From the NCBI GenBank assembly GCA_041690355.1, contig JAWLHK010000012.1, positions 1 to 64,000 of the forward strand: DNA of 64,000 bases, given 5' to 3'. Source of the stretch: JAWLHK01 sp041690355 [NCBI: bacterium] (lineage in GTDB: Bacteria; J088; JAWLBW01). Position 1 is the first letter of the stretch, and the number at the start of each line of letters is the position of its first letter. The notes below the pieces were generated by a model, which ran no database searches, was not told the origin of the DNA, and saw nothing but the letters and a program-made list of their open reading frames with translations. A program made the position numbers and the translations under genes. Below are positions 1 through 64,000 of this stretch, piece after piece.

Positions 1-2198
1 AAGTCCTTCGCGTCGACGCCGAGCGACAGCAGGTACTTGCCGGCCGGGCTGTCCTTCTTGATGGAACCGGCCGGCGAGATGTGGTCGGTCGTGACCGAAT
101 CGCCCAGCACGGCCAGCACGCGGGCCCCCTGGATGTCCTTGACCCCCGGTGCTTCCTTCGGCATGTCCTGGAAGTACGGCGGATGCTGGATGTAGGTGCT
201 CTTCTCGTCCCACTGATAGAGATCGCTCTTCGGAGCGTCGAGCGAACGCCAGTTGTCGTCGCCGGCAAAGACGTCGGCGTACTGACGCTTGAACTGCTCG
301 CTGGTGACCTTCTCGCGCACCGTGGCCGCGACCTCTTCTGCGTCGGGCCAGACCTCCTTGAGGAAGACCGGCTCGCCGTTCGGATCGTAACCGAGCGGTT
401 CCTTCTCGAGATCGATGTCCATCGTGCCCGCGATGGCGTAGGCGACGACGAGCGGAGGCGACGCCAGGTAGTTGGCGCGCACGTCGGGATTGATGCGCCC
501 CTCGAAGTTCCGGTTCCCCGAGAGCACCGAGACGGCCACCAGGTTCCCTTCTTTGATGCCTGCGGAAACCGGTTCGGGCAGCGGGCCCGAGTTGCCGATG
601 CAGGTCGTGCAGCCGTAGCCGACGAGGTGAAATCCGAGGCCTTCCAGATACGGCAGCAGGCCCGCTTCGCGCAGGTATTCGGTGACGACCGTGCTGCCGG
701 GGGCGAGGCTCGTCTTGACCCACGGCTTCACGTCGAGGCCACGCTCGATGGCGTTCTTGGCCAGCAGGCCGGCGGCGACGAGCACGCCCGGGTTCGAGGT
801 GTTCGTGCAGCTCGTGATGGCGGCAATGACGACCGAGCCGTGGCCGAGGTTGAAGGCGGCACGCGGCGTGCGCACGGGAATGGCCTTCGCAATGGCGCCG
901 AGCGCGGGATCGATGACGCCGCCGGCGGCCACCGGCTGGCCCCCCTCGGTCACCCAGCGGTCGCGGGCTTCCTGCGGGATGTCCTTGATGTCCTTCTCCA
1001 TGAGCTCGAGCAGCGCCTTGCGGAAGGAGCGTTTGGAATCCTTGAGCGCAATGCGATCCTGCGGGCGCTTCGGGCCGGCGATGCTCGGTTCCACGGCCCC
1101 CAGATCGAGCTCGAGCGTATCGGAGAACGCCGGGTCGGCCATGTCGTCGGTGCGGAACAGTCCCTGCTCTTTCGCGTAGGCTTCGACCAGTTCGATGAGG
1201 TCGTCGGGGCGCCCGGAGAAGCGCAGGTATTCGAGCGTCTTCGCGTCGATGGGGAAGTAGCCGATGGTCGCGCCGTACTCGGGCGCCATGTTTGAAATCG
1301 TCGCCCGGTCAGCAATGGAAAGCGACGAGAGGCCGGCGCCGAAGAATTCCACGAACTTGCCGACGACCCCCCTCTTGCGCAGCATCTGGGTCACCGTGAG
1401 CACGAGGTCGGTCGCGGTCGTGCCGGGCTTGAGCTTGCCGGTCAGCTTGAAGCCGACGACTTCGGGGATCAGCATGGAGACCGGACGGCCGAGCATGGCC
1501 GCTTCGGCTTCGATGCCGCCCACGCCCCAGCCGACGACGCCAAGCCCGTTGACCATCGGGGTGTGCGAGTCGGTGCCCACGAGCGTGTCGGGATAGGCCC
1601 AGCCGTTCGCTTCGTTGCGGAAGACGACCGGCGCAAGAAACTCCAGGTTCACTTGGTGCACGATGCCGGTGTCCGGCGGCACAACGCGGAAGTTCGAGAA
1701 GGCCTTCTGCCCCCACTTGAGGAACACGTAGCGTTCCTTGTTCCGCTCGAACTCCAGGTCGGCGTTGCGCTGCATGGCGTTGGCCGAACCGAAGTAGTCG
1801 ATCTGCACCGAGTGATCGATGACGAGATCGACCGGCTGCAGCGGATTGATCTTGTTCGGGTCACCGCCCATGCGCTGCATGGCGTCGCGCATGGCGGCCA
1901 GGTCGACGATGGCCGGCACGCCGGTGAAGTCCTGCAGCAGGACGCGGGCCGGCATGTAGGCGATCTCCTTCTCGGGCGTCTTGGACGGACTCCAGTTCAG
2001 CACCGCCTCGATGTCGGTCTTCGTGACCAGCTCGCCGTCTTCGCGGCGGGCGAGGTTCTCGAGCAGGATCTTCATCGACATCGGCAGCTTCGACACTTTG
2101 CCGCCGCTGGCCTTGTCGAGCGCCTTGAGCGAAGCGATGGTCCACGACTTGCCGCCGACCTGCAGTTTCGCGTGGGACTGGAAGCTGTCTTGCGCCAT
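1..2198 (-). CDS. acnA: Aconitate hydratase (AcnA/IRP1 type), C-terminus beyond window edge
   Basis: Interconverts citrate and isocitrate through cis-aconitate in the TCA cycle, in the cytoplasm. The minus-strand frame is open from ATG at 2198 to the window edge, giving about 732 of the roughly 900 residues usual for AcnA; the C-terminal swivel domain is mostly missing because the window ends. The 4Fe-4S ligand motifs are visible: SCTNTSNPG near residue 462 and [10 protein letters not shown] near residues 529-534. The substrate-binding motif [11 protein letters not shown] and a C-terminal [13 protein letters not shown] are also present. The start is preceded by a weak GAGG and a TAGAAT -10 box. 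The family call is firm; acnA rather than acnB follows from domain order. Confidence 0.97.
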
Positions 2199-2225
2199 GA
2201 GAACCTCGGGAAGGATAAAAGGGTT

Positions 2226-2254
2226 ATTCTAGCACTCCGGGCGGCGGGGGGTCG
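2226..2254 (-). promoter_or_regulatory. Putative sigma-70 promoter of acnA
   Basis: On the minus strand a TAGAAT -10 hexamer (2226-2231) lies 17 bp from a weak -35 (CGACCC at 2249-2254). The transcript would begin near 2219 and carry a short leader before the ATG at 2198. The -10 is identical to that found before ilvN. Confidence 0.4.
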
Positions 2255-2263
2255 AGCCCTCGG

Positions 2264-2298
2264 CAATGATCAATGGCCAATGATCAATGATCAATGGC
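2264..2298. repeat. Heptad tandem repeat array (CAATGAT/CAATGGC family)
   Basis: Five consecutive 7-bp units alternate between CAATGAT and CAATGGC with no spacer. The array lies in the 370-bp gap between acnA and the patatin gene. The rest of that gap (2299-2567) is GC-rich and I see no gene or clear signal in it. Confidence 0.85.
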
Positions 2299-2567
2299 CG
2301 AGAAGCAAGGGCGTGGGTGACCGGAGGGGAAGCCCGGTCTTCACGTCTGCCCGCTGGAGGATGCTCCCCGCATCCCTTCCGGTGAACAGGGGTTCTGCGT
2401 GCCGGAGGGGCGCTTCTCGATAGCCCGGGACGGAAGCCCCGGGATGACGGGGGGGTGTGCGGATTTCCCCGGGGTCGGAAGCGCCGGCACGGCGCGCGCG
2501 AGCCGTCCTTCATGTCCACGGCCGCAGCGATCAGGATAGCCCGGGGGACCGAGGGCGCACTGTGACG

Positions 2568-3848
2568 CTACGCGAATTCCTCGGTCTTGGGTCCCCCTCC
2601 AAGGGGAACGGCGGGGGGTGCCTCCAGGAACGCAATCAGCTCGTCACGGCGCTTCGCCGCATCCTCGTAACCCAGTTGCGCCAGACAGCGCGTGTACTTC
2701 GGCTCGAAGACCAGGTAGCTGAACAGCTCCCGCCCCTCGACGGGATTCAGGGAAAGCAGGCGCATGGCGAACCGCTCGAACGCGCTGAAGCTTTCGTCGA
2801 GATAGGGGTTGTGGCGCAAGAGTTCCGCAAAGACCTCAGACAGGTCACGGCTCGGCTGAATGGCCAGGGCCGAGACCCGCCGCAGACCGCGTCCCGCGAT
2901 GTCTTCCCGATCCGTCCCCGCCGCCAGATGCGCGTTGATGCGATCGAGAAAGTCGGAGCCGTAGACCTCGCTCCCCCAGTCGATCAGCTTGTTGATGCGC
3001 GTGAGCTGCTCCATGTCGTAGGTGACGCGATCCTGGAAGATGCTGTCGGCGATGGCCGCCGCGATGCGGCCCACTCCAGGGGGCGTGTCCTTGACGGGAT
3101 GCTGGGCCTTCTCCGGCGCATGCATGCCGATGACGAGCACCCGATCGGCGCCGAGCTGAATGGCCGGGCTGATCGGCGTATTCAGGTGCAGGCCGCCGTC
3201 GGAGTAGAAGCACTCGCGGATCTGCACGGCGGGAAAAACGAATGGGATCGAAGCGCTCGCCGCCACGTGCCGCGGGTCGATGGGCACGTCGTAGACGGGA
3301 TACGGGCCGTGGTACTCCACTTCGGGTCGCTTCTCGAGGAACAGCTCGGTGCGATTGTAGGTCAGGTTCGTGGCGGCGAGCACGATGCCGTCCAGGTGCC
3401 CCGCGGCCAGGTTCCGGCGGATGTTCCCGAAGGGGATCAATTCCTTCAGGTATCCGGGCAGCGGACGCGCGTCAAAGAGCGACACGAAGCCGCGGGCGAG
3501 CGGATTCCGCTGTTTGCCCGGATTGAAGCGGAGAAAGTTGCCGGCGATGCTCGAGGTGGTCTGCAGGATGAATTTGCCGACTTCAGACCAGTCGCGGCGG
3601 TAGATGCGATCGCCGTCGATGTTCTCCCAGAGGCTTCGCAGCATGACCCCCTGCTCGCGGGGGTCGTCGGCGAACGCAGCGAGAAAGGCGGCGTTCACGG
3701 CGCCGACGCTCGTGCCGCAGTAGAGATCGAAGGGGATGGACCGCCACGGCTCGGGGAGCCCCGTGCGCAGATAGTGGACGACGCCGGCCTCGTAGGCGCC
3801 GCGCGCCCCGCCGCCCGACAGCACCAGTGCCAGCCGCCCGCGTTCCAT
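2568..3848 (-). CDS. Patatin-like phospholipase family protein
   Basis: Probable lipid acyl hydrolase using a Ser-Asp dyad. The oxyanion motif GGGARG is at residues 12-17, the nucleophile elbow GTSVG at 45-49 (Ser47), and the second dyad element SDGG near residue 216 followed by a proline-containing loop, the standard patatin order. At 426 residues it is longer than the core domain; the C-terminal ~130 residues are helical and unassigned. There is no signal peptide, so it is probably cytoplasmic or peripheral. The gene stands alone, with a repeat-rich region upstream. Substrate (phospholipid or triacylglycerol) cannot be told from sequence. Confidence 0.9.
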   Translation of the reverse strand: MERGRLALVLSGGGARGAYEAGVVHYLRTGLPEPWRSIPFDLYCGTSVGAVNAAFLAAFADDPREQGVMLRSLWENIDGDRIYRRDWSEVGKFILQTTSSIAGNFLRFNPGKQRNPLARGFVSLFDARPLPGYLKELIPFGNIRRNLAAGHLDGIVLAATNLTYNRTELFLEKRPEVEYHGPYPVYDVPIDPRHVAASASIPFVFPAVQIRECFYSDGGLHLNTPISPAIQLGADRVLVIGMHAPEKAQHPVKDTPPGVGRIAAAIADSIFQDRVTYDMEQLTRINKLIDWGSEVYGSDFLDRINAHLAAGTDREDIAGRGLRRVSALAIQPSRDLSEVFAELLRHNPYLDESFSAFERFAMRLLSLNPVEGRELFSYLVFEPKYTRCLAQLGYEDAAKRRDELIAFLEAPPAVPLGGGPKTEEFA

Positions 3849-3873
3849 GCGCCCACATCATACCGTGCGCGAG

Positions 3874-3936
3874 GCGCAAAGCGCCAAGCGCCGAGCGCTG
3901 AGCGCCGAGCGCTGAGCGCCGAGCCCCAAGCATCAA
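3874..3936. repeat. Heptad tandem repeat array (GCGCCGA/GCGCTGA family), nine units
   Basis: Nine contiguous 7-bp units of the form GCGCYRA, changing to GCCCCAA and GCATCAA at the right end. It begins 25 bp upstream of the patatin start codon and abuts the palindromic element at 3938. Related arrays occur at 9669 and 19522. Confidence 0.9.
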
Positions 3937-3937
3937 T

Positions 3938-4067
3938 CCGTTCGTGTCGAGCCGACCGCCGGCAGCAGCGCGAACGGCGACAGCGAGACAGACGCCTGGT
4001 ACTACTGGTGCGCTCCCTCGCTGTCGGCTTCCACTCCCGTTTCGGCCCGTCAGCTCGGGACGAACGG
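3938..4067. repeat. Long palindromic intergenic element, copy A
   Basis: Starts with CCGTTCGTGTCGAGC and ends with the complementary GCTCGGGACGAACGG. A second inner inverted pair (GGCGACAGCGAG near 4000 and CTCGCTGTCGGC near 4017-4028) gives a long imperfect stem-loop of about 130 bp. A relative is at 9805-9949 with the same outer and inner arms. No open frame of note lies within it. With the heptad arrays on both sides it fills the 305-bp gap before the next gene. Confidence 0.75.
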
Positions 4068-4076
4068 TGTCCCTGA

Positions 4077-4107
4077 AATCGTCAATCGTAAATTGTCAAT
4101 CGTCAAT
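4077..4107. repeat. Heptad tandem repeat array (AATCGTC family)
   Basis: Four 7-bp units (AATCGTC, AATCGTA, AATTGTC, AATCGTC) and a partial fifth, ending 10 bp before the -35 box of the next gene. The same family recurs at 9989, 17239 (reverse), 17380 and 19626. Confidence 0.88.
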
Positions 4108-4116
4108 GGCCCTCAA

Positions 4117-4146
4117 TTGACACCCATGGCCCCTCCCGACTATCCT
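4117..4146 (+). promoter_or_regulatory. Sigma-70 promoter with -10 seven bases before ATG
   Basis: A consensus TTGACA (4117-4122), an 18-bp spacer and TATCCT (4141-4146). Only seven bases separate the -10 from the ATG at 4154, and no Shine-Dalgarno is present. Transcription should therefore start at or next to the start codon, giving a leaderless mRNA. Confidence 0.65.
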
Positions 4147-4153
4147 TGTAAGC

Positions 4154-4954
4154 ATGTCTCTCCCGCCCGTTCAGCCCACCGTCCGCAATGTAACGTTCGA
4201 CGTCGAGCAGGCGCCGCGCTACTGGCACGGCGGCGACCCGGCGATCACGGCGCTCTTCAATGCGCTGTCGACACTGTTCCCCGAAGGGGAGAAGTTCTTC
4301 ATCCGCAGCGTGCGCCAGTTCTCCGATCGCATCACGGATCCGCAGCTGCAGGAAGATGTGAAGGCCTTCTGCGGGCAGGAGGCCGTGCACAGCCGCGAAC
4401 ACGACCGCCTCAATGCGCATATTCATGCGGAATGGGGCGACATCGTCCGCAAGAAGGAACGCGCCATCGGCGGCTTGCTGCGCTGGGCCGAAAAGCGCAT
4501 GACGCCGCACTACCGGCTCGCCGTCACCTGCGCCATCGAGCACTGGACGGCCATGCTCGCCGAGGCCGTGCTGTCGAACCCGGATATGCTCAAGGACGCT
4601 CCGCCCGAGATGGCGGCTATCTGGCGCTGGCACGCCCGGGAAGAGATCGAGCACAAGGCGGTCGCCTTCGACGTCTTCCGCACGGTGGGCGGACCCTTCT
4701 GGCTGCGCGCGCTCGCGTTCTTCAACGAAAGCATCCTGTTCATGACCGTGCTCGGCGTCATGATCAACGCGCTGCTCAAGGTAGACGGTCAACCGCGCTT
4801 GCGCAGCTGGATGCGCATCCTGGGCTTCTTCTGGTTCGGCCCGGTGAACGGGTTCCGCGTCCTGCGCCGCTGGGTGAGCTACTTCAATCCACGGTTCCAC
4901 CCGTGGAAGCATGACGATCGACCGCTGCTGCAGGCGGCCGAGCAGTATACCTGA
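4154..4954 (+). CDS. PF10118-type predicted metal-dependent hydrolase
   Basis: 266 residues, matching in length and pattern the family of predicted metal-dependent hydrolases (PF10118), which have a ferritin-like helical look. Putative metal ligands are in a QEAVHSREHD segment near residues 75-84 and an REEIEHKAVAFDVF segment near 162-175. A hydrophobic stretch (about residues 190-215) may be membrane-associating. The biochemical reaction is not known for the family. It is monocistronic, with a strong promoter whose -10 leaves almost no leader. The alternative upstream frame (from 4093) is a shadow. Confidence 0.85.
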   Translation: MSLPPVQPTVRNVTFDVEQAPRYWHGGDPAITALFNALSTLFPEGEKFFIRSVRQFSDRITDPQLQEDVKAFCGQEAVHSREHDRLNAHIHAEWGDIVRKKERAIGGLLRWAEKRMTPHYRLAVTCAIEHWTAMLAEAVLSNPDMLKDAPPEMAAIWRWHAREEIEHKAVAFDVFRTVGGPFWLRALAFFNESILFMTVLGVMINALLKVDGQPRLRSWMRILGFFWFGPVNGFRVLRRWVSYFNPRFHPWKHDDRPLLQAAEQYT

Positions 4955-4960
4955 CGGTCG

Positions 4961-5004
4961 TCGGACCCCCCATCCGCTTCGCTACGGGGGGCAATGCGCC
5001 GGAC
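4961..5004. repeat. Dispersed intergenic hairpin repeat, copy 1, followed by further hairpins
   Basis: The block CCCCCCATCCGCTTCGCT continues into CGGGGGGCAATGCG, a C6/G6 hairpin. It is repeated almost exactly at 18941-18979. Two more hairpins follow in the same gap: CCCTCCTCCTC (5050-5060) with GAGGAGGAGGG (5065-5075), and GACCCGCC (5123-5130) with GGCGGGTC (5154-5161). The ~245-bp gap holds no gene. Confidence 0.7.
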
Positions 5005-5200
5005 CACCGACAGCGCCACCACCTCCCGCCTGCGCTGCCGCGCATGGCGCCCTCCTCCTCCAGCGAGGAGGAGGGGGGGAGTGCTCACCGATCGACAACT
5101 GTTCTTTCCCTTCGAGATCATTGACCCGCCGCCTTGCGAAGGCGGAGGGTCCGGGCGGGTCGATCCCGCCCGGGGGAGGTGGTAGATACCCGGCAGCCCC

Positions 5201-5812
5201 TCACATCCCCAACGGAATCTCCCCCCGCACGCTCGTAAGGCTCCCGTGCGGACCCACGTCGCCCACGGCAATCGCGCGGGCGTAGCCCACGGCCCGCACG
5301 TCGCCGAGCAGCGCCCGCGCCGCTTCGATGCGCTCGGGGGGAACCTTGCCGATCGTGAAGTGCGGCGACCAGGCGTCGAGCGACTGGGGAAACCCGATGT
5401 GGTCGAGGCGAGCCTGCTCCTCGGGATTCAGGCGGTCGCGCCTGTCCTCCCAGATGGCGGCGCGCGCGTTCCCGTGCAGCGGCTGCAGCTTGTGGATCAT
5501 CCAGCGGTGCAGATGATCCAGCGCGGCGCTTCTGTCCACCAGCGCGAGCACGGTCCCCTGCGGCGACACCATCGCGCGCCGCACATGGATCGCCACGTCG
5601 CGCACGTCGGCCACATTGTTCCGCACGAGCGGTTCGATGAGCGGAACACAATCCGGCTCGTACCCGGTCATGTAGAGCGTGAGGTGCGGATGCGGCGGCG
5701 CATCGGGCTGCAGAACGAGGCTGTTGCCGGCGCCATCCGCCAGCAGGGCCGACAGTTCCGCCAGCGTGCGCGCCAGGTTCTCGTCGGGCAGGAGAGCGAC
5801 GTTGATGTCCAT
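5201..5812 (-). CDS. 2H phosphoesterase / 2'-5' RNA ligase-like protein
   Basis: 203 residues with the two histidine motifs that define the 2H superfamily: HLTLY near residue 43 and HFTIGK near residue 130. These form a symmetric active site acting on 2',3'-cyclic or 2'-5' phosphodiesters. The start is ATG at 5812 (MDINVALLPDE); a longer frame to 5830 lacks support. It is divergent from the flavoprotein gene at 5891. The substrate (tRNA half, cyclic nucleotide or other) is not determined. Confidence 0.85.
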   Translation of the reverse strand: MDINVALLPDENLARTLAELSALLADGAGNSLVLQPDAPPHPHLTLYMTGYEPDCVPLIEPLVRNNVADVRDVAIHVRRAMVSPQGTVLALVDRSAALDHLHRWMIHKLQPLHGNARAAIWEDRRDRLNPEEQARLDHIGFPQSLDAWSPHFTIGKVPPERIEAARALLGDVRAVGYARAIAVGDVGPHGSLTSVRGEIPLGM

Positions 5813-5890
5813 GCGCTCAGTGTACCGCACCGCCCGCCATGCGCGGGGCGCGCGTCTCCGGTAAACTGACCGCTTCGGAGGACGATTCGC

Positions 5891-7495
5891 ATGTCACGTC
5901 GCAGCTTCTGGGGTTGGGGATACGAAGATCAGGCGCTCACGCCCGAACAGCGCGAGCCGCTCAAGATGCTCACGCAGATGCAGTTTCCCCAGGCCGCGCC
6001 CGAGCCGGTCACGCCGCCGCGCCTCGAGGAGATCGAGCTGCGCGCGCCCCGCATTGCGCCGCCGGCTTCGCTCGCGGAAATCGTCAGCACCGACAAACAC
6101 GAGCGCGCGGCGCACACGTACGGAAAAGCCTATCGCGACATCGTGCGCGCGCTGGAGCGGAACTTCACGGCCGCCCCCGACGCCGTGGCCTTCCCGCGGA
6201 GCGAAGCGGAGATCGGCGACGTGCTCGACTGGTGCGCGCGCGAGCGCATCGCGGTCATCCCCTACGGCGGCGGGTCGTCGGTGGTCGGCGGGGTGGAACA
6301 TCGGTACGAGGGGGACTGGCGCGGCGCCCTCACGCTCGACATGCGCAACATGAACCGCCTTCTGGAAGTGGACTCCGTCTCGCGGGCCGCGCGGATTGAA
6401 GGGGGCATCTACGGGCCGGCCCTCGAAGAAGCGCTGAAGCCGCACGGCTACTCGATTCGCCACTATCCGCAGTCCTTTGAATTTTCCACGCTCGGCGGCT
6501 GGGTGGCTACGCGCGCCGGCGGTCATTACGCGACCAACTACACCCACATCGACGACTTTGTGGAATCGGTGCGCGTGCTCACGCCGCGCGGCGACCTGGA
6601 AAGCCGCCGTCTTCCCGGCAGCGGCGCGGGACCCTCGCCCGACCGGATGTTCATCGGATCCGAGGGGGCGCTGGGGATCATCACGTCGGCGTGGATGCGC
6701 GTGCAGGATCGCCCGAAGTTCCGCGCGGCGGCGACGGTGAAATTCGACGACTTCCTCGACGGGGCCGAAGCCGCGCGCCTGATTGCGCAATCGGGACTCT
6801 TTCCGGCCAACTGCCGACTCATCGACGCGCAGGAAGCCTTCAACAACGGCGTGGGCGACGGCTCGGCGAATCTCCTGCTGCTCGGGTTCGAATCCGCGGA
6901 TCATCCGCTCGATCCCTGGATGGACCGTGCGCTCGAGATCGCCCGCGGCTGCGGCGGGCAGGTTTCCGAAGGAACCGGGCGCACCAAGGTGACCCAGGAA
7001 GGAGAACGCGAGGGTTCGGCCGGCGACTGGCGCAACATGTTCATCCGCGCGCCGTACATGCGCGACGCCCTGGCGCTGCTCGGGATGATCGTGGAAACCT
7101 TCGAAACGAGCATCACGTGGGAGCGTTTCCGCGAGTTCCACTTCGCGATCACCGAGGCCGTCACCGCGGCGGCGCACGAGGTCTGCGGGGGCGCCATCGT
7201 CACCTGCCGCTTTACACACGTCTACCCCGACGGTCCGGCGCCCTACTACACGGTGCTCGCGCCGGGCAAGCCCGGAAGTTCCCGGGTCACCCAGTGGGAC
7301 GAGCTCAAGCGCGCGGCTTCCGAGGCGCTCCACAAGCACGGGGGAACGATCACGCATCACCACGCCGTCGGCCGCGATCACCGCCCGTGGTACGACCACC
7401 AGCGCCCCGATCTCTTCGCCGACGCCCTGCGCGCCGCCAAGCGCACCCTGGACCCCGAGGGGATGCTGAATCCCGGCGTGCTGATCGATGCGTGA
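5891..7495 (+). CDS. FAD-linked oxidase of the alkyldihydroxyacetonephosphate synthase type
   Basis: 534 residues. It contains an FAD_binding_4 (PCMH/VAO) domain, with the PYGGGSSVVGG pyrophosphate loop near residue 130 and the STLGGWVATRAGG segment near 198, followed by an FAD-oxidase C domain. The C-terminal HHHAVGRDHRPWY motif near residue 493 matches the HHG-type active-site loop of alkyl-DHAP synthase, the enzyme that makes the ether bond in ether lipids. GGAGGA 8 bp upstream supports the ATG at 5891. No ether-lipid partner gene is adjacent, so the exact substrate is an inference; D-lactate or glycolate oxidase-like activity is less likely given the motif. Confidence 0.88.
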   Translation: MSRRSFWGWGYEDQALTPEQREPLKMLTQMQFPQAAPEPVTPPRLEEIELRAPRIAPPASLAEIVSTDKHERAAHTYGKAYRDIVRALERNFTAAPDAVAFPRSEAEIGDVLDWCARERIAVIPYGGGSSVVGGVEHRYEGDWRGALTLDMRNMNRLLEVDSVSRAARIEGGIYGPALEEALKPHGYSIRHYPQSFEFSTLGGWVATRAGGHYATNYTHIDDFVESVRVLTPRGDLESRRLPGSGAGPSPDRMFIGSEGALGIITSAWMRVQDRPKFRAAATVKFDDFLDGAEAARLIAQSGLFPANCRLIDAQEAFNNGVGDGSANLLLLGFESADHPLDPWMDRALEIARGCGGQVSEGTGRTKVTQEGEREGSAGDWRNMFIRAPYMRDALALLGMIVETFETSITWERFREFHFAITEAVTAAAHEVCGGAIVTCRFTHVYPDGPAPYYTVLAPGKPGSSRVTQWDELKRAASEALHKHGGTITHHHAVGRDHRPWYDHQRPDLFADALRAAKRTLDPEGMLNPGVLIDA

Positions 7496-7513
7496 GCCGT
7501 CGTCCGACGCTGG

Positions 7514-7543
7514 TTGACAGCATGCGATTCAGTTCGCGAGAAT
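7514..7543 (+). promoter_or_regulatory. Putative promoter of the Phd-like antitoxin gene
   Basis: TTGACA at 7514-7519, 18-bp spacer, GAGAAT at 7538-7543, then six bases to the ATG at 7550. The -35 is consensus and the -10 matches 4 of 6. As at 4154 and 12521 this would give a leaderless transcript. Confidence 0.45.
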
Positions 7544-7549
7544 CGGATC

Positions 7550-8290
7550 ATGCCTGTCGAAGTAAACATATCCGACGCGAAGAAAAGGCTGTCACGCCTT
7601 CTGCGGTCGGTAGAGGAAGGCGAGGAGTTCCTCATCACGCGTGATGGCCGACGCGTTGCCAGGTTGACGCCGTATTCGCACAGGCCGGATCTCAGCTGGA
7701 TAGGGAAGGCGCGCGGAAAAGTCCGAATGCACGCAGATTTGGACGCGCCTCTGCCGGGATTCGAGGGGGCGATTTCTACAAGTGACCCGGCGTTAGTCGC
7801 GTTCCTACCCATACGGCACATACACGAAAGAATACCGATCCGGCGGAAAATCACGCGTGTTCCGCGTAACCAGACGCAGGCCTTCGCGAAGCGCCAGCGC
7901 GGCCTGAAACGCATCGGGCAGTTTCCACTTTTCCCGCGCGCGCAGACGGGCCGCTTCGTCGGCCAGTTCGAAGTCCGCGGCCAGAAACGCGAACGAGCGC
8001 AAGAGATCGCGGATGCGGTCCCGCTCTTTATCGGCTGCGCCGGCCAGCGTCTCGGCGACGGTTATGAACGATACGCAACTGTCGAGGCCGGCTTCGAGAA
8101 GAAAACGGCGCGCGGCCTCAATGCCGTTGAGGTGGTCGATGAGAAGGGTGGAGTCGAGCAGAAAATGCGGGCGGACGCTCACCGGTCCCATTCCCTGCGC
8201 AGCCGGCGCACGGCAGCCACCGAGTCTTCGCCACGCCGGATGCCGAAGGTGGCATCAAGCCGTTTCGCGAGCGTGGCCCGTTCTTCGTGA
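7550..8290 (+). CDS. Orphan Phd/YefM-type antitoxin whose frame runs on into an antisense gene
   Basis: The first ~75 residues are a clear Phd/YefM antitoxin: MPVEVNISDAKKRLSRLL, then EEGEEFLITRDGRRVARL, ending in a toxin-binding-type tail APLPGFEG near 7770. A normal member stops here at 75-85 residues and is followed by a PIN toxin on the same strand. In this case no stop occurs: the frame continues to 8290 antisense to the vapC gene (7805-8182), giving 247 residues whose last ~165 do not look like protein. Likely a rearranged remnant that lost its natural stop and partner. The start and antitoxin half are well supported; the real C-terminus is not. Confidence 0.5.
   Translation: MPVEVNISDAKKRLSRLLRSVEEGEEFLITRDGRRVARLTPYSHRPDLSWIGKARGKVRMHADLDAPLPGFEGAISTSDPALVAFLPIRHIHERIPIRRKITRVPRNQTQAFAKRQRGLKRIGQFPLFPRAQTGRFVGQFEVRGQKRERAQEIADAVPLFIGCAGQRLGDGYERYATVEAGFEKKTARGLNAVEVVDEKGGVEQKMRADAHRSHSLRSRRTAATESSPRRMPKVASSRFASVARSS
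7805..8182 (-). CDS. vapC: VapC-type PIN-domain toxin (ribonuclease)
   Basis: About 125 residues. PIN-domain acidic residues are in place: LLDSTLLIDHL near the N-terminus, TVAETLAG near 45, LPDAFQAALA near 92, and a TRNTRDF strand. These coordinate Mg2+ for RNA cleavage. GTG at 8182 overlaps the antitoxin stop as GTGA, the coupling used elsewhere in this genome; an upstream in-frame ATG (8191) is possible. It forms an operon with the ribbon-helix-helix antitoxin at 8179-8433. Its 3' end lies opposite the run-on tail of the Phd-like gene. Confidence 0.88.
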   Translation of the reverse strand: MSVRPHFLLDSTLLIDHLNGIEAARRFLLEAGLDSCVSFITVAETLAGAADKERDRIRDLLRSFAFLAADFELADEAARLRAREKWKLPDAFQAALALREGLRLVTRNTRDFPPDRYSFVYVPYG

Positions 8291-8433
8291 CGGGTGCGAT
8301 ATTCAGCGACCGCTTCGCGCACGATCTCGGCCATGCTCTCCTCCCGCTCGCGGCTCATCTTTTCGAGCCACGCCCGCTCTTCGGCCGGGAGGGTGATCAA
8401 GAGACGAGGCGGCAATGCAGGCTTGCGCGTCAT
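8179..8433 (-). CDS. vapB: Ribbon-helix-helix antitoxin (VapB-like)
   Basis: 84 residues. The N-terminus PRLLITLPAEERAWLEKM, then MAEIVREAVAEYR, is the beta-strand-helix-helix of an Arc/CopG DNA-binding fold. The C-terminal ~35 residues should wrap the PIN toxin encoded immediately downstream (4-nt GTGA overlap). A 9-bp inverted repeat starts exactly at the start codon, fitting autoregulation. No Shine-Dalgarno is visible. Confidence 0.85.
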   Translation of the reverse strand: MTRKPALPPRLLITLPAEERAWLEKMSREREESMAEIVREAVAEYRTRHEERATLAKRLDATFGIRRGEDSVAAVRRLRREWDR

Positions 8434-8462
8434 GATATCACTTTATCACATTCGTGATATCA
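8433..8462. promoter_or_regulatory. Operator palindrome of the vapBC pair
   Basis: TGATATCAC (8433-8441) and GTGATATCA (8454-8462) form a perfect 9-bp inverted repeat with a 12-bp AT-rich spacer containing a GATAAA -10-like element on the minus strand. It touches the antitoxin ATG. RHH antitoxins typically bind such arms cooperatively. Confidence 0.75.
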
Positions 8463-8688
8463 GTGGACAGGGACAGGGTGCGCGCATGATCAATGTCGAT
8501 GATCAATGCCGAATCCCGAGGCGAGGCCCACACGGTTCGTGGGTTTCAGGTGGAGTCGGTGGCTGCAAGGACGCCCTCACGCTGGCGGCGCTTCCGCTGG
8601 TCGCGCCCGTCGGCTCAGGACGGGAAGTCGCTGCGCGAAGGATCCATGACCGATTGGTAATGCCGCACCGGACAAGTCTGGCGCCGAA

Positions 8689-9660
8689 TCAGCGCTTGAC
8701 CTTGTCGGGGAGCATGTAGGGATAGTCCTTCCCCAGAATGCCGTGCAGGAACCGATCGATCTTGCGGGACCCGAGGTAGATGCGCCAGATGAGCGCGTCT
8801 TCGCGGTAGTAGGCCTGCACCTCGTGCACGCTGAGCGGCGCCTGGGGAAATGCGGACTGCGCGAACCAGTCGTTCGCCGTCTCAATCAGCGAGGGAACGT
8901 CGGCGCTGCGCCCCTCTTTGTAGAAGTTGGCGATCATGTCGATGGCCACCTTGCGCAGGTCGTAGTAGCGCGTGAGCACGTCCTCGAGAAAAAGCATGCG
9001 GATGATCCAAACGAGAAACGAGGGGGCGCTGCGCAGGAACAGCTCCGGATCGAGCTGCTCGACCCCCGCCTTGCGCAGGAGCGGCGTACTCGTGTCGAGG
9101 TAGTCGAGGGGAACGGTCTCCCCGGCATCCAGGCGGGACATCGCGTCCGAAGAACGGAATGCCCAGTTGGAGATCTGGCCGTCGATGGCGATCTCGGCGG
9201 TCCCCTTCTGCGCGGCGTTGTATGCAAACACCCGCTCGGTCTCGGTCAGCGCCGATCGCAGCAGCGCTCCCAGGCCGCGCGCGCTCAGCTGCGGAATGGC
9301 CGCCTGCGCGACCCGTTCGCGCGGCAGGCGCTCCTGGGCGATGTAGACGACCACCTTGCCGCGGTGCCGGCCCAGACGCACCGTGCGGCTCGGTACGACG
9401 CGCACGCCGACGGCGCCGTTCAGAAGATTCACGTATTCCGCATAGAGGGATTCGTAGGCCGCGACCTCGGCGTCATCGAGGAACATGGGCATGCGCTTGA
9501 GGGCGACGTGCGCGGCCTCGGGCGCCTCGACGGCGAGCACGGTGCTGATCTCGCCGTATCCGAGCACGCGCACGGGAATGGCGCTCGAAGCCGGCTGCCG
9601 CAACTGCAGACCCGCTTCGAGGCGCTCGAGGAATTCAGGATCGATCTTCAAGGTATCCAT
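8689..9660 (-). CDS. Protein of unknown function with a kinase-like N-lobe appearance
   Basis: 323 residues from ATG at 9660 (MDTLKIDPEFLERLEAGL). I do not recognise a named family with certainty. The segment VLGYGEISTVLAVEA followed ~10 residues later by VALKRMPMF looks like a glycine-rich loop and the ATP-binding lysine of a protein-kinase or aminoglycoside-phosphotransferase fold. I do not see a clean HxD/DFG catalytic loop; a FRSSDAMSRLDAG stretch near residue 170 is the nearest. The C-terminal third is helical and aromatic-rich. No signal peptide. It reads in the same direction as the upstream aminotransferase but is separated from it by repeats, so co-transcription is uncertain. Confidence 0.7.
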   Translation of the reverse strand: MDTLKIDPEFLERLEAGLQLRQPASSAIPVRVLGYGEISTVLAVEAPEAAHVALKRMPMFLDDAEVAAYESLYAEYVNLLNGAVGVRVVPSRTVRLGRHRGKVVVYIAQERLPRERVAQAAIPQLSARGLGALLRSALTETERVFAYNAAQKGTAEIAIDGQISNWAFRSSDAMSRLDAGETVPLDYLDTSTPLLRKAGVEQLDPELFLRSAPSFLVWIIRMLFLEDVLTRYYDLRKVAIDMIANFYKEGRSADVPSLIETANDWFAQSAFPQAPLSVHEVQAYYREDALIWRIYLGSRKIDRFLHGILGKDYPYMLPDKVKR

Positions 9661-9668
9661 AGGCTGTA

Positions 9669-9696
9669 GCGCCAAGCGCTGAGCGCTGAGCACAGA
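9669..9696. repeat. Heptad tandem repeat array (GCGCCAA/GCGCTGA family)
   Basis: Four 7-bp units (GCGCCAA, GCGCTGA, GCGCTGA, GCACAGA), starting 9 bp upstream of the ATG of the preceding minus-strand gene. Same family as 3874-3936. Confidence 0.8.
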
Positions 9697-9804
9697 GAAA
9701 GAATCTTTGAATCCGCAGGCCATTCGTCATTCAATTACTCGTAGCTTGTCTTCGGGGTCTCCCATCGGGGGACGGCAGGGAGGGGCATTCCGCGCCCGCC
9801 GTTT

Positions 9805-9949
9805 CCGTTCGTGTCGAGCCGACGGCCGGCAGCAGCGCCCCTCCCGTCGGGACAGGCTCCGGCGACGGCGAGACAGGCGCCCAGGCTCCCATGTGCGACC
9901 TCTCGCTGTCGCGTCCACTCCGTTCCCGCCGTCAGCTCGAGGCGAACGG
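9805..9949. repeat. Long palindromic intergenic element, copy B
   Basis: Begins CCGTTCGTGTCGAGCC and ends with complementary CGAACGG, with the same inner pair (GGCGACGGCGAGACAG and CTCGCTGTCGCG) as copy A at 3938-4067. The outer arms are nearly identical while the middle differs. It is flanked on the left by GCGCTGA heptads and on the right by AATCGTC heptads, the same order as around copy A. The 354-bp gap between genes holds only these repeats. Confidence 0.75.
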
Positions 9950-9988
9950 ATTCGTAGCCACTAGAGAATACAGAGGCCCTTTCCGGCA

Positions 9989-10019
9989 AATCGTCAATCG
10001 TAAATCGTCAATCGTCAAT
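9989..10019. repeat. Heptad tandem repeat array (AATCGTC family) overlapping a stop codon
   Basis: AATCGTC, AATCGTA, AATCGTC, AATCGTC, AATT. The minus-strand stop codon of the aminotransferase (10015-10017) lies inside the last unit. Confidence 0.9.
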
Positions 10020-11280
10020 TCCCCATGATTCCATCGACGACCCCCAGGGCCGCGTCGACCCGCTCCAGGATATCCTCGGCGAGCGCGCGATCCGTGGTCA
10101 GCGGGGGAAGAAGCTGCGCGACCCGCTTGTAGTTGCCCGCGTAGATCGAGAGGAATCCGTTGTCGTAGGCGGCCTTGGTGAAGACGGGTCCGCACATGTC
10201 GTTCACCATCTCGATCCCCATCATGAGCCCGCGTTGGCGCAGGCCCACGACGAGCTTCGGATACTTCGCGCGCAGCTCGACGAACCGCTCGGCAAAGAGC
10301 GCGCCCATCGCGCGCACGTTCTCAAGAAAGGCGGGATCCGAGGCGATGTCGAGCACCTCGGCCGCGACCGGACACCCCAGTTCCGCACCGCCGAAAGTAG
10401 AGATGTGGATGAAGGGGTCCTCGTGGAAGACCTTCTCGAGCGGCGCGCGGAAACAGGTCGCACTCATGGGATAGAATCCGCCGGAGAGCCCCTTGCCGAG
10501 CACGACGATGTCGGGAACGATCCCCTCGTGCTCGAATCCCCACAGCTTGCCCGTGCGACCGAGCCCGGTCTGCACCTCGTCGGCGATGTACAGGGCGCCG
10601 TAGCGGTCGCACAGGTCGCGCACCGCCCGCAGATACCCTTCGCGGGGAACGGCGATGCCGTAGGTCGCCGGAATCGTCTCGAGGATGACGGCGGCGACGT
10701 TCCCCTCACGCAGCGCGGCCTCGAGGGCGTCCTGATCTTCCCAGGGAACCTGGCGGAAACCTGGGAGCTGCGGTCCGAACGGCGCGCGGAACTTTTCGTC
10801 TCCCGTGGCGAGCGCGTACCCGGTGTGGCCGTGGTATCCACCGTGCGCCGAGACGATCGTCTGCCGGCCGGTATACGAACGGGCCACCTTGATGGCCAGG
10901 TCGACCGCTTCGCCGCCGCTCACGCCGAACACCGTGTACTGCAGGTCTCCAGGGAGCAGACCGGCCAGCTTCTGCGCCAGCGCCGCACGCTGTTCGCTCA
11001 GCAGATGATGGTTCCCGATGTCGAGTTCCTCGAGCGCCGCGCGCAAGACCCCAAGGATGCGGGGATTGCGATGGCCCAGGTTGAAGACGCCGCCGTTGCA
11101 GTGCGTGTTGATGAGCCGCTTCTCGCCGTCGAGATCCCACAGATACGGGCCCTCGCGCCGGCCGATCACGAAGTCGATGCCGACCGACGTGAAGAAGTCG
11201 GCTTTGCCCGACGAAACATGGCGGGCGAAGAGGTCGATGGCTTCCGGCTTGCCGAGACGGCCGATCCACTTTGCGGTCAT
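10015..11280 (-). CDS. Class III (pyridoxal phosphate) aminotransferase
   Basis: 421 residues, the usual length for the acetylornithine/ornithine/GABA aminotransferase family. Visible are the phosphate-binding region FGVSGGEAVDLAIK near residue 118, the cofactor aspartate in LYIADEVQTGLGRTG near 225-240, and the Schiff-base lysine in VVLGKGLSGG near 260. The start is ATG at 11280 with GGGAGG 7 bp upstream; the longer frame to 11325 enters a 37-bp repeat. The natural amino donor and keto acceptor cannot be named. It is transcribed from a region carrying one copy of that direct repeat. Confidence 0.9.
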   Translation of the reverse strand: MTAKWIGRLGKPEAIDLFARHVSSGKADFFTSVGIDFVIGRREGPYLWDLDGEKRLINTHCNGGVFNLGHRNPRILGVLRAALEELDIGNHHLLSEQRAALAQKLAGLLPGDLQYTVFGVSGGEAVDLAIKVARSYTGRQTIVSAHGGYHGHTGYALATGDEKFRAPFGPQLPGFRQVPWEDQDALEAALREGNVAAVILETIPATYGIAVPREGYLRAVRDLCDRYGALYIADEVQTGLGRTGKLWGFEHEGIVPDIVVLGKGLSGGFYPMSATCFRAPLEKVFHEDPFIHISTFGGAELGCPVAAEVLDIASDPAFLENVRAMGALFAERFVELRAKYPKLVVGLRQRGLMMGIEMVNDMCGPVFTKAAYDNGFLSIYAGNYKRVAQLLPPLTTDRALAEDILERVDAALGVVDGIMGN

Positions 11281-11300
11281 CCTGCCTCCCAAAGTGTCTA

Positions 11301-11337
11301 AGCGTACCACACCGTCCTTGCGCACGGCAGACCGGCC
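11301..11337. repeat. 37-bp direct repeat, copy 1 (partner at 12469-12505)
   Basis: Identical 37-bp blocks, beginning AGCGTACCACACCGTCC and ending GGCAGACCGGCC, lie at 11301-11337 and 12469-12505 in the same orientation. They bracket the lipoprotein gene. Copy 1 precedes the aminotransferase; copy 2 carries the -35 of the PEGA gene promoter. On the minus strand each contains TGGTACGCT, an extended -10-like sequence. Confidence 0.9.
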
Positions 11338-11451
11338 GTCGACTCATGCCACCCCGGCGGCCCTGCAGTAAGGGAGACGGCTATGGTGCGGTTTGCCCTT
11401 CAGAGGCTTCGTGAGCTGACCCAGCGAGGCGGTTCTGCAGCCCGCCCAACG

Positions 11452-11480
11452 GCCTGCGCCCGCTCTGCGCGGGCGCAGGC
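11452..11480 (-). terminator. Hairpin downstream of the lipoprotein gene
   Basis: GCCTGCGCCCG and its complement CGGGCGCAGGC enclose a short loop, only 5 bp after the minus-strand stop. There is no clear T-run, so it may be a terminator or an mRNA-stabilising hairpin. Confidence 0.55.
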
Positions 11481-11485
11481 GTTTG

Positions 11486-12343
11486 TCAGTATGCGGTGAA
11501 GGTCATACCGTCGAAGACAATTGTCGTACTGTTGACGACGCTGAAGGAGATCGGATCGCCAGGCGTTACGGACTCGTCGTAAAGGGTTGTCGTCCAGGTT
11601 CCAGTATCGGGATCCTTTTCCTGACACTCCTGGAGCTCCCACGTCGGTGAAATGGTCGCCGCGGTCTCTGTAAACGTGCCCATTCGCTGGCACCAGTTAT
11701 CGGATACGTGGTCGCCATCGAGATCGTGATCCTCAGAGAGGTTGAGCCTGCAGGTTCCATCCGCGCAGACTACCCGCAGATCCCACACTTCGCCGTTTGC
11801 TGCGAGGGAGCCGGACTCCCAGAAACCTTCGATGACGCTCCTGCCGCCGGTACCGCTTGTCCCATCGATATCCTCCTGGCTGACGTTGATGGGATCGAAG
11901 GTTGTCCACGGCGTGTACTTTTCGTCCTCGGTCACCCCCCGAACGCGGAATTCGTAATCTCCAGCTGCAAGGACCTGAAAGCTCATGAATACGTCGGTTT
12001 CCACGGTGCCGCCGTTGAGGAGTTCGATTTTGCTCTTCCTTGCAATGGTTACCCACTCGTAAGTGAGGTTGACCAGTTCCAACGGCGCCTCGTTAAGCCT
12101 GCGCATTCCCCCAATCGTCGGCGCCGGCTGAGCGTCAGGCATGCGACCCTCGAGTTCGTAGCTCTCGGCGAGCCGGTGCGGTTTCCAGCCCAGGGTGATG
12201 ATATTCCCGTCTTTCTGTACTTCCACATCGGCAACCGGGGTTTGCAGCAGCTCTTCGTCCGTAAGCGCTTCGGGGGCCGGTGCGGCGTCGCATGCACTGT
12301 TCAGGACGAGCCCTCCGAGAAGAAGCAGCGTTTTGATTTTCAT
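11486..12343 (-). CDS. Putative lipoprotein of unknown function
   Basis: 285 residues from ATG at 12343. The N-terminus MKIKTLLLLGGLVLNSACDA is a lipoprotein signal with lipobox LNSAC, so mature Cys18 is probably lipidated. Residues ~50-160 resemble a fibronectin type III-like beta sandwich (GWKPHRLAESYELEGRM, then GDYEFRVRGVTEDEKYTPW). The C-terminal half has paired cysteines in RVVCADGTCRLNL and a second beta-rich domain with acidic DHDLDGDHVSDNW, possibly Ca-binding. The base composition is visibly lower in GC than its neighbours, and the gene is bracketed by 37-bp direct repeats, both suggesting acquisition. Function unknown. Confidence 0.75.
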   Translation of the reverse strand: MKIKTLLLLGGLVLNSACDAAPAPEALTDEELLQTPVADVEVQKDGNIITLGWKPHRLAESYELEGRMPDAQPAPTIGGMRRLNEAPLELVNLTYEWVTIARKSKIELLNGGTVETDVFMSFQVLAAGDYEFRVRGVTEDEKYTPWTTFDPINVSQEDIDGTSGTGGRSVIEGFWESGSLAANGEVWDLRVVCADGTCRLNLSEDHDLDGDHVSDNWCQRMGTFTETAATISPTWELQECQEKDPDTGTWTTTLYDESVTPGDPISFSVVNSTTIVFDGMTFTAY

Positions 12344-12468
12344 GGATTCGTTTTCTGGCAGAAAGGTTGAACTCAAGCCGCGTTGAAGGTGGCAATGTAC
12401 GTTCGCGCCAAGGAGCTTAACTCGCGCCTGGCATGACTGCATATCCAAAATTGGGTATGCATCCGGAA

Positions 12469-12505
12469 AGCGTACCACACCGTCCTTGCGCACGGCAGAC
12501 CGGCC
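12469..12505. repeat. 37-bp direct repeat, copy 2
   Basis: Second copy of the block at 11301-11337, identical over 37 bp. It lies between the lipoprotein gene (minus) and the PEGA gene (plus) and supplies the -35 region of the latter. Confidence 0.9.
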
Positions 12506-12514
12506 CTCTACGAT
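12486..12514 (+). promoter_or_regulatory. Putative promoter of the PEGA-domain gene (leaderless type)
   Basis: TTGCGC (12486-12491), 17-bp spacer, TACGAT (12509-12514), six bases, then ATG at 12521. The same hexamer pair (TTGCGT, 17 bp, TACGAT) precedes yefM at 22972-23000. No ribosome-binding site is seen. Confidence 0.5.
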
Positions 12515-12520
12515 CTAGGC

Positions 12521-14182
12521 ATGCGTATTCTTTCTCTTCTCGTGCCCCTGTTCGCAGTCCTCGTTCCCCAGCTTGCTTCAGCCGATCAGTCCGGCGATCG
12601 CCCGGTGCTCGCCGTGGCCCCCATCCAGGCGCCCGGGTTTCCCGCGCCCGTGACCCAGGCCGTCATGGCCCGCCTGGTCGAGATGGCGCGCGACAGCCGC
12701 GAGTTCACGGTCATGGACCAGGGGGACCTCGACACCGTGCTCCGCTTCCAGAAACAGGGGGTCTCGCCGGTCATGTCCGACCCGGTTGCCTTGGGCAAGC
12801 TGGTCGCCGCGCGCGAGGTGCTCACCGTCGACGTGCAGAAACTCGACGCGGCCCGCTGCAGCCTGAACCTCAAGATCACCAACGTGGAGACCGGCATCGT
12901 CGACGCCGCTCGCCTCGAATCGGGCGGCTGCGCGGCCACCGATCTGTTCGTGACGGCCCAGAAGGCGTGGAGCCGGCTGCTCGTCGGGCGCATCACGATC
13001 ACGACCGATCCCGCCGGCCTGCCGGTCTCTGTCGACGAGGGCGCGCCGGCCAAGTCGCCGGTCTCGCTCGAGCTGCCGGCAGGGCCGCACCACTTTGCCG
13101 TCGTCGCCCAGGGCTACGCCGCCACGGCGACCACGGTGGCCGTGCGCGCCAACCAGAACGTCGCCCTGCAGCTGCGCGCGCCGAAACTGGACTACGGCGT
13201 GCTGCTGCTGATCGGCTCGCCCATCGGCGCCTCGGTTTACCACGAGGGGGTGCGCATCGGTTCGCTTCCGTTCGAGCAGAAGGTCGTCACCGGCCAGTAC
13301 CGGTTCTCCGTCGAAACCGATCTCGGGCGCTACCCAGTGAACGCCCAGGTGGTGCCGAACAAGCGCGTGCGCGTGCGGGTCGATGCGCCGTTCGCCGCGC
13401 TGCGGAACTTCGACGATGCCTTCAAGGAGGCGAACGAGGTCGCCCGCTCGGGTGACCACAACCTCGCCGTCGAGCTCTACGACAAGGCGCTCGCCGCGGC
13501 GCGCGAAGCCATGGGGCTGGTGCCCGACGACGCCAAGGGCGAGCTGGCCGCCGCCATCAGCTACACGCAGGGGGCCATGGCCCTCGAGCTGGCATGGCTG
13601 GCCAAGGAAGAGTCGGAGCTGCTCGGCTCCATCGACGCCTACTGCGCGCACCTTTCCGAAGCCGATGCCCGGTTCGCCGAGGCCCGCATGGCCGTGCCGA
13701 AGGTCGAGACGCTCAAGGTGTCGGCCAACGGGCTCGCCAAGCGCCGGGGCCCCCTCGCGCTCGGCCCATGCCACCCCAGCGCGCGCTTCGCGACGAACAT
13801 CGATCGGCTCGTCTGGTCGCTCGGCTCCTCGCCGGCCGTCGACGAGGATCGCGCGCGCTCCAAAGCCGTGCTGCTCGAACTGCGGAAGCAGGATGGGCTG
13901 ACGGCGCCCCAGAAAGAGTGGCTCAAAGGCGAGCTGGCCCTGCTCTTCGCCATGGAGAAGATGGCCGAGATCGAGGCCCTGCGGCCGCAGCTGCTGAGCA
14001 ACCCGCGGGCCGTGCTGCCGTCGATCTGCAAGCTGGCGAAAACCGCCCGCGGCTACGCGGCATCGGCACGCCAGTACTTCCCCCGGCAGACGAGCGAAAA
14101 GCTCCCCGCCGAAGACCGCCACCTTCTGCTGGACCGCATCGAGTACAAGGCGCAGCAGGACGAGGCCATGTGCCGTAGTTAG
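12521..14182 (+). CDS. Exported PEGA-domain protein
   Basis: 553 residues. Residues 1-21 form a Sec signal peptide (LLVPLFAVLVPQLASA). Residues ~25-155 resemble a CsgG/LpoB-like alpha-beta domain built around VLAVAPIQAPG and FTVMDQGDLDTVL. Two consecutive PEGA-like beta domains follow at ~163-230 (ITTDPAGLPVSVDEG, then GPHHFAVVAQGY) and ~230-290 (LLIGSPIGASVYHEG, then GQYRFSVE). The C-terminal half is helical and rich in alanine and leucine, TPR-like in its first part. Probably periplasmic and involved in assembly or surface display, but no direct evidence for a role. Confidence 0.75.
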   Translation: MRILSLLVPLFAVLVPQLASADQSGDRPVLAVAPIQAPGFPAPVTQAVMARLVEMARDSREFTVMDQGDLDTVLRFQKQGVSPVMSDPVALGKLVAAREVLTVDVQKLDAARCSLNLKITNVETGIVDAARLESGGCAATDLFVTAQKAWSRLLVGRITITTDPAGLPVSVDEGAPAKSPVSLELPAGPHHFAVVAQGYAATATTVAVRANQNVALQLRAPKLDYGVLLLIGSPIGASVYHEGVRIGSLPFEQKVVTGQYRFSVETDLGRYPVNAQVVPNKRVRVRVDAPFAALRNFDDAFKEANEVARSGDHNLAVELYDKALAAAREAMGLVPDDAKGELAAAISYTQGAMALELAWLAKEESELLGSIDAYCAHLSEADARFAEARMAVPKVETLKVSANGLAKRRGPLALGPCHPSARFATNIDRLVWSLGSSPAVDEDRARSKAVLLELRKQDGLTAPQKEWLKGELALLFAMEKMAEIEALRPQLLSNPRAVLPSICKLAKTARGYAASARQYFPRQTSEKLPAEDRHLLLDRIEYKAQQDEAMCRS

Positions 14183-14401
14183 TCACGGCTGTGCTCCCGT
14201 CTGGAGGGGGGGCGCGGGGGAGGGGGAGAGTGGGGGCGCCGGCAAGAACCCAGTCCGACTGAGTTCCTGACGCGCCCCGGGCGCCAGAACGTACGCATGC
14301 TCGCCGCGTGCCATGAGCAACGAGGATGCCCGGGCGGCGTCCACGCGACCGGCTGTGTCCTCCTTGGGTCCCCCGGTCGGGGGACGACAGGGGAAGCAGC
14401 C

Positions 14402-15253
14402 CTACCCGATCAATCCCGCATCCCGCGCGACGGGCTCTACACGTTGAATGAGCTCGCCATGCGCCCGGCCATTACTGGCGGCAAGGCCGTGCGGATTCGC
14501 CAGGCCGGGAACGTTGTAGCGCAGCGGCCGGCCGGCGAGATCGGTCAGCACGCCCCCCGCTTCTTCGAGCAGAATCTGGGGCGCGGCCGTGTCCCAGAGT
14601 TTCGTCTTGGGACTCGGGTGAAAGTAGAGGTCGGCTTCGCCAAGCACGAGCTGCGTAACCTTGAGGCCGACACTGCCGCAGGTGATTTCCCGAGCCGGGC
14701 CGATGGCCTCGAGCACGGCGTCGACCGTCTTCGACCGGTGGTTGCGGCTCACGACCGCCGTCATGCGCTCGGGGCGCTTTTCGTCGGTCACGCGCAGGCG
14801 AGTCGGCTGGCGCCCGTCGAGTTCCGCAAAGGCGCCGCGCCCCTTCACTGCGTAAAAGAGATTATCCCCCACCGGCTGATAAACGACGCCGAGAATGGGC
14901 GCGCCGTCGACCACGAGGCCGATCAGCACCGAAAATTCCCCGTTGCCCGCGATGAAGTCGGCCGTACCGTCGAGCGGATCCACGATCCACACGCGCTTGC
15001 CCTCGCGACCTGCACGCGGATCGCCCTCGCCCTCTTCGCTCACGACGACGTCGTCGGGAAACACGCCGGACAGCTCACGGGTAATCAGGCGGTGGGCGGC
15101 CTTGTCGGCCTCGGTCACCGGCCCTTCGGCCCCTTTGCTTTCGACGGCAAGGTTCCCCTTCAGATAGCGCGCCATGATGGCGGCTCCGGCGTCACGCGCC
15201 AGCTTCATGGCCAGACGCAATTCGCGATCCAGCGGTTCCTGCGGGTCGGTCAT
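14402..15253 (-). CDS. Inositol monophosphatase-family phosphatase (CysQ-like)
   Basis: 283 residues. The Mg/Li-dependent phosphatase motifs are complete: EEGEGD near residue 75, WIVDPLDGTADFIAG near 93-107, and KLWDTAAPQILLEEAGG near 225. The pattern fits 3'(2'),5'-bisphosphate nucleotidase (PAP removal in sulfate assimilation) as well as inositol-1-phosphatase; the second motif alone does not decide. ATG at 15253 overlaps the stop of the YciI gene by 4 bp, so it is the last gene of a nitrilase-YciI-phosphatase operon. The upstream extension to 15502 is antisense noise. Confidence 0.88.
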   Translation of the reverse strand: MTDPQEPLDRELRLAMKLARDAGAAIMARYLKGNLAVESKGAEGPVTEADKAAHRLITRELSGVFPDDVVVSEEGEGDPRAGREGKRVWIVDPLDGTADFIAGNGEFSVLIGLVVDGAPILGVVYQPVGDNLFYAVKGRGAFAELDGRQPTRLRVTDEKRPERMTAVVSRNHRSKTVDAVLEAIGPAREITCGSVGLKVTQLVLGEADLYFHPSPKTKLWDTAAPQILLEEAGGVLTDLAGRPLRYNVPGLANPHGLAASNGRAHGELIQRVEPVARDAGLIG

Positions 15254-15528
15254 CCGGGAAATACCTGCTTGAAAGGATGAACCTCGGTGCGCCCAAAGAT
15301 GCCGTGAAGCACGTAGGCGTCGCCGGCCAGCCACATGTGGGCCGCATCTTCCGAGGGAAACCGGGCGACGACCAGCGATCCGGCGCCGTCGGTCAGTGGA
15401 CCGGCGAGCACCAGACGCCCTTCGGCATCCAAGGCCGCCAGCCGGGCGAGGTGGGCCTCGCGGTGGACCTTGCGCAGCTCGGCGCCGCGGGGACCGTCCC
15501 ATCCATACAAAGCAAACAGATCCATCAA
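15250..15528 (-). CDS. YciI-family protein
   Basis: 92 residues, one YCII domain of the dimeric alpha-beta barrel type. The conserved RKVHREAHLARLAALDAEG region carries the His (near 23-26) seen in the family, and GPLTDGAGSLVVARFPSEDAA is the core strand-helix. Function in the cell is unclear for the family. It lies 4 bp after the nitrilase stop and overlaps the phosphatase start by 4 bp, so all three are probably co-translated. Confidence 0.88.
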   Translation of the reverse strand: MMDLFALYGWDGPRGAELRKVHREAHLARLAALDAEGRLVLAGPLTDGAGSLVVARFPSEDAAHMWLAGDAYVLHGIFGRTEVHPFKQVFPG

Positions 15529-15532
15529 TGAC

Positions 15533-16588
15533 TCATGAGGTAACGGACAGGGGGGCGCGCTCGCCGCAGGTCACCCGGGCGTGTACGACCTCATCCTGAT
15601 CGATGGTCGCGGCCTCGGAGACGGCGGCATATCCGCCGGCCGTGCGGGCGTAGATGGCAGAACGGCCCTCAAAATGCAGATCGAGAATGTCGCCCGCCAG
15701 GTGCGGGTTGACGACGTAGGTGACCTTCGACATCCCCTCGAGCAGGCCGGTAGCCCCCTCCTGCATCCACTGTTCGCGACGCACGCGGCGGTCCCCCTCG
15801 CGCGCGAAGACCCAGCCGTCTTCCCACTTCCACGGGTTGGCCGAGGGCCAGGCGACCAGCTCGACCCCCATCCGGTCGAACCGCGGAATCAGGGGCGTGA
15901 AGCCGGGCTCGTCGGACGTATGCGCACATTTGAAGCCGTCATAGCAGATGGCGGTGGCGGTCTTGATCCCCCCCACATCGACCGGCACGACCTCGCCGGG
16001 AGACCCCGGCGTCAACCCGATGTCGTCTTCGAGGGTCGGCACCAGGTTCACCTTCGGGGTCTCGGCCAGCAGCCGTCCGTCGGGCCCGAAGGTATACGAA
16101 AGGTTGTAGACGCGCCCGTCCAGCGGGCTGAAGGGGCGCAGGACGAGGCCGTGGCGGTTGCGCGGCAGCGAGGCGCTGCCGGCGACCACGTAGGTCCGGG
16201 TCTCGAGCGCGAACCGCGAGAACGTGCGCAGGATGATGTCGCGGATGGTGTTGGCCCGCGCCAGCCAGAACCCGGTCTTCTCGTTGGCCTGCCGGTAGCG
16301 GGCCATCGTCCACAGGACGCGCAGAAAGCGCTTGCGCCCCAGGCGATTAAAGGCTTCGTCGACGGTCTGCAGGCCGGCCAGCTCGGCGCCGAACCCTTCG
16401 GCGGCCAGAAACAGGCCGATGTTCTCGGGAAAGACGACCAGCCCGGGGCCGGTTGCATCCGCGCGGCGGGCGCGGACGGCGGCCTCGTACGAGAAAATTT
16501 TCGCGTGGAAGGCGTCTGCGGAGAGATAGTCTTCGAGCGCGCAGCGAGCCTGAATGGCGAACAGGTCGACCGAATGGCGACTGGGCAT
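15533..16588 (-). CDS. Carbon-nitrogen (nitrilase-superfamily) hydrolase
   Basis: 351 residues. The catalytic Glu-Lys-Cys set is visible: VVFPENIG near residue 50, TPKVNLVP near 170, and ATAICYDGFKC near 205. The family hydrolyses amides or nitriles through a cysteine thioester. Substrate is unassigned; this sequence is somewhat longer than the ~270-residue core. It is first in a three-gene operon. The ATG at 16588 lies six bases after a perfect TATAAT on the minus strand, which favours it over the frame start at 16606. Confidence 0.87.
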   Translation of the reverse strand: MPSRHSVDLFAIQARCALEDYLSADAFHAKIFSYEAAVRARRADATGPGLVVFPENIGLFLAAEGFGAELAGLQTVDEAFNRLGRKRFLRVLWTMARYRQANEKTGFWLARANTIRDIILRTFSRFALETRTYVVAGSASLPRNRHGLVLRPFSPLDGRVYNLSYTFGPDGRLLAETPKVNLVPTLEDDIGLTPGSPGEVVPVDVGGIKTATAICYDGFKCAHTSDEPGFTPLIPRFDRMGVELVAWPSANPWKWEDGWVFAREGDRRVRREQWMQEGATGLLEGMSKVTYVVNPHLAGDILDLHFEGRSAIYARTAGGYAAVSEAATIDQDEVVHARVTCGERAPLSVTS

Positions 16589-16594
16589 CCAAGT

Positions 16595-16625
16595 ATTATA
16601 CCCCAAGCGACCCGAAACGGGGCAA
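16595..16625 (-). promoter_or_regulatory. Promoter of the nitrilase operon (leaderless type)
   Basis: Minus-strand TATAAT (16595-16600) with TTGCCC (16620-16625) at a 19-bp spacing. Six bases separate TATAAT from the ATG at 16588. The -10 is a perfect match; the spacing is longer than ideal. Confidence 0.55.
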
Positions 16626-16781
16626 GGGGTCTCCCGGCGGGCACTCTTTCCCCGTCCACCGGCTTGCCTCCTTCGATCCGCGTCGACCCGTGACGGCCCG
16701 GGCGTTCACGCTTGCCGAAAACCCGGTGCCGGGCAGACTGGTGAAAATCGCTGTTAGAACATTAACTTGCGGAGTTCACCC

Positions 16782-17240
16782 ATGAAACTGTGGAGCGAAG
16801 CCTTTTCCGACGGAGCCCCCATTCCCCCGCAGCACACCTGCGAGGGGGAGAACGGCTCGCCGGACCTGCGGATTGACGACGTGCCGGCGGGGACGCAGAG
16901 CCTGGTCCTGGTCGCCGAGGACCCCGATTACGCCCGGGGGGTCTGGGTGCATTGGCTGCGCTACGGCATTCCCCCCGAGGTCGAGCACGTGGCCGGCGAT
17001 ACCCCACCCGACGGCGAGCTGCCCGATGGCTCTCGCCAGGGGCGCAATGATTTCAACGAGTTAGGCTACGGCGGACCCTGTCCCCCGCGGGGGACGGAGC
17101 ACCGCTACGTCTTTCGCCTCTTCGCGCTCGACCAACCGCTCGCGCTGGGGCCGGGCGTCGACCGTGAAACGCTGCTCGGAGCCATGCGCGGTCACGTCCT
17201 GGCCGAAGCCCGCCTGACGGGAACCTGCCGGATCCATTGA
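16782..17240 (+). CDS. YbhB/YbcL-type PEBP-family protein
   Basis: 152 residues. Phosphatidylethanolamine-binding-like fold with the ligand-pocket signature: SPDLRIDDVPAGTQSL near 30-45, VAEDPDYARGVWVHWL near 47-62, and GYGGPCPPRGTEHRYVF near 94-110, the bacterial form of DPDxPxxxxxHW and GxHRYxF. Cytoplasmic; bacterial roles are mostly uncharacterised. ATG at 16782 is chosen over an upstream TTG (16767). The stop codon lies at the edge of a heptad array. Confidence 0.9.
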   Translation: MKLWSEAFSDGAPIPPQHTCEGENGSPDLRIDDVPAGTQSLVLVAEDPDYARGVWVHWLRYGIPPEVEHVAGDTPPDGELPDGSRQGRNDFNELGYGGPCPPRGTEHRYVFRLFALDQPLALGPGVDRETLLGAMRGHVLAEARLTGTCRIH

Positions 17241-17266
17241 CGATTTACGATCTACGATTGACGATT
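17239..17266. repeat. Heptad array (GACGATT/TACGATY), inverse of the AATCGTC family
   Basis: Four units: GACGATT, TACGATC, TACGATT, GACGATT. The first overlaps the PEBP stop codon. A direct-orientation array of the same family lies at 17380-17407, so the two can pair across ~113 bp of non-coding sequence. Confidence 0.88.
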
Positions 17267-17379
17267 TCCGGGCCGACCGCCTTTCGAGATTCCGCGCTGG
17301 GCAAGACTGCAACCCCTCGGATCGATTGGAGATTTTCTTGTTCGGGCCCGCGGCGAGCCGGAAGACGCTCGTTTCTTCA

Positions 17380-17407
17380 AATTGTCAATCGTCAATCGTC
17401 AATTGTC
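17380..17407. repeat. Heptad array (AATTGTC/AATCGTC)
   Basis: AATTGTC, AATCGTC, AATCGTC, AATTGTC, ending 7 bp before the -35 box of the DHH gene promoter. Complementary to 17239-17266. Confidence 0.88.
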
Positions 17408-17413
17408 ATTTCC

Positions 17414-17443
17414 TTGCGCCGGGGCCCCCTCGCGACCGATAAT
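17414..17443 (+). promoter_or_regulatory. Putative promoter of the DHH phosphoesterase gene
   Basis: TTGCGC (17414-17419), 18-bp spacer, GATAAT (17438-17443). The ATG is at 17464, so the leader would be only ~14 nt, with no visible Shine-Dalgarno. Confidence 0.45.
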
Positions 17444-17463
17444 ATACGTTTGTCTCGTACTGC

Positions 17464-18867
17464 ATGAAGGTCGCGATATTCGGGCAGATGCTCGACGTTC
17501 CCCTTGCCCTTGCCAAACAGGGGCATACGGTGCTGTGGTATAACACGGCCCCCCGGGATCGCAAACAACGTCTCCCCCAGGAGATCCGTGTCGTCGACGT
17601 CACGCTGGACCGGCTCAAGGAAGAGCCGGTTCCGGACGTGGCCGACGCCGATATGCTGCTCGTGAACCTGACCGCGTATCAGATGAACGCGGCCACGCTC
17701 GGGAAGTTCGTCGCGTTCTATCCGAAAGTCCCCATCCTCTTCAATCGCGACAAGTGGCGCTCGGGCAAGGCCCCCGCCTTCGATCTGCCCGTGCGCGGCA
17801 TCTCGCTGCGCCAGCTCATCACCGGCACCCTGAAACGCGAGGTCGACTGGGTCGATCTGAAGCGCCGTGTTTTTCAGCTGCGCGCGCTGATGGAAGGGGC
17901 CCGCAAGGTGCTCATCCTCACGCACAACAACCCCGACCCCGACTCGCTGGCGTCGGCCCTGGCGCTGCGAGTGCTGCTCGGGCGCAATAATCGGACGGCG
18001 ACCATCGGCTACATGGGGCACCTGATTCACCGCCCCGAAAACCAGCAGATGGTCGAGCTGCTCGACATCGACGCCCGCCGGCTCGAATTCGGGGATATGG
18101 AGGAGTTCGACCGCATCTGCCTGGTCGATTGCCAGCCCCCCTACTTTTCGCCCCCGTACTTCGATCGGGAGCTCCCCCGCGTCGACGCCGTCTTCGATCA
18201 CCACCCGGAGCTGCCGGGCTACACCGTCCCCTTCAAGGACCTGCGCACGAACGAAGGGGCGACCAGCACGATCCTCACGACACTGCTGCGGGCAGCTGAC
18301 GTGGAAGTCAGCGAGCGCCTGGCGACGGCGCTCCTCTACGCCATCAAGACCGATACGTTCTTCATGCGCGACGCCGCCGAAGACGACGTCGAGAGCTTTC
18401 TCTACCTCTATCCGCAGGCCAACCTGAACCAGATCCGGCGCATGGAGAAGCCCGAGATCGACAGCGATCAGCTGCTCAAGTTCGGCGAGGCCATCCGCCG
18501 GCACGTGATCTTCGGGAATGTCTTCACCTGTTACGCCGGCGAGGGGATCAAGGAAGACATGATCGCCCGCCTGGCCGACTTCGGCCTGCAGACCCGCGGC
18601 GTCGAGTGGAGCGTCGCCTTCGGGTTCGAAGAAGACCTGCTCGTCATGTCGATGCGCAACGTCGGCTACGTGAAGGGGGCCGGGCGCATCCTGCGCAAGT
18701 GTTTCGGCACCATCGGTTCCGCCGGCGGCCACCGTAACGCCGCGCGCGCGCTGATCACCAAGGCGGCCCTGCGCAACGCCCACGGCAAGGATTTCCTCAA
18801 GAAACTCGACACGATCATCATCCGCCCCCTGCTCGACGAAATCGAGGGCGAGACCGAGCCCGCTTAG
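17464..18867 (+). CDS. DHH-family phosphoesterase with an extra N-terminal domain
   Basis: 467 residues. Residues ~140-467 are a DHH/DHHA1 phosphoesterase of the NrnA/RecJ-like group: THNNPDPDSLAS near 157, the DCQ strand near 220, DHH near 244-246, and the DHHA1 substrate loop GSAGGHRNAAR near 419. Such enzymes degrade nanoRNAs or cyclic dinucleotide products with Mn2+. Residues 1-135 form an additional alpha-beta domain (FGQMLDVPLALAKQGHTVLWYN) that looks Rossmann-like or TrkA-N-like but lacks a clean GxGxxG. Most NrnA-type proteins are ~320-350 residues, so this is a fusion. Monocistronic. Confidence 0.87.
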   Translation: MKVAIFGQMLDVPLALAKQGHTVLWYNTAPRDRKQRLPQEIRVVDVTLDRLKEEPVPDVADADMLLVNLTAYQMNAATLGKFVAFYPKVPILFNRDKWRSGKAPAFDLPVRGISLRQLITGTLKREVDWVDLKRRVFQLRALMEGARKVLILTHNNPDPDSLASALALRVLLGRNNRTATIGYMGHLIHRPENQQMVELLDIDARRLEFGDMEEFDRICLVDCQPPYFSPPYFDRELPRVDAVFDHHPELPGYTVPFKDLRTNEGATSTILTTLLRAADVEVSERLATALLYAIKTDTFFMRDAAEDDVESFLYLYPQANLNQIRRMEKPEIDSDQLLKFGEAIRRHVIFGNVFTCYAGEGIKEDMIARLADFGLQTRGVEWSVAFGFEEDLLVMSMRNVGYVKGAGRILRKCFGTIGSAGGHRNAARALITKAALRNAHGKDFLKKLDTIIIRPLLDEIEGETEPA

Positions 18868-18940
18868 GGTACCCGTGTGAACCCTTGCGGAGGGGGAGAG
18901 TGGGAGAGGGGGGGATTTTTCCGGTCATCGGACGCCGACA

Positions 18941-18979
18941 CCCCCCATCCGCTTCGCTTCGGGGGGCAATGCGTCGGAC
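18941..18979. repeat. Dispersed intergenic hairpin repeat, copy 2
   Basis: CCCCCCATCCGCTTCGCT followed by TCGGGGGGCAATGCG, matching 4961-5004 with two or three substitutions. It lies in the ~225-bp gap after the DHH gene, which otherwise holds G-rich runs and no gene. Confidence 0.75.
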
Positions 18980-19093
18980 TTCGGCAAAGCAAGGGCATCC
19001 GAACAGCCTCCGCTGCGCGGACCCCACCTTGTGCACATCGTGAACCAGGACCCGCCGGGGACAGCAAGGGGCCGTGTGTCCGCAGGCGGTCAG

Positions 19094-19309
19094 TCAGCAG
19101 GCACCTTGGTCGCGAATCCGATCAACCAGGTCGTCGGTGACGATCTGCGGCTTGCGGAGGGGGAGAGGCCGGAAACCATAAAAGGATCCTTCCACTCCGG
19201 TGCGCAGATCTTCTTCCGACACGGCCAATCCCCGACGCGCGAGTGCCGAGATGACTTCACCCAGGTTCTTGCGCTCGCGGCGCGCGAGTTCCCGCGCCGC
19301 CTCGAGCAC
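19094..19309 (-). CDS. Orphan VapB-like antitoxin with a degraded start
   Basis: The body LEAARELARRERKNLGEVI and the C-terminus VTDDLVDRIRDQG match the small RHH-type antitoxins that normally begin MRTTLxIDDDVL. Here the codons RTTLSINDDV are intact upstream (to 19336), but the codon at the expected methionine (19337-19339) is ACG rather than ATG, and no good alternative exists before an in-frame stop. A GTG at 19309 would remove the DNA-binding strand. No PIN toxin follows. Probably a decaying solitary antitoxin; coordinates here use the GTG. Confidence 0.5.
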   Translation of the reverse strand: MLEAARELARRERKNLGEVISALARRGLAVSEEDLRTGVEGSFYGFRPLPLRKPQIVTDDLVDRIRDQGAC

Positions 19310-19382
19310 GTCGTCATTAATCGAGAGCGTGGTGCGCGTGCATCTGATGTGAGAGCATCAAGATGCGGCGAGTCAACACAGG

Positions 19383-19410
19383 GGGTCGAGGGTCCAGAGT
19401 CGAGGGTCTA
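19383..19410. repeat. Heptad array (GGGTCGA family)
   Basis: GGGTCGA, GGGTCCA, GAGTCGA, GGGTCTA: four 7-bp units in the 320-bp gap before mpl. Three further arrays of other families follow in the same gap (19522, 19582, 19626); nothing else is seen there. Confidence 0.75.
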
Positions 19411-19521
19411 CAATCTGGAACCGGTCGGGCTCCTCGGCGCGCAGGGTACGGCAGGGGGATGAAAGCGCTCTTCTCCCGGCAGACTCCCCGGGCGTTTGCT
19501 ATGATCAGGGGCAGAAACCAA

Positions 19522-19549
19522 GCGCCGAGCGCCGAGCACCAAGCACCGA
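19522..19549. repeat. Heptad array (GCGCCGA/GCACCAA family)
   Basis: GCGCCGA, GCGCCGA, GCACCAA, GCACCGA. Same family as 3874-3936 and 9669-9696. Confidence 0.85.
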
Positions 19550-19581
19550 GTATGGAAAGGCAACCAGCTTTTTCGTTTGGG

Positions 19582-19616
19582 ATTCGTCACTCGTCACTCG
19601 TCACTCGTAACTCGTC
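19582..19616. repeat. Heptad array (ACTCGTC family)
   Basis: ATTCGTC, ACTCGTC, ACTCGTC, ACTCGTA, ACTCGTC. One-base relatives of the AATCGTC family, which begins 10 bp further on. Confidence 0.88.
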
Positions 19617-19625
19617 ACTTGCCTG

Positions 19626-19653
19626 AATCGTCAATCGTCAATCGTAAATCGTA
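19626..19653. repeat. Heptad array (AATCGTC/AATCGTA family) just before mpl
   Basis: AATCGTC, AATCGTC, AATCGTA, AATCGTA, ending 7 bp before the mpl ATG. It therefore occupies the position expected for the ribosome-binding site, and no Shine-Dalgarno is present. Confidence 0.9.
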
Positions 19654-19660
19654 AATTTGT

Positions 19661-21109
19661 ATGCGTCCTCCCGTTCCCTCGCTCGACAACGTTCGCCACG
19701 TGCACCTGATTGCCGTCGCCGGCACCGGCATGGGCTCGCTCGCCCAGATGCTCAAGGAGCGCGGCCTGCGCGTCACCGGCAGCGACCAGAACGTCTATCC
19801 GCCCATGAGCACGCAGCTCCTGGCGAAGGGCATCGAGATTCGCGAGGGGTACAAGGCCGGCAACCTGGCCGACCGGCCCGACCTGGTCGTCGTGGGGAAT
19901 GCGGTGAGCAAGACGAACCCCGAGGTCGAGGCGCTGCTGGCGAGCGGCATCCCCTACGTCAGCTTTCCCGAGGCAATCGAGACCTTCTTTCTCCCCGATC
20001 GCACGAGCGTCGTCATCGCCGGCACGCACGGCAAGACGACGACGACCAGCCTCACGGCGTGGATGCTGGAATCGGCCGGTCTCCAGCCCGGATTCATGAT
20101 CGGCGGCATGGCGAAGAACTTCGGCGAGAACGGCCGCGCCGGACGCGGAAAACCCTTCGTCATCGAGGGGGATGAATACGACTCCTGCTTCTTCGACAAG
20201 GAGCCGAAGTTTCTGCACTACCGCCCCGAAATCGGCGTACTCACGAGCGTCGAGTTCGACCACGGCGACATCTACAAGAGCTTCGACATCCTGCTCGAGA
20301 AGTTCGCGAAGTACCTCGCGCTCGTTCCCGCCCACGGCCTGGTCATCGCCTGCACCGACTACCCCGCCATCCGCGACCTGCTGGCGCAAGGGCACGCGAA
20401 GGCGCCCGTGGTCACCTACGGGTTCGAGGGGAATCCGACGTGGAGCGCGACCGACCTGGTTCCGCAGAATGGGGGCACCGCGTTCACCGTGGCGCGCGAG
20501 GGTAAACCCGGGGCGCGCTTCACGATTCCGCTCACCGGGCGCCACAACGTGCTGAATGCGCTCTCCGTCATCGCCGTGGCCGACCGGCTGGGCCTGACGG
20601 ACGCCGTCGTGCAGAAGGGATTCGACGGCTTTCACGGCATCACGCGGCGGCAGGATCTCGTCGCCACCGCCGACGGCGTCGCCATCTACGACGACTTCGC
20701 CCACCATCCGACGGCCATTGCCGAGACGATCGACGCCATCCGCATGCGCCATCCGGGGCAGCGGATTTTCGGCCTTTTCGAACCGCGCTCGAACACCAGC
20801 CGACGCAACATCTTCCAAGCGGAATTTCCCCCCGCGCTCGCCCATGCGGATCACGTCGTCATGGCCCCCGTCTTCAACGCCGATAAGCTTTCCGATGCGG
20901 AACGGCTCGATGTGTCCCGGGTCCTCGCCGACGTGCGCGCCCTGGGCAAGGCGGCCGACGCGCCGGGGGACGTGGACGCCATCGTGGCCTTTCTCGCGAC
21001 CGAGGCGAAGCCGGGCGACGTCGTGCTCGTCATGAGCAACGGCGGTTTCGGCGGAATTCACGGGAAGCTTGCCGCCGCGCTCACCGCGCGGGCGGCAAGC
21101 CATTCCTGA
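19661..21109 (+). CDS. mpl: UDP-MurNAc:L-Ala-gamma-D-Glu-meso-DAP ligase
   Basis: 482 residues. Mur-ligase three-domain layout: N-terminal UDP-binding domain with IAVAGTGMGSLAQML near 16, central ATP domain with P-loop AGTHGKTTTT near 119-128, and the Mpl-typical EGDEYDSCFFDKEPKF segment near 170 that separates it from MurC. C-terminal domain contains DDFAHHPTAI near 345. It reattaches the recycled tripeptide to UDP-MurNAc in murein recycling, in the cytoplasm. The gene appears monocistronic. Both ends touch heptad repeats: an array ends 7 bp before the ATG and another overlaps the stop codon. Confidence 0.93.
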   Translation: MRPPVPSLDNVRHVHLIAVAGTGMGSLAQMLKERGLRVTGSDQNVYPPMSTQLLAKGIEIREGYKAGNLADRPDLVVVGNAVSKTNPEVEALLASGIPYVSFPEAIETFFLPDRTSVVIAGTHGKTTTTSLTAWMLESAGLQPGFMIGGMAKNFGENGRAGRGKPFVIEGDEYDSCFFDKEPKFLHYRPEIGVLTSVEFDHGDIYKSFDILLEKFAKYLALVPAHGLVIACTDYPAIRDLLAQGHAKAPVVTYGFEGNPTWSATDLVPQNGGTAFTVAREGKPGARFTIPLTGRHNVLNALSVIAVADRLGLTDAVVQKGFDGFHGITRRQDLVATADGVAIYDDFAHHPTAIAETIDAIRMRHPGQRIFGLFEPRSNTSRRNIFQAEFPPALAHADHVVMAPVFNADKLSDAERLDVSRVLADVRALGKAADAPGDVDAIVAFLATEAKPGDVVLVMSNGGFGGIHGKLAAALTARAASHS

Positions 21110-21200
21110 TGCCTGATGCTTGATTCCTGAGCCGGCAAGGACACGCTCCGACTAGCCTAGCATTCCTGATTCCTGATTCTTAATTCCTGAGCCGGCAAGG
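21102..21200. repeat. Two heptad arrays (ATTCCTG family) in a ~60-bp duplication
   Basis: Array 1 (21102-21129): ATTCCTG, ATGCCTG, ATGCTTG, ATTCCTG. Array 2 (21162-21189): ATTCCTG, ATTCCTG, ATTCTTA, ATTCCTG. Each is followed by AGCCGGCAAGG. The mpl stop codon (21107-21109) lies in the first unit. Confidence 0.88.
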
Positions 21201-21218
21201 GCACACTTCGGCTACAGT

Positions 21219-21260
21219 GGACTCGTCGACTCCAGACTTGAGACTTCCGACTGATGACTG
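21219..21260. repeat. Heptad array (NNGACTN family) containing a start codon
   Basis: GGACTCG, TCGACTC, CAGACTT, GAGACTT, CCGACTG, ATGACTG. The last unit starts with the ATG (21254) of the thioredoxin-like gene, so the array also codes for its first two residues. Confidence 0.75.
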
Positions 21261-21730
21261 ACCGCCCCTCCCCGCCGCAGCCGATGCCCGGCATCCCCTG
21301 GGTGCCCGACTGGGCGTGGATCAACACGGCCCCCTTCAAGCTGGCCCAGTGGCGCGGCCATCCCGTGCTCGTCGACGTGTGGAATCTGCAGTGTCACAAT
21401 TGTCTGCAGAGCCAGCCGTGGATCCGCGAAGTGGAAGAGCGCTACGGGCCGCGCGGACTCAAGCTGCTCGGGATCCACACGCCTGAGCATCCGGAAGATC
21501 GCGACGTGAACCGCGTGCGCGCCGCGGTGGAGGCGCACGGCATCCGGCGGCCGGTCGTTCTGGATAACGGCAATGACTTCTGGAACTCTCTCGGCAACCG
21601 CTTCTGGCCGACCTTCTATTTTGTGGATCGATTAGGCCAGATGCGCTACCGTCACATCGGGCGCGTCGCCTCGGGCTGGCCCGAAGCCCGCCAGGCCGAA
21701 GCCTGGCTCGAAGAGCTGCTGGGGGAGTGA
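21254..21730 (+). CDS. Thioredoxin-like (TlpA/redoxin) protein
   Basis: 158 residues. Thioredoxin-fold core with HPVLVDVWNLQCHNCLQSQP near 36-55 (CHNC redox pair), LKLLGIHTPEHP near 75 and the cis-proline region RFWPTFYFVDRLGQMRYRH near 116-134. The fold resembles the C-terminal domain of cytochrome biogenesis redoxins, but I see neither a signal peptide nor a lipobox, so a cytoplasmic place is likely unless the start is misassigned. The ATG sits in a heptad array with no Shine-Dalgarno. Confidence 0.85.
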   Translation: MTDRPSPPQPMPGIPWVPDWAWINTAPFKLAQWRGHPVLVDVWNLQCHNCLQSQPWIREVEERYGPRGLKLLGIHTPEHPEDRDVNRVRAAVEAHGIRRPVVLDNGNDFWNSLGNRFWPTFYFVDRLGQMRYRHIGRVASGWPEARQAEAWLEELLGE

Positions 21731-21762
21731 CCTCCTCCCCCCTGCGCTTCCGGCGCAGTGGG

Positions 21763-21860
21763 CCCTCCTCCTTCTCAAGGAGGAGGGGAATATGGCGGCG
21801 ACCGCGTAACGCCCCCTGGCCCGTTGTTCTGCTACCCTTCCCCTTGGCAAGGGGAAAGGG
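21763..21860. repeat. Cluster of intergenic hairpins
   Basis: CCCTCCTCCTT (21763-21773) pairs with AAGGAGGAGGG (21777-21787) across a 3-nt loop. Further on, CTTCCCCTTG near 21837 pairs with CAAGGGGAAAG near 21848. The first resembles the hairpin at 5050-5075. The 190-bp gap holds no gene. Confidence 0.65.
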
Positions 21861-21922
21861 TCGAGGCGGCCTCAGCCGCCACGGGGTTGGGGTTTCCATA
21901 CGTGACCTGCAATGAGTCCCTC

Positions 21923-22960
21923 ATGAAATCAATTTTCTTCACCGAACACGGCGGCCCCGAAGTTCTCCAGCACGGCGACGTCCCCGACCCGGAACTCAAG
22001 GCCGGCCACGTGCGCGTCGACATTCGCGCGAGCGCATGCAATCCGGGCGATGTCTGGTCGCGCCGCGGATTTCCCGGGTGGACCATTCCCCTCCCCCACA
22101 TCCCGGGCTCAGACGCCGCCGGCGTGGTGGCTGAAGTCGGCGCGGGGGTCGAGGGAATTTCCGTCGGCGATCCGGTCGTCATCCACGCCGGCCTCTCGTG
22201 CGGCAAATGCGCCGCCTGCCTGCGCGACGAGTCGTACTTCTGCCGTGAATTCGCGATTCTGGGTCAGCGCACCGGTCCGTGGTATGGCGCCCATGCGGAA
22301 TCCATCGTGGTCCCCGCCGCCAACTGCGTGCCCAAGCCGGTCCGCCTGAGTTTCGAAGAGGCTGCTGCCCTTCCCGTCGTGCTCGTCACCGTCTGGCGCC
22401 AGCTCGTCGTGCGCGGCGGCCTGCGCGAAGGCTCCACCGTGCTCGTCTGGGGCGGCGCCGGTGGACTGGGCTCCATTGCCATCCAGTTGTGTAAAGCGTT
22501 CGGCGCCCTCGCGGTCGCTGTCGGCAGCGAAGACGAAAAGCTCGCCGTCGCGCGGGATCTGGGCGCCGCGCACGCCGTGAACCGGAAGAAGCAGGACGTA
22601 CTGGAAGCGATCAAGGAGATCACCGGCGGCGAAGGGGCCGACATCGTCTTCGAGCACGTGGGCAAACAGACGTGGAAGACGAGCGTGCTCGCGGCGAAGC
22701 GCGGCGGTATCATCGTCACCAGCGGCGCGACCAGCGGCTACGAAGCCGTGACCGATCTGCGCTACGTCTTCACGCGCTACCTGACCATCGCCGGCACGAA
22801 CCTCGGTACCCGGGGCGACCTGGAAGATGCCCTGCGCTTCGTGGATCAGGGGGACCTGCGGCCGATCATCCACTCCGTGCTCCCCCTGGAACGCCACGTC
22901 GAAGCGCAACGCCTGCTCGAAGCGGGCGAAGTCATCGGCAAAATCGTGCATCCGCGTTGA
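21923..22960 (+). CDS. Zinc-type alcohol dehydrogenase / MDR-family oxidoreductase
   Basis: 345 residues. N-terminal GroES-like domain with HIPGSDAAGVVAEVG near 55-69 and a structural-zinc-like SCGKCAACLRDESYFCRE near 94-111 (four cysteines). Rossmann domain with VLVWGGAGGLGSIAIQ near 173-188. The catalytic-zinc Cys and His positions of true ADHs appear to be replaced (ACNPGDVWSR region), so the reductase/dehydrogenase activity may be zinc-independent at the active site. Substrate unknown. The ATG at 21923 follows a weak purine run. Confidence 0.85.
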   Translation: MKSIFFTEHGGPEVLQHGDVPDPELKAGHVRVDIRASACNPGDVWSRRGFPGWTIPLPHIPGSDAAGVVAEVGAGVEGISVGDPVVIHAGLSCGKCAACLRDESYFCREFAILGQRTGPWYGAHAESIVVPAANCVPKPVRLSFEEAAALPVVLVTVWRQLVVRGGLREGSTVLVWGGAGGLGSIAIQLCKAFGALAVAVGSEDEKLAVARDLGAAHAVNRKKQDVLEAIKEITGGEGADIVFEHVGKQTWKTSVLAAKRGGIIVTSGATSGYEAVTDLRYVFTRYLTIAGTNLGTRGDLEDALRFVDQGDLRPIIHSVLPLERHVEAQRLLEAGEVIGKIVHPR

Positions 22961-22971
22961 GCCTAGACTGC

Positions 22972-23000
22972 TTGCGTTCCCGTACGCAAAGGCGTACGAT
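22972..23000 (+). promoter_or_regulatory. Promoter and operator of yefM-yoeB
   Basis: TTGCGT (22972-22977), 17-bp spacer, TACGAT (22995-23000). Two CGTACG palindromes, at 22981-22986 and 22993-22998, are exactly 12 bp apart centre to centre; the second overlaps the -10. Known YefM-YoeB operators carry paired TGTACA cores at the same distance, so this is a likely autoregulatory site. Confidence 0.7.
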
Positions 23001-23016
23001 CAGCCTGAGGAATGCA

Positions 23017-23259
23017 ATGAAAATTATCTCCGCAAGCGCGGCTCGCGCGAACCTCTACAAATTGCTCGACGACACCGCTGATTCGCACGAGCCGGTACAG
23101 ATCACTGGGAAGCGCAACAATGCAGTCCTGGTCTCTGCAGAGGACTGGGCGGCCATGCAGGAAACGCTTTATCTGCTTTCGATCCCCGGTATGCGCGAGT
23201 CCATCCGTAAAGGGCTGCAGACTCCGCTGGAAGAAACCTCCGAAGAGCCGGGATGGTAG
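23017..23259 (+). CDS. yefM: YefM-type antitoxin
   Basis: 80 residues. The N-terminal Phd/YefM DNA-binding domain reads MKIISASAARANLYKLLDDT, with EPVQITGKRNNAVLVSAEDW as the dimer core; the tail RESIRKGLQTPLEETSEEPGW is the usual YoeB-binding segment. CTGAGG precedes the ATG at 23017. It overlaps yoeB by 7 bp and is preceded by paired CGTACG operators. Earlier in-frame starts (from 22672) belong to noise in the dehydrogenase gene. Confidence 0.93.
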   Translation: MKIISASAARANLYKLLDDTADSHEPVQITGKRNNAVLVSAEDWAAMQETLYLLSIPGMRESIRKGLQTPLEETSEEPGW

Positions 23260-23531
23260 AAAAACGTTCTGCGTGGAAGATAGTCTTTACGAAGCAGGCT
23301 CAGAAAGACGCACGCAAGATTGCACGATCGAATCTGAGACCACGGGTCGAGCAGCTGCTTGACGTTCTCCGGGAAGACCCGTACCGCAATCCCCCGCCCT
23401 TTGAACGTCTTGTCGGCGATTTACTGGGCGCATGTTCTCGCCGCGTCAACATTCAGCACCGGCTGGTCTATCAGGTCCTCGAGTCAGAGCACACCGTAAA
23501 GATCCTGCGGATGTGGTCTCATTACGAGTGA
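23253..23531 (+). CDS. yoeB: YoeB-type mRNA interferase toxin
   Basis: 92 residues, RelE/YoeB fold. Family hallmarks: WKIVFTKQAQKDARKI at the start, PYRNPPPFERLVGDL near 47-61, SRRVNIQHRLVYQV near 67-80 and the C-terminal ILRMWSHYE ending with His-Tyr, which is required in YoeB. YoeB variants usually have a Leu/Lys-rich GK in the PFERL-xG loop; here a longer LVGDLLGACSRR is seen. Cleaves ribosome-bound mRNA. Translationally coupled to yefM. Confidence 0.92.
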   Translation: MVEKRSAWKIVFTKQAQKDARKIARSNLRPRVEQLLDVLREDPYRNPPPFERLVGDLLGACSRRVNIQHRLVYQVLESEHTVKILRMWSHYE

Positions 23532-23563
23532 CCGGTTCCCGGAGGAACCGCGTTGCCCCCCTC

Positions 23564-23584
23564 GGGCATCGGCCATCGGGCATT
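23564..23584. repeat. Heptad array (GGGCATC/GGCCATC family)
   Basis: GGGCATC, GGCCATC, GGGCATT between yoeB and the convergent aldo-keto reductase gene. Same family as 24635 and 60837. Confidence 0.75.
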
Positions 23585-23600
23585 GCGCGGCTCTGCCGCG

Positions 23601-24554
23601 CTACGGCATCAGATTCCGCACGCGCACCGGCTCTTCGCCCAGCCAGTCGGGATTCAGCGCGGTGCTGTCGAAGATCGAACTCGTCTTGAACGGCTCCCAG
23701 GTGCCGTCGGCTGCGGGAGTTGCGGTCCGCTGCAAAAGGGCCAGGAGTTCCCCGCCGGCAAGCGGATGGAAGTCCGAAGCGATGCGGCAGGCCTGGTCGA
23801 GAATCTCCATGCTGTCGATCCCGGTAATCACGACCGACGCGGGGAGCGAGAGTGCATAGCGCAGGCATTCCTCGGCCGAGACGACGCCCGACTTCAGGAG
23901 AATGCCGTTCGCGAGCGCCTTCATGCCGAGCACGCCGATGTTCTCGCGCAGCAGCTCGGGGAGTACGAGCCGCTCGAAACTGCGGTAGTGCGCGTCCATG
24001 ACGTTCAGCGGCATCTGCACGGTGTCAAAGCGGAAGCCGTGTTCCCGCGCGACCGCCAGCATGTGCAGGTGGATCTGCGGATCCTTGTGGCCGGTGAACC
24101 CGATGTAGCGCAGCTTTCCCTGCTGTCTGGCCTCGAGAAGTGCGGCGTTCGCCCCCTCGTCATCGAAGACCCGGTGGGGATCGTCGAAGCGGATGACCTC
24201 GTGGTGCTGCACGAGATCGATGCAGTCGACCTGCAGGCGGCGCAGCGACTCCTCGAGCTGGCGCATCGCCTCTTTCCGGCTGCGGCCGTCGATCTTCGTC
24301 ATCACGAAGGCCTTGTCGCGATAGCCGTCGCGTAACGCCTTTCCCACGCGCCGCTCGCTCTCGCCGTCGTTGTAGTCCCAGGAATTATCCAGGAAGTTGA
24401 TGCCGCGGTCCAAAGCCGTCCGCACGATGCGCAGCGCGAGCTCCTCGCTCACCTTCGAGAGCGACAGGTGCCAGCCGCCGACCCCGATGGCCGAGACGAG
24501 TTCGCCGGTGTGGCCGAGTGTTCTGCGGGGAATGTCGTGGGATTCATCAGCCAT
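23601..24554 (-). CDS. Aldo/keto reductase
   Basis: 317 residues, TIM-barrel NADPH oxidoreductase. Catalytic tetrad is recognisable: Asp and Tyr in INFLDNSWDYNDGESE near 52-67, Lys in AFVMTKIDG near 85, and His in DLVQHHEV near 115. It ends with the usual cofactor-binding segment SVVITGIDSMEILDQA near 246. A first N-terminal RRTLGHTGELVSAIGVGGW matches the family. Physiological aldehyde substrate unknown. Convergent with yoeB; probably monocistronic. Confidence 0.93.
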   Translation of the reverse strand: MADESHDIPRRTLGHTGELVSAIGVGGWHLSLSKVSEELALRIVRTALDRGINFLDNSWDYNDGESERRVGKALRDGYRDKAFVMTKIDGRSRKEAMRQLEESLRRLQVDCIDLVQHHEVIRFDDPHRVFDDEGANAALLEARQQGKLRYIGFTGHKDPQIHLHMLAVAREHGFRFDTVQMPLNVMDAHYRSFERLVLPELLRENIGVLGMKALANGILLKSGVVSAEECLRYALSLPASVVITGIDSMEILDQACRIASDFHPLAGGELLALLQRTATPAADGTWEPFKTSSIFDSTALNPDWLGEEPVRVRNLMP

Positions 24555-24634
24555 GATCGGAATCTCCGGTCCGGGGTTCCGCCCAGCTTAGGACGCCTGT
24601 GCACTCAAGTCAATGGTGTCCACAGGACGGTGTT

Positions 24635-24662
24635 GGGCATCGACCATCGACCATTGATCATT
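24635..24662. repeat. Heptad array (GGGCATC/GACCATC/GATCATT)
   Basis: GGGCATC, GACCATC, GACCATT, GATCATT, in the gap between the aldo-keto reductase and rhodanese genes (divergent). Confidence 0.8.
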
Positions 24663-24703
24663 CGCGCAGCGTCTCCATGCGCGGAATGGGGTACCATATC
24701 CGC

Positions 24704-25066
24704 ATGTCTTCCATCATCCTCGGCCTCGTCATCGCCATCATTCTCTTCGCGCTCCTGCGCTTCGCCATGGGTGCGGGGGTGCCGCGCATCAGCGGTCCCG
24801 AGGCCAGGAAGCTGGTCTCCGAGGGCGCCCTGTTCGTTGACGTGCGTAACCCTCCCGAATTGCAGGGCGGCCGTAACCGCGAGGCGAAGAATATTCCGCT
24901 CGGCGATCTGAAAGGCCGCATGGGGGAGCTGGGAAGCAAGGATCGGCCCATCATCCTCTGCTGCGCCTCGGGCACCCGCTCGGCCATGGCCGGCCGCATG
25001 CTCAAGTCGGCCGGGTATACGAAGGTCTACAACCTGGGCCCCTGGCACCGGTATCCTTCTTCCTGA
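24704..25066 (+). CDS. Membrane-anchored rhodanese-like protein
   Basis: 120 residues. Residues 1-23 are a single N-terminal membrane span (SIILGLVIAIILFALLRFAM). The rest is one rhodanese domain: LFVDVRNPPELQGG near 44-57 and the active-site loop CCASGTRSAMAG near 86-97, with Cys86/87 able to carry a persulfide. Probably faces the periplasm or cytoplasm close to the inner membrane; sulfur donor role inferred. TACCAT lies six bases before the ATG, so a leaderless mRNA is possible, although the -35 is poor. Confidence 0.88.
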   Translation: MSSIILGLVIAIILFALLRFAMGAGVPRISGPEARKLVSEGALFVDVRNPPELQGGRNREAKNIPLGDLKGRMGELGSKDRPIILCCASGTRSAMAGRMLKSAGYTKVYNLGPWHRYPSS

Positions 25067-25147
25067 CGGCCCGCCGGTGGAATTGCGTCGCACGGCGCCC
25101 GCTTGGTAAAGTGGTAAATCGGTCTGTTTATCACAAGGATGAGAGCG

Positions 25148-27037
25148 ATGAACCCCACCCGGTGGCTGTGCGCGGCGCTGCTGGTCGGCGCCTGCAGTTC
25201 GCAGCCTGCTGCCCTCCCGCAGGATGGGCCGACCTTCGTCTACGGCGATCCCGACCGTATGATCCCGTTTCCCTCGGACCGGTTCCTCGCCCACGATGGC
25301 GGCGCGCGCCCCGAGACGCATGAGCGCGCAACCGGCTATCACATCGACGTCGAGCCGTTTCGCGCGCGCGACCCCATCTTCGCGAAGGTGCCCGAAGTGG
25401 CCGACGGCCTCGCGGGGCTCGACGGCTTCGGCACTTCGTCGGAAATCATCCTTGGCCTGACTTTCGCCGCCGACGTCACCGCGCTCACCGATGCCGCCAC
25501 TGCGTTCGAGCGGTCGGTTGCCGACGATTCGCCCCTCTGGCTGATGAGCATCGATCCGGCTTCGCCTCGGGCGGGAGAGCCGCTCCCGTTCGTCGCGTTC
25601 TTCGAGCCCGACGGCAACACCCTGCGCATCCGGCCGTGGCGGCCGCTGCAGGCGTCGAGCCGGCATGCCCTGATCGTGCGTCCCGGCCTGCGCGACGTGC
25701 TCGGCCGCCCCTTCGTTTCACCCCCCGGCTTCCAGGACGCGATGAAGCATCCCGAAGCGCACGGCCTCGAAGGAGACGGCTACGCGCAGCTGCGGCAGGT
25801 CTTCCCGGAACCCATCGTTTTCGCGATCACTTTCCGCACGGCATCCATCACGCCGAAGCTGCGCAGCCTGGCGGATGAAGTCCGCGCCGCGAGCCCGTCG
25901 GCCATCACCTTCGTCACGCGCGCGCCGGCAACCTGGCAGCCCCATCTGGCGACGATCGTCGAAGGATGGTTCACGCACCGCCTGTATCTCACGCCGCAGA
26001 ACATGCTGGGCCTGACGGTCACGGCCGAAGAAAAGATTCCCTTCACGCTCGCCCTGCCGCTGACGACGGCGACGCTCCGCGAGCCGTTTCCCATCGTGCT
26101 GGCGCAGCATGGTTTCGGCGGTTATCGGCAGTGGATCTTCGACCGCACGGCCGATGCCTTCGCGGCGCAGGGGATGGCGACCGTCGCCATCGATGCGCCG
26201 AACCACGGCGCCCGCGGACCCGGCGACGGCCTGGCCGGAGATTTCCTCACGGGCGTTCGCGAAACATTCGGCATCTGGACCAACGGCGACTCCATCGTCA
26301 TCCGCAGCTGGCACTTCCGCGACCTGCTGCGGCAACAGGTGCTCACCCACCTGCAGCTGCTCCTGGCGCTGGAGGCGTGGAACGGGGATGTCACGCGCGC
26401 CACGAATGCGCCGGGTCCGGATCTCGACGTTTCGGAAGCGGGCTACATCGGGCATTCCATGGGCGCCGTGATGGGCGGCGTGAGCGGCGCCGTGCTCCCC
26501 GAACTCCGTCGGATTCTCCTGAACGTCGGGGGCGGCCGCATCTCCGACGTGTTCGCCGGCAACGAGTTCATCGATCGCCTGGCCGTGGTCGCGCTGCGGC
26601 CACGAGGGGTGAGCGTGGGCGAAGGGTGGCGCATGATCAGCATGGCGCAGGCCACGATCGACCCGGGCGATCCGCTCAACTACGTCGCGCACATTGCGGG
26701 AGAACCGTTCGACGGGCAGGAACCGCGGCCGGTGCTCATGCAGAACGTCCTGCACGATTTTCTCGTGCCCAACCATGCCTCGTATGCGCTTGCCCGCGCG
26801 ATGGACGCCGTCCATGTGGGCCCCCTCGATCTCGAGGTTGCCGATCTGGAACGGCAGCGCATCCCCCCCGGCGGGCTCGAGGGAAATGACCTCACGGCCT
26901 TCGCCTACTTCGACGAAGTGCGCATCGGGGGAGAGCGGTTCCGCGCCGACCACAGCAACCACATCGGCAGCAGCTCGGGCCTCGAACAGGCCGCGCCGTT
27001 TCTCCGTTCGGGCGTCGTGATCGAGCCGGCCCCCTGA
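25148..27037 (+). CDS. Large lipoprotein with alpha/beta-hydrolase domain
   Basis: 629 residues. Lipoprotein signal MNPTRWLCAALLVGACSS (lipobox VGAC) is preceded by AAGGATGAG, which supports ATG 25148 over 25139. The N-terminal ~300 residues are beta-rich (probably an Ig-like or virginiamycin-lyase-like unit) and unassigned. From ~310 an alpha/beta-hydrolase core appears: FPIVLAQHGFGGYRQW (oxyanion), MATVAIDAPNHGARG, and nucleophile GHSMGAVMGG near 437. A late HSNHIG supplies a likely catalytic His. Outer-membrane or periplasmic esterase/lipase; substrate unknown. Monocistronic, convergent with tetR. Confidence 0.85.
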   Translation: MNPTRWLCAALLVGACSSQPAALPQDGPTFVYGDPDRMIPFPSDRFLAHDGGARPETHERATGYHIDVEPFRARDPIFAKVPEVADGLAGLDGFGTSSEIILGLTFAADVTALTDAATAFERSVADDSPLWLMSIDPASPRAGEPLPFVAFFEPDGNTLRIRPWRPLQASSRHALIVRPGLRDVLGRPFVSPPGFQDAMKHPEAHGLEGDGYAQLRQVFPEPIVFAITFRTASITPKLRSLADEVRAASPSAITFVTRAPATWQPHLATIVEGWFTHRLYLTPQNMLGLTVTAEEKIPFTLALPLTTATLREPFPIVLAQHGFGGYRQWIFDRTADAFAAQGMATVAIDAPNHGARGPGDGLAGDFLTGVRETFGIWTNGDSIVIRSWHFRDLLRQQVLTHLQLLLALEAWNGDVTRATNAPGPDLDVSEAGYIGHSMGAVMGGVSGAVLPELRRILLNVGGGRISDVFAGNEFIDRLAVVALRPRGVSVGEGWRMISMAQATIDPGDPLNYVAHIAGEPFDGQEPRPVLMQNVLHDFLVPNHASYALARAMDAVHVGPLDLEVADLERQRIPPGGLEGNDLTAFAYFDEVRIGGERFRADHSNHIGSSSGLEQAAPFLRSGVVIEPAP

Positions 27038-27057
27038 ACTGCGGAAGCTGCGGAACG

Positions 27058-27714
27058 TTACGCCTTGAGCAGCGCCGCGAGCACCTTGCCGAGCGGCTCC
27101 TTCAAGTCGGCGAGGTGCTCGCCTTCGCCGGCGCCGATGGCGGTCGTGACCATCGAGCTGACCCCGTGCAGCAGAACCTTGACGGCGGTGCGCTGGTCGG
27201 GCCCGTGTCCGAAAATGCCTACGTGCTCGTGCAAGACGGCGACGGCGATGTCGACGAACGCTTCCAGCGACTCCTGGCGCTGGCGCACGGCCTGCGGACC
27301 CGCGGCATAGACTTCGACGAGCAGCGCCTTCGCGTAGGCCGGCTGGCTCGCCAGAATGTCGAGGTAGGAGCCGAGCACCCATTCGAGTTTCTGAAACGGC
27401 GAAGTCCCCTTGCCCTTGCCGGGGCCTCCGGCGAACCGCTCCTGAATTCCCATGGCCAGCACGGCGGCGACCTGCCGGGCGGCCAGTTCGTAGGCGGCGC
27501 GAAAGCACTCGGCCTTGTCCTCGAACAGGGCATAGAAGGTCGCGCGCGAAACCCCCGAACGGCTCACCACGTCGGCCACCGACGTACGCGCATACCCTTT
27601 CTCGGCGACGGCGTCGATCATGGCGATCAGCAGACGCTCACGCTGCGACTGCTCAACCTGATCGCGCGTCAGGTCGTGCGGGCCGCGCGGCAGCGGACGG
27701 GGTGTGAGGTTCAT
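27058..27714 (-). CDS. TetR-family transcriptional regulator
   Basis: 218 residues from ATG 27714. The N-terminal helix-turn-helix is typical: LIAMIDAVAEKGYARTSVAD, then VSRSGVSRATFYALFEDK. The C-terminal ligand-binding domain is variable and not assigned. It is divergent from the hydrolase-ligase pair at 27918-30460 with a ~200-bp shared region, so those genes are the obvious targets. Its own promoter (27748-27776) lies in that region. Confidence 0.93.
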   Translation of the reverse strand: MNLTPRPLPRGPHDLTRDQVEQSQRERLLIAMIDAVAEKGYARTSVADVVSRSGVSRATFYALFEDKAECFRAAYELAARQVAAVLAMGIQERFAGGPGKGKGTSPFQKLEWVLGSYLDILASQPAYAKALLVEVYAAGPQAVRQRQESLEAFVDIAVAVLHEHVGIFGHGPDQRTAVKVLLHGVSSMVTTAIGAGEGEHLADLKEPLGKVLAALLKA

Positions 27715-27747
27715 CGGCGTAGAAGTCTCGCGGGTTCCAAGGTAACC

Positions 27748-27776
27748 AGTATATAGACCCGCCGCCGTCGGGTCGA
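27748..27776 (-). promoter_or_regulatory. Putative tetR promoter
   Basis: Minus-strand TATACT (27748-27753), 17-bp spacer, TCGACC (27771-27776). The partially symmetric GGTAACCAGTATATAGACC overlaps the -10 and could be the TetR operator. Confidence 0.5.
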
Positions 27777-27917
27777 GCCTGGGAGACGGCGGGCCTGCAT
27801 GGTTTCGCTGTAAATTCTGGTGTTTATCGTCCATGGGAGAAAAGTGTGGACAAGGCGGCGCCGGAGGGGTAGTGTGATGAACGGTTCTGTTTATGACTTA
27901 TCCGTAAGGCGGTGCGC

Positions 27918-28760
27918 GTGGAAACCTTCCAGTTCCGGAATTACGAAATCAAGTTCGTTCGCAAGGGGTCCGGTTCTCCGATCGTCTTCCTGCACAACGG
28001 CGGCACGTCGCACGCGATCTGGAAAGAAGTGATCCCCCGTCTGGCCGATTCGCACACCTGCTACGCCCTCGATCTGCTGGGCTACGGCGCCTCGTCGAAG
28101 TCCGCCGACGATTACTCGCTCGAGACCTATGTCGAGATCCTCGGCGCGTTCATCGATCACCACCAGCTTGCCCCCGTCACGCTCGTTGGCAACTGCATGG
28201 GAAGCGCGATGTCGATCCTGTATGCGCAGCGCAACCCGGGCAACGTGCGTTCGCTGATTCTCGTGAATCCGCTCACCTACAGGACGTTCGTCCACGGCCG
28301 GCTCGGTTCGTTTCTGCGTCTGCGGCGGTCGGCTCCCGGGTTCTCACGGGCCATCTACCGGACGATCGGCGGATTCAAACTGAACCGTCTCGTCAGCGAA
28401 CAGTCGCTGCGCATGCAGTTCGGCGCCATCGGGCGCCAGAAGCACCTGGAGAAGAGCGACGATCTGTGCGCGTGCTTCACGGGAGAGGGGCAGTTCAACT
28501 CGCTTCTCGGCGCGCTCGATGATCTCGTGCATTACGACCAGTTCGACACGCTGGCCAAGGCGCCCGGTTTTCCGCCCGTCTGCTCGATCTGGGGCCTGGA
28601 GAACCAGATTCTCTCGGCAAGGGCCGGCGAGGAGCTGAACGAGACGCTGCAGCCCGTGCGCGCCGAACGGCTCGACGGCTGCGGGCACCTGGCCATGCTG
28701 GAAAAACCCGACGAAGTCGCCCGAATCATCCGCGAGTTTACCGTGGAGGCGAATCCATGA
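27918..28760 (+). CDS. Alpha/beta hydrolase with a cysteine nucleophile
   Basis: 280 residues. Alpha/beta-hydrolase fold: IVFLHNGGTSHAIWKEV (oxyanion HNGG) near 24, CYALDLLGYGASSK near 50, nucleophile elbow VGNCMGSAMSI near 93, acid-strand CSIWGLENQIL near 217, and DGCGHLAMLEKP with the catalytic His near 253. The elbow carries Cys (GNCMG) instead of Ser, and the usual Asp after WGxx is Asn, so the triad is atypical. AAGG at 27906-27909 fits GTG 27918 better than GTG 27912. The last four bases overlap the ligase start (ATGA). Alternative reading: an OleB-like decarboxylase analogue, but OleB uses Asp as nucleophile. Confidence 0.85.
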   Translation: METFQFRNYEIKFVRKGSGSPIVFLHNGGTSHAIWKEVIPRLADSHTCYALDLLGYGASSKSADDYSLETYVEILGAFIDHHQLAPVTLVGNCMGSAMSILYAQRNPGNVRSLILVNPLTYRTFVHGRLGSFLRLRRSAPGFSRAIYRTIGGFKLNRLVSEQSLRMQFGAIGRQKHLEKSDDLCACFTGEGQFNSLLGALDDLVHYDQFDTLAKAPGFPPVCSIWGLENQILSARAGEELNETLQPVRAERLDGCGHLAMLEKPDEVARIIREFTVEANP

Positions 28761-30460
28761 GCACCCTGCTGCAGGACGAAGTTTTCAACCTCGCCGAGAT
28801 CGTTCGCGAGGTCGCGAAAAAGTATCCGACGCGCACGGCCGTCGTTGAGCCCGACGGGCGCGGACCCGACGGAAAGCGCAGGTACCGCACTTATACCTAC
28901 GAGCAGATGTCGGCCGATGCCGAGTCGGTGGCGCCGGGCCTGCGTGAAATGGGCATCGCCGAGCACACGCGCATCGTGTGCATGACCCCGCCGAGCTATG
29001 AGTCATGCGTGCTCGGACTCGCTCTGCAGCGCGTCGGCGCCATGACGCTGTGGATCGATCCGTCGGTCGGGTACCGCAATGTCGGTGAACGCCTGCGCCG
29101 GATCAAGCCCGAGGCCTTTGCCGGCATTCCGCTGGCGCACCTCGGCCGCATTGCGTTCGCCTGGGGGCCGCGGTTCCCCAAAAAGTCGATCGTCGTCGGC
29201 GGCAGCTTCCCGGGCGCCCGCACGCTGGCTTCGCTCAAGCGCAAGGCCCCCGAGGTTCCTCCGCGGCCGGCGGTCAACCCCGACGATCCGGCGACGGTCC
29301 TCTACACCACGGGGAGTACGGGACCGGCCAAGCCGGCGCTGTATCTGCACCGCAACTATGTGCACCTGTTTCGCACGGTCCATCACAGCTGGCGTTTTAC
29401 CGACGACGACATCCCGGTAGACATGGCCGTTTTTCCCGCCTTCTTCTTCATTCCCATCAGCGCGGGCGGAACGATGGTGGTGCCGCCGATCAACTTTCCC
29501 CGTGAGACGCCGGCCAAGGCGAGGCCCGAGGCCCTGCTCGAGGTCATCAACGACTGCGGAGTGAATTCGTGCTTTGCCTCGCCCGTACTGCTGGAAAACA
29601 TGGCCCGGCATGCGGTGAAGCACAGGATCACGACGCCGACGTTCAAGCGCGTCATCGGCGGCGGCGCGCCCATCTTCGCATCGGTCAAACGGGCGCTGCT
29701 CGAGATGATGGGTCCTGAAGGAGAGGTGTTCTCCAATTACGGCGCGACCGAGGCCCTGCCGTCGACAGAGATGGGCGCGCAGGAGGCGCTTTCAGAAACC
29801 TTCGATCTCACCGACAAGGGCGCCGGCATCTGCGTGGGCCGTCCGTTTCCCGGCGTCGAGCTGAAGATCGTGCGCATCGTCGACGGGCCGCTCACGTCCA
29901 TCCAGGATGCCGAGCCGTTGCCCCGGGGAGAGATCGGCGAGATCCTCGTGCGCGGTCCTCACATCAGCCCCGGATACTTTCTGGATCCGGAGAGCGACCG
30001 CAAGAACAAGGTGCGCGACGAGAGCGGCCAGTGGCATCGTCTGGGCGACGCCGGTTACCTCGACGCCAAAGACCGCCTCTGGGTGTGCGGCCGCGTCGGC
30101 CAGCGCGTGAAAGCCGCCGAGGGCAATGTATTCTCCCTGCTCTGCGAACCGATTTTCGACGCCCACCCCGCCGTGCATCGGAGCGGACTCGTCGGCGTGG
30201 CGCGGAGCAACGGCGAAGTTCCCGTCATCTGCGTCCAATTGCGCACGGGTGAGGAAGCGCGCACGGCGGATATCCGGCGGGATCTGCTCGCCCTCGCGCA
30301 GCAGCACGACGTGACTCGACTCGTGCGTCACGTACTGTTCGTGGACAAGCTGCCGACCGACCCCCGCCACAACTCCAAGATCGAACGGCCGAAGCTGGCG
30401 ATGTGGGCGACGAAGCAGCTGCAGAGCGAAGCAGTCTGGCGGGCGGCCGCGGGCGAGTAG
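28757..30460 (+). CDS. OleC-like AMP-forming ligase (beta-lactone synthetase type)
   Basis: 567 residues, ANL superfamily. The P-loop motif TTGSTGPAKPALY near 179-191, A5 region SNYGATEALPSTEMG near 327-341, A7-A8 LGDAGYLDAKDRLWVCGR near 430-447 and RVKAAEGNVF near 451 are present. The YGATEALP motif and the acidic CVGRPFPGVELKIVRI block are characteristic of OleC (olefin beta-lactone synthetase) rather than acyl-CoA ligases, where the A5 motif differs and a canonical A10 lysine follows. Activates a fatty acyl substrate with ATP. Translationally coupled to the hydrolase and presumably controlled by the TetR regulator. Substrate is inferred from family only. Confidence 0.85.
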   Translation: MSTLLQDEVFNLAEIVREVAKKYPTRTAVVEPDGRGPDGKRRYRTYTYEQMSADAESVAPGLREMGIAEHTRIVCMTPPSYESCVLGLALQRVGAMTLWIDPSVGYRNVGERLRRIKPEAFAGIPLAHLGRIAFAWGPRFPKKSIVVGGSFPGARTLASLKRKAPEVPPRPAVNPDDPATVLYTTGSTGPAKPALYLHRNYVHLFRTVHHSWRFTDDDIPVDMAVFPAFFFIPISAGGTMVVPPINFPRETPAKARPEALLEVINDCGVNSCFASPVLLENMARHAVKHRITTPTFKRVIGGGAPIFASVKRALLEMMGPEGEVFSNYGATEALPSTEMGAQEALSETFDLTDKGAGICVGRPFPGVELKIVRIVDGPLTSIQDAEPLPRGEIGEILVRGPHISPGYFLDPESDRKNKVRDESGQWHRLGDAGYLDAKDRLWVCGRVGQRVKAAEGNVFSLLCEPIFDAHPAVHRSGLVGVARSNGEVPVICVQLRTGEEARTADIRRDLLALAQQHDVTRLVRHVLFVDKLPTDPRHNSKIERPKLAMWATKQLQSEAVWRAAAGE

Positions 30461-30503
30461 ACAGGGTTTCGGGTCGGCTACCCGAAGCCGGCAGAAGTTG
30501 TGC

Positions 30504-31022
30504 CTACAGGTACCGCGCGGCGGCCATGAACGACGTCGCGAACACGAGCAGCACGGCGCCGAGCACCGTAGCGCGATAGAGGCGCATCTGCAGCCGCTGC
30601 ATCTCGACCAGCGTCTCGGGCGCGGGCGGACCCCCGGCGGCCTGCGCCGATGCGGCGAGGGCGCCGAACTTCCGGGCGGTCGGCGCGTTCACGAGCTGGC
30701 CCAGCAGCGCGGTCGCGATGGCGAAGCCGCCGCCCAGGCTCCATCCGATGCCGACGCCGGTCGTGAACCACGCGCCGGTAAATCCGCTCGACGCCCACCA
30801 GAACAGCGCCAAACCGGTGAGCAGCGTGATGAGCACGGCGCCGTTCATGAAGCGCGGAAGTCGGCGCACCTGAACGATCTCCTTCATCACCTGTCCCCCC
30901 GCAGGACCCGCCGCACGGGTGGCGGGAAGGAGAAAGGCGGCATTGTAGAGAACGGCGCCGAGCCAGAAGCCCCCGGCGACGACGTGAAAGGAACGAAGGA
31001 CTGCCAGCACGAGCGGATGCAT
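30504..31022 (-). CDS. Small integral membrane protein (CopD/DUF2269-like)
   Basis: 172 residues with four predicted transmembrane helices: ~8-30 (FHVVAGGFWLGAVLYNAAFLL is at the start of it), 58-78, 90-110 and 148-170. The early His in RSFHVVAGGFWLGA resembles the haem- or copper-ligand region of CopD/YebZ and related cytochrome-b-like four-helix proteins. Function not established. Single gene. Confidence 0.75.
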   Translation of the reverse strand: MHPLVLAVLRSFHVVAGGFWLGAVLYNAAFLLPATRAAGPAGGQVMKEIVQVRRLPRFMNGAVLITLLTGLALFWWASSGFTGAWFTTGVGIGWSLGGGFAIATALLGQLVNAPTARKFGALAASAQAAGGPPAPETLVEMQRLQMRLYRATVLGAVLLVFATSFMAAARYL

Positions 31023-31155
31023 GAAAACCCTCCGGCCGGACGATCTGCCGGCCCACGATGACCTTGATCAGGTGTACCGCAAAGCCGGCAATCCGGCAAG
31101 TTCGCGCAGGGCCTACGGCGTCGACCGAGGCGAGGTGCCATCGGTCTGCCGCGCG

Positions 31156-31485
31156 CTATTCCGCAAAACTGTAGGCCGGGCGCCGTGAAAGCAGCGCCGC
31201 CGCGAGTAGAAGTCCGCCGAAGATCGCCAGCGCGGTCAGGAACGCCGGTATCCCAAGAAGGGCGCGGATGGTGGAGAAGATCACTACGCCGAGGAGGAAC
31301 GTCGTCAGCGAGCGCGCCCGGCTGCCCCACAGAAACGCAATCAGCGGCACAGACTGCGGATTGCGCCGCAGGAGTGTTCCGCAGAAACTGCAGCGGAACG
31401 TGAGAACGCCATCGCCATCCGGCACGTGGGCAAGCGGCCGCAAGCGAAGCGAGTTCCCGCAGTGGGGGCATGCATGACGATTCAT
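31156..31485 (-). CDS. Zinc-ribbon plus two-transmembrane-helix protein
   Basis: 109 residues. N-terminal CPHCGN (6-11) and CSFCGT (32-37) form a zinc ribbon; two hydrophobic helices follow at ~60-78 and ~80-98. No named family recognised. Its start overlaps the ankyrin gene stop by 4 bp, so the two are co-translated. Confidence 0.75.
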   Translation of the reverse strand: MNRHACPHCGNSLRLRPLAHVPDGDGVLTFRCSFCGTLLRRNPQSVPLIAFLWGSRARSLTTFLLGVVIFSTIRALLGIPAFLTALAIFGGLLLAAALLSRRPAYSFAE

Positions 31486-32033
31486 CGTCTTTCCTCTCGT
31501 CGAACCCGGGAGCGCGGAGACCCTCCATCGGAGGGCTTGCCCGCGAACTTCTTCAGTGCCTTCGCGCCCTCCTCGTGGCCGAAGAATTCCGCTTCTTCCA
31601 GTGGAGTGGCATAGTGATCGATGCGCGTGCGCGCCTCTGGATCTGCGCCGCGCGCGAGGAGCACCTTGACGCAGGCGGCCTCGTCCTGCGTGGCCGCGAA
31701 GTGAAGCGGCGTGTAATCGTTCACCCCGCGTACCTGAATATCGGCGCCGTGGTCGAGCAGCAGCGCGACGCGTTCGGCCCGGTCGGCGTGGTTACTGGAG
31801 ATCGCGGCAAAGAGCGAGGGAAAACCATCCGGCGCTTCGTAGTTCGGATCGGCCCCCAGGTCCAGGAGCTCGCGCACGAGCGAGAGGGGCGAATGGTACA
31901 AGGCATATTCGAGGCAGGTGCCGCCGCACTCGTCGGTCACGTTCGGAAATCCCGGCGGATTCCCCAACGCCCGTCGAACGGCTTCGAGATCGCCACGCAC
32001 GTATGCGTTGTGGAGGTCGACGACGCTGCTCAT
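31482..32033 (-). CDS. Ankyrin-repeat protein
   Basis: 183 residues from ATG 32033. Three to four ankyrin repeats are visible: CLEYALYHSPLSLVRELLDL (GADPN), LFAAISSNHADRAERVALLLD (HGADI), TPLHFAATQDEAACVKVLLA (RGADPE). The C-terminal tail is Arg-rich. Likely a soluble protein-protein interaction module. AAGGATG fits the ATG at 32033, so the frame start at 32045 is not used. Overlaps the zinc-ribbon gene by 4 bp. Confidence 0.85.
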   Translation of the reverse strand: MSSVVDLHNAYVRGDLEAVRRALGNPPGFPNVTDECGGTCLEYALYHSPLSLVRELLDLGADPNYEAPDGFPSLFAAISSNHADRAERVALLLDHGADIQVRGVNDYTPLHFAATQDEAACVKVLLARGADPEARTRIDHYATPLEEAEFFGHEEGAKALKKFAGKPSDGGSPRSRVRREERR

Positions 32034-32075
32034 AAGAACGAACATCCTTGGCTGGCGTGCCGCAAAGGAAGGGGC

Positions 32076-32474
32076 CTATACCCAGTTTTCAACGCGCAGA
32101 TCGGCCACGTTACGAAAGTGTTTCTCGTTGTTGGTAACCAGCGCACAATCGACTGCGAGGGCGTGCGCTGCGATGAGTGTGTCGATGCTGCCTATCGGCC
32201 GGCCCCTTGCAACAAGAGCGCTTGCAACCTTCCCGAAGGCATTCCCTCCCGCCTCATCGAATGGCAGAACGCTGATGGGCCGGAGAAAGGCATCAATGAG
32301 CCCGTGCAGGCGGCCTGACTTTTTTCGGTCTGCGCCGAACCGAAGTTCAGCAACGGTCAGTGCGCTTACACACAGTTCGGAGGGGTTGTGCTCGAGAATC
32401 CGGGCGCCGACGTGACCCACTCCGCGCAGGGCAAAACTTACCGAATCCGTATCGAGCATGAACCGAGCCTTCAT
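32076..32474 (-). CDS. vapC: VapC-type PIN toxin
   Basis: 132 residues. PIN ribonuclease with FMLDTDSVSFAL at the start, VSALTVAELRFGA near 37, GSIDTLIAAHALAV near 94 and LVTNNEKHF near 113 carrying the acidic metal ligands. ATG 32474 overlaps the antitoxin stop (ATGA). Toxic tRNase-like activity is inferred from family. Confidence 0.93.
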   Translation of the reverse strand: MKARFMLDTDSVSFALRGVGHVGARILEHNPSELCVSALTVAELRFGADRKKSGRLHGLIDAFLRPISVLPFDEAGGNAFGKVASALVARGRPIGSIDTLIAAHALAVDCALVTNNEKHFRNVADLRVENWV

Positions 32475-32710
32475 CGGAACGGATTCCGGAGTCTGGAGAG
32501 GGGAATATCCTGGGGCCTCTCGAGTTCCTCCGGCCAGGCTCCCAGAACGTCCAGAAACTCCTGGGGCCATTCCTCTACCGGCTCCAGGATCACACGCCGA
32601 CCCTCCCGGCGCACCCGCACCTCCTCCATTCCGTCGTCAAAACGGCACGACTTCGGAAGACGAACCGCCTGGCTCCCCCCATTCCTGAACAGCTTCGCTC
32701 GCTTGCTCAT
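32471..32710 (-). CDS. vapB: AbrB-type VapB antitoxin
   Basis: 79 residues. SpoVT/AbrB swapped-hairpin DNA-binding domain: KLFRNGGSQAVRLPKSCRF near 6-24, then VRVRREGRRVILEPV. The C-terminal EFLDVLGAWPEELERP is the toxin-binding tail. The start codon lies six bases after TATACT, so the mRNA would be leaderless. Autoregulation is expected at the palindrome 32716-32739. Confidence 0.93.
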   Translation of the reverse strand: MSKRAKLFRNGGSQAVRLPKSCRFDDGMEEVRVRREGRRVILEPVEEWPQEFLDVLGAWPEELERPQDIPLSRLRNPFR

Positions 32711-32715
32711 TCCAA

Positions 32716-32745
32716 AAGTATAGACTATTATCTATACTTCTTCAA
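32716..32745 (-). promoter_or_regulatory. vapBC promoter and operator
   Basis: AAGTATAGA (32716-32724) and TCTATACTT (32731-32739) form a perfect 9-bp inverted repeat, spacer 6. On the minus strand TATACT (32717-32722) and TTGAAG (32740-32745) are 17 bp apart, so the palindrome covers the spacer and -10. The -35 abuts the stop codon of the upstream Nudix gene. Confidence 0.82.
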
Positions 32746-33431
32746 CGGGACCTCTCGTACCGCCACCCCCCGCGCAGCATGTGCAGCCGGTGCCGGGAAC
32801 CGGGGGCTTCGAGATTCATCGCGTCGTACCCCGCATCCCCCTCGTACAGCGCCACTTCTCCGTCAGGGACGAAGACGATCTTCGGATTGAACCTTTCCAC
32901 CACGTGGCGCTCGAAAAAGTCCGGAAGCGCAGCCACGCCGCAGACCTGCGCGAGCGACTGCAACGTAATGAAGGTCGGTGGCGGAAGCGCAATCTCGCCG
33001 CGCGCGCGGGCATCCAGAGCGGCGGCGGGCGGCATCCAGCGGGCGTCGATAATCTCCTCGCCGTCGACGCGCACTTCCTCCTCGCGCGGAACAGAGGCCA
33101 CGAAGAACCAGTTGGCGAACCTTCGCGGCCGCACGATCGAAGTAGTCCAGTGCGACAGCGGCCGCAGCGCCTGCGGATCGAGGACGAGCGCCGTCTCCTC
33201 GTGCACCTCGCGCACGGCGGTGCGCCGCGCGGTCTCCAGGTGATCGAGGGGAAAGGATTCAGCATCGGCGGCATCGACGCGTCCGCCGGGAAACACCCAG
33301 GCCCCGCCATGATACACGAGTTTCTCATGGCGGCGGACCATGAGCACCTCGAGGCCGTCGCCGTCGCGCAGGACGATGACCGATGCCGAAGGGCGGGCCG
33401 GCAAAACCCGATCGCCGGTTTCGCCGGTCAC
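32742..33431 (-). CDS. Nudix hydrolase
   Basis: 229 residues from GTG 33431, which overlaps the stop of the upstream gene as GTGA. Nudix box is spread over GGRVDAADAE, then TARRTAVREVHEETALVL near residues 53-88, with a short insertion between its G and E elements. The REVHEET core binds Mg2+. CoA-, NDP-sugar- or similar pyrophosphatase; the long C-terminus resembles NUDT19/CoA-type members. Last gene of the ABC-headed minus-strand operon. Confidence 0.87.
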   Translation of the reverse strand: MTGETGDRVLPARPSASVIVLRDGDGLEVLMVRRHEKLVYHGGAWVFPGGRVDAADAESFPLDHLETARRTAVREVHEETALVLDPQALRPLSHWTTSIVRPRRFANWFFVASVPREEEVRVDGEEIIDARWMPPAAALDARARGEIALPPPTFITLQSLAQVCGVAALPDFFERHVVERFNPKIVFVPDGEVALYEGDAGYDAMNLEAPGSRHRLHMLRGGWRYERSR

Positions 33432-34318
33432 GGCCTTCCCCCTGCTGGCGGCGGCAGCTCTTCCCGTGCCAGGAGCAGGTACAGAAAGGCTTCGGCTTCG
33501 GGGGTCATCCTTCCGGCCGCAAACGTGTCGAGCCAGGCGTGAATCTGCGCGGCGTACGGCGTCACCGCGGCCTCCAGCGCGCTCCGTTCCACGTCGGTGA
33601 GCTGGGCTGTGAAGCGCGCCCGGCACCCGTCATCGCCGACGCCGAGCCGCTGCGCCCAAGGGGTAAGATGGCGAAACGGTTCCGGTACCCGTGACGTTCG
33701 AGTTCTTCGCTCAAGGTCTTTCCGGCGTGCTTCGCATTCCTTCGCTTCGCGTTTCGCCATGGCTGCGGCGCGGCCGGGCTCGGCCTGCTCAAGAATTCGC
33801 TCGTACTCGTCGCGCAGGAACGCTGAAAAGAAATTCCGCGCGTGCAGAAAGCCATTCTTCAGAAGCGTCCGCGCGTTCACGGGGAAGCGGGCGGCTTCCA
33901 GGTCGTCGGCAATCGACGCCAGATCGATCCCCTGGCGCACCGCCGCCCGCTCGATGTCGCCACGCAGCAACGCCTCGCCGTTGGAATCTTCTTCGGCCTG
34001 CTCGGCGCGAAGAGTCAGCCAGTAGACTTCGTGGAGCACATTGGAGGGCTCCAGCCGATGGGCCCGCTCGACAGCGGCAAGGGCATCCGCGAGGGTCGAC
34101 TCGTCATGGTCGAGCGCATGGCCGAGCATGGCATGAGAAACTGCCGACGTGTCATCGAGTGCTACAGCCTCCCGGAGCACCGCCCGGGCCCGCCGCAGAA
34201 GATCAGGCGCATCCTCCTCAAGAGCGTGCGTCAACAGAACAACCCCGCTCGCATACCGCGATTGCGCATCTGGACCTTCAAGGGCACGCAGGATCTTCTC
34301 GAGCGAAGCGGGCTTCAT
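33428..34318 (-). CDS. Hypothetical helical (TPR-like) protein
   Basis: 296 residues, no signal peptide. N-terminal half looks like degenerate tetratricopeptide helices (LRRARAVLREAVALDDTSA, then SHAMLGHALDHD, then VERAHRLEPSNVLHEVYW). The C-terminal half is charged and helical with no recognisable motif. Co-transcribed with its neighbours (overlap with the Nudix gene, 46-bp gap from the upstream gene). Confidence 0.65.
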   Translation of the reverse strand: MKPASLEKILRALEGPDAQSRYASGVVLLTHALEEDAPDLLRRARAVLREAVALDDTSAVSHAMLGHALDHDESTLADALAAVERAHRLEPSNVLHEVYWLTLRAEQAEEDSNGEALLRGDIERAAVRQGIDLASIADDLEAARFPVNARTLLKNGFLHARNFFSAFLRDEYERILEQAEPGRAAAMAKREAKECEARRKDLERRTRTSRVPEPFRHLTPWAQRLGVGDDGCRARFTAQLTDVERSALEAAVTPYAAQIHAWLDTFAAGRMTPEAEAFLYLLLAREELPPPAGGRP

Positions 34319-34364
34319 GGAACCTGTGGGTGGACCTGTGGGTGGATCGCGCGCGGTCGCCAGC

Positions 34365-34754
34365 TCACGGCAGACTGCAGCTGCCGTTGCGGTAGTGAAA
34401 CAGTACTGAGCAGCTCGTATCGCCGTGGGCGCGGCGGCGGTGATCCACGCACAGTTTATAGACCGCCTTCAGCCACGGTGCGTCGCAGGTTTCGAGCCGG
34501 CTCTCGGCCAGAATACGCGTGTGGTCGGGACGCTCCTCGACCTGGTAGCCGACTCGCGCAAGCGCAGGCGCGGACACGATCTCCACACGCAGCTGCGCCT
34601 CGTGGGAGACGAACTCCGGGCGCTCGCGCGGCACCGCCGGACGGAATACGTAAACGACGAGCACGGCAAATCCGAAGACCCCGAGAATCAGGGCCGGATG
34701 GCGCGTGGCCCAGGCCGTAACCGCGCCCAGGCGATTGCCGGGACCGCCGGGCAT
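34365..34754 (-). CDS. Single-pass membrane protein of unknown function
   Basis: 129 residues. One transmembrane helix at ~20-38 (ALILGVFGFAVLVVYVF), then a soluble domain with four cysteines (ETCDAPWLKAVYKLCVD, then DTSCSVLFHYRNGSCSLP), suggesting disulfides in the periplasm. Begins 3 bp after the phosphoribosyltransferase gene. Confidence 0.7.
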   Translation of the reverse strand: MPGGPGNRLGAVTAWATRHPALILGVFGFAVLVVYVFRPAVPRERPEFVSHEAQLRVEIVSAPALARVGYQVEERPDHTRILAESRLETCDAPWLKAVYKLCVDHRRRAHGDTSCSVLFHYRNGSCSLP

Positions 34755-34757
34755 CGT

Positions 34758-35231
34758 TCAGTCTCCGTAATACGTTGCGAGCGGCCAGAGGGTAAACGGC
34801 GGCTTGGCGACCACGTCCCGGCGCCAGATGATCGAGGCGACGCCGTTCACGCGCACGCCCTGATGGCGCAGAACGTCGATGACCTTCTGCGTGGTCAGCC
34901 CGGTCGTGACGACGTCTTCGACCACGATGGCGCGCAGGCCGTTGATGATCTGGCCGCGCAGGCTGCCATCTTTGTTGAACTGCCCGTAGAGCGCCTCAGT
35001 CTGGCGCGAGAGCTCATGGGCGAAGGTGATGCCGCCATTGGCCACGGCGACGAAAAGATCCGTCTTCTGCAGATGGTCGCGGTAGTACCAGTGCAGCCAC
35101 TGAGAAGCAAGAAGCTCGCAGTCTTTCGGGGTCATGCGCGCGCAGTCGAAGCGCACCCGCGTGCGCACGCCCGATGCGAGTACGAAGTCGCCGTCCTCGC
35201 GCGTCTTCTGCAGGAGATTCTGTTCCCACAT
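34758..35231 (-). CDS. Phosphoribosyltransferase-like protein (orotate PRTase type)
   Basis: 157 residues. Type I PRTase fold with the PRPP-binding loop VVEDVVTTGLTT near 105-116 and a flanking DLFVAVANGG near 60-69. Shorter than PyrE (~200-215), with the N-terminal hood reduced, so it may be a salvage or regulatory variant. Lies within the ABC operon between DUF4340 (32-bp gap) and the membrane-anchored protein. Confidence 0.8.
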   Translation of the reverse strand: MWEQNLLQKTREDGDFVLASGVRTRVRFDCARMTPKDCELLASQWLHWYYRDHLQKTDLFVAVANGGITFAHELSRQTEALYGQFNKDGSLRGQIINGLRAIVVEDVVTTGLTTQKVIDVLRHQGVRVNGVASIIWRRDVVAKPPFTLWPLATYYGD

Positions 35232-35263
35232 GGTTATACCTCAGGGTACAGGATAGCAGCCGG

Positions 35264-36631
35264 TTACGGATCCGTCGATGGAGCGGGCTCGGGGGCGGAG
35301 GCGAAAGATTCGCCGTTCGCGGGCCAGTGCGACTGGAGAAACTCCGTCGGCGCCTTCGCTGCCGCCCCCGGCGCATCCGTCTGCACCCACACGGCCCACT
35401 CCCCCTCGGCACGGCCGAAGGCGAGCTCGGCGAGTTTCTTTCCGTCTGCGCCATACGCGACGAGACGGCGGGCGGGGGCCTCGAGCTGCAGATCCCGGCG
35501 TTCAGCCCTGCTCACGGCTTTCCACTCGTTCGCGCGGTACGCTTCCAGGGCCGCGAGCAGGGCGATGACCTTGTCGGCATCGGTGGCACCCGAGGCGCTC
35601 CCCGCAAGACGCCACTCGGCGCCGTGCCGCTCGAGCGCCGCCGTGAGGCTTCTGCCGTCGTAGAACTCCAGACGGCTCACGCGATCGGAAGCATGAGGAA
35701 ACAGGCGGCGATCCCGCAGGGCGTCGGGATCCTTGGCGAGCTGCTGATAGTTCCAGTCGGCGACCCGCAGGATGGCCGGGCGCCCCGCGGCGCGCGTGAA
35801 GCGGTCCTGCCCGTGCTGCGACCCGAATGCGATCTCGTGGCGGGTTCCGTTCGCGAGCTCAACCTCGAGCCGGGCCTCCGGTTGCACGAGGCCCGCTTTG
35901 GCGAGATCGCCGGCGGTCGGCATTTCGACCTGCCATCCCGCGATGCGCAGGGCGGCCAGATCGCGGGCGATGCCCCCGGCCACGCCGTCGTCGGCATCCA
36001 TGGAGACGGGCGCCGTCAGGCGCCAGTCTTCACCGTTGCGGCGTACGACCAGCTCGGGCTGCCCCGCCCGGCGGATGGTCACGGCCGTGACCTCCGAGGC
36101 GGCGAAGCGGAACATCTGCTTGTTACGGTAATCTCCCGCCGGACGTCCGGTGATCGATTCGATGCCGCCCGAGACCTGCAGTACGCGCGGCTCGTCGCCC
36201 CGGCGCACATACGTTTTTCCGCCGACCGGCGACCGTTTGCCGATGCGCACGATCTCTTCGCCCTGAGCGGTGCGGACGCGCACGACCGCGGCCGCCGGAT
36301 CGAGCCCGAACGGGGCAAAGTCGGTGACGTCGTCGATGGTCTCGATAGACGAAGAGCCTTCAATCTGGCTGAGCAGGCCCGTGACCGCCGGCTGCTCGGC
36401 CGTGTCGCTGACCGGACGTGCAAGGCGCCAGGTTTCGCCTTCGCGGACGATCTCGATCTCGCCGTCGGCGCCGCTGAGCACGATGGCGCGAATCTCGTCG
36501 CGCCGGGCCGTGAAGACCCGTGCCGCTTCCTTCTCGGCGCTCTCGGTCGCTTCCTTCCCTTTGAGCTCCACGAACCAGACGTAGCCGCCCAGCGCGGCGA
36601 GCAGCACGAGCACAATGAGCGTTCGCAGCAT
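35264..36631 (-). CDS. DUF4340-domain protein associated with an ABC exporter
   Basis: 455 residues. N-terminal membrane anchor LIVLVLLAALGGYVWFVEL (4-22), then repeated beta-rich DUF4340 modules: VLSGADGEIEIVREGETWRL, later VRRNGEDWRLTAPVSMDADDG, and again LERHGAEWRLAG, each of the form (hGxxWxL). Function unproven; the domain regularly follows GldG-like proteins, as here (10-bp gap). Probably faces the periplasm. Confidence 0.85.
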   Translation of the reverse strand: MLRTLIVLVLLAALGGYVWFVELKGKEATESAEKEAARVFTARRDEIRAIVLSGADGEIEIVREGETWRLARPVSDTAEQPAVTGLLSQIEGSSSIETIDDVTDFAPFGLDPAAAVVRVRTAQGEEIVRIGKRSPVGGKTYVRRGDEPRVLQVSGGIESITGRPAGDYRNKQMFRFAASEVTAVTIRRAGQPELVVRRNGEDWRLTAPVSMDADDGVAGGIARDLAALRIAGWQVEMPTAGDLAKAGLVQPEARLEVELANGTRHEIAFGSQHGQDRFTRAAGRPAILRVADWNYQQLAKDPDALRDRRLFPHASDRVSRLEFYDGRSLTAALERHGAEWRLAGSASGATDADKVIALLAALEAYRANEWKAVSRAERRDLQLEAPARRLVAYGADGKKLAELAFGRAEGEWAVWVQTDAPGAAAKAPTEFLQSHWPANGESFASAPEPAPSTDP

Positions 36632-36641
36632 GGCGGCCTCC

Positions 36642-38186
36642 TCAGCGCCGGCGCCAGCCGACGACGATGCCGAGCGTCAGCAGCAGCTGGGGAAAGATGA
36701 GGACGGCGAAGTTGAAGACATTCGACATCTGCTCATCGGTAAGGCGCACGAAGCTCGCCCGGGGCCCCTTGGGCCGAATCGCGATCTGCTTTTCCAGATC
36801 CGTGAGCCAGTTGGCGGCGTTCAGGAAGAAATCCGAATTGAAGAACGCCTGGGCGAACCGGTTGCTCACGAGGTCGGCGTCGCCGATGACGACGATTTTA
36901 GCCTTGCCTTCCCGCTCTTCGCCCGTAGCCGGCCCGACGGCAACGGCCAGGGGAACGGGGCCCTGCAGATCTTTGTTGTCGAGTTCGACTTCTCCGGTGT
37001 CGTAGAGCCGGTCGATTTCGGTTTCGCCCCAGCCCGTGGCTCCGCTCTTCATGATGGCCGTCGCGGCGTACCCTTCGGGTGCGACGCCGGGACTCACGGA
37101 GCGGGCCTGGGTCAACACGGTCTGTTTCTGGAATTCGCGCGTGATGGGATGTTCAGCGTCGTAACTGGTGACGACGGGCTGCAGGCCGAGCGATTCTCCT
37201 TCGAACAGTCGCAGCACGCGGTCGACGACGACGTCGTTGCCGACCTTGATCCCCCAGCGCGCCAGGAGTTCGTTGAGGGGGCCGCCGACACGCGGATCGA
37301 GCAGCACGTAGAGGCTGCCGCCGCGTTCCAGATAGGCCTGAAGGGTCGCGGTCTCGCTTTCGAGGTAGGGCTTTTCGGGCCCCGCGACGAGCACGACCGT
37401 GCAGTCGTCGGGTACCGCCGGGGCGGCGGCGAGAATGAGCGGCTTCAGCGCATAGTTCTCCCCTTCGAGCGCCTGTGCGGCGAGGGCGTAGCCGAACTCA
37501 GTCTGCGCGTCGCTGAGAGAGCGTTCGCCGTGCCCCTGAACCGTGCAGAGCGTCTTCTTGCCGACCGCGGTGATGTTGAGAATGGCGTTCGTCAGGCTTT
37601 CTTCGAGCGTGGCGGCATTGACCTGCTGCAGCGTCTTGCGGTCTTCGCCCACCTCGACGACGAGGGTCGCGTTCTGGCGGATGGCATAACGTTCGGCCAG
37701 CTCGGGGCGCTTGTCGGGATCGACGACTTCCCAGCTGAAGCGCTTGTCGTTGGCGTAACGGTAGCTACCGAGCAGATCCTCGATGGCGCCGGCCTGTCCC
37801 CCCACGAAGAAGCCGATGACGCGCACGTCCTGGGTCAAGTCACGCATGAGGTTCAGCGTGGAGTCCGACAGCGAGTAGACGCGGTTTTCGGTCAGATCCC
37901 AGCGCTTGTGGTTGCGAGCGGCGATGAAGTTGACGAGGACCAGAATGGCGAGAACGCCTGCCGCGTAGATCAGCGCGTTCGCTCCGGCCCGCGACGAGCG
38001 CCCGAGCAGGGCCGCCTTCAGATCCTGGAAGTTCAGGATGGCGGCCAGCAGGGCGAAGACACCTCCGGCGACGAGATTGATGAGGACATAGGCGCTCCGA
38101 AAAGTTCCGGTGTAGAGGCCGACCCCCAGACCGAACGCCAGCGCGATGAGACCGATGATGCCCAGAATACGCGAGATGGATTTCAT
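36642..38186 (-). CDS. GldG-like ABC auxiliary protein
   Basis: 514 residues. Several N-terminal hydrophobic segments (~8-25, 33-50, 78-95) and a C-terminal helix near 490-508 surround a large extracytoplasmic domain (ABC_transp_aux type, residues ~110-480), with NRVYSLSDSTLNLMRDL and a GATGWGETE loop. In Bacteroidetes, GldA-F-G power gliding; here the homologue is outside that phylum, so function is likely an ABC exporter of unknown cargo. 13-bp gap from the permease. Confidence 0.85.
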   Translation of the reverse strand: MKSISRILGIIGLIALAFGLGVGLYTGTFRSAYVLINLVAGGVFALLAAILNFQDLKAALLGRSSRAGANALIYAAGVLAILVLVNFIAARNHKRWDLTENRVYSLSDSTLNLMRDLTQDVRVIGFFVGGQAGAIEDLLGSYRYANDKRFSWEVVDPDKRPELAERYAIRQNATLVVEVGEDRKTLQQVNAATLEESLTNAILNITAVGKKTLCTVQGHGERSLSDAQTEFGYALAAQALEGENYALKPLILAAAPAVPDDCTVVLVAGPEKPYLESETATLQAYLERGGSLYVLLDPRVGGPLNELLARWGIKVGNDVVVDRVLRLFEGESLGLQPVVTSYDAEHPITREFQKQTVLTQARSVSPGVAPEGYAATAIMKSGATGWGETEIDRLYDTGEVELDNKDLQGPVPLAVAVGPATGEEREGKAKIVVIGDADLVSNRFAQAFFNSDFFLNAANWLTDLEKQIAIRPKGPRASFVRLTDEQMSNVFNFAVLIFPQLLLTLGIVVGWRRR

Positions 38187-38199
38187 GTCGTCTTCCTCC

Positions 38200-38973
38200 T
38201 CAGCGCCACTTGCGGGATTCGAGGCTGACCCCGGTCAGCACGAGCCCCGCACCGATGAAGGACACATAGTAAACGAGCCCCTTGGTGTCGATGACCCCCT
38301 TCACGAAATCTTCGTAGTGCCCGATGAGCGAGAGGTAGTCGAGCACGTCCTTCGAGGCTCCGCTCATGCTTATCGAGTTGATGTTGATCAGGTAAAACAT
38401 GAGCAGCACGACGAAGCACGAGACGGCGGCCACGATCTGGTTTTCGGTGAGCGAGCTCGTGAACAGTCCCACCGCAATGAAACAGGTGGCCAGAAGCAGC
38501 AGGCCGAGGTAACCGCTGACGACGGGACCGAGCTCGGGGTTGCCGTAGTGGAAGAGGAGTCCGGGGTAAAGGACGGTCAGCCCGATCATGACGGCGAGAA
38601 AAACGAAGGCCGCGGCGAATTTGCCGAGCACGATCTCGCCGATGCCCACCGGGCTCGTCATGAGCAGCTCATCGGTGCGCATCTTTCGCTCCTCGGCGAA
38701 AAGGCGCATGGTGATGAGCGGCACGGTGAGCACGAGAATGACCGTCATGTTCTGCAGGATGGGGGCGAGCACCATCTGGTTCAGATTCATCTGCATGAGC
38801 GCCTGCTGGTTCTGCATCTGCATGTAGAGGAAACTCATGAAGTTGAAGCGGTTCAACAGGCCGAAGAAGATCCACCCGTTGAGCAGCAGAAAGAAGGTGA
38901 GCACGATGTAGCCGATCGGGCTCGTGAAGATGCTGCGCAGTTCACGCGCGGCGATGAAGTACACGTTGCGCAT
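38200..38973 (-). CDS. GldF-like ABC-2 permease
   Basis: 257 residues, about six transmembrane helices (first at ~18-38, later near 75-95, 105-125, 130-150, 165-185 and 235-250). The N-terminal RELRSIFTSPIGYIVLTFF and the ERKMRTDELLMTSPVG loop are typical of GldF/NosY-like ABC-2 permeases. Works with the ATPase upstream (17-bp gap). Confidence 0.9.
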   Translation of the reverse strand: MRNVYFIAARELRSIFTSPIGYIVLTFFLLLNGWIFFGLLNRFNFMSFLYMQMQNQQALMQMNLNQMVLAPILQNMTVILVLTVPLITMRLFAEERKMRTDELLMTSPVGIGEIVLGKFAAAFVFLAVMIGLTVLYPGLLFHYGNPELGPVVSGYLGLLLLATCFIAVGLFTSSLTENQIVAAVSCFVVLLMFYLININSISMSGASKDVLDYLSLIGHYEDFVKGVIDTKGLVYYVSFIGAGLVLTGVSLESRKWR

Positions 38974-38990
38974 GGTTCTGTTCTCCGGAA

Positions 38991-39716
38991 TCAGGCTGCC
39001 GCCGGTTGCATGGTGAGCTGAATGAAGACTTCCTCGAGCGACCGTCCGGCTGCGAGGGCCGCAATCGTCTCGTCGGCCACGATCCGGCCGCGGTTGATGA
39101 TGACGGCGCGGTCGCAGGTCATGGCGACTTCAGGCAGGATGTGCGTCGAGAGTATGATCGTGTGGTTGCCCGCCAGGCTCTTGACCAGATTGCGGATCTC
39201 GATAATCTGCTGGGGGTCGAGTCCCGCGGTCGGCTCGTCGAGAATGAGCACGTCGGGGTCGTTGATGAGCGCCTGGGCGAGCCCCACCCGCTGCCGGTAC
39301 CCCTTGGACAGCTTTCCAATGCTGCGCTTCTCCATGTCGGCGATGCTGCACTGGTGCATGACCTGCTCGACACGGGCGCGGCGCTCGCGGGCGGGCACCC
39401 CTTTGATGCGGGCGACGAAGAGCAGAAAGCTGCCCACCGTCATGTCCAGATAAAGGGGCGGCACCTCGGGCATGTACCCGATGCGCTTCTTGACCTCGCG
39501 GGGTTCGCGCTGCACGTCATGACCGGCGATACGCACCGATCCCGAGGTGAGCGGCAGGTAGCCGGTGAGCATGCGCATGGTCGTGCTCTTGCCGGCGCCG
39601 TTGGGGCCGAGAAATCCGACGATTTCTCCCTTTTGCACCGCGAACGAGATGTCGCGCACCGCTTCGACTTCGCCGTAGCGCTTCACGAGGTGGTCGACCT
39701 GAATCATAGGCTCCAT
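38991..39716 (-). CDS. ABC transporter ATP-binding protein (GldA-like)
   Basis: 241 residues. Walker A GPNGAGKST near 36-44, signature LSKGYRQRVG near 135, Walker B VLILDEP near 156-162, and H-loop STHILPE near 190. ATG 39716 is preceded by AGGAGG 5 bp upstream; MIQVDHL (39707) is a less likely start. First gene of a minus-strand operon that continues to about 32742. Confidence 0.95.
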   Translation of the reverse strand: MEPMIQVDHLVKRYGEVEAVRDISFAVQKGEIVGFLGPNGAGKSTTMRMLTGYLPLTSGSVRIAGHDVQREPREVKKRIGYMPEVPPLYLDMTVGSFLLFVARIKGVPARERRARVEQVMHQCSIADMEKRSIGKLSKGYRQRVGLAQALINDPDVLILDEPTAGLDPQQIIEIRNLVKSLAGNHTIILSTHILPEVAMTCDRAVIINRGRIVADETIAALAAGRSLEEVFIQLTMQPAAA

Positions 39717-39780
39717 GAAACCTCCTAAGACGATCGGTGAATCGGTGGGTGGTAGAAGAAGGGTCACCGAACCATCGCAC

Positions 39781-39809
39781 ATGCTACCCATAATGTTGCA
39801 TGATTTCAA
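39781..39809 (-). promoter_or_regulatory. Promoter of the ABC/GldAFG operon
   Basis: Minus-strand TTGAAA (39804-39809), 17-bp spacer, TAGCAT (39781-39786). The transcript would begin ~58 bp before ATG 39716. The 403-bp gap (39717-40119) is shared with the divergent glnB gene. Confidence 0.6.
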
Positions 39810-39987
39810 CCAAATAGGCGCCGTTTCGGCCGGCGGTTCCGCACGCGGGGCCAGGAAGAAGCGTGTCGATTCGGCCGAATCGAACCGGGGGCGCGGCTGG
39901 CGCGCAAGGGTGCGGGGGGCAGCCTCGCGCGGGTGGCCTGCGTGCCCATCCGGTATGCAGGGATGATTTCTGGTGCCCGGATTCTAG

Positions 39988-40458
<471 letters not shown>

Positions 40459-40479
40459 GATTGTGCCCGCCTGAAATTT

Positions 40480-40517
40480 TTGACATTTTCCGCAGACGAC
40501 AGTACCCTGCCGTCTGC
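40480..40517 (+). promoter_or_regulatory. glnA promoter with inverted repeat over the -10
   Basis: TTGACA (40480-40485), 17 bp, TACCCT (40503-40508). GCAGACG (40492-40498) and CGTCTGC (40511-40517) are perfect 7-bp arms with a 12-nt spacer, placing a palindrome across the -10, a likely repressor or antiterminator site. Confidence 0.65.
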
Positions 40518-40563
40518 ATTCGTTTAACCCTGTGACTGTTCGTGTTTGAAAGGTAGGTTCTCC

Positions 40564-41985
<1,422 letters not shown>

Positions 41986-42012
41986 TCGGGCAGTCCCGGT
42001 TCACACATGCGA

Positions 42013-42045
42013 AAGCCCGCTTCTGAAAGGAAGCGGGCTTTTTTC
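42013..42045 (+). terminator. Intrinsic terminator after glnA
   Basis: AAAGCCCGCTTC and GAAGCGGGCTTT form a stem around a 6-nt loop and run into six T residues, 28 bp after the glnA stop. Confidence 0.93.
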
Positions 42046-42092
42046 ATGCCCGCATGCGGGCGGCGGGCAGGCACAGATCGATGTGCCGTGCG

Positions 42093-42965
42093 CTACGCTT
42101 GGTCCCGATCCGGCGTCCGGCGCCCGCCCTCCGCCCCGGGGCGATGGAAGTCGGGCCGCTCGTCGAGCCAGGTGCTCCGGCCGCGAAACCGGAGGCCCTC
42201 GCGCAGGAGCGCTTCGTGCGGCCCGGCGTAGTAGACGCGCTCGAGGTAGAGCCCGTCGGGAGGCGCCGTCTGACCCGCCCGCCTGCGGTCGCATGCCTGA
42301 ATGACGGCCGCCATTTCGGCTGCAGAGCGCTTGCCGAGACCGACCTCGACCAGGGTGCCGACGATATTGCGCACCATGTATTTCAGAAACCCCTCGCCCG
42401 CAATGCGGAAGTGGAGCTCGTCGCCCACCGCCTGCCAGCCCACGCGGAAGATGGTGCGCACGGTCTCTTCGACTTCGGTGTTGGTGGCCTGAAACGAAGC
42501 GAAGTCGTGGCGCCCGGCCAGGGCCGTGGCGGCCTCGATCATGGCCTCGAGATCGAGGGGTGCGACGACGTGCCAGACACGCCCGCGATCGAGCGCCGTG
42601 CGCTGACGACGGTTAAGAATCCGGTAACAGTACGTCTTCGAGAGGGCGCTGCGGCGCGCGTGAAATTCAGCCGGCATCTCGGCGATCCCGAGCAGCGCGA
42701 TGTCGCGGGGGAGGTGGTGATTGACGCCGCCGCGCAGGGCGTCGAGCGGCAGGTCGGTCTCGAGCTCGACGTTGCCGACCTGAAACATCGCGTGCACGCC
42801 CGCATCGGTGCGGCCGCTGCAGTGCACGACGGGGGGCTCGGCCGATCCAGTGAGCCGCTGCAGGGCTCGGCGCACTTCGTCGTGAACCGTGCGGCGACCG
42901 GGCTGCAGCTGCCATCCGGAAAAAGCGGCGCCGTCGTATTCGAGAATCAGCCCCAGGTTGCGCAT
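42093..42965 (-). CDS. truA: tRNA pseudouridine(38-40) synthase
   Basis: 290 residues. TruA motif GRTDAGVHAM near 51-60 contains the catalytic Asp. Other family segments: LEYDGAAFSGWQLQPG near 8-23 and FLKYMVRNIVG near 198. Modifies the anticodon stem of tRNA. The last ~30 residues (RPDFHRPGAEGGRR) are an extension. Follows the outer-membrane protein by 16 bp; last gene of the asd operon. Confidence 0.95.
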   Translation of the reverse strand: MRNLGLILEYDGAAFSGWQLQPGRRTVHDEVRRALQRLTGSAEPPVVHCSGRTDAGVHAMFQVGNVELETDLPLDALRGGVNHHLPRDIALLGIAEMPAEFHARRSALSKTYCYRILNRRQRTALDRGRVWHVVAPLDLEAMIEAATALAGRHDFASFQATNTEVEETVRTIFRVGWQAVGDELHFRIAGEGFLKYMVRNIVGTLVEVGLGKRSAAEMAAVIQACDRRRAGQTAPPDGLYLERVYYAGPHEALLREGLRFRGRSTWLDERPDFHRPGAEGGRRTPDRDQA

Positions 42966-42981
42966 CGGACGAGGCCGAGCG

Positions 42982-43752
42982 TCAGAGGTCGAACATGAAG
43001 CCGCCGAACCAGGTCTGGGCGCTCAGATCGAATCCGCTGTTGTCGCCGAAGTTCGTCATGTCCGAATCGCGGTACTCGACGAACAGGTACGTGTTGTTGA
43101 TTCCCCAGTTCGCGTCCATCGACCCGGCCGAGGTCGGATCGAGCCAGTCGAGCAGGATCTGGCCGCCGGCACGCCAGTGCCAGCCGCGTTTTCCTCCGGT
43201 CACGCTGTCGCCGGAACCCCCCTCTTTGGCGTCGGAGAAGTACCAGTAGTCCAGGCCGGCCCCGGCAAAGGGGACCACCGGCTGCCCCTCGAAGAGCGCC
43301 ATGTGATAGGTCACGCCGAGCGAAGCGGGAACGATCGTGAAGGTCTCTTTCTGGGCTGAAACGGCACCCCCCGCAGTCAGGGTATTGCCTGAAGCGCTCA
43401 TGTAGCCGAGCGTGCCGGTGACGCCGAGTGCGCCGATGTACCGGTAGATAAGCGGCTGGTACTCGTACTCGATGGCGAAGGCCGGGCGGAACTTGTCGCC
43501 GAAAATCGTTTCGAACTGCGGCCCCGAAGGGTTGCCGGGATTGATCCGCTCCGGCGTATAGTCGCCGACCTTGAGCGCCAGCGCGCCCGATCGCTCGCTG
43601 TGCGTCGGTTCGATTTCGGGCGGCCGGGCGGGAGGCAGCTCGCGCCGCACACCCTCTTCTGCAGCGGGCGGTTCATCCTGGGCCTCGGCGACCGGAGCCG
43701 CGAGCCACCAGGCTGCGATACCGAGCGCGGCGGCGAAAAGACGCGTCTTCAT
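42982..43752 (-). CDS. Probable outer-membrane beta-barrel protein
   Basis: 256 residues. Signal peptide at 1-24 ([20 protein letters not shown]). After a proline-rich linker, the mature part has alternating strands with aromatic girdles and an aromatic-terminal strand ending FGGFMFDL, typical of small outer-membrane barrels. Overlaps the CFI-box gene by 4 bp. Function unassigned; the region may concern surface assembly. Confidence 0.75.
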
Positions 43753-44891
43753 GCGACCTCCTGTTTCCGGCGGGTCCCCAGGGCCAGCAGGAGCCCCAGA
43801 ATCCCGGCCGCCGCAAATCCCCAGCCCGCGGCGGGATGCAGTACGGCGTAGCTGAATGCGATGAGCGGCAGCAGGCCGATGCGCACGGCGGCACGGGCCG
43901 TCTCGCTCTCCCGGATCCAGTCGGCGATCGGCGGACTGACGCGATAATAGAACGACACGAAGGCGCGGCCCGGCGCATGGCCCAGCAGAACACGGTCGCG
44001 GAACTGGCGCAGGATGCGTACGTGCGCTTCCTCATACGAACCATAGGCGGCGGTGGCGATGAAGCAGCCGCCGTTCTCTCCGGCCAGATCGGCGAGGGTC
44101 ACGGTCGTTACCGGCTGCGCAAGCGTCTCGACAATCTCACCCTGCGCATTGCGGGGGAAATCGCTCGTCTTGCCCACCCAGTCGACGGCGCGCACGGTTG
44201 CATAGTACTGCTTCCCGTTCTGAAGCCCCTCGACGAGCGCCTCGTTCGTCGAGACCCGCTGCGAAGGCTGCGCCGTCGCCTGCTGCGTGGTCAGATCGGC
44301 GAACGACTCGGTGCTGTAGGAAACAAGCCACCCGTCGATGACTTCATTGTTGCTGCGGCCTGGAGCGTCCCAGGTCACGAGGATGGCCTCGTCGGCCCCT
44401 TGGGCCTGGACCCCTTTCGGCGCATCCGGCGCCGTCTGGTCGACGATGATGACGTAGGTCGTCGTGGCGGTCGGCGAGGCCGACTCTGCGGTGCCCGTGG
44501 GCCGGAACTCGACCCGGAACGTGTTCGTATCGGTGAAGCCGCGGCTGAGTGAGGCGTTGGAGACCGAAAGGGTGCGCGTGATCGTCTCGGCCGCCGTGAC
44601 TTCGACGGTGGCGCCGAACGGAGCGCCGTTGAGCAGGAACTTGAGGGAACCTGCTTCGTCGACGTCGAAATCGAAGGTCGCGACGCCGGCCTGCGAATTC
44701 GTCCCAAGCTCGTTGATGCCCACCACCGGCGTGGGAAAGCCGGTCAGGCGCCGCGGCTGCGGCGTGACCTGCGATGCCGTCAGCGTCGCGGCGGCGGCCG
44801 AGCCGGCCACCGAGAGTACGAGGCCGGCCGCGAGCCAGAAGAAACGATTATTTTTTCGCGGGCATGTATTTGTCAATGAGCACCTCGGCAA
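43749..44891 (-). CDS. Exported CFI-box protein with fibronectin-like domain
   Basis: 380 residues. Signal peptide ~15-35 ([19 protein letters not shown]), beta-rich regions, one fibronectin type III-like domain at ~155-255 ([20 protein letters not shown], then [19 protein letters not shown]), and a C-terminal CFI-box: [20 protein letters not shown] near 281 and [16 protein letters not shown] near 315, followed by two hydrophobic helices. This C-terminal arrangement is that of CFI-box-CTERM proteins. The ATG overlaps the 3' end of asd by 44 bp. Confidence 0.8.
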
Positions 44892-45879
44892 TCTGTACGG
44901 CGTTCAGTGCGGCCCCTTTGAGCAGCTGATCGCCGGCGACAAAGAGGTTCACGGCGTGGTCGTTCGACAGATCGTTGCGAATGCGGCCGACGTAGCAGTC
45001 ATATTTCTCGCTGACTTCGACCGGCATGGGGAAATGGTTCTTTTCAGGGTCGTCCTGAAGGTGGACGCCGGGAAAGGCGCGCAGCGCATCGCGGATGCTC
45101 TCGAGCGACGGCCGCCGGTCGGCGAACTCCACGTACAGCGATTCGGCATGCGCGCGCAGGATCGGGACGCGCACGCAGGTCGCGGTGACGCCGATCGAAT
45201 CGTCGTGAAGGATTTTGCGCGTCTCCTTGATCATCTTCATTTCCTCTTCGTTGTACCCTTCGGCGCCGACGGCGCTGTTGTGGCTGAAGAGGTTGAAGGC
45301 GTACTGGTGCGGGAAGATCTGCTTCGTGAGCGGCTTGCCCTCCAGATACTCGCGGGTCTGGTTCTGCAGCTCCTCCATCGCGGCGGCCCCGGCGCCGCTG
45401 GCGGCCTGGTAGGTCGAGGAAATGATGCGTGAAACCTTGCCGAGCTTCGTCAGCGGGTAGACGGCCATCAGCATGATGATCGTCGAGCAATTCGGGTTCG
45501 CGATGATCCCCTTATGCTTTCCGATATCCTCGGGATTGATCTCCGGAACGACGAGCGGGTGTTCCGGGTGCATGCGGAAGGCCGACGAATTGTCGATGAC
45601 GACCGCACCCGCGTCGACGGCGGCCTGCGCGAATTCCTTCGAGCGGCTGCCCCCGGCCGAGAAGAGCGCAATGTCGACGCCGCGAAAGCTGTCTTTCGTA
45701 AGCTCTTCGACCGCGTATTCCCTGCCCGCGAAGGTCATCTTCTTGCCCACGCTGCGGGCGCTGGCGAGGAGTTTCAGCTCGCCGACGGGGAACTTGCGAT
45801 CCTCGAGAATCTTGAGGAACTCGACGCCGACGGCCCCGGTGGCTCCTGCGATGGCAACATTGTAACGACGATCGGACAT
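44848..45879 (-). CDS. asd: Aspartate-semialdehyde dehydrogenase
   Basis: 343 residues. NADP-binding [11 protein letters not shown] near 8-18, catalytic Cys in [10 protein letters not shown] near 125-134, substrate-binding [12 protein letters not shown] near 158, and [20 protein letters not shown] near 225 with the His. Makes aspartate semialdehyde for lysine, DAP, threonine and methionine synthesis. 100-bp gap after leuB. Confidence 0.97.
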
Positions 45880-45981
45880 ACCAGCTTCCTTCCTGCCTCT
45901 CGTGTGGCCGCGTCTACGGCCGCGCTTCCTGAATGCGAACCGGAATAGAGAACGATGACGCGCCGAAGCGCGTGGGTGCGA

Positions 45982-47070
45982 TCAGGCGATGATCCCCTTC
46001 AGGCTCTCGCGCACGGCGGCGCCCATGGCCTTGCAGCCGATGACTTTCTCGCCGGGCGCGGCGATGTCGCCGGTACGCAGACCGCGCGCCAGGACGTCAT
46101 CGACCGCCTTCTCGATGGCGTCGGCCGCCGCCCCCTGATCGAAGCTGTAGCGCAGCATCATGGCCGCCGAGAGAATCGTGGCGATCGGGTTGGCCTTGTC
46201 CTGGCCTGCGATGTCGGGCGCCGAGCCATGCACCGGCTCGTACATGCCGACCTTGCCCCCCAGGCTCGCGCTCGGGAGCATCCCGATGCTGCCGGTCAGC
46301 ATGGCGGCTTCGTCCGAGAGGATGTCGCCGAAGAGATTCGTGGTCACGACCACGTCGAACTGGCGCGGGTTGCGCACGAGCTGCATGGCGCAATTGTCCA
46401 CGTACATGTGGTGGAGCTCGATATCCGTATATTCCGCATCGCGGATGCCCTGGACGACGCGGCGCCACAGCTCGGTGGTTTCGAGCACGTTGGCCTTGTC
46501 GATGGAGTGCACCTTGCGGCCGCGCTTGCGGGCGATGTCGAAGGCGACGCGGGCAATACGATCAATCTCGGGGGTCGTGTAGACGAGCGTGTTCACGCCG
46601 CGCTCGGTGCCGTCGGGGAGCTTCTCGACCCCCTTGGGCTTTCCGAAGTAGATCCCGCCCGTCAGCTCGCGAACGACCATGATGTCGATGCCCGACACGA
46701 CCTCGGGTTTGAGCGTCGACGCGGCCACGAGGGCGGGATAAACCACGGCGGGGCGCAGATTGGCGAACAGCCCCAGCTCGGCGCGCAGGGCCAGAAGAGC
46801 GCGCTCGGGCCGTACCGCGTAGTCGAGCCCTTCCCACTTGGGGCCGCCGACGGCGCCGAGCAGGACGGCGTCACTGGCCTTGGCAAGCGCCAGCGTCGCG
46901 TCGGCCATCGGCACGCCGTGTTTATCGATGGCGCAGCCACCCACCAGATCATGCGTGAATTCGAACTGCAGATCGAACTTCGGGGCGATCATCTCGAGAA
47001 CGGCGACCGCCTCGCCCATGACTTCGGGCCCGATACCGTCGCCGGCGAATACTGCAACCTTGTACTTCAT
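45982..47070 (-). CDS. leuB: 3-isopropylmalate dehydrogenase
   Basis: 362 residues. [16 protein letters not shown] at the start, [10 protein letters not shown] near 72, [14 protein letters not shown] near 140 and the NAD/Mg site [25 protein letters not shown] near 245. Third step of leucine synthesis. leuC and leuD are not in the window; leuA is 45 bp upstream. Confidence 0.97.
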
Positions 47071-47115
47071 GTCGTCAATCTCTCAGAAACGGAATAAAGG
47101 GAAACGCCCCGGAAC

Positions 47116-48684
47116 TCACGGGCCCACTTCGCGCGGCGGCGGCTGCCCCTCGCCTTCGAGGTTCACCCAGTTCTGCCGGCGGTATTCAAGCTTGTTCAGC
47201 GCATTGACATACGACTTCGCGCTCGCGACGACGATGTCGGTGTGCGCCCCTTGCCCCAGCGCCGTCTTGCCCTCGAGCTCGAGGCGCACGATGACTTCGC
47301 CCTGCGCGTCGGTGCCGCCCGAGATGCTGCTCACCGTGTACTGCAGCATGCGCGCCTGGGTGCCCGTAATGCGTTTGATGGCGTTCAGGGCGGCGTCGAC
47401 CGGGCCGTCGCCGTTCGATGTTCCCTTGACCGGCTCGCCGTCGATCTCCATCTGCACGGTCGCCGTCGGCAGCATGTCGGTGCCGCTCGCCACGTTACAG
47501 CCGTTCAGTTTGTAGCGGTAGGGGGTCGTCTGCTGAACCTGCTCGGCCACGAGGGCCTCGAGATCCTCGTCGAAGATTTCCTTCTTCTTGTCCGCAAGGG
47601 CTTTGAACTTGCGGAAGGCCTCGTTGAGGGCATCCTCGCCGAGTTCGTAGCCGAGCGACTTCAAACGATCGCGAAAGGCGTGCCGGCCGCTGTGTTTGCC
47701 GAGCACGAGCTTGTTCTGATCGAGACCGATGCTCTCGGGGGTCATGATCTCGTAGGTCAGGCGCTGCTTCAGCACACCGTCCTGGTGAATGCCCGCTTCA
47801 TGCGCGAACGCGTTCGCACCCACGATCGCTTTGTTCGGCTGCACGAGCATGCCGGTCACCTGGCTCAGCAGGCGGCTCGAATGGTAGATCTGCGTGGTGT
47901 CGATGGTCGTCTCGACGCCGAAGACTTCGGGCCGGGTCTTGATGGCCATGACGATCTCTTCGAGCGCGGCGTTGCCGGCCCGTTCGCCGATGCCGTTGAC
48001 CGTGCACTCTACCTGCCGGGCCCCGGCGCGCACGGCCATCAGGCTGTTGGCAACGGCGAGGCCGAGATCGTTGTGGCAGTGCACCGAGATGACCGCCTTG
48101 TCCATCCCGCGCAGGTTGGCGAGGAGAAACTCGATGAGTTTTCCGTATTCCCCCGGCGTCGTGTAGCCGACGGTATCGGGGACGTTCAGCGTATTCGCGC
48201 CGGCGTCGAGGGCGACCTGAAAGACTTCGCGCAGGAAATCCCAGTCGGAGCGGGTCGCGTCTTCGGCGCTGAATTCGACATGTTCCACATACGAACGCGC
48301 CTGGGTCACCGCCCGCCCGGCTTCGGCCAGCACCTGATCGCGCGACATCTTGAGCTTGTACTTCATGTGGATGTCGCTGGTCGCGATGAACGTGTGGATA
48401 GCGGGGCGCTTGGCATGGCGCACGGCCTCGAAGCAGCGCTCGATGTCGCGCTCGCTCGTGCGCGCGAGCCCGGCCACCATCGGCCCCTCGACCTGCTGGG
48501 CGATCGTGCGTACGGCCTCGAAGTCGCCGTCGGAGGCCATCGGGAATCCGGCCTCGATGATGTCGACGCGCAGGCGCGAGAGCTGGTGGGCGACGCGCAG
48601 CTTCTCGTCGACGTTCATGCTCGCGCCGGGGCTCTGTTCGCCGTCGCGCAGGGTGGTGTCGAAAATGCGGATGCGGTTGCTCAC
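47116..48684 (-). CDS. leuA: 2-isopropylmalate synthase
   Basis: 522 residues. N-terminal [15 protein letters not shown] near 8-22, metal ligands in [15 protein letters not shown] near 203, [11 protein letters not shown] near 236, and a C-terminal LeuA allosteric domain (from ~390). GTG 48684 overlaps the pssA stop as GTGA, preferred over the longer frame to 48798, which runs back into pssA. First committed step of leucine synthesis; leucine feedback inferred from the C-terminal domain. Confidence 0.96.
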
Positions 48685-49655
48685 AGTCCCCCTCCGTCCC
48701 GATTGGCATCGGATTCGGCGTCGGCCAGGTCTTCGGCATACAGCTCGTCGGCCGCCCCGGTCTGCCCCGTCTTGCGATGGTGGCGGAAGAGGAACCATTC
48801 GACGGGGCCGCTGAAGAAGTAGCCCATGGCGATGAAAAACAGCGAGATGACCGGCTGCGCGGCGACGAGGATGATCAGGCCGACGGCGATGAGCAGGACG
48901 AAGAACGGCGCCCGCTTGAGCGGATCGATGTCCTTCGAGAGGCTGCGGTAGCGCACGTTGCTGACCATCATGAGGCCGGCCATGAACGTGATGGCGAGAA
49001 AGACCCAGTGCGGCAGCTCGAGCACGTTGCGCTTGAGCAGCCAGGTGACCTGCTTCGTGCTCTCGTCGCCGCCGAAATCGGCCAGGTAGAGATAGAAGAG
49101 CACCGTGGCCGCGATGACCATGGCGGCCGCCGGTGACGGCAGCCCCTGGAAACTCTTCTTCTCGACATCGCCGCTCTGCACGTTGAAGCGGGCCAGCCGC
49201 AGGGCCGCGCAGGCCGCATACAGAAAGCAGGCCAGCCAGCCGTACCGCTGAAACGGCTCGAGCGCCCAGGCATACATGAGCAGGGCCGGGGCAACGCCGA
49301 ATGCGACCAGGTCGCTCAGCGAGTCGTACTCGGCGCCGAAGTCGCTGGCCGTGCGGGTCAGCCGGGCCACGGCTCCGTCGACCGAATCGAAGGCCGCCGA
49401 CACGAATATCGCGATGGCGGCCACCTGATAGTAACCGCTTACGATGGCGTCGGTGCCGCCCGCGAGCTGCTCCAAGCGCGATTCGTCAATGCCCGCCCGT
49501 CGCAGGTTGTCGAGGGCCGACGCGAGCGAGTGCCCTTTGAGGCTCGAGATGATCCCGTAGAAACCCGCAAAGAGGCTCGCGCTCGTGAAGAGGTTGGGAA
49601 GGACGTAGATGCCCCTCCGCAACCCCGTTCGCGCCGGCTTTTCGATGTCGGCCAT
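48681..49655 (-). CDS. pssA: CDP-diacylglycerol-serine O-phosphatidyltransferase with an insertion
   Basis: 324 residues. CDP-alcohol phosphotransferase motif DSVDGAVARLTRTASDFGAE continuing to YDSLSD near 90-115 is complete (DxxDGxxAR-G-D-D). Seven to eight transmembrane helices. Compared with usual PssA (~250 residues) there is a ~30-residue insertion near 42-74 (NLRRAGIDESRLEQLAGG) before the active-site helix. Makes phosphatidylserine at the inner membrane. Sits between ilvC and leuA, as in some deltaproteobacteria. Confidence 0.93.
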   Translation of the reverse strand: MADIEKPARTGLRRGIYVLPNLFTSASLFAGFYGIISSLKGHSLASALDNLRRAGIDESRLEQLAGGTDAIVSGYYQVAAIAIFVSAAFDSVDGAVARLTRTASDFGAEYDSLSDLVAFGVAPALLMYAWALEPFQRYGWLACFLYAACAALRLARFNVQSGDVEKKSFQGLPSPAAAMVIAATVLFYLYLADFGGDESTKQVTWLLKRNVLELPHWVFLAITFMAGLMMVSNVRYRSLSKDIDPLKRAPFFVLLIAVGLIILVAAQPVISLFFIAMGYFFSGPVEWFLFRHHRKTGQTGAADELYAEDLADAESDANRDGGGL

Positions 49656-49667
49656 TGCTGCCCGTGC

Positions 49668-50696
<1,029 letters not shown>

Positions 50697-50711
50697 TTAA
50701 CCAGGGCCGAA

Positions 50712-51233
50712 TCAGGCGGCCTCTTCGCGCAAATCTTTGTCTCGTTCCCGGCCGCTCTGTCCGCGCGCCAGGGCAATCTTTCCGGTACGGGCGATATCCT
50801 TGATCCCCATGGGTTTGAGGAGATCGAGCATCGCTTCAATCTTTTCCGAGTCTCCCGTCACTTCGATGATGAACGTGCGCGGACCCACGTCGACGATCTT
50901 TCCGCGAAAGATGTCGACGATGCGCAGAATCTCAGCCCGGTGCTTCTCCTCGGCGTTCACCTTGATGAGCGCCAGCTCGCGGTCGACGTACCGGAGCTCG
51001 GTCAGGTCGATGACCTTGATGGTGCAGACGAGCTTGTTCAGCTGCTTGACAATCTGCTCGATGACGGCGTCGCTGCCGCTGGTAACGATGGTCATCTTCG
51101 AGACCGTCGGGTCCAGCGTTTCGGCGACGCAGAGACTTTCGATGTTGTAGCCGCGACCGCTGAACAGGCCGGCAACACGGGTGAGCACGCCGGACTCGTT
51201 CTCGACGAGTACGGAAATCGTATGTTTGGTCAT
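50712..51233 (-). CDS. ilvN: Acetolactate synthase small (regulatory) subunit
   Basis: 173 residues. N-terminal ACT domain [20 protein letters not shown] near 4-23, then [17 protein letters not shown], and C-terminal regulatory half. ATG 51233 preceded by GAGGAG. The catalytic subunit ilvB is not upstream: the gene immediately beyond the promoter is a DUF374 acyltransferase. So ilvN leads the operon. Confidence 0.94.
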
Positions 51234-51260
51234 GCGCTTCTCCTCGGGGCGAACGATTAC

Positions 51261-51345
51261 GGCGCAGGATCGCTGCGCCGACCATTCCACCGCACGCAAG
51301 TTACGGGAATCCTTTATTCTACCCGAGCGCCCGGCCCGCCCGCAA
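51261..51345 (-). promoter_or_regulatory. ilvN operon promoter and leader hairpin
   Basis: Minus-strand TTGCGG (51340-51345), 18-bp spacer, TAGAAT (51316-51321). The ~75-nt leader contains a GGCGCAG/CTGCGCC hairpin (51261-51279). No leader peptide with Leu/Val/Ile repeats is seen. Confidence 0.6.
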
Positions 51346-51407
51346 ACCCCTGAGGCAGTGATGAGGGCATGCGTCGCCGGCCCGATTGCCGGGGGGACGC
51401 CGGTCAA

Positions 51408-52169
51408 TCAGACGGGGGGTGCCTTCGCCAGCGCCGTCTCGCTGCGCTCGAGCAGGGGGTGGTCGACCGGATCACGCCGTCCGGCCCGCCGGTCGGTCCG
51501 CAGCTGATACGTGCGTCCGTGGTGATCGAGCACTTCGCGCCAGCCCTCGAGTTCGAGGTGCGCCCACGCGGCCGGATCGACCGGCGGTGACCAGTGCACG
51601 CAGGCGCGGGAAAACGGCAGGGGGATGAGGAAGCGGTCCCACACCGGCACGGTGACAGACCGGCTGGCCGAGGCGCTGATCCAGATGACGGGCAGGTTCA
51701 GCTTGCGCGACAGGGCGGCCATGCCCAACTTGGAGACATAGCGGGGGCCGTGCGGGCCGTCGGGGGTAAAACCGAGGGTCTGGCCGCCCCCTTCGTAGAA
51801 GCGCTCCATCATCGCCTGGCGCGCCTGGGGGCCGCCGGCGTTGCTGCTGCCGCGGACGCTGCCGAGGCCGAAGCCGCCGATGACGCGCGCGATGAGTTCG
51901 CCGTTGCGGTGGCGCCCAATGAGGACGTGGGCCTTGCCCTTCTTCTCCCAGAGCCCCGGCATGAACAGCAGGCGGCCGTGCCAGAAGGCCATGATCACGG
52001 GGCGCCCGCCGTCCCAGAACGGGGTCACGTTTTCGCGCCCCTCGATCTCCCACCGCAGCGTTCGGTAGAGGAGCTTGAGCACGCCGATGAACACGGGGGG
52101 CAGGAGCCCCGCAATCACCCAGTCGAAGAGACGCTGGTAAGCCCGCTTCAGTCGCACGCTCGACAGCAT
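51408..52169 (-). CDS. DUF374 lysophospholipid/lipid-A-type acyltransferase
   Basis: 253 residues from ATG 52169. N-terminal membrane segment, then AFWHGRLLFMP near 61, GRHRNGELIARVIGGFGL near 83, RGSSNAGG near 104 and FTPDGPHGPRYVSK near 132, all diagnostic of DUF374 (acyltransferases related to LpxL/PlsC). Its acyl acceptor may be a lysophospholipid or a glycolipid. Not in the ilvN operon. The frame start at 52367 is antisense noise. Confidence 0.88.
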   Translation of the reverse strand: MLSSVRLKRAYQRLFDWVIAGLLPPVFIGVLKLLYRTLRWEIEGRENVTPFWDGGRPVIMAFWHGRLLFMPGLWEKKGKAHVLIGRHRNGELIARVIGGFGLGSVRGSSNAGGPQARQAMMERFYEGGGQTLGFTPDGPHGPRYVSKLGMAALSRKLNLPVIWISASASRSVTVPVWDRFLIPLPFSRACVHWSPPVDPAAWAHLELEGWREVLDHHGRTYQLRTDRRAGRRDPVDHPLLERSETALAKAPPV

Positions 52170-52269
52170 AGCAGACCGGGGCGTTCCCGGCACCGGGCCG
52201 GCATGGCTGAGCGGAGGAGAGTGCTTTCGCGCCCGCCCTCCGCCCCGCCGAGGCCTGAAACGTATCCGT

Positions 52270-52294
52270 GACGGCCGGCGGGTGGCCGGCCGTC
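52270..52294 (-). terminator. Strong hairpin after the outer-membrane protein gene
   Basis: GACGGCCGGC and GCCGGCCGTC around a 5-nt loop, 5 bp past the minus-strand stop at 52300. No T-run, so factor-independent termination is uncertain. Confidence 0.6.
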
Positions 52295-52299
52295 GGGTG

Positions 52300-53049
52300 T
52301 CAGAACGTGGTCCCGAGATTGACCGAGAAACTCCAGGTGTTGCCCGACGGCAGGTCGTTGTCGGCAACGTTGGTCAGGAACCGGTAGTCGGCCCGGCCGC
52401 TGAACGTGAAGTTCTCCACCGGATAGACCTGGACGCCCAGACTGACCGGGATGTGCATCGTCGACGTATCATCGTAGACCTGACGTCCGATTTCGAGTTC
52501 CTCTTCGCCGATCGTGCTCACATTGGCGAATCCGACGCCCCCCGAGACGAACGGCCGGGCAATCGACCGGTTGATCCAGTTCGCGCGCAGGGCGATTTCG
52601 GCCATGCTCCCCATCGCATAGTCGGCGATATCGGGATCGTTGTTGATGTCTTCATCCGGCGCGTTGATCAGCGAAATCAGGCCGGCCTCGAGCCCGATGA
52701 CGTTGTCGTTGTTGAAGCCGCCGCGCACGTTGCCCGTGAACCCGGCTTCGAGCTGGTCGCCCAGGTCGTGGGTGTAGCCGTTGGCGCCCGCCCCGATTTC
52801 AATCGTGACGTTGTCGGCGATACGCCCGCGCGTTTCGGGTTGGGGAACGAGCGTTTCTTCGATATCGGACCGGACGACATCCTCGTCGACCTGGATATTC
52901 GGCACGTCGCCCCCGGTGTCTTCTACCCGGACGCCGCCTCGGTCAAAAACCGTATCGTCTTGCTCGGTCGTCTGTGCGGCCGCCACGCCGGCTGTCAGCG
53001 GCGCTGCCAGCACGACCGCGGCCAGAACTGCGAAAATGTTACGAACCAT
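52300..53049 (-). CDS. Outer-membrane beta-barrel-like protein
   Basis: 249 residues from ATG 53049 (AAGGAGG 9 bp upstream). Signal peptide ~1-26 (FAVLAAVVLAAPLTAGVAAA). N-terminal acidic linker (~28-65), then alternating strands ending in SFSVNLGTTF with a terminal Phe, the outer-membrane barrel signature. Function unknown. Independent of the gene at 42982 except in type. Confidence 0.78.
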   Translation of the reverse strand: MVRNIFAVLAAVVLAAPLTAGVAAAQTTEQDDTVFDRGGVRVEDTGGDVPNIQVDEDVVRSDIEETLVPQPETRGRIADNVTIEIGAGANGYTHDLGDQLEAGFTGNVRGGFNNDNVIGLEAGLISLINAPDEDINNDPDIADYAMGSMAEIALRANWINRSIARPFVSGGVGFANVSTIGEEELEIGRQVYDDTSTMHIPVSLGVQVYPVENFTFSGRADYRFLTNVADNDLPSGNTWSFSVNLGTTF

Positions 53050-53159
53050 ACCGCTAGCCTCCTTGTTCAATCCGTACCCTTCACACTAGGGTGGGCAGCG
53101 GGGGTCGAACAATATCGGGGCGTCAGGGGTTCGCGGCCCGCGGGGCGGGCGGTCGCTGG

Positions 53160-54704
53160 TCAGGCCCGGGCGAGGTCGGGCGATTCTCCGCGCAGGTAGG
53201 CGTCGCGGTGCGCAATCAAATGATGCGCCGCCATGCGCGAGAAGGCCATGATGCTCTCCTGCGGATTCACGCCGAGGCTCGAGGGAAAAATCGAGCCGTC
53301 GGCCACGAAAAGCCCCGGCACGTCATGGGTCTCAAGGCGGGCGTTCACCACGCTGTCGCGCGGGTCGTCGCCCATGCGGCAGGTGCCCATCGGGTGAAAG
53401 GCGATGATCTCCAGATCCTGCGGGCGCACGCGCCGTTCACCCAGCTTGCTCAGCTCGGCCGGCGTGCGGATCTCCTCGATGCCGAAGACCGGGGGGAGCA
53501 GCTTCTGCGCACCAACTTCGAAATAGACGCGGCAGGCGATCTCGATCCCCTTCACGAACTTGTCGGTGTCCTGCTGGTTCAGGTTGTAGGTGACGAGCGG
53601 CCGATCGCCGACCCCCGGCCGTACGCGGCCGTGCGAGCTGTCGCTGACCATGACGCCGAACCCGGCGAGCCTGCTGTAGTCGGCCATGTACTCCTTGAGC
53701 CGCGCGCCGAAAGCCGGCAGCGCGAAGGCCAGAAAGGCGGGGGGTACGTAGAAGCCTTCGAACATGATCCCCTCGTCCTGGAACTCGTCCACGTAATAGG
53801 ATTGGGGGACGCCGCTCCAGCCGTCGATGACCCGGTCGAAAACGGCAATCACCTTGGCCGCGGGGTGGATGCGCAAGTTGCGCCCGACCTGGCCCGAGCG
53901 GTTGGCGAGGCCGTTCTTGAGCAGGAGCAGGGGCGAATAGATCGTTCCGCAGGCTACGATGACGACCGGCGCGTCGATGCGGAACGTGCCGCGGTGCGTG
54001 CCGCGCCCTTCGACCAGAATTCCCTCGACCCCGACGGCGCGCCCTTTCTCGGTGCGGATCTTGCGCACGCGAGCCGACGTGTAGAAGTCGGCGCCGTGCT
54101 CGACGGCCTGGGGAATGAAGTTGAGCGACATGCTCTGCTTGGCGCGGTTGGGGCAGCCGAACGCGCAGAGGCCGGCTCCCTTGCAGCCGGTGAAGTTCCG
54201 GCGCAGGGGCGCGCCGTGGTAGCCGAGCTTGCGCGAGCCCTCGGCGAAGAGCTGATTGTTCGCGCCCATGAGATCCCAGGGCACGTCCTGCACGTCGATG
54301 GCCTTTTCGACGGCGTCGAAGTGGGCCTGCATGTCGGCGTATTCGAGCCCCGTGAGGCCGAAGGTGCGCTTCCAGTGGGCGAAGACCTTCTCGGGGGTGC
54401 GGAAACAGGTACCCGAGTTGATCGTCGTCGTTCCCCCGAGCGTCATGCCAAGGGGGAGCGGGACTGGAGGGTTGCCGAGCGTCGCCGACATCGAGGCGTC
54501 GCGGTACATGTCGCGGGTCGCCGCCCAGGTGTCGCGGTTGAACTGATCGACTTCGTAATGCTGCCCCTCTTCGACGACGGCGACGCGCCAGCCGGCCGCC
54601 GCCAGTTCGCGGGCCATCGGGGCCCCCCCGGCGCCGCTGCCGACGATGACCACGTCGTACTGCGCGCGAAGTTCCGCCTCCCCTTTGCGGGTATCGATGA
54701 TCAT
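53160..54704 (-). CDS. GMC-family dehydrogenase (large subunit)
   Basis: 514 residues. FAD motif VVIVGSGAGGAPMARELAAAG near 18-37, GMTLGGTTTINSGTCFRTP near 85-103 and a C-terminal FHPMGTCRMGDDP near 434 holding the catalytic His of GMC oxidoreductases. A cysteine-rich CKGAGLCAFGCPNRAKQS near 169-186 is typical of the membrane-bound sugar/alcohol dehydrogenases. It works with the small subunit encoded just upstream (4-bp overlap). Confidence 0.9.
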   Translation of the reverse strand: MIIDTRKGEAELRAQYDVVIVGSGAGGAPMARELAAAGWRVAVVEEGQHYEVDQFNRDTWAATRDMYRDASMSATLGNPPVPLPLGMTLGGTTTINSGTCFRTPEKVFAHWKRTFGLTGLEYADMQAHFDAVEKAIDVQDVPWDLMGANNQLFAEGSRKLGYHGAPLRRNFTGCKGAGLCAFGCPNRAKQSMSLNFIPQAVEHGADFYTSARVRKIRTEKGRAVGVEGILVEGRGTHRGTFRIDAPVVIVACGTIYSPLLLLKNGLANRSGQVGRNLRIHPAAKVIAVFDRVIDGWSGVPQSYYVDEFQDEGIMFEGFYVPPAFLAFALPAFGARLKEYMADYSRLAGFGVMVSDSSHGRVRPGVGDRPLVTYNLNQQDTDKFVKGIEIACRVYFEVGAQKLLPPVFGIEEIRTPAELSKLGERRVRPQDLEIIAFHPMGTCRMGDDPRDSVVNARLETHDVPGLFVADGSIFPSSLGVNPQESIMAFSRMAAHHLIAHRDAYLRGESPDLARA

Positions 54705-55132
54705 GCGCGTTCTCCCTGGAATTTGTTGGCGTTCGGCTTGTATCCGCGGTACCCGATGGCGTCCATCACCCGCTCGTCACGGTAGAAAGGGAGCAGGAGC
54801 ACGGTGGAAAGGAGAATGTGGAAGCCGCGCAGCGCGTAGACGGAACTGTGACGCACGCGATCGAACACCCGGTTGCGCTTTTCGAGGGGCAGCCGCGAGA
54901 AACGCCCGAAGGCGCCGGCGTAGATCCACCCGAGGTATTCCAGCAGGAAGAGGATCACGCGAAGCAGCAGGCGCACCTCGAACGGTACCGAGGGGAGGTA
55001 TTCCCGGTTGACCCAGCCGAGGTAATCCACGTCGGCATGGCCGAGCTCGAAGGCCCCCCCGGGGGGAAGGATGCACTCGGCTGCTGCCTTCAGCGTGCGT
55101 GTCTCGCGGTTGTTAAGCGGTTTGATTTTCAT
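54701..55132 (-). CDS. Gluconate 2-dehydrogenase subunit 3-like small subunit
   Basis: 143 residues. LNNRETRTLKAAAECILPPG near 6-25 and the FGRFSRLPLEKRNRVFDR segment near 79 are typical of the gluconate_2-dh3 family, the accessory subunit of GMC dehydrogenases. Contains one hydrophobic stretch near 58-72. ATG 55132 is chosen over TTG 55147. Overlaps the regulator's 3' end by 20 bp and the large-subunit start by 4 bp. Confidence 0.82.
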   Translation of the reverse strand: MKIKPLNNRETRTLKAAAECILPPGGAFELGHADVDYLGWVNREYLPSVPFEVRLLLRVILFLLEYLGWIYAGAFGRFSRLPLEKRNRVFDRVRHSSVYALRGFHILLSTVLLLPFYRDERVMDAIGYRGYKPNANKFQGERA

Positions 55133-55880
55133 CGGGCTCTCGCTCAAAAAAGCGTTCCATACCGAGGGTCATGTACTCGCGGGCCAGCCGGGCGGCGCGC
55201 ACGCCCTTTCGCGCGCGCACGGCCGCGAGGATGTCACGGTGGTACCGGCGGATTTCGCGCGGCTCGCCGGTCAGCAGGGCGAACATGCCGGCATTGTCGA
55301 GGTACGTCTGGCGCACGCTGTTGAGCAGCAGGCGGATGACGATGTTGCCGGACGCGTCGGCCAGCGTCTCGAAGAATTCGAAATCCTTGCGCTGCATGGC
55401 GGCATGATCGTCGAGCAGCCCGGCCTCTTCGTCGAGAATGCGCGTGAGCGCGTCGAGGTGCGCGGGCCGGGCGCGGTCGGCCGCGAGACGCACGAGCTCG
55501 GTGCCCACGAGGGCGCGAAACTCCAGTGCGCTGCGCAGGATCTCGGCCTGGGGGAGCTCGGTCTCGAAAAGGTACTTGAGGATCTGCAGACCGGCGCCGG
55601 TCATGAAGTCCTTGACCAGCGAGCCCTCGCCGTGCCGGGTTTCGATGAGGTCTTCGCGCTCGAGCACGCGCAGAGCTTCGCGCAGGCTGACGCGGGTGAC
55701 GCCCAGCTGCTGCGAGAGTTCGCGCTCGGGAGGCAGGAATTCTCCGGGCTTCCACGTACCGGCCAGAATACCCGTGCGCAGCTGGTCGACGATGCGCTCC
55801 GAGAGCCGCCGCTTGTCGATGGGCTGCACGGGGGGCTGGGCTGCGGGGGCGGAACTCGGGGTGGTCGGGCGATCTCTCAT
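55113..55880 (-). CDS. GntR-family (FadR subfamily) regulator
   Basis: 255 residues from ATG 55880. Winged helix with RLSERIVDQLRTGILAGTW, then GEFLPPERELSQQLGVTRVS near 34-75; FCD (FadR C-terminal) helical domain at ~100-240 with ALEFRALVGTELVRLAA. First gene of the GMC dehydrogenase operon. A perfect palindrome (55933-55947) is its likely operator; the effector is probably the substrate of the dehydrogenase. Confidence 0.92.
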   Translation of the reverse strand: MRDRPTTPSSAPAAQPPVQPIDKRRLSERIVDQLRTGILAGTWKPGEFLPPERELSQQLGVTRVSLREALRVLEREDLIETRHGEGSLVKDFMTGAGLQILKYLFETELPQAEILRSALEFRALVGTELVRLAADRARPAHLDALTRILDEEAGLLDDHAAMQRKDFEFFETLADASGNIVIRLLLNSVRQTYLDNAGMFALLTGEPREIRRYHRDILAAVRARKGVRAARLAREYMTLGMERFFEREPDENQTA

Positions 55881-55932
55881 TGGCACGTCTCGCTGGAATC
55901 CGGCTCGACCCACCAGGGTGGACTAGTGGCCT

Positions 55933-55947
55933 AGTGGTTAGACCACT
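55933..55947. promoter_or_regulatory. Likely FadR-subfamily operator
   Basis: AGTGGTTAGACCACT: 6-bp arms around TAG, matching the TGGT-N3-ACCA core typical of the FadR subfamily. Further AGTGG/CCACT half-sites lie on both sides. It is ~50 bp upstream of the regulator ATG. Confidence 0.78.
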
Positions 55948-56076
55948 TTACCACTGGGGGCGTGCGGGGGTCAAGGAAATCGAGGGGGGAGTGAGGAGGG
56001 CGGGAAGGAAGAACCTGTGCTGCGCACGGGGCCAACGCCCTTGACGCGCGCGCGACGACCATGAACACTGCAGGAC

Positions 56077-56388
56077 ATGGCCGGTGAGACTCCGATTCAC
56101 ACGACCCCGGTGTCGTTCGACGACGCGCGCGGCACGCAGGTCGTCTTCATCTTCAACTCCATTCACCGGGTACTCAAGGCCGAGCAGACGTTGAAGCGCG
56201 CGGGCATCCCGTTTCGCCTGGTGCCCACGCCGCGGCCGCTCGTATCCGACTGCGGCATGGCCATCCTCGGCGCGCGCGAAGACGCAGAACGGATACACGC
56301 GTCCCTCGCAGGCGAGCGTCTGCGGATCGTGAAGCTGTTTGCGGGGGACGAAAACGGCTGGTGGCCGGTCAACCTGCCGGCTGCTTGA
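56077..56388 (+). CDS. DUF3343-domain protein
   Basis: 103 residues. DUF3343 core VVFIFNSIHRVLKAEQTLKR near 22-41, IPFRLVPTPRPLVSDCGMAI near 44-63. The SDCGMA motif with its Cys is conserved and the family is proposed to carry sulfur or selenium. It lies alone on the plus strand; the 3' ends of it and thiE overlap by 20 bp. No selenium-metabolism partner gene is nearby. Confidence 0.85.
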   Translation: MAGETPIHTTPVSFDDARGTQVVFIFNSIHRVLKAEQTLKRAGIPFRLVPTPRPLVSDCGMAILGAREDAERIHASLAGERLRIVKLFAGDENGWWPVNLPAA

Positions 56389-56992
56389 GCGCGAGCAGCG
56401 TGCGGGCGCGCAGGCGGGTCTGCCCGTCGTCTTCGCCGATCAGGGCCGAGATGACCGCGACCGATCGCGCGCCGGCCCCCAGGACCGCCGAAGCCGTTTC
56501 GCCCGAGATGCCGCCGATGGCGACCACCGGAAGCCGCGATGCCGCGGCGGCAGCCGCCAGCATCTCGACGCCGGTCACCGGGTCGGGGTTCGCCTTGGAA
56601 CGGGTGGGGAAAACGGGACCGAATCCAAGATAGTCCACCGGTTCGGCCTGAGCCGCTTCGACCTGGGCAAGCGTGTGCGTCGAGAGGCCGATGGCGCCGC
56701 CGAATACCGAGCGTGCGTCACCGGGCGAAAGGTCGTTCTGCCCGAGATGCAGAATGTCGGCCTTGACCGCGGCGGCGATATCGGCCCGATCGTTCACGGC
56801 AAACAGCGCTCCGTGCGCACGGCACAGCGGCGCGACGTCCTGGGCAGCCGCATGGGTTTCGGCGGCGGTTCTGCCCTTGGCGCGCAGCTGGATGAGCCGG
56901 ACGCCGGCCTCGAGCAGCACTTCGGCGCGGTGCAACGTCTGTTCCCGCGTGTCCAGATCGACGATGGCGTAGAGGGGCGGCAGGGCAATCAT
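56369..56992 (-). CDS. thiE: Thiamine phosphate synthase
   Basis: 207 residues. TIM-barrel ThiE: LIQLRAKGRTAAE near 33, FAVNDRADIAAA near 63, LHLGQNDLS near 80 and a phosphate loop FGPVFPTRSKAN near 121. Joins the pyrimidine and thiazole phosphates in thiamine synthesis. ATG 56992 overlaps the ntrC stop (ATGA). Last gene of dus-ntrB-ntrC-thiE. Confidence 0.93.
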   Translation of the reverse strand: MIALPPLYAIVDLDTREQTLHRAEVLLEAGVRLIQLRAKGRTAAETHAAAQDVAPLCRAHGALFAVNDRADIAAAVKADILHLGQNDLSPGDARSVFGGAIGLSTHTLAQVEAAQAEPVDYLGFGPVFPTRSKANPDPVTGVEMLAAAAAASRLPVVAIGGISGETASAVLGAGARSVAVISALIGEDDGQTRLRARTLLALKQPAG

Positions 56993-58497
56993 GACTTCGC
57001 CTTGGCCTGCTTGAGGTCGATGCCGCAATCCTGGATTTTCTTACGGAGCGTGTTCCGATTGATGCCCAGAATCTCGGCGGCCCGGATCTGGTTGCCGCGG
57101 GTTTCGCGCAGCACGAGCTCGAGCATCGGCTTTTCGACGCGGCTCATGATCTGGTCATAAAGGTTCGTGACTTCGGTCGTCGAAACGCGGGCGATGAACT
57201 GCTCGAGCTTGCGGTAGACGATTTCGTCGAAGCTCTTGTCGAACCAGTCGTCGCCCACGGGCTGCGGGGGCGGCTGCGCCGCACCGGTCGCAGGGACGGC
57301 GCCGAAGTCGTCGGCGGTCAGGGTCTGGCCGGTCGAGAGAAGCGCAACACGCTTCACGACGTTTTCGAGTTCGCGCACGTTGCCCGGCCAGTTCTGGCGT
57401 TTGAGCCATTCGATGGCCGAGGGAGAAAGGCGCTTCTGGCCGTAGCCGAGCTCCTGGCCGTACTTGCGCAGGAAGTACCCGGCCAGGAGGGGGATGTCTT
57501 CACGCCGCTCGCGCAGCGGCGGGAGATCGATGGGGACGACGTTAAGCCGGTAATACAGATCTTCGCGGAACGTGCCGGCGCCGACCATCTCGGCGAGGTT
57601 ACGGTTGGTGGCCGCAATGACCCGCACGTCGACTTTCTGCGAGCCCGCGCCGCCGAGGGGCGCGATCTCACGCTCCTGCAGGGCACGCAGAATCTTCACC
57701 TGGAGGTCGGCCGGCATGTCGCCGATTTCGTCGAGAAACAGGGTGCCGCCGTCGGCCAGTTTGAACTTGCCCTCCTTGCGCTGGAAGGCCCCCGTGAACG
57801 AGCCGCGCTCATGGCCGAAGAGCTCGCTCTCGAGCAGCTCGTGCGGAATGGCCGCCGCGTTGATGGTGACGAAAGGACCGCCCGCGCGCGACGAGTGGTA
57901 GTGGATGGCCCGGGCGACGAGCTCCTTGCCGGTACCGCTCTCGCCGGTCACGAGCACGGTCACGTCGCTTGCCGCGACCTTACCGACCATCTTGTACACG
58001 TCACGCATGCGCGGGCTGTCGCCGATGATCTGCTCGCCCGGTTCGAACTGGCGCTCGACGGCGGCGCGCAGGCGCACCAGTTCTTCCTGCACCTTCACGC
58101 TGTTGCCCGCCTTGTCGGCGAGCAGAAGCACCTCGTCGAGCTCGAACGGCTTGGTGATGTAGTCGAAGGCTCCCGCCTTCATGGCCTCGATGGCGTTCTT
58201 GACGGTGTTCTGCGCAGTCATGACGATGATCGCCGGCGCCTGCGGTTTCCCCTTCACCGAGCGCACCAGCGAAAGGCCGTCGGCCCCCGGCATGATGATG
58301 TCGACGAAGGCGACCTGAAAAGCCTCGCGCTCCATGGCGGCCCGCGCTTCTTCGGCCGACGCGACGCTGGTCACCTCGTGCCCCCCCTTGCCAAGCGCGC
58401 GCTCGAGCACGAAGCGCAGACTGGGATCGTCGTCGACAATCAGAATACGGAAGCCCATGGTCACACCTTCTTTCGCTTCATTCGCCGTGGCACTCAT
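56989..58497 (-). CDS. ntrC: NtrC-family sigma-54 response regulator
   Basis: 502 residues. Receiver with FVDIIMPGADG (phospho-Asp near 63); AAA+ domain with Walker A GESGTGKE near 182, the sigma-54 contact loop as GSFTGA rather than GAFTGA near 229, and Walker B LFLDEIGD; C-terminal Fis-type helix-turn-helix NQIRAAEILGINRNTLRKK. Activates nitrogen-control sigma-54 promoters. ATG 58497 overlaps the ntrB stop and has GGAGG upstream; an internal ATG (58458) is an alternative. Confidence 0.94.
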   Translation of the reverse strand: MSATANEAKEGVTMGFRILIVDDDPSLRFVLERALGKGGHEVTSVASAEEARAAMEREAFQVAFVDIIMPGADGLSLVRSVKGKPQAPAIIVMTAQNTVKNAIEAMKAGAFDYITKPFELDEVLLLADKAGNSVKVQEELVRLRAAVERQFEPGEQIIGDSPRMRDVYKMVGKVAASDVTVLVTGESGTGKELVARAIHYHSSRAGGPFVTINAAAIPHELLESELFGHERGSFTGAFQRKEGKFKLADGGTLFLDEIGDMPADLQVKILRALQEREIAPLGGAGSQKVDVRVIAATNRNLAEMVGAGTFREDLYYRLNVVPIDLPPLRERREDIPLLAGYFLRKYGQELGYGQKRLSPSAIEWLKRQNWPGNVRELENVVKRVALLSTGQTLTADDFGAVPATGAAQPPPQPVGDDWFDKSFDEIVYRKLEQFIARVSTTEVTNLYDQIMSRVEKPMLELVLRETRGNQIRAAEILGINRNTLRKKIQDCGIDLKQAKAKS

Positions 58498-59597
58498 GCC
58501 GGTCCTCCGTCGCCTGCAGGCGCTCCCGATGCGGCCCCGCGCGAGGGGCCCTCGAGGGGGAGCACCATGGTGAACACCGTTTTTCCCTCGCCGCTGTCGA
58601 CTTCGAGCACACCGCCGTGCTCACGCAGAAGGCGCAGGCTGATGGCCAGCCCGAGCCCCGTGCCGCTCGTCTTGGTCGTGAAAAACGGCGTGAAGAGTTT
58701 TTCCTTGGCCTCGGCGCTCAACCCGGGTCCGCCGTTCTGGATCTCGACGTTGACGACCCGCCGCGCGGCGATGCGCCGGCCGCCGATCTCGATGCGGGTG
58801 CGCACGACGACCGGCTCGGCGGGCGGAGACGCCTCGAACGCGTTCTTGATCAGATTGACCGCCACCTGCTGCAGGGCATCGCTGTCGGCCACGACGTCGG
58901 GGAGCGACGGATCGTAGTCCCGGTGCACTTCGCGGCCCGAGAAGGCGGGGTCGCGCAACAGGGTTTCGAGCACGGCGTCGAGCAGGCGGTGAATGTTCAC
59001 GGGCGCCATGTTGAGCGCGCGCGGATTGCCGAAATCGAGCAGTTCTTCGAGCAGGCGATTGATGCGGCGCACGTCCCGGTCGATGACCGCGAGGCACTCC
59101 CGCGCGTCGTCGGCGAGCGCTTCGGATCGCAGCAGCTGCGCCGCGCCGAGAATGCCCCCGAGCGGATTCTTGATTTCGTGCGCCAGGCCCGCGGCAAGAA
59201 TCCCGAGCTGGCGCAGACGATCTTCGCGGCGCATGGCTTCGCTCATGTGCGCGAGCGAGCTCTCGTCGCGGATCTGCACGACCGTCCCCGACACGGCCCC
59301 CTCGGCAGAAAACAGCGGCGTCACGACGACGGTCACGAGCACGTTCTCGCCGTTTCCCGCGCCGCGCGCGAGGGGAACCATGTAGTAGACCTGTTTGCCC
59401 GCCTGGGTCATGGCGCGGGCGAGCGCTTCGGAAAGCCAGGGATTGGCCGCGACGAGCTCGCGCCAGGTCTCATGGAAAACCTCGGCGTCGCCGCCCAGCA
59501 GCCCGGCGGCCGCGGGGTTCGCGAACACGAGCCCGCCGGCCGGGTCAAAGGCGAGCACGGTCTCTTCGAGCCCCTCGAGAATCACGCGGGGCGGCAT
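58494..59597 (-). CDS. ntrB: NtrB-family nitrogen sensor histidine kinase
   Basis: 367 residues from ATG 59597. PAS-like N-terminal sensor (LEETVLAFDPAGGLVFANPA), phosphoacceptor H in GLAHEIKNPLGGILGAAQL near 139-157, then the ATPase with NLIKNAFEASPP near 256 and GTGLGLAI near 326. Cytoplasmic; no transmembrane segment, as expected for NtrB. Signals to ntrC through PII. It begins 7 bp after dus. Confidence 0.95.
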   Translation of the reverse strand: MPPRVILEGLEETVLAFDPAGGLVFANPAAAGLLGGDAEVFHETWRELVAANPWLSEALARAMTQAGKQVYYMVPLARGAGNGENVLVTVVVTPLFSAEGAVSGTVVQIRDESSLAHMSEAMRREDRLRQLGILAAGLAHEIKNPLGGILGAAQLLRSEALADDARECLAVIDRDVRRINRLLEELLDFGNPRALNMAPVNIHRLLDAVLETLLRDPAFSGREVHRDYDPSLPDVVADSDALQQVAVNLIKNAFEASPPAEPVVVRTRIEIGGRRIAARRVVNVEIQNGGPGLSAEAKEKLFTPFFTTKTSGTGLGLAISLRLLREHGGVLEVDSGEGKTVFTMVLPLEGPSRGAASGAPAGDGGPA

Positions 59598-59604
59598 GGG
59601 CCAC

Positions 59605-60678
59605 TCAACCCCAGCCGCGCTCTTCCCACCAGGCCTGCTCCTGGGCATCCTCGGCCTCCATTTTCTGGGGTTCCACGGGGAGCGCTTCGCTCCAGCGGCG
59701 CTCATATTCCGCAATGAAACCACGTACGTCATCGGCCGCCTGCAGGGTGCCCACGCGGGCGCGCAGCTCGCGCACGTTGCGCATCCCCTTGCCGTACCAG
59801 AGCAGGTGCTTGCGGAACTCGCGCACGGCGCGGAACTCGCCGTGGAATTCCACATACATCTCGAAATGTTCGCGCAGCAGCGCCGCCCGCTCGGCCGCGG
59901 GGATCTCGTCGACCGCCTCGCCGCGGAAGAGCGCGCGGATCTGGCGGAAGATCCACGGGCGGCCGGTAGCGCCGCGGCCGATCATGACGAGCCCGCGCGG
60001 ATGCTCGCGATGGCGCGCCATTGCCTGCTCGGGGGTCACGACGTCACCGCTGCCGATGATGGGGATCTTCACGCCGTCCTGCGTGGCGGCCACGAGCGAC
60101 CAGTCGGCCGTTCCCTCGTAGCCCTGGGCGCGCGTGCGCGGATGCAGCGTGACGGCGTCGGCCCCTTCGCTTTCGGCCACACGGGCGATTTCGGGGGCGT
60201 TGACCGTCCCCTCGTCCCAGCCGGCGCGAATCTTGATCGTGACCGGCAGGCGGGTGCGCGCGCGGATGCCCGCCACGATCTTCCCGAGTCGCGGCGGATC
60301 GCAAAGCAGGGCCGCGCCGGCGCCGGTCTTCACGACCTTCTTCACGGGGCAGCCCATGTTCACGTCGACCAGATCGGCGAGCCCTTCCCCCTCGAGGCGC
60401 GCGGCGGCTTCCCCCAGTTCCGCCGGATCGTTGCCGAACAGCTGCACGCCCAGCGGCCGCTCTTCGGGAAGGCTCGCCAGATACCGCTGGGTCCCCTTGC
60501 CGCCGCGCAGAAGTCCCTTGGCGCTGACCATCTCGGTAAACGCGAGCGCGGCTCCTTCGCGCCGGCAGAGCAGGCGAAAGGGGAGATCGCTGACGCCGGC
60601 CATGGGCGCCACGACGAACGGATTGTCGAGCACCAACGGACCGATGCGGAACGATTTCTGCGGGTTGGATTCGGACAT
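59605..60678 (-). CDS. dusB: tRNA-dihydrouridine synthase
   Basis: 357 residues. FMN TIM barrel: VVAPMAGVSDLPFRLLCR near 22-39, VDVNMGCPVKKVVKTGAGAA near 104-123 with the catalytic Cys, and GWDEG plus GSGDVVTP near 208. The order dus-ntrB-ntrC matches nifR3-ntrBC of other proteobacteria. It probably heads the operon; a short AT-rich region lies upstream. Subtype B is assigned by context. Confidence 0.93.
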   Translation of the reverse strand: MSESNPQKSFRIGPLVLDNPFVVAPMAGVSDLPFRLLCRREGAALAFTEMVSAKGLLRGGKGTQRYLASLPEERPLGVQLFGNDPAELGEAAARLEGEGLADLVDVNMGCPVKKVVKTGAGAALLCDPPRLGKIVAGIRARTRLPVTIKIRAGWDEGTVNAPEIARVAESEGADAVTLHPRTRAQGYEGTADWSLVAATQDGVKIPIIGSGDVVTPEQAMARHREHPRGLVMIGRGATGRPWIFRQIRALFRGEAVDEIPAAERAALLREHFEMYVEFHGEFRAVREFRKHLLWYGKGMRNVRELRARVGTLQAADDVRGFIAEYERRWSEALPVEPQKMEAEDAQEQAWWEERGWG

Positions 60679-60765
60679 TTTGCCTAAAAGATAGGCATTG
60701 TACAGCAGCGAAGATGGATGCCGCAATGAGTCGGGGCTAAGAGACCGGCTCCCCCGATGTTGGAT

Positions 60766-61188
60766 TCAAGCGGTTTCGCCCTTGGTCGGCGGCAACGTCG
60801 TGAAGGCGGGCTCAAGCACCGGTTCTTGATGGGATTGAGCATCGGCCATCGGCCATTGGGCATTTTCGAGCGGCAGCGCGGCCTCTCCTTCGCGCTGGGC
60901 GGCCTGCAGCAGCTCGGCTGCCTTGCCCGCCCGATACGCATGCTTCAGCCACGTGAGCACCGCGACGTTGGCCAGCGTGACCGTGTTGGCGACGATGAGG
61001 ATGGGATCCAGGCGCAGCAGCGAGTAGAACAGCCACATGACGATTCCCACGCCGTACGTCACCAGCATTCCCCAGCTCAAGTCCTGGACGGAGCGGGTGC
61101 GAAGGGCGCGAATGATCTGGGGGATGAGGCTGGTGCAGGTGAGCGCGGTTGCAATCGAGCCGACGACTTGAACGCCGAGCGTGTCCAT
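60766..61188 (-). CDS. SemiSWEET-like sugar transporter with a C-terminal extension
   Basis: 140 residues from ATG 61188. Three transmembrane helices and a PQ-loop TSLIPQIIRALRTRSVQDLS near 19-38, the signature of SemiSWEET transporters (normally ~85-100 residues). The C-terminal ~45 residues (from ~92) are hydrophilic and unusual; they include codons made by a heptad array (60837-60864), so the extension may be repeat-derived. Function is proposed from family. Confidence 0.87.
   Translation of the reverse strand: MDTLGVQVVGSIATALTCTSLIPQIIRALRTRSVQDLSWGMLVTYGVGIVMWLFYSLLRLDPILIVANTVTLANVAVLTWLKHAYRAGKAAELLQAAQREGEAALPLENAQWPMADAQSHQEPVLEPAFTTLPPTKGETA
60837..60864. repeat. Heptad array (GGCCATC family) inside a coding region
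   Basis: GAGCATC, GGCCATC, GGCCATT, GGGCATT. It lies in the 3' part of the SemiSWEET gene and encodes NAQWPMADAQ-like residues. Same family as 23564 and 24635. Confidence 0.75.
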
Positions 61189-61357
61189 GCGGAAATGCCT
61201 GTAGGTAAAGCCGCGGCGCGCCTCCCCGACCCTCGTCGGACTGCGCGCGTGCAGGCTTGCGAAGCATGGTGCCCGAAGGCCGGTTCCTCGACAAGAGGCG
61301 GGGGGCTCTCCCGGGAGACCCGCTCGAAGAAAAGCGCTCTTCCCCAAGCCCCCTCGG

Positions 61358-61387
61358 TTGCATTTTCCGGAGTGTTTCTGGTAAGTT
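61358..61387 (+). promoter_or_regulatory. Promoter of the GAF-GGDEF gene
   Basis: TTGCAT (61358-61363), 18-bp spacer, TAAGTT (61382-61387) with an extended-type TGG just before it. The ATG is at 61410. The gap 61189-61357 shows no gene. Confidence 0.5.
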
Positions 61388-61409
61388 AAGGGCAACCCCG
61401 CGGGCCCCC

Positions 61410-62495
61410 ATGCTGGAAGAGCAGGAGAAAACCCAGATTATCGCAGAGCTGGAAAAGAAGATCGAAGAGCTTTCGGTCTTCAACGAGATCGGCAAGGCGC
61501 TGACCTCGACGCTCGACCTGCGCAAGGTGCTCGACATCATCATGGAGCGCATCAGCGAACTGTTCCGCCCGAAGAACTGGTCGCTGCTGCTCGTCGACGA
61601 GCCCAGCCAGGAGCTCTATTTCGAGATTGCCGTCGGCGAAGGGTCCGAAAAGCTCGGCGAGTTGCGCCTCAAGATGGGCGAAGGGATCGCCGGCTGGGTG
61701 GCCCAGCATGCCGAACCGCTGCTGATCAGCGACGCCTACTCCGACCCCCGCTTCACGCCGTCGGCGGATCAGAAGACGAAGTTCAAGACGCAGTCGATCA
61801 TCTGCGTGCCCCTGAAGTCGAAGGGCAAGGTGCTCGGCGTCATCGAGATCATCAACCAGCTCGAAGGCAAGGCGTTCAAGATTGAAGACCTGACGCTGCT
61901 CAAGACCATGGCCGATTACGCGGCCATCGCCATCGAGAACGCGCGCTACTTCCGCAAGGTGCAGGAGCTGACAATCAAGGACGACATGACCGAGCTGTTC
62001 AACTCGCGCTACCTGCAGCAGCAGCTCGAGATGGAGATCCAGCGGTCGCGGCGCTACCACCTCTGCTTTTCGTTGATCTTCTTCGACCTCGATCACTTCA
62101 AGCTCGTCAACGATAATCACGGCCACCTGATCGGCAGCCAGGTGCTGCATGAGACGGCGCAGATCGTGCGCCAGTGCCTGCGCGACGTCGACATCCCCAC
62201 GCGCTACGGCGGCGACGAGTTCGTGCTGCTGCTCCCCGAAACCGATCGGGAGGATGCGCTCATCGTCACCCGGCGCATCCGCGACGCCATCCGCGCGCAC
62301 CGCTACGCCGCGAACGAAGGGCTCGACATCCGCCTCACGGCCAGCTTCGGCATCGCCACCTATCCCTATGACGCCGAGAACAAGGTCGACATCGTGCGCA
62401 TGGCCGATAACGCGATGTACTATGTGAAGGAAACTTCTCGCGACGACATCGCCACGGCCGCCGAGATCGCCGCGCGCAACAAGAGCGCGGTCTGA
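61410..62495 (+). CDS. GAF-domain diguanylate cyclase
   Basis: 361 residues. A short coiled-coil N-terminus, GAF domain at ~25-180 (EIGKALTSTLDLRKVLDIIM, then EGIAGWVAQHAEPLLI), and GGDEF domain at ~195-345 with TRYGGDEFVLLLPETD near 265-280. The I-site RxxD appears to be absent before GGDEF (RDVDIPTRYGG), and D in DDMTELFNSRYLQ and DLDHFKLVND bind metal. Synthesises c-di-GMP in response to a GAF ligand. Cytoplasmic. Confidence 0.93.
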   Translation: MLEEQEKTQIIAELEKKIEELSVFNEIGKALTSTLDLRKVLDIIMERISELFRPKNWSLLLVDEPSQELYFEIAVGEGSEKLGELRLKMGEGIAGWVAQHAEPLLISDAYSDPRFTPSADQKTKFKTQSIICVPLKSKGKVLGVIEIINQLEGKAFKIEDLTLLKTMADYAAIAIENARYFRKVQELTIKDDMTELFNSRYLQQQLEMEIQRSRRYHLCFSLIFFDLDHFKLVNDNHGHLIGSQVLHETAQIVRQCLRDVDIPTRYGGDEFVLLLPETDREDALIVTRRIRDAIRAHRYAANEGLDIRLTASFGIATYPYDAENKVDIVRMADNAMYYVKETSRDDIATAAEIAARNKSAV

Positions 62496-62511
62496 ACGCG
62501 GAGACGGGCGG

Positions 62512-63105
62512 ATGCTGACGGCCCGCCAACGCGACATTCTGGCGTATATCGAGGCCTACGTCGCCGAGCAGGGGATCGCCCCGACCCTCGAAGAAATTGC
62601 CGCGCACTTTTCGCTGCGTTCGGTCGCCACCGTGCACAAGCACATCGGCAACCTCGTCGCCCGCGGCCACCTTCGGCGCGGGACGGGAAGCCGCTCGCTG
62701 GAACTGGTGCGCACCGTGCTCCCCTACGCCGAGGCGCCCCTGCGGGGCATCCTGCGGGCGGGCGCGCCGCTGGGGGAACCGCCGCACGACGAACGGATCC
62801 CCGTCCCTTCGGCCATGGCGCGGGGGAGTGCGCCGCTGTTCTGTGTGCGCGTCGAGGGGGACGGTTTCCGCGAAGAAGGGCTGGCCGCCGGCGACCTGCT
62901 GATCTGCACCGAGGCCGTTCCCCCGGCCGACGGCGACCTCGTGCTCGCCCTGCTCCCCGCCGGGCAGGCGGTCTGCGCGCGCTATGCCCTACAGCCCGCG
63001 GGAGGCGCGCTGATGAGCGGCGCCTCAGAGCTCTGGCCCGCCTCACTCTCGCTGCGCGTCCTGGGCGTGGGGGTGGGGGTTGTTCGCGTGCTGCCGCGCG
63101 GATGA
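62512..63105 (+). CDS. LexA-like regulator lacking catalytic residues
   Basis: 197 residues. LexA-type winged helix (TARQRDILAYIEAYVAEQGI, then HFSLRSVATVHKHIGNLVAR) followed by a S24-like fold. The cleavage-site Ala-Gly is kept in GILRAGAPLG near 81-90, but the catalytic Ser is Gly (RVEGDGFREEG near 116) and the catalytic Lys position reads VCARYAL near 158 without Lys. So self-cleavage should not occur. 16 bp after the GGDEF gene, so probably co-transcribed. It is not a functional SOS LexA on its own. Confidence 0.85.
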   Translation: MLTARQRDILAYIEAYVAEQGIAPTLEEIAAHFSLRSVATVHKHIGNLVARGHLRRGTGSRSLELVRTVLPYAEAPLRGILRAGAPLGEPPHDERIPVPSAMARGSAPLFCVRVEGDGFREEGLAAGDLLICTEAVPPADGDLVLALLPAGQAVCARYALQPAGGALMSGASELWPASLSLRVLGVGVGVVRVLPRG

Positions 63106-63160
63106 ACCGGCTGCTTACCCAGGGGAGCCGGTTCCCGTTTTCCATAATCGACGTCCTGTT

Positions 63161-63360
63161 TCCGTTCGCCCTGAGGAGCCGGCATCATTTCGACAGCGCA
63201 GCCTGGGTGAACGAAACACCTGCCAGAACCTTTTTCGGCGTCTCGAAGGGCCAGCGAGCCGTGCACATAATTTTCAAAGAACTGTTTGCACTGGCGCACG
63301 AGTTCTCGAATACGCTTCCTCTTGACATTCTGGCCCTTCGACAAGCTCAGGGCGAACGGA
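63161..63360. repeat. Intergenic element with 15-bp terminal inverted repeats
   Basis: TCCGTTCGCCCTGAG (63161-63175) and CTCAGGGCGAACGGA (63346-63360) are perfect inverses. The ends share CCGTTCG/CGAACGG with the palindromic elements at 3938 and 9805. The right end abuts the stop of the acyl-CoA ligase. The ~255-bp gap holds no gene. Confidence 0.7.
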
Positions 63361-63361
63361 T

Positions 63362-64000
63362 TTAGTCCACCTGTGAGGAAGAGGGTTCTTCGAGCGACGC
63401 GCGGACGGCCGCGCGCAGCGGCTTGCCGATGGCATTGTGGGGAATCTCAGGGCGGCGCACGTACCGCCGCGGGCGCTTCGCTGGGGAGAGGAGTTCGCGC
63501 ACATGGCGATCCAGATCCTCATCCCGCACATCCGGTTCCGCGACGAGCACGGCGACGACCCGCTCGCCCCACTCCTCGTCGGGCTCGCCCACGACGCATG
63601 CTTCGTGCACGCCCGGAACCCCGGCGAGCACCGCTTCGACCTCGGCGGGATAGACGTTGACGCCGCCGGAGAGGATCAGATCCGTGCGGCGATCGGACAG
63701 GTACACGTAGCCATCTGCGTCCGCATAGCCGATGTCGCCGACGGTGAGAAAGCCGTCGCGCCATTGCGCCGCGGACGCATCGACGCCCAGGTAGCCGCGC
63801 ATGAGCATGCCGCTCCGCACGTAAATCAGGCCCGATTCGCCGACAGGTAACTCATCTCCTTCGTCGTCGAGAATGCGCACCTCGACGCCGGCCGGCGGCC
63901 TGCCCACGCTTCCCGGACGTGCAAGGTGGCCGTCGGGGGGCATGACCGCCATCGTGCCCGTCTCGCTGCTGCCGAGAAATTCCCAGAGCCGCCCCGGGCC
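63362..64000 (-). CDS. Acyl-CoA synthetase/AMP-dependent ligase, 3' part (N-terminus outside window)
   Basis: The minus-strand frame is open to the window edge; 213 residues of an ANL enzyme C-terminus are seen. A5 region FLGSSETGTMAV at the edge, A7 TVGDIGYADADGYVYLSDR, A8 DLILSGGVNVYPAEVEAVL, and A10 Lys in NAIGKPLRAAV. Likely an acyl-CoA synthetase or a benzoate/long-chain ligase. The upstream start is not visible. Immediately downstream is the inverted-repeat element. Confidence 0.9.
   Translation of the reverse strand, partial: GPGRLWEFLGSSETGTMAVMPPDGHLARPGSVGRPPAGVEVRILDDEGDELPVGESGLIYVRSGMLMRGYLGVDASAAQWRDGFLTVGDIGYADADGYVYLSDRRTDLILSGGVNVYPAEVEAVLAGVPGVHEACVVGEPDEEWGERVVAVLVAEPDVRDEDLDRHVRELLSPAKRPRRYVRRPEIPHNAIGKPLRAAVRASLEEPSSSQVD

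Follow-up and report, generated by a model that had tools for sequence, protein, structure and literature searches.

The heptad arrays of the 64,000-nucleotide stretch of DNA analyzed here (the window) may well be parts of very small, non-coding intergenic elements made of 7-nt modules and spread through local copying, a reading we hold tentatively. In relatives of the window organism, most arrays with a like neighbor are the arms of convergent inverted pairs, built on one word and separated by a variable spacer, and the paired arms form predicted stem-loops that pair in phase. Heptad stretches are also present or absent, and in differing words, at the same gene junction of relatives. Each module would hold roughly six conserved letters, with one or two further letters free to vary.

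At our strict setting (lag-7 identity of at least 17/21; the looser settings were 12/14 and 11/14), the window contains 14 arrays of period 7 and none of periods 4, 5, 6, 8, 9, 10, or 11; one array occurs at period 12, five at period 14, a harmonic, and one at period 18. The 12/14 setting gives 14 arrays at period 7 versus 0.3 expected, with 0–2 at periods 4–6 and 8–11 and three at period 12. A chance origin of the window arrays is excluded by these empty neighboring periods and by the absence of any period-7 array from 20 Markov-1 resamples. Within the 35 called gaps of at least 40 bp (8,905 bp in total), lag 7 ranks first among lags 3–22 (z 6.7), followed by lags 4 (3.2), 3 (3.1), 21 (3.0), and 8 (2.9). 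An earlier, sequence-only reading had proposed both a strict 7-bp period and several word families side by side, and both proposals are borne out: the window words are AATCGTC, ACTCGTC, AGCGCYR, CAATGRY, NCATYGR, and ATTCCTG, several classes in one genome. With their strict, degenerate 7-nt units between genes, the arrays belong to the intergenic heptad tandem repeats (STRR/long simple sequence repeats). They are not heptads of the G-quadruplex type, which carry a G-tract of at least three per unit, as no strict window word has GGG in each unit. No Rfam family matched within the window at gathering score.

The features are collected in the table. Of the 17 coordinates proposed earlier, 14 are covered by 13 strict arrays (a single array, 19576–19659, takes in both 19582 and 19626), and 19383 and 23564 are recovered at the 11/14 setting, at which 21219 fails. 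Tandem Repeats Finder, run on the window, lists the 13 strict arrays other than 42109 together with 23562, without 19383 or 21219. The arrays had also been described as entirely intergenic; their position at gene boundaries stands, and 12 of the 14 strict arrays are mostly non-coding according to our own script-based gene caller, the exceptions being 60837 (within a doubtful ORF) and 42109 (within a called gene). Arrays 9986, 17236, and 21102 overlap called gene ends by a few bases. Because coding sequence makes up a fraction of 0.857 of the window, the arrays are strongly enriched in non-coding DNA.

Table. Heptad arrays and associated hairpins of the window
Feature	Position	Strand	Remarks
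Array CAATGRY	2264–2299	+	Intergenic
Array AGCGCYR	3867–3931	+	Left part, composite copy 1; 19 bp from start of patatin-like gene 2568–3848 (−)
Long hairpin	3936–4072	+	Core, composite copy 1; aligned to copy 2; fold z −3.97, 0/200 shuffles as good
Array AATCGTC	4077–4107	+	Right part, composite copy 1
Array AGCGCYR	9668–9697	+	Left part, composite copy 2
Long hairpin	9803–9951	+	Core, composite copy 2; fold z −5.94, 0/200 shuffles as good
Array AATCGTC	9986–10023	+	Right part, composite copy 2; 92% like 4076–4112 over 37 nt
Array AATCGTC (ATTGACG on +)	17236–17267	−	17234–17272 90% complementary to 4071–4109
Array AATYGTC	17376–17413	+	Inverted partner of 17236–17267 (14/15)
Weak array GGGTCNA	19381–19404	+	Seen at 11/14 setting
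Array AGCRCCR	19517–19552	+	Strict
ACTCGTC array, then AATCGTC array	19576–19659	+	Ends 2 bp before Mur-ligase-family gene 19661–21109 (+)
Array ATTCCTG	21102–21130	+	First copy of 54-nt direct duplicate
Array ATTCCTG	21161–21190	+	Second copy of 54-nt direct duplicate (87%)
Short array NCATYGG	23559–23588	+	Non-strict; 23562 listed by Tandem Repeats Finder
Array NCATYGA	24635–24662	+	15 bp before rhodanese-like gene 24677–25066 (+)
Array NCATYGG	60837–60864	+	Inside doubtful ORF
GC-rich array	42109–42136		Inside called gene; strict; counted as coding noise

Some window arrays are copies, as indicated by a composite present at two loci (an AGCGCYR array, a hairpin of 137–149 bp, and an AATCGTC array) and by the unit order common to three AATCGTC arrays. 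The first 32 bases of the hairpin core have no exact match in IMG/VR. Positions 17225–17420, with both arms of the 17236/17376 pair, fold with z −2.96 (3/200 shuffles as good). This pair is the only case of inverted partners among the 14 arrays apart from the coding array 42109, which counts against the hairpin model, and its order is divergent for its word, the convergent or opposite-strand pairing known from Geobacter and Xanthomonas being seen in the relatives G300 and G321. We infer that the mostly unpaired arrays of the window share the hairpin process of these relatives.

The comparative results rest on class-level relatives of the window organism; the best LeuA match of the window is 65% and the best LeuB matches, at 68–72%, are in genomes of the class of G001. 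Two relatives, G321 and G300, are array-rich, with densities biased upward because their stretches were mostly picked for AATCGTC-like matches (20/20 and 15/20, respectively). The claim that period-7 autocorrelation exceeds that of neighboring periods, which holds in the gaps of the window, holds here as well: in G300, z is 16.4 at lag 7 and 5.4 at lag 8, and in G321 it is 13.4 and 2.3. G300 is also raised at lags 6 (z 9.4), 14, 15, and 21. In G277, 400 kb sampled at places chosen regardless of matches yielded no array. The remaining genomes were sampled by 4–72 kb only, and the tallies for G326 count some arrays twice, as two of its stretches overlap. The 40-kb sample of G289 holds no array, a statement confined to that sample, since several short matches to the stem found between rplR and rpsE in G321 lie elsewhere in the G289 genome.

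An inverted partner lies within 200 bp of 25/36 arrays in G300, 23/37 in G321, and 12/24 in other family members; direct partners number 2, 6, and 0, and random places give 2, 1, and 4. On IMG/VR contigs, only 12/47 arrays are accompanied by an inverted partner (direct partners, 5; random places, 2), which also counts against the hairpin model. Neighboring arrays are in convergent order in 38/45 and 13/14 cases, the arms are predicted to pair in phase (474/477 and 181/181), and seven test pairs from G300 and G321 fold with z −2.99 to −6.20. The free letters of paired arms do not match (48 vs 49 expected; 23 vs 26 expected). Recent copying of one arm from the other by fold-back is thus excluded, and we reject a fold-back origin.

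The junction between rplR and rpsE, identified by Pfam in 24 genomes, measures −1 to 33 bp in 18 of them and 72–91 bp in six. Clear heptad pairs, in three different words, occupy four of the six long gaps; those of G271 and G325 are degenerate, and their folds are no better than shuffles (z −0.64 and −0.49). The heptads of G212, G315, G308, G271, and G325 at this junction were read by eye. On a tree built from the two genes flanking the trait, the state of the gap changes six times, with at least five changes forced. Relatives also carry different words at one junction at L206:2013–2168 and upstream of leuB. Among the relatives, G308/G304 and G321/G300 are pairs in which one genome carries an element at a given junction and the other lacks it; the change between G308 and G304 is patch-like, and no clean target-site duplication was seen there. 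The portions of the literature searched contained no comparison of heptad pairs at junctions across many genomes.

Under the reading we favor, short local copying events, by template switching or short-patch recombination between like arrays, would write new copies; 7-nt slippage would then let array length drift, and copies would survive between genes, where they would hurt least. The predicted stem-loops may have an effect on the joined messenger.

Alternatively, the arrays could be plain simple-sequence repeats, produced by 7-nt replication slippage, altered by later random mutation, and tolerated only between genes. The step of seven may be set by the stretch of DNA in the grip of the polymerase, as Mrazek et al. 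(2007) hypothesized (cited in PMC4679880 and PMC4692102); the same sources name heptads as the most common type of long repeat in many genomes. Aligned arrays of relatives differ by whole units, by 7 bp at L190:1949 and 21 bp at L200, and several IMG/VR contigs carry arrays that are perfect and homogeneous, the outcome expected of simple slippage. However, variation sits at fixed word positions in G300 and G321, and adjacent units are independent of each other in their free letters: likeness at variable positions is 0.37 in adjacent units versus 0.32 in units of different arrays (P 0.08), and 0.41 versus 0.42, for units with at most one core mismatch (at most three in the tally of words and variable positions). 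Moreover, a single word recurs at many loci per genome and in convergent pairs. Expansion by slippage, as suggested by the sequence-only reading, therefore agrees with the in-phase length differences at two loci but not with neighboring units that are no more alike than others, and as a full account we consider it unlikely.

We regard as similarly improbable that the arrays are binding sites of a DNA- or RNA-binding protein, with the core letters maintained by selection and the sites arranged in inverted pairs. Between G321 and G300, changes are less frequent at core letters (8/144) than at the free letter (4/24; P 0.07; six aligned arrays, of which one, L206, was aligned to unrelated DNA), L202/L171 have kept both arms with the loop replaced, and T is rare after GTCAAT in arrays (2/111 vs 20/218 elsewhere). 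Against such sites are the many words per genome and the differing words that relatives carry at a shared junction, as well as the scarcity of arrays in divergent, promoter-bearing gaps, which hold only 5/56 placed arrays although they make up 23% of gap DNA (position and orientation were scored for 56 of the 73 arrays in G300 and G321; of the others, eight fall within called genes and nine at the ends of stretches).

It is likewise doubtful, though conceivable, that a single process repeatedly writes 7-nt-phased stem-loops at the same junctions, in new words each time and with free letters set unit by unit, through copying with a built-in step of 7 nt (8 nt on the same core in some genomes) by something other than the Y1 transposases and reverse transcriptases that we examined.

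REP/BIME and MITE palindromes resemble the elements in being small, dispersed, intergenic, hairpin-forming, and often inside operons, but they lack a tandem 7-nt build. REPs bear a tetranucleotide mark and are accompanied by a RAYT gene; in MITEs, the interior is specific to the family and the target is duplicated. The likeness, the further copies at 89–94% of one G321 hairpin subfamily with a homologous interior, and Y1 genes in 29/29 genomes searched (most in G326, 19 matches, and G212, 18) would suit movement by a dedicated enzyme, whether a Y1 transposase of the REP-associated or IS200 type or a reverse transcriptase that carries a template, which we nevertheless judge very unlikely: loops are mostly unrelated between elements (by eye), and Y1 genes also occur in G277, whose 400-kb sample has no array. 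Since Y1 genes are in all 29 genomes and none of 20 newly fetched Y1 stretches of relatives holds an array (in a 21st, L197, arrays are about 1.7 kb and more away), Y1/RAYT and IS200-type drive is rejected. The reverse transcriptase, an earlier suggestion, is rejected as well; RVT_1 is found in 7/20 genomes with no association with arrays, being absent from 6/10 array-bearing genomes, which may be incomplete, and present in 3/10 array-poor ones, a group judged from small samples in which some members have a few arrays.

Pairs of relatives that differ in carrying an element at a given junction, together with genomes of one class that have many arrays or, in a 400-kb sample, none, offer a comparative system in which to study how arrays arise and whether they have any effect. 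As hairpin arms come and go at the same junctions in different words, the old question "why seven?" becomes testable.

Arrays of this kind are already known from Geobacter metallireducens, Xanthomonas, and Calothrix. Heptads have been reported since 2007 as the commonest long bacterial tandem repeats, with slippage the sole hypothesis for seven (as cited in PMC4679880 and PMC4692102). The heptads of Xanthomonas (GGGAATC/GGGANTN) and Nostoc (GGGGAYT) comprise 2–26 units with fixed variable positions and are intergenic, with 70 convergent pairs in Xcc, 75 in Xac, and few in Nostoc; they differ from the arrays described here in being G-rich, G-quadruplex-forming, and of one word (PMC4692102). The TAACTGA heptads of marine Beggiatoaceae are intergenic, direct, mostly of 2–6 units, and patchy among lineages, but are of one word and mostly exact, with a single indirect repeat in the genome studied (PMC4679880). 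The view that several heptad families in one genome are not well described is contradicted by Calothrix, with three heptads (cited in PMC4692102), and by G. metallireducens, with at least two heptad classes in addition to octad classes, mostly paired on opposite strands (PMC2700814).

The latter include four GGGACCG heptads (49 copies), five MTYCTGA heptads, and GTTGCTYN octads; three classes form mostly opposite-strand pairs with variable spacing and are mostly intergenic, and the proBA junction has a different sequence in G. sulfurreducens (PMC2700814). These elements were read as sites of global regulators or regulatory RNAs of unknown identity, and the genome authors proposed IHF/HU-type proteins for the paired classes (PMC2700814). 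The window arrays differ from them in being mostly unpaired and in other words, and the unit-level and many-genome junction comparisons made here are absent from the available portions of that account. The two systems are alike in having several classes per genome and intergenic positions; relatives of the window organism further resemble G. metallireducens in their inverted pairs and in junctions whose sequence differs between related genomes.

In the window (64 kb, 65% GC), 14 arrays of degenerate 7-nt units are found when at least 17 of 21 positions must be identical at lag 7; the same criterion yields none at lags 4, 5, 6, 8, 9, 10, and 11 across the whole window and none at lag 7 in 20 Markov resamples of its DNA. 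Tandem Repeats Finder also lists 13 of the 14 places, and in called gaps the lag-7 autocorrelation (z 6.7) is the highest among lags 3–22, bearing out the strict 7-bp period described in the sequence-only reading. Fourteen of the 17 coordinates in that reading fall in 13 of these arrays and two in weaker ones, while 21219 fails the loosest setting tried. By gene calls, 12 of the 14 are mostly non-coding, and the other two are listed first in the table.

Two composite loci share a plan in which an AGCGCYR array is followed by a hairpin and an AATCGTC array. The hairpins can be aligned to each other, and each fold (z -3.97 and -5.94) beats all 200 shuffles; an Rfam search of the window gave no family at its gathering score. 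Three AATCGTC arrays (loci 4076, 9988, and 17234) are alike and all have AATCGTA as their second unit, so some of the window's arrays are copies and did not arise separately.

Arrays and other repeats of the window
Feature	Position	Observation
Array	42109	Within GC-rich called gene
Array	60837	Within doubtful ORF
Composite locus	3867-4107	Hairpin, 137 nt folded
Composite locus	9668-10023	Hairpin, 149 nt folded
AATCGTC arrays	4076-4112, 9988-10024	37 nt at 92% likeness
AATCGTC arrays with flanks	4071-4109, 17234-17272 (inverted)	39 nt at 90% likeness
ATTCCTG arrays	21102, 21161	A 54-nt direct duplicate, present twice, opens with an array in each copy
Inverted pair	17236/17376	Sole inverted partners among like-word arrays; stretch with both arms folds at z -2.96, 3/200 shuffles as good
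40-nt repeat	4965-5004, 18940-18979	Two copies (95%); C6...G6 stem; outside called genes; not heptad
44-nt repeat	11300-11343, 12468-12511	Two copies (95%), just upstream of neighbouring called genes

Relatives of the window reach 65% identity by LeuA, and by LeuB form a group at 68–72% in the class of genome G001. An AATCGTC-type 19-mer, with up to 2 mismatches, is present in 15 of 118 genomes of the class, most often in G321 (56 matches), G300 (28), and G302 (12). Samples of G300 (280 kb) and G321 (138 kb), for the most part picked for these matches, hold 36 and 37 period-7 arrays, respectively, and none of periods 4–6, 8, 10, or 11. Smaller samples of G259, G315, G326, G283, G221, G212, and others also contain arrays; none occurs in 400 kb of G277, from the same class, in samples of G289, G327, G001, and G002 (40–57 kb each), or in samples of G328, G329, and G308 (8–18 kb each). 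Period-8 arrays in G326, G324, G259, and G237 combine the core GTTCAA, or its complement, with a two-letter spacer, and G326 carries this core with both one- and two-letter spacers; other period-8 words occur in G315, G221, G302, G246, and one place of G259. Lags 15 (z 11.6) and 6 (z 9.4) are also high in G300 gaps, unaccounted for by heptads. Exact (AATCGTC)3 is found in 36 stretches of the IMG/VR viral collection, on contigs of 38–68% GC; some of them (L088, L095) are full of other heptads, and others carry TTTAGGG- or GGGATAA-type arrays.

Many arrays of the relatives are arms of inverted pairs. An inverted partner within 200 bp was found for 25 of 36 arrays in G300 (direct 2, random places 2), 23 of 37 in G321 (6, 1), 12 of 24 in other members of the 25-genome G321 family (0, 4), 12 of 47 in IMG/VR contigs (5, 2), and 3 of 14 in the window (2, 0). 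In G300 and G321, neighbouring GTCAAT chains within 200 bp of each other converge in 38 of 45 cases, and TGCAAA chains do so in 13 of 14; predicted pairs between arms are in phase (474/477 and 181/181), with the free position least paired (0.51 and 0.57). Of the 73 G300/G321 arrays, 8 lie within called genes. Among the 56 with a neighbour gene on both sides, the median distance to a gene is 13 bp, divergent gaps hold 5, and the A-rich arm is more often at the left side of a gap, the T-rich arm at the right (21, 9 / 5, 21; P 1.8e-4).

Variation sits at specific positions of each word; the letter after GTCAAT is C in 72, A in 67, G in 82, and T in 4 of 225 units. At variable positions, a unit resembles its neighbour no more than it resembles units of other arrays (GTCAAT position 7, 0.37 versus 0.32, P 0.08; TTTGCA position 7, 0.41 versus 0.42), nor do free letters of the two arms match above expectation (48 versus 49 expected; 23 versus 26). 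Units thus look as if each had been drawn independently from a degenerate word, unlike the product of plain recent slippage. In the small set of aligned G321 and G300 arrays, 8 of 144 core positions changed versus 4 of 24 free positions (P 0.07). T is rare after GTCAAT in G300/G321 arrays (2 of 111 cases versus 20 of 218 in other places); on the opposite strand, the word that is lacking would be TTGACA, a -35 box.

Gene junctions show turnover. Between G321 and G300, two aligned arrays differ by whole units (7 bp at L190:1949, 21 bp in L200), and one pair (L202) keeps its arms with the loop replaced. Different words occupy the same junction among relatives upstream of leuB and at L206:2013-2168, the latter with no evident array in G289 and G283. 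At another junction, a 472-bp stretch of G300 (within L221:1-700, C81) stands where G321 carries a heptad pair; it has CATTCCCGC-type repeats at its ends and a 98-aa ORF that by eye resembles a putative GIY-YIG nuclease.

Between rplR and rpsE (assigned by Pfam), an array pair is present in G321 and not in G300 (L209). This junction is readable in 24 of the 25 family genomes; the gap measures -1 to 33 bp in 18 of them and 72–91 bp in 6. By eye, inverted heptads are clear in G321, G212, G315, and G308, in three words of which one is common to G212 and G315, and the folds of these four reach z -3.1 to -6.9; the long gaps of G271 and G325 are degenerate (z -0.64 and -0.49). The long-gap trait is not clustered on the tree and takes 6 changes, of which well-supported branches force at least 5. 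G308 and G304 are 95–100% identical in blocks around the junction and 88.7% over another 2,961-bp stretch. Their gaps measure 85 and 13 bp, and 6 of 36 coding nucleotides at the edges differ (counted by eye), a pattern more suggestive of patch replacement than of clean insertion.

The best reading is that the arrays are small hairpin elements of 7-nt modules that would be copied locally and whose length would drift in steps of 7 nt; the copying is the part we infer. The window's unpaired arrays may belong to the same process. A Y1 (REP-associated or IS200-type) transposase is unsupported as the machine: its genes occur in each of the 29 genomes searched, and no heptad array lies in any of 20 stretches (2.9–5.5 kb each) newly fetched around Y1 genes, most of them from array-bearing genomes. 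The RT-like mechanism proposed from sequence alone finds no support either, the reverse transcriptase domain RVT_1 showing no association with arrays across 20 genomes.

Arrays of this kind are already known. In Geobacter metallireducens, one element occurs in 49 copies and carries four GGGACCG heptads, one class has five MTYCTGA heptads, and other classes are made of octads; three classes are mostly paired on opposite strands, and the authors interpret the classes as sites for unknown global regulators or regulatory RNAs (PMC2700814). GGGANTN heptads occur in Xanthomonas as 70 and 75 convergent pairs, and Calothrix has three heptads (PMC4692102); in many genomes, heptads are over-represented among long repeats (PMC4692102; PMC4679880). 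To these systems, the present analysis adds a many-genome junction comparison, a test of unit independence, and negative enzyme tests.
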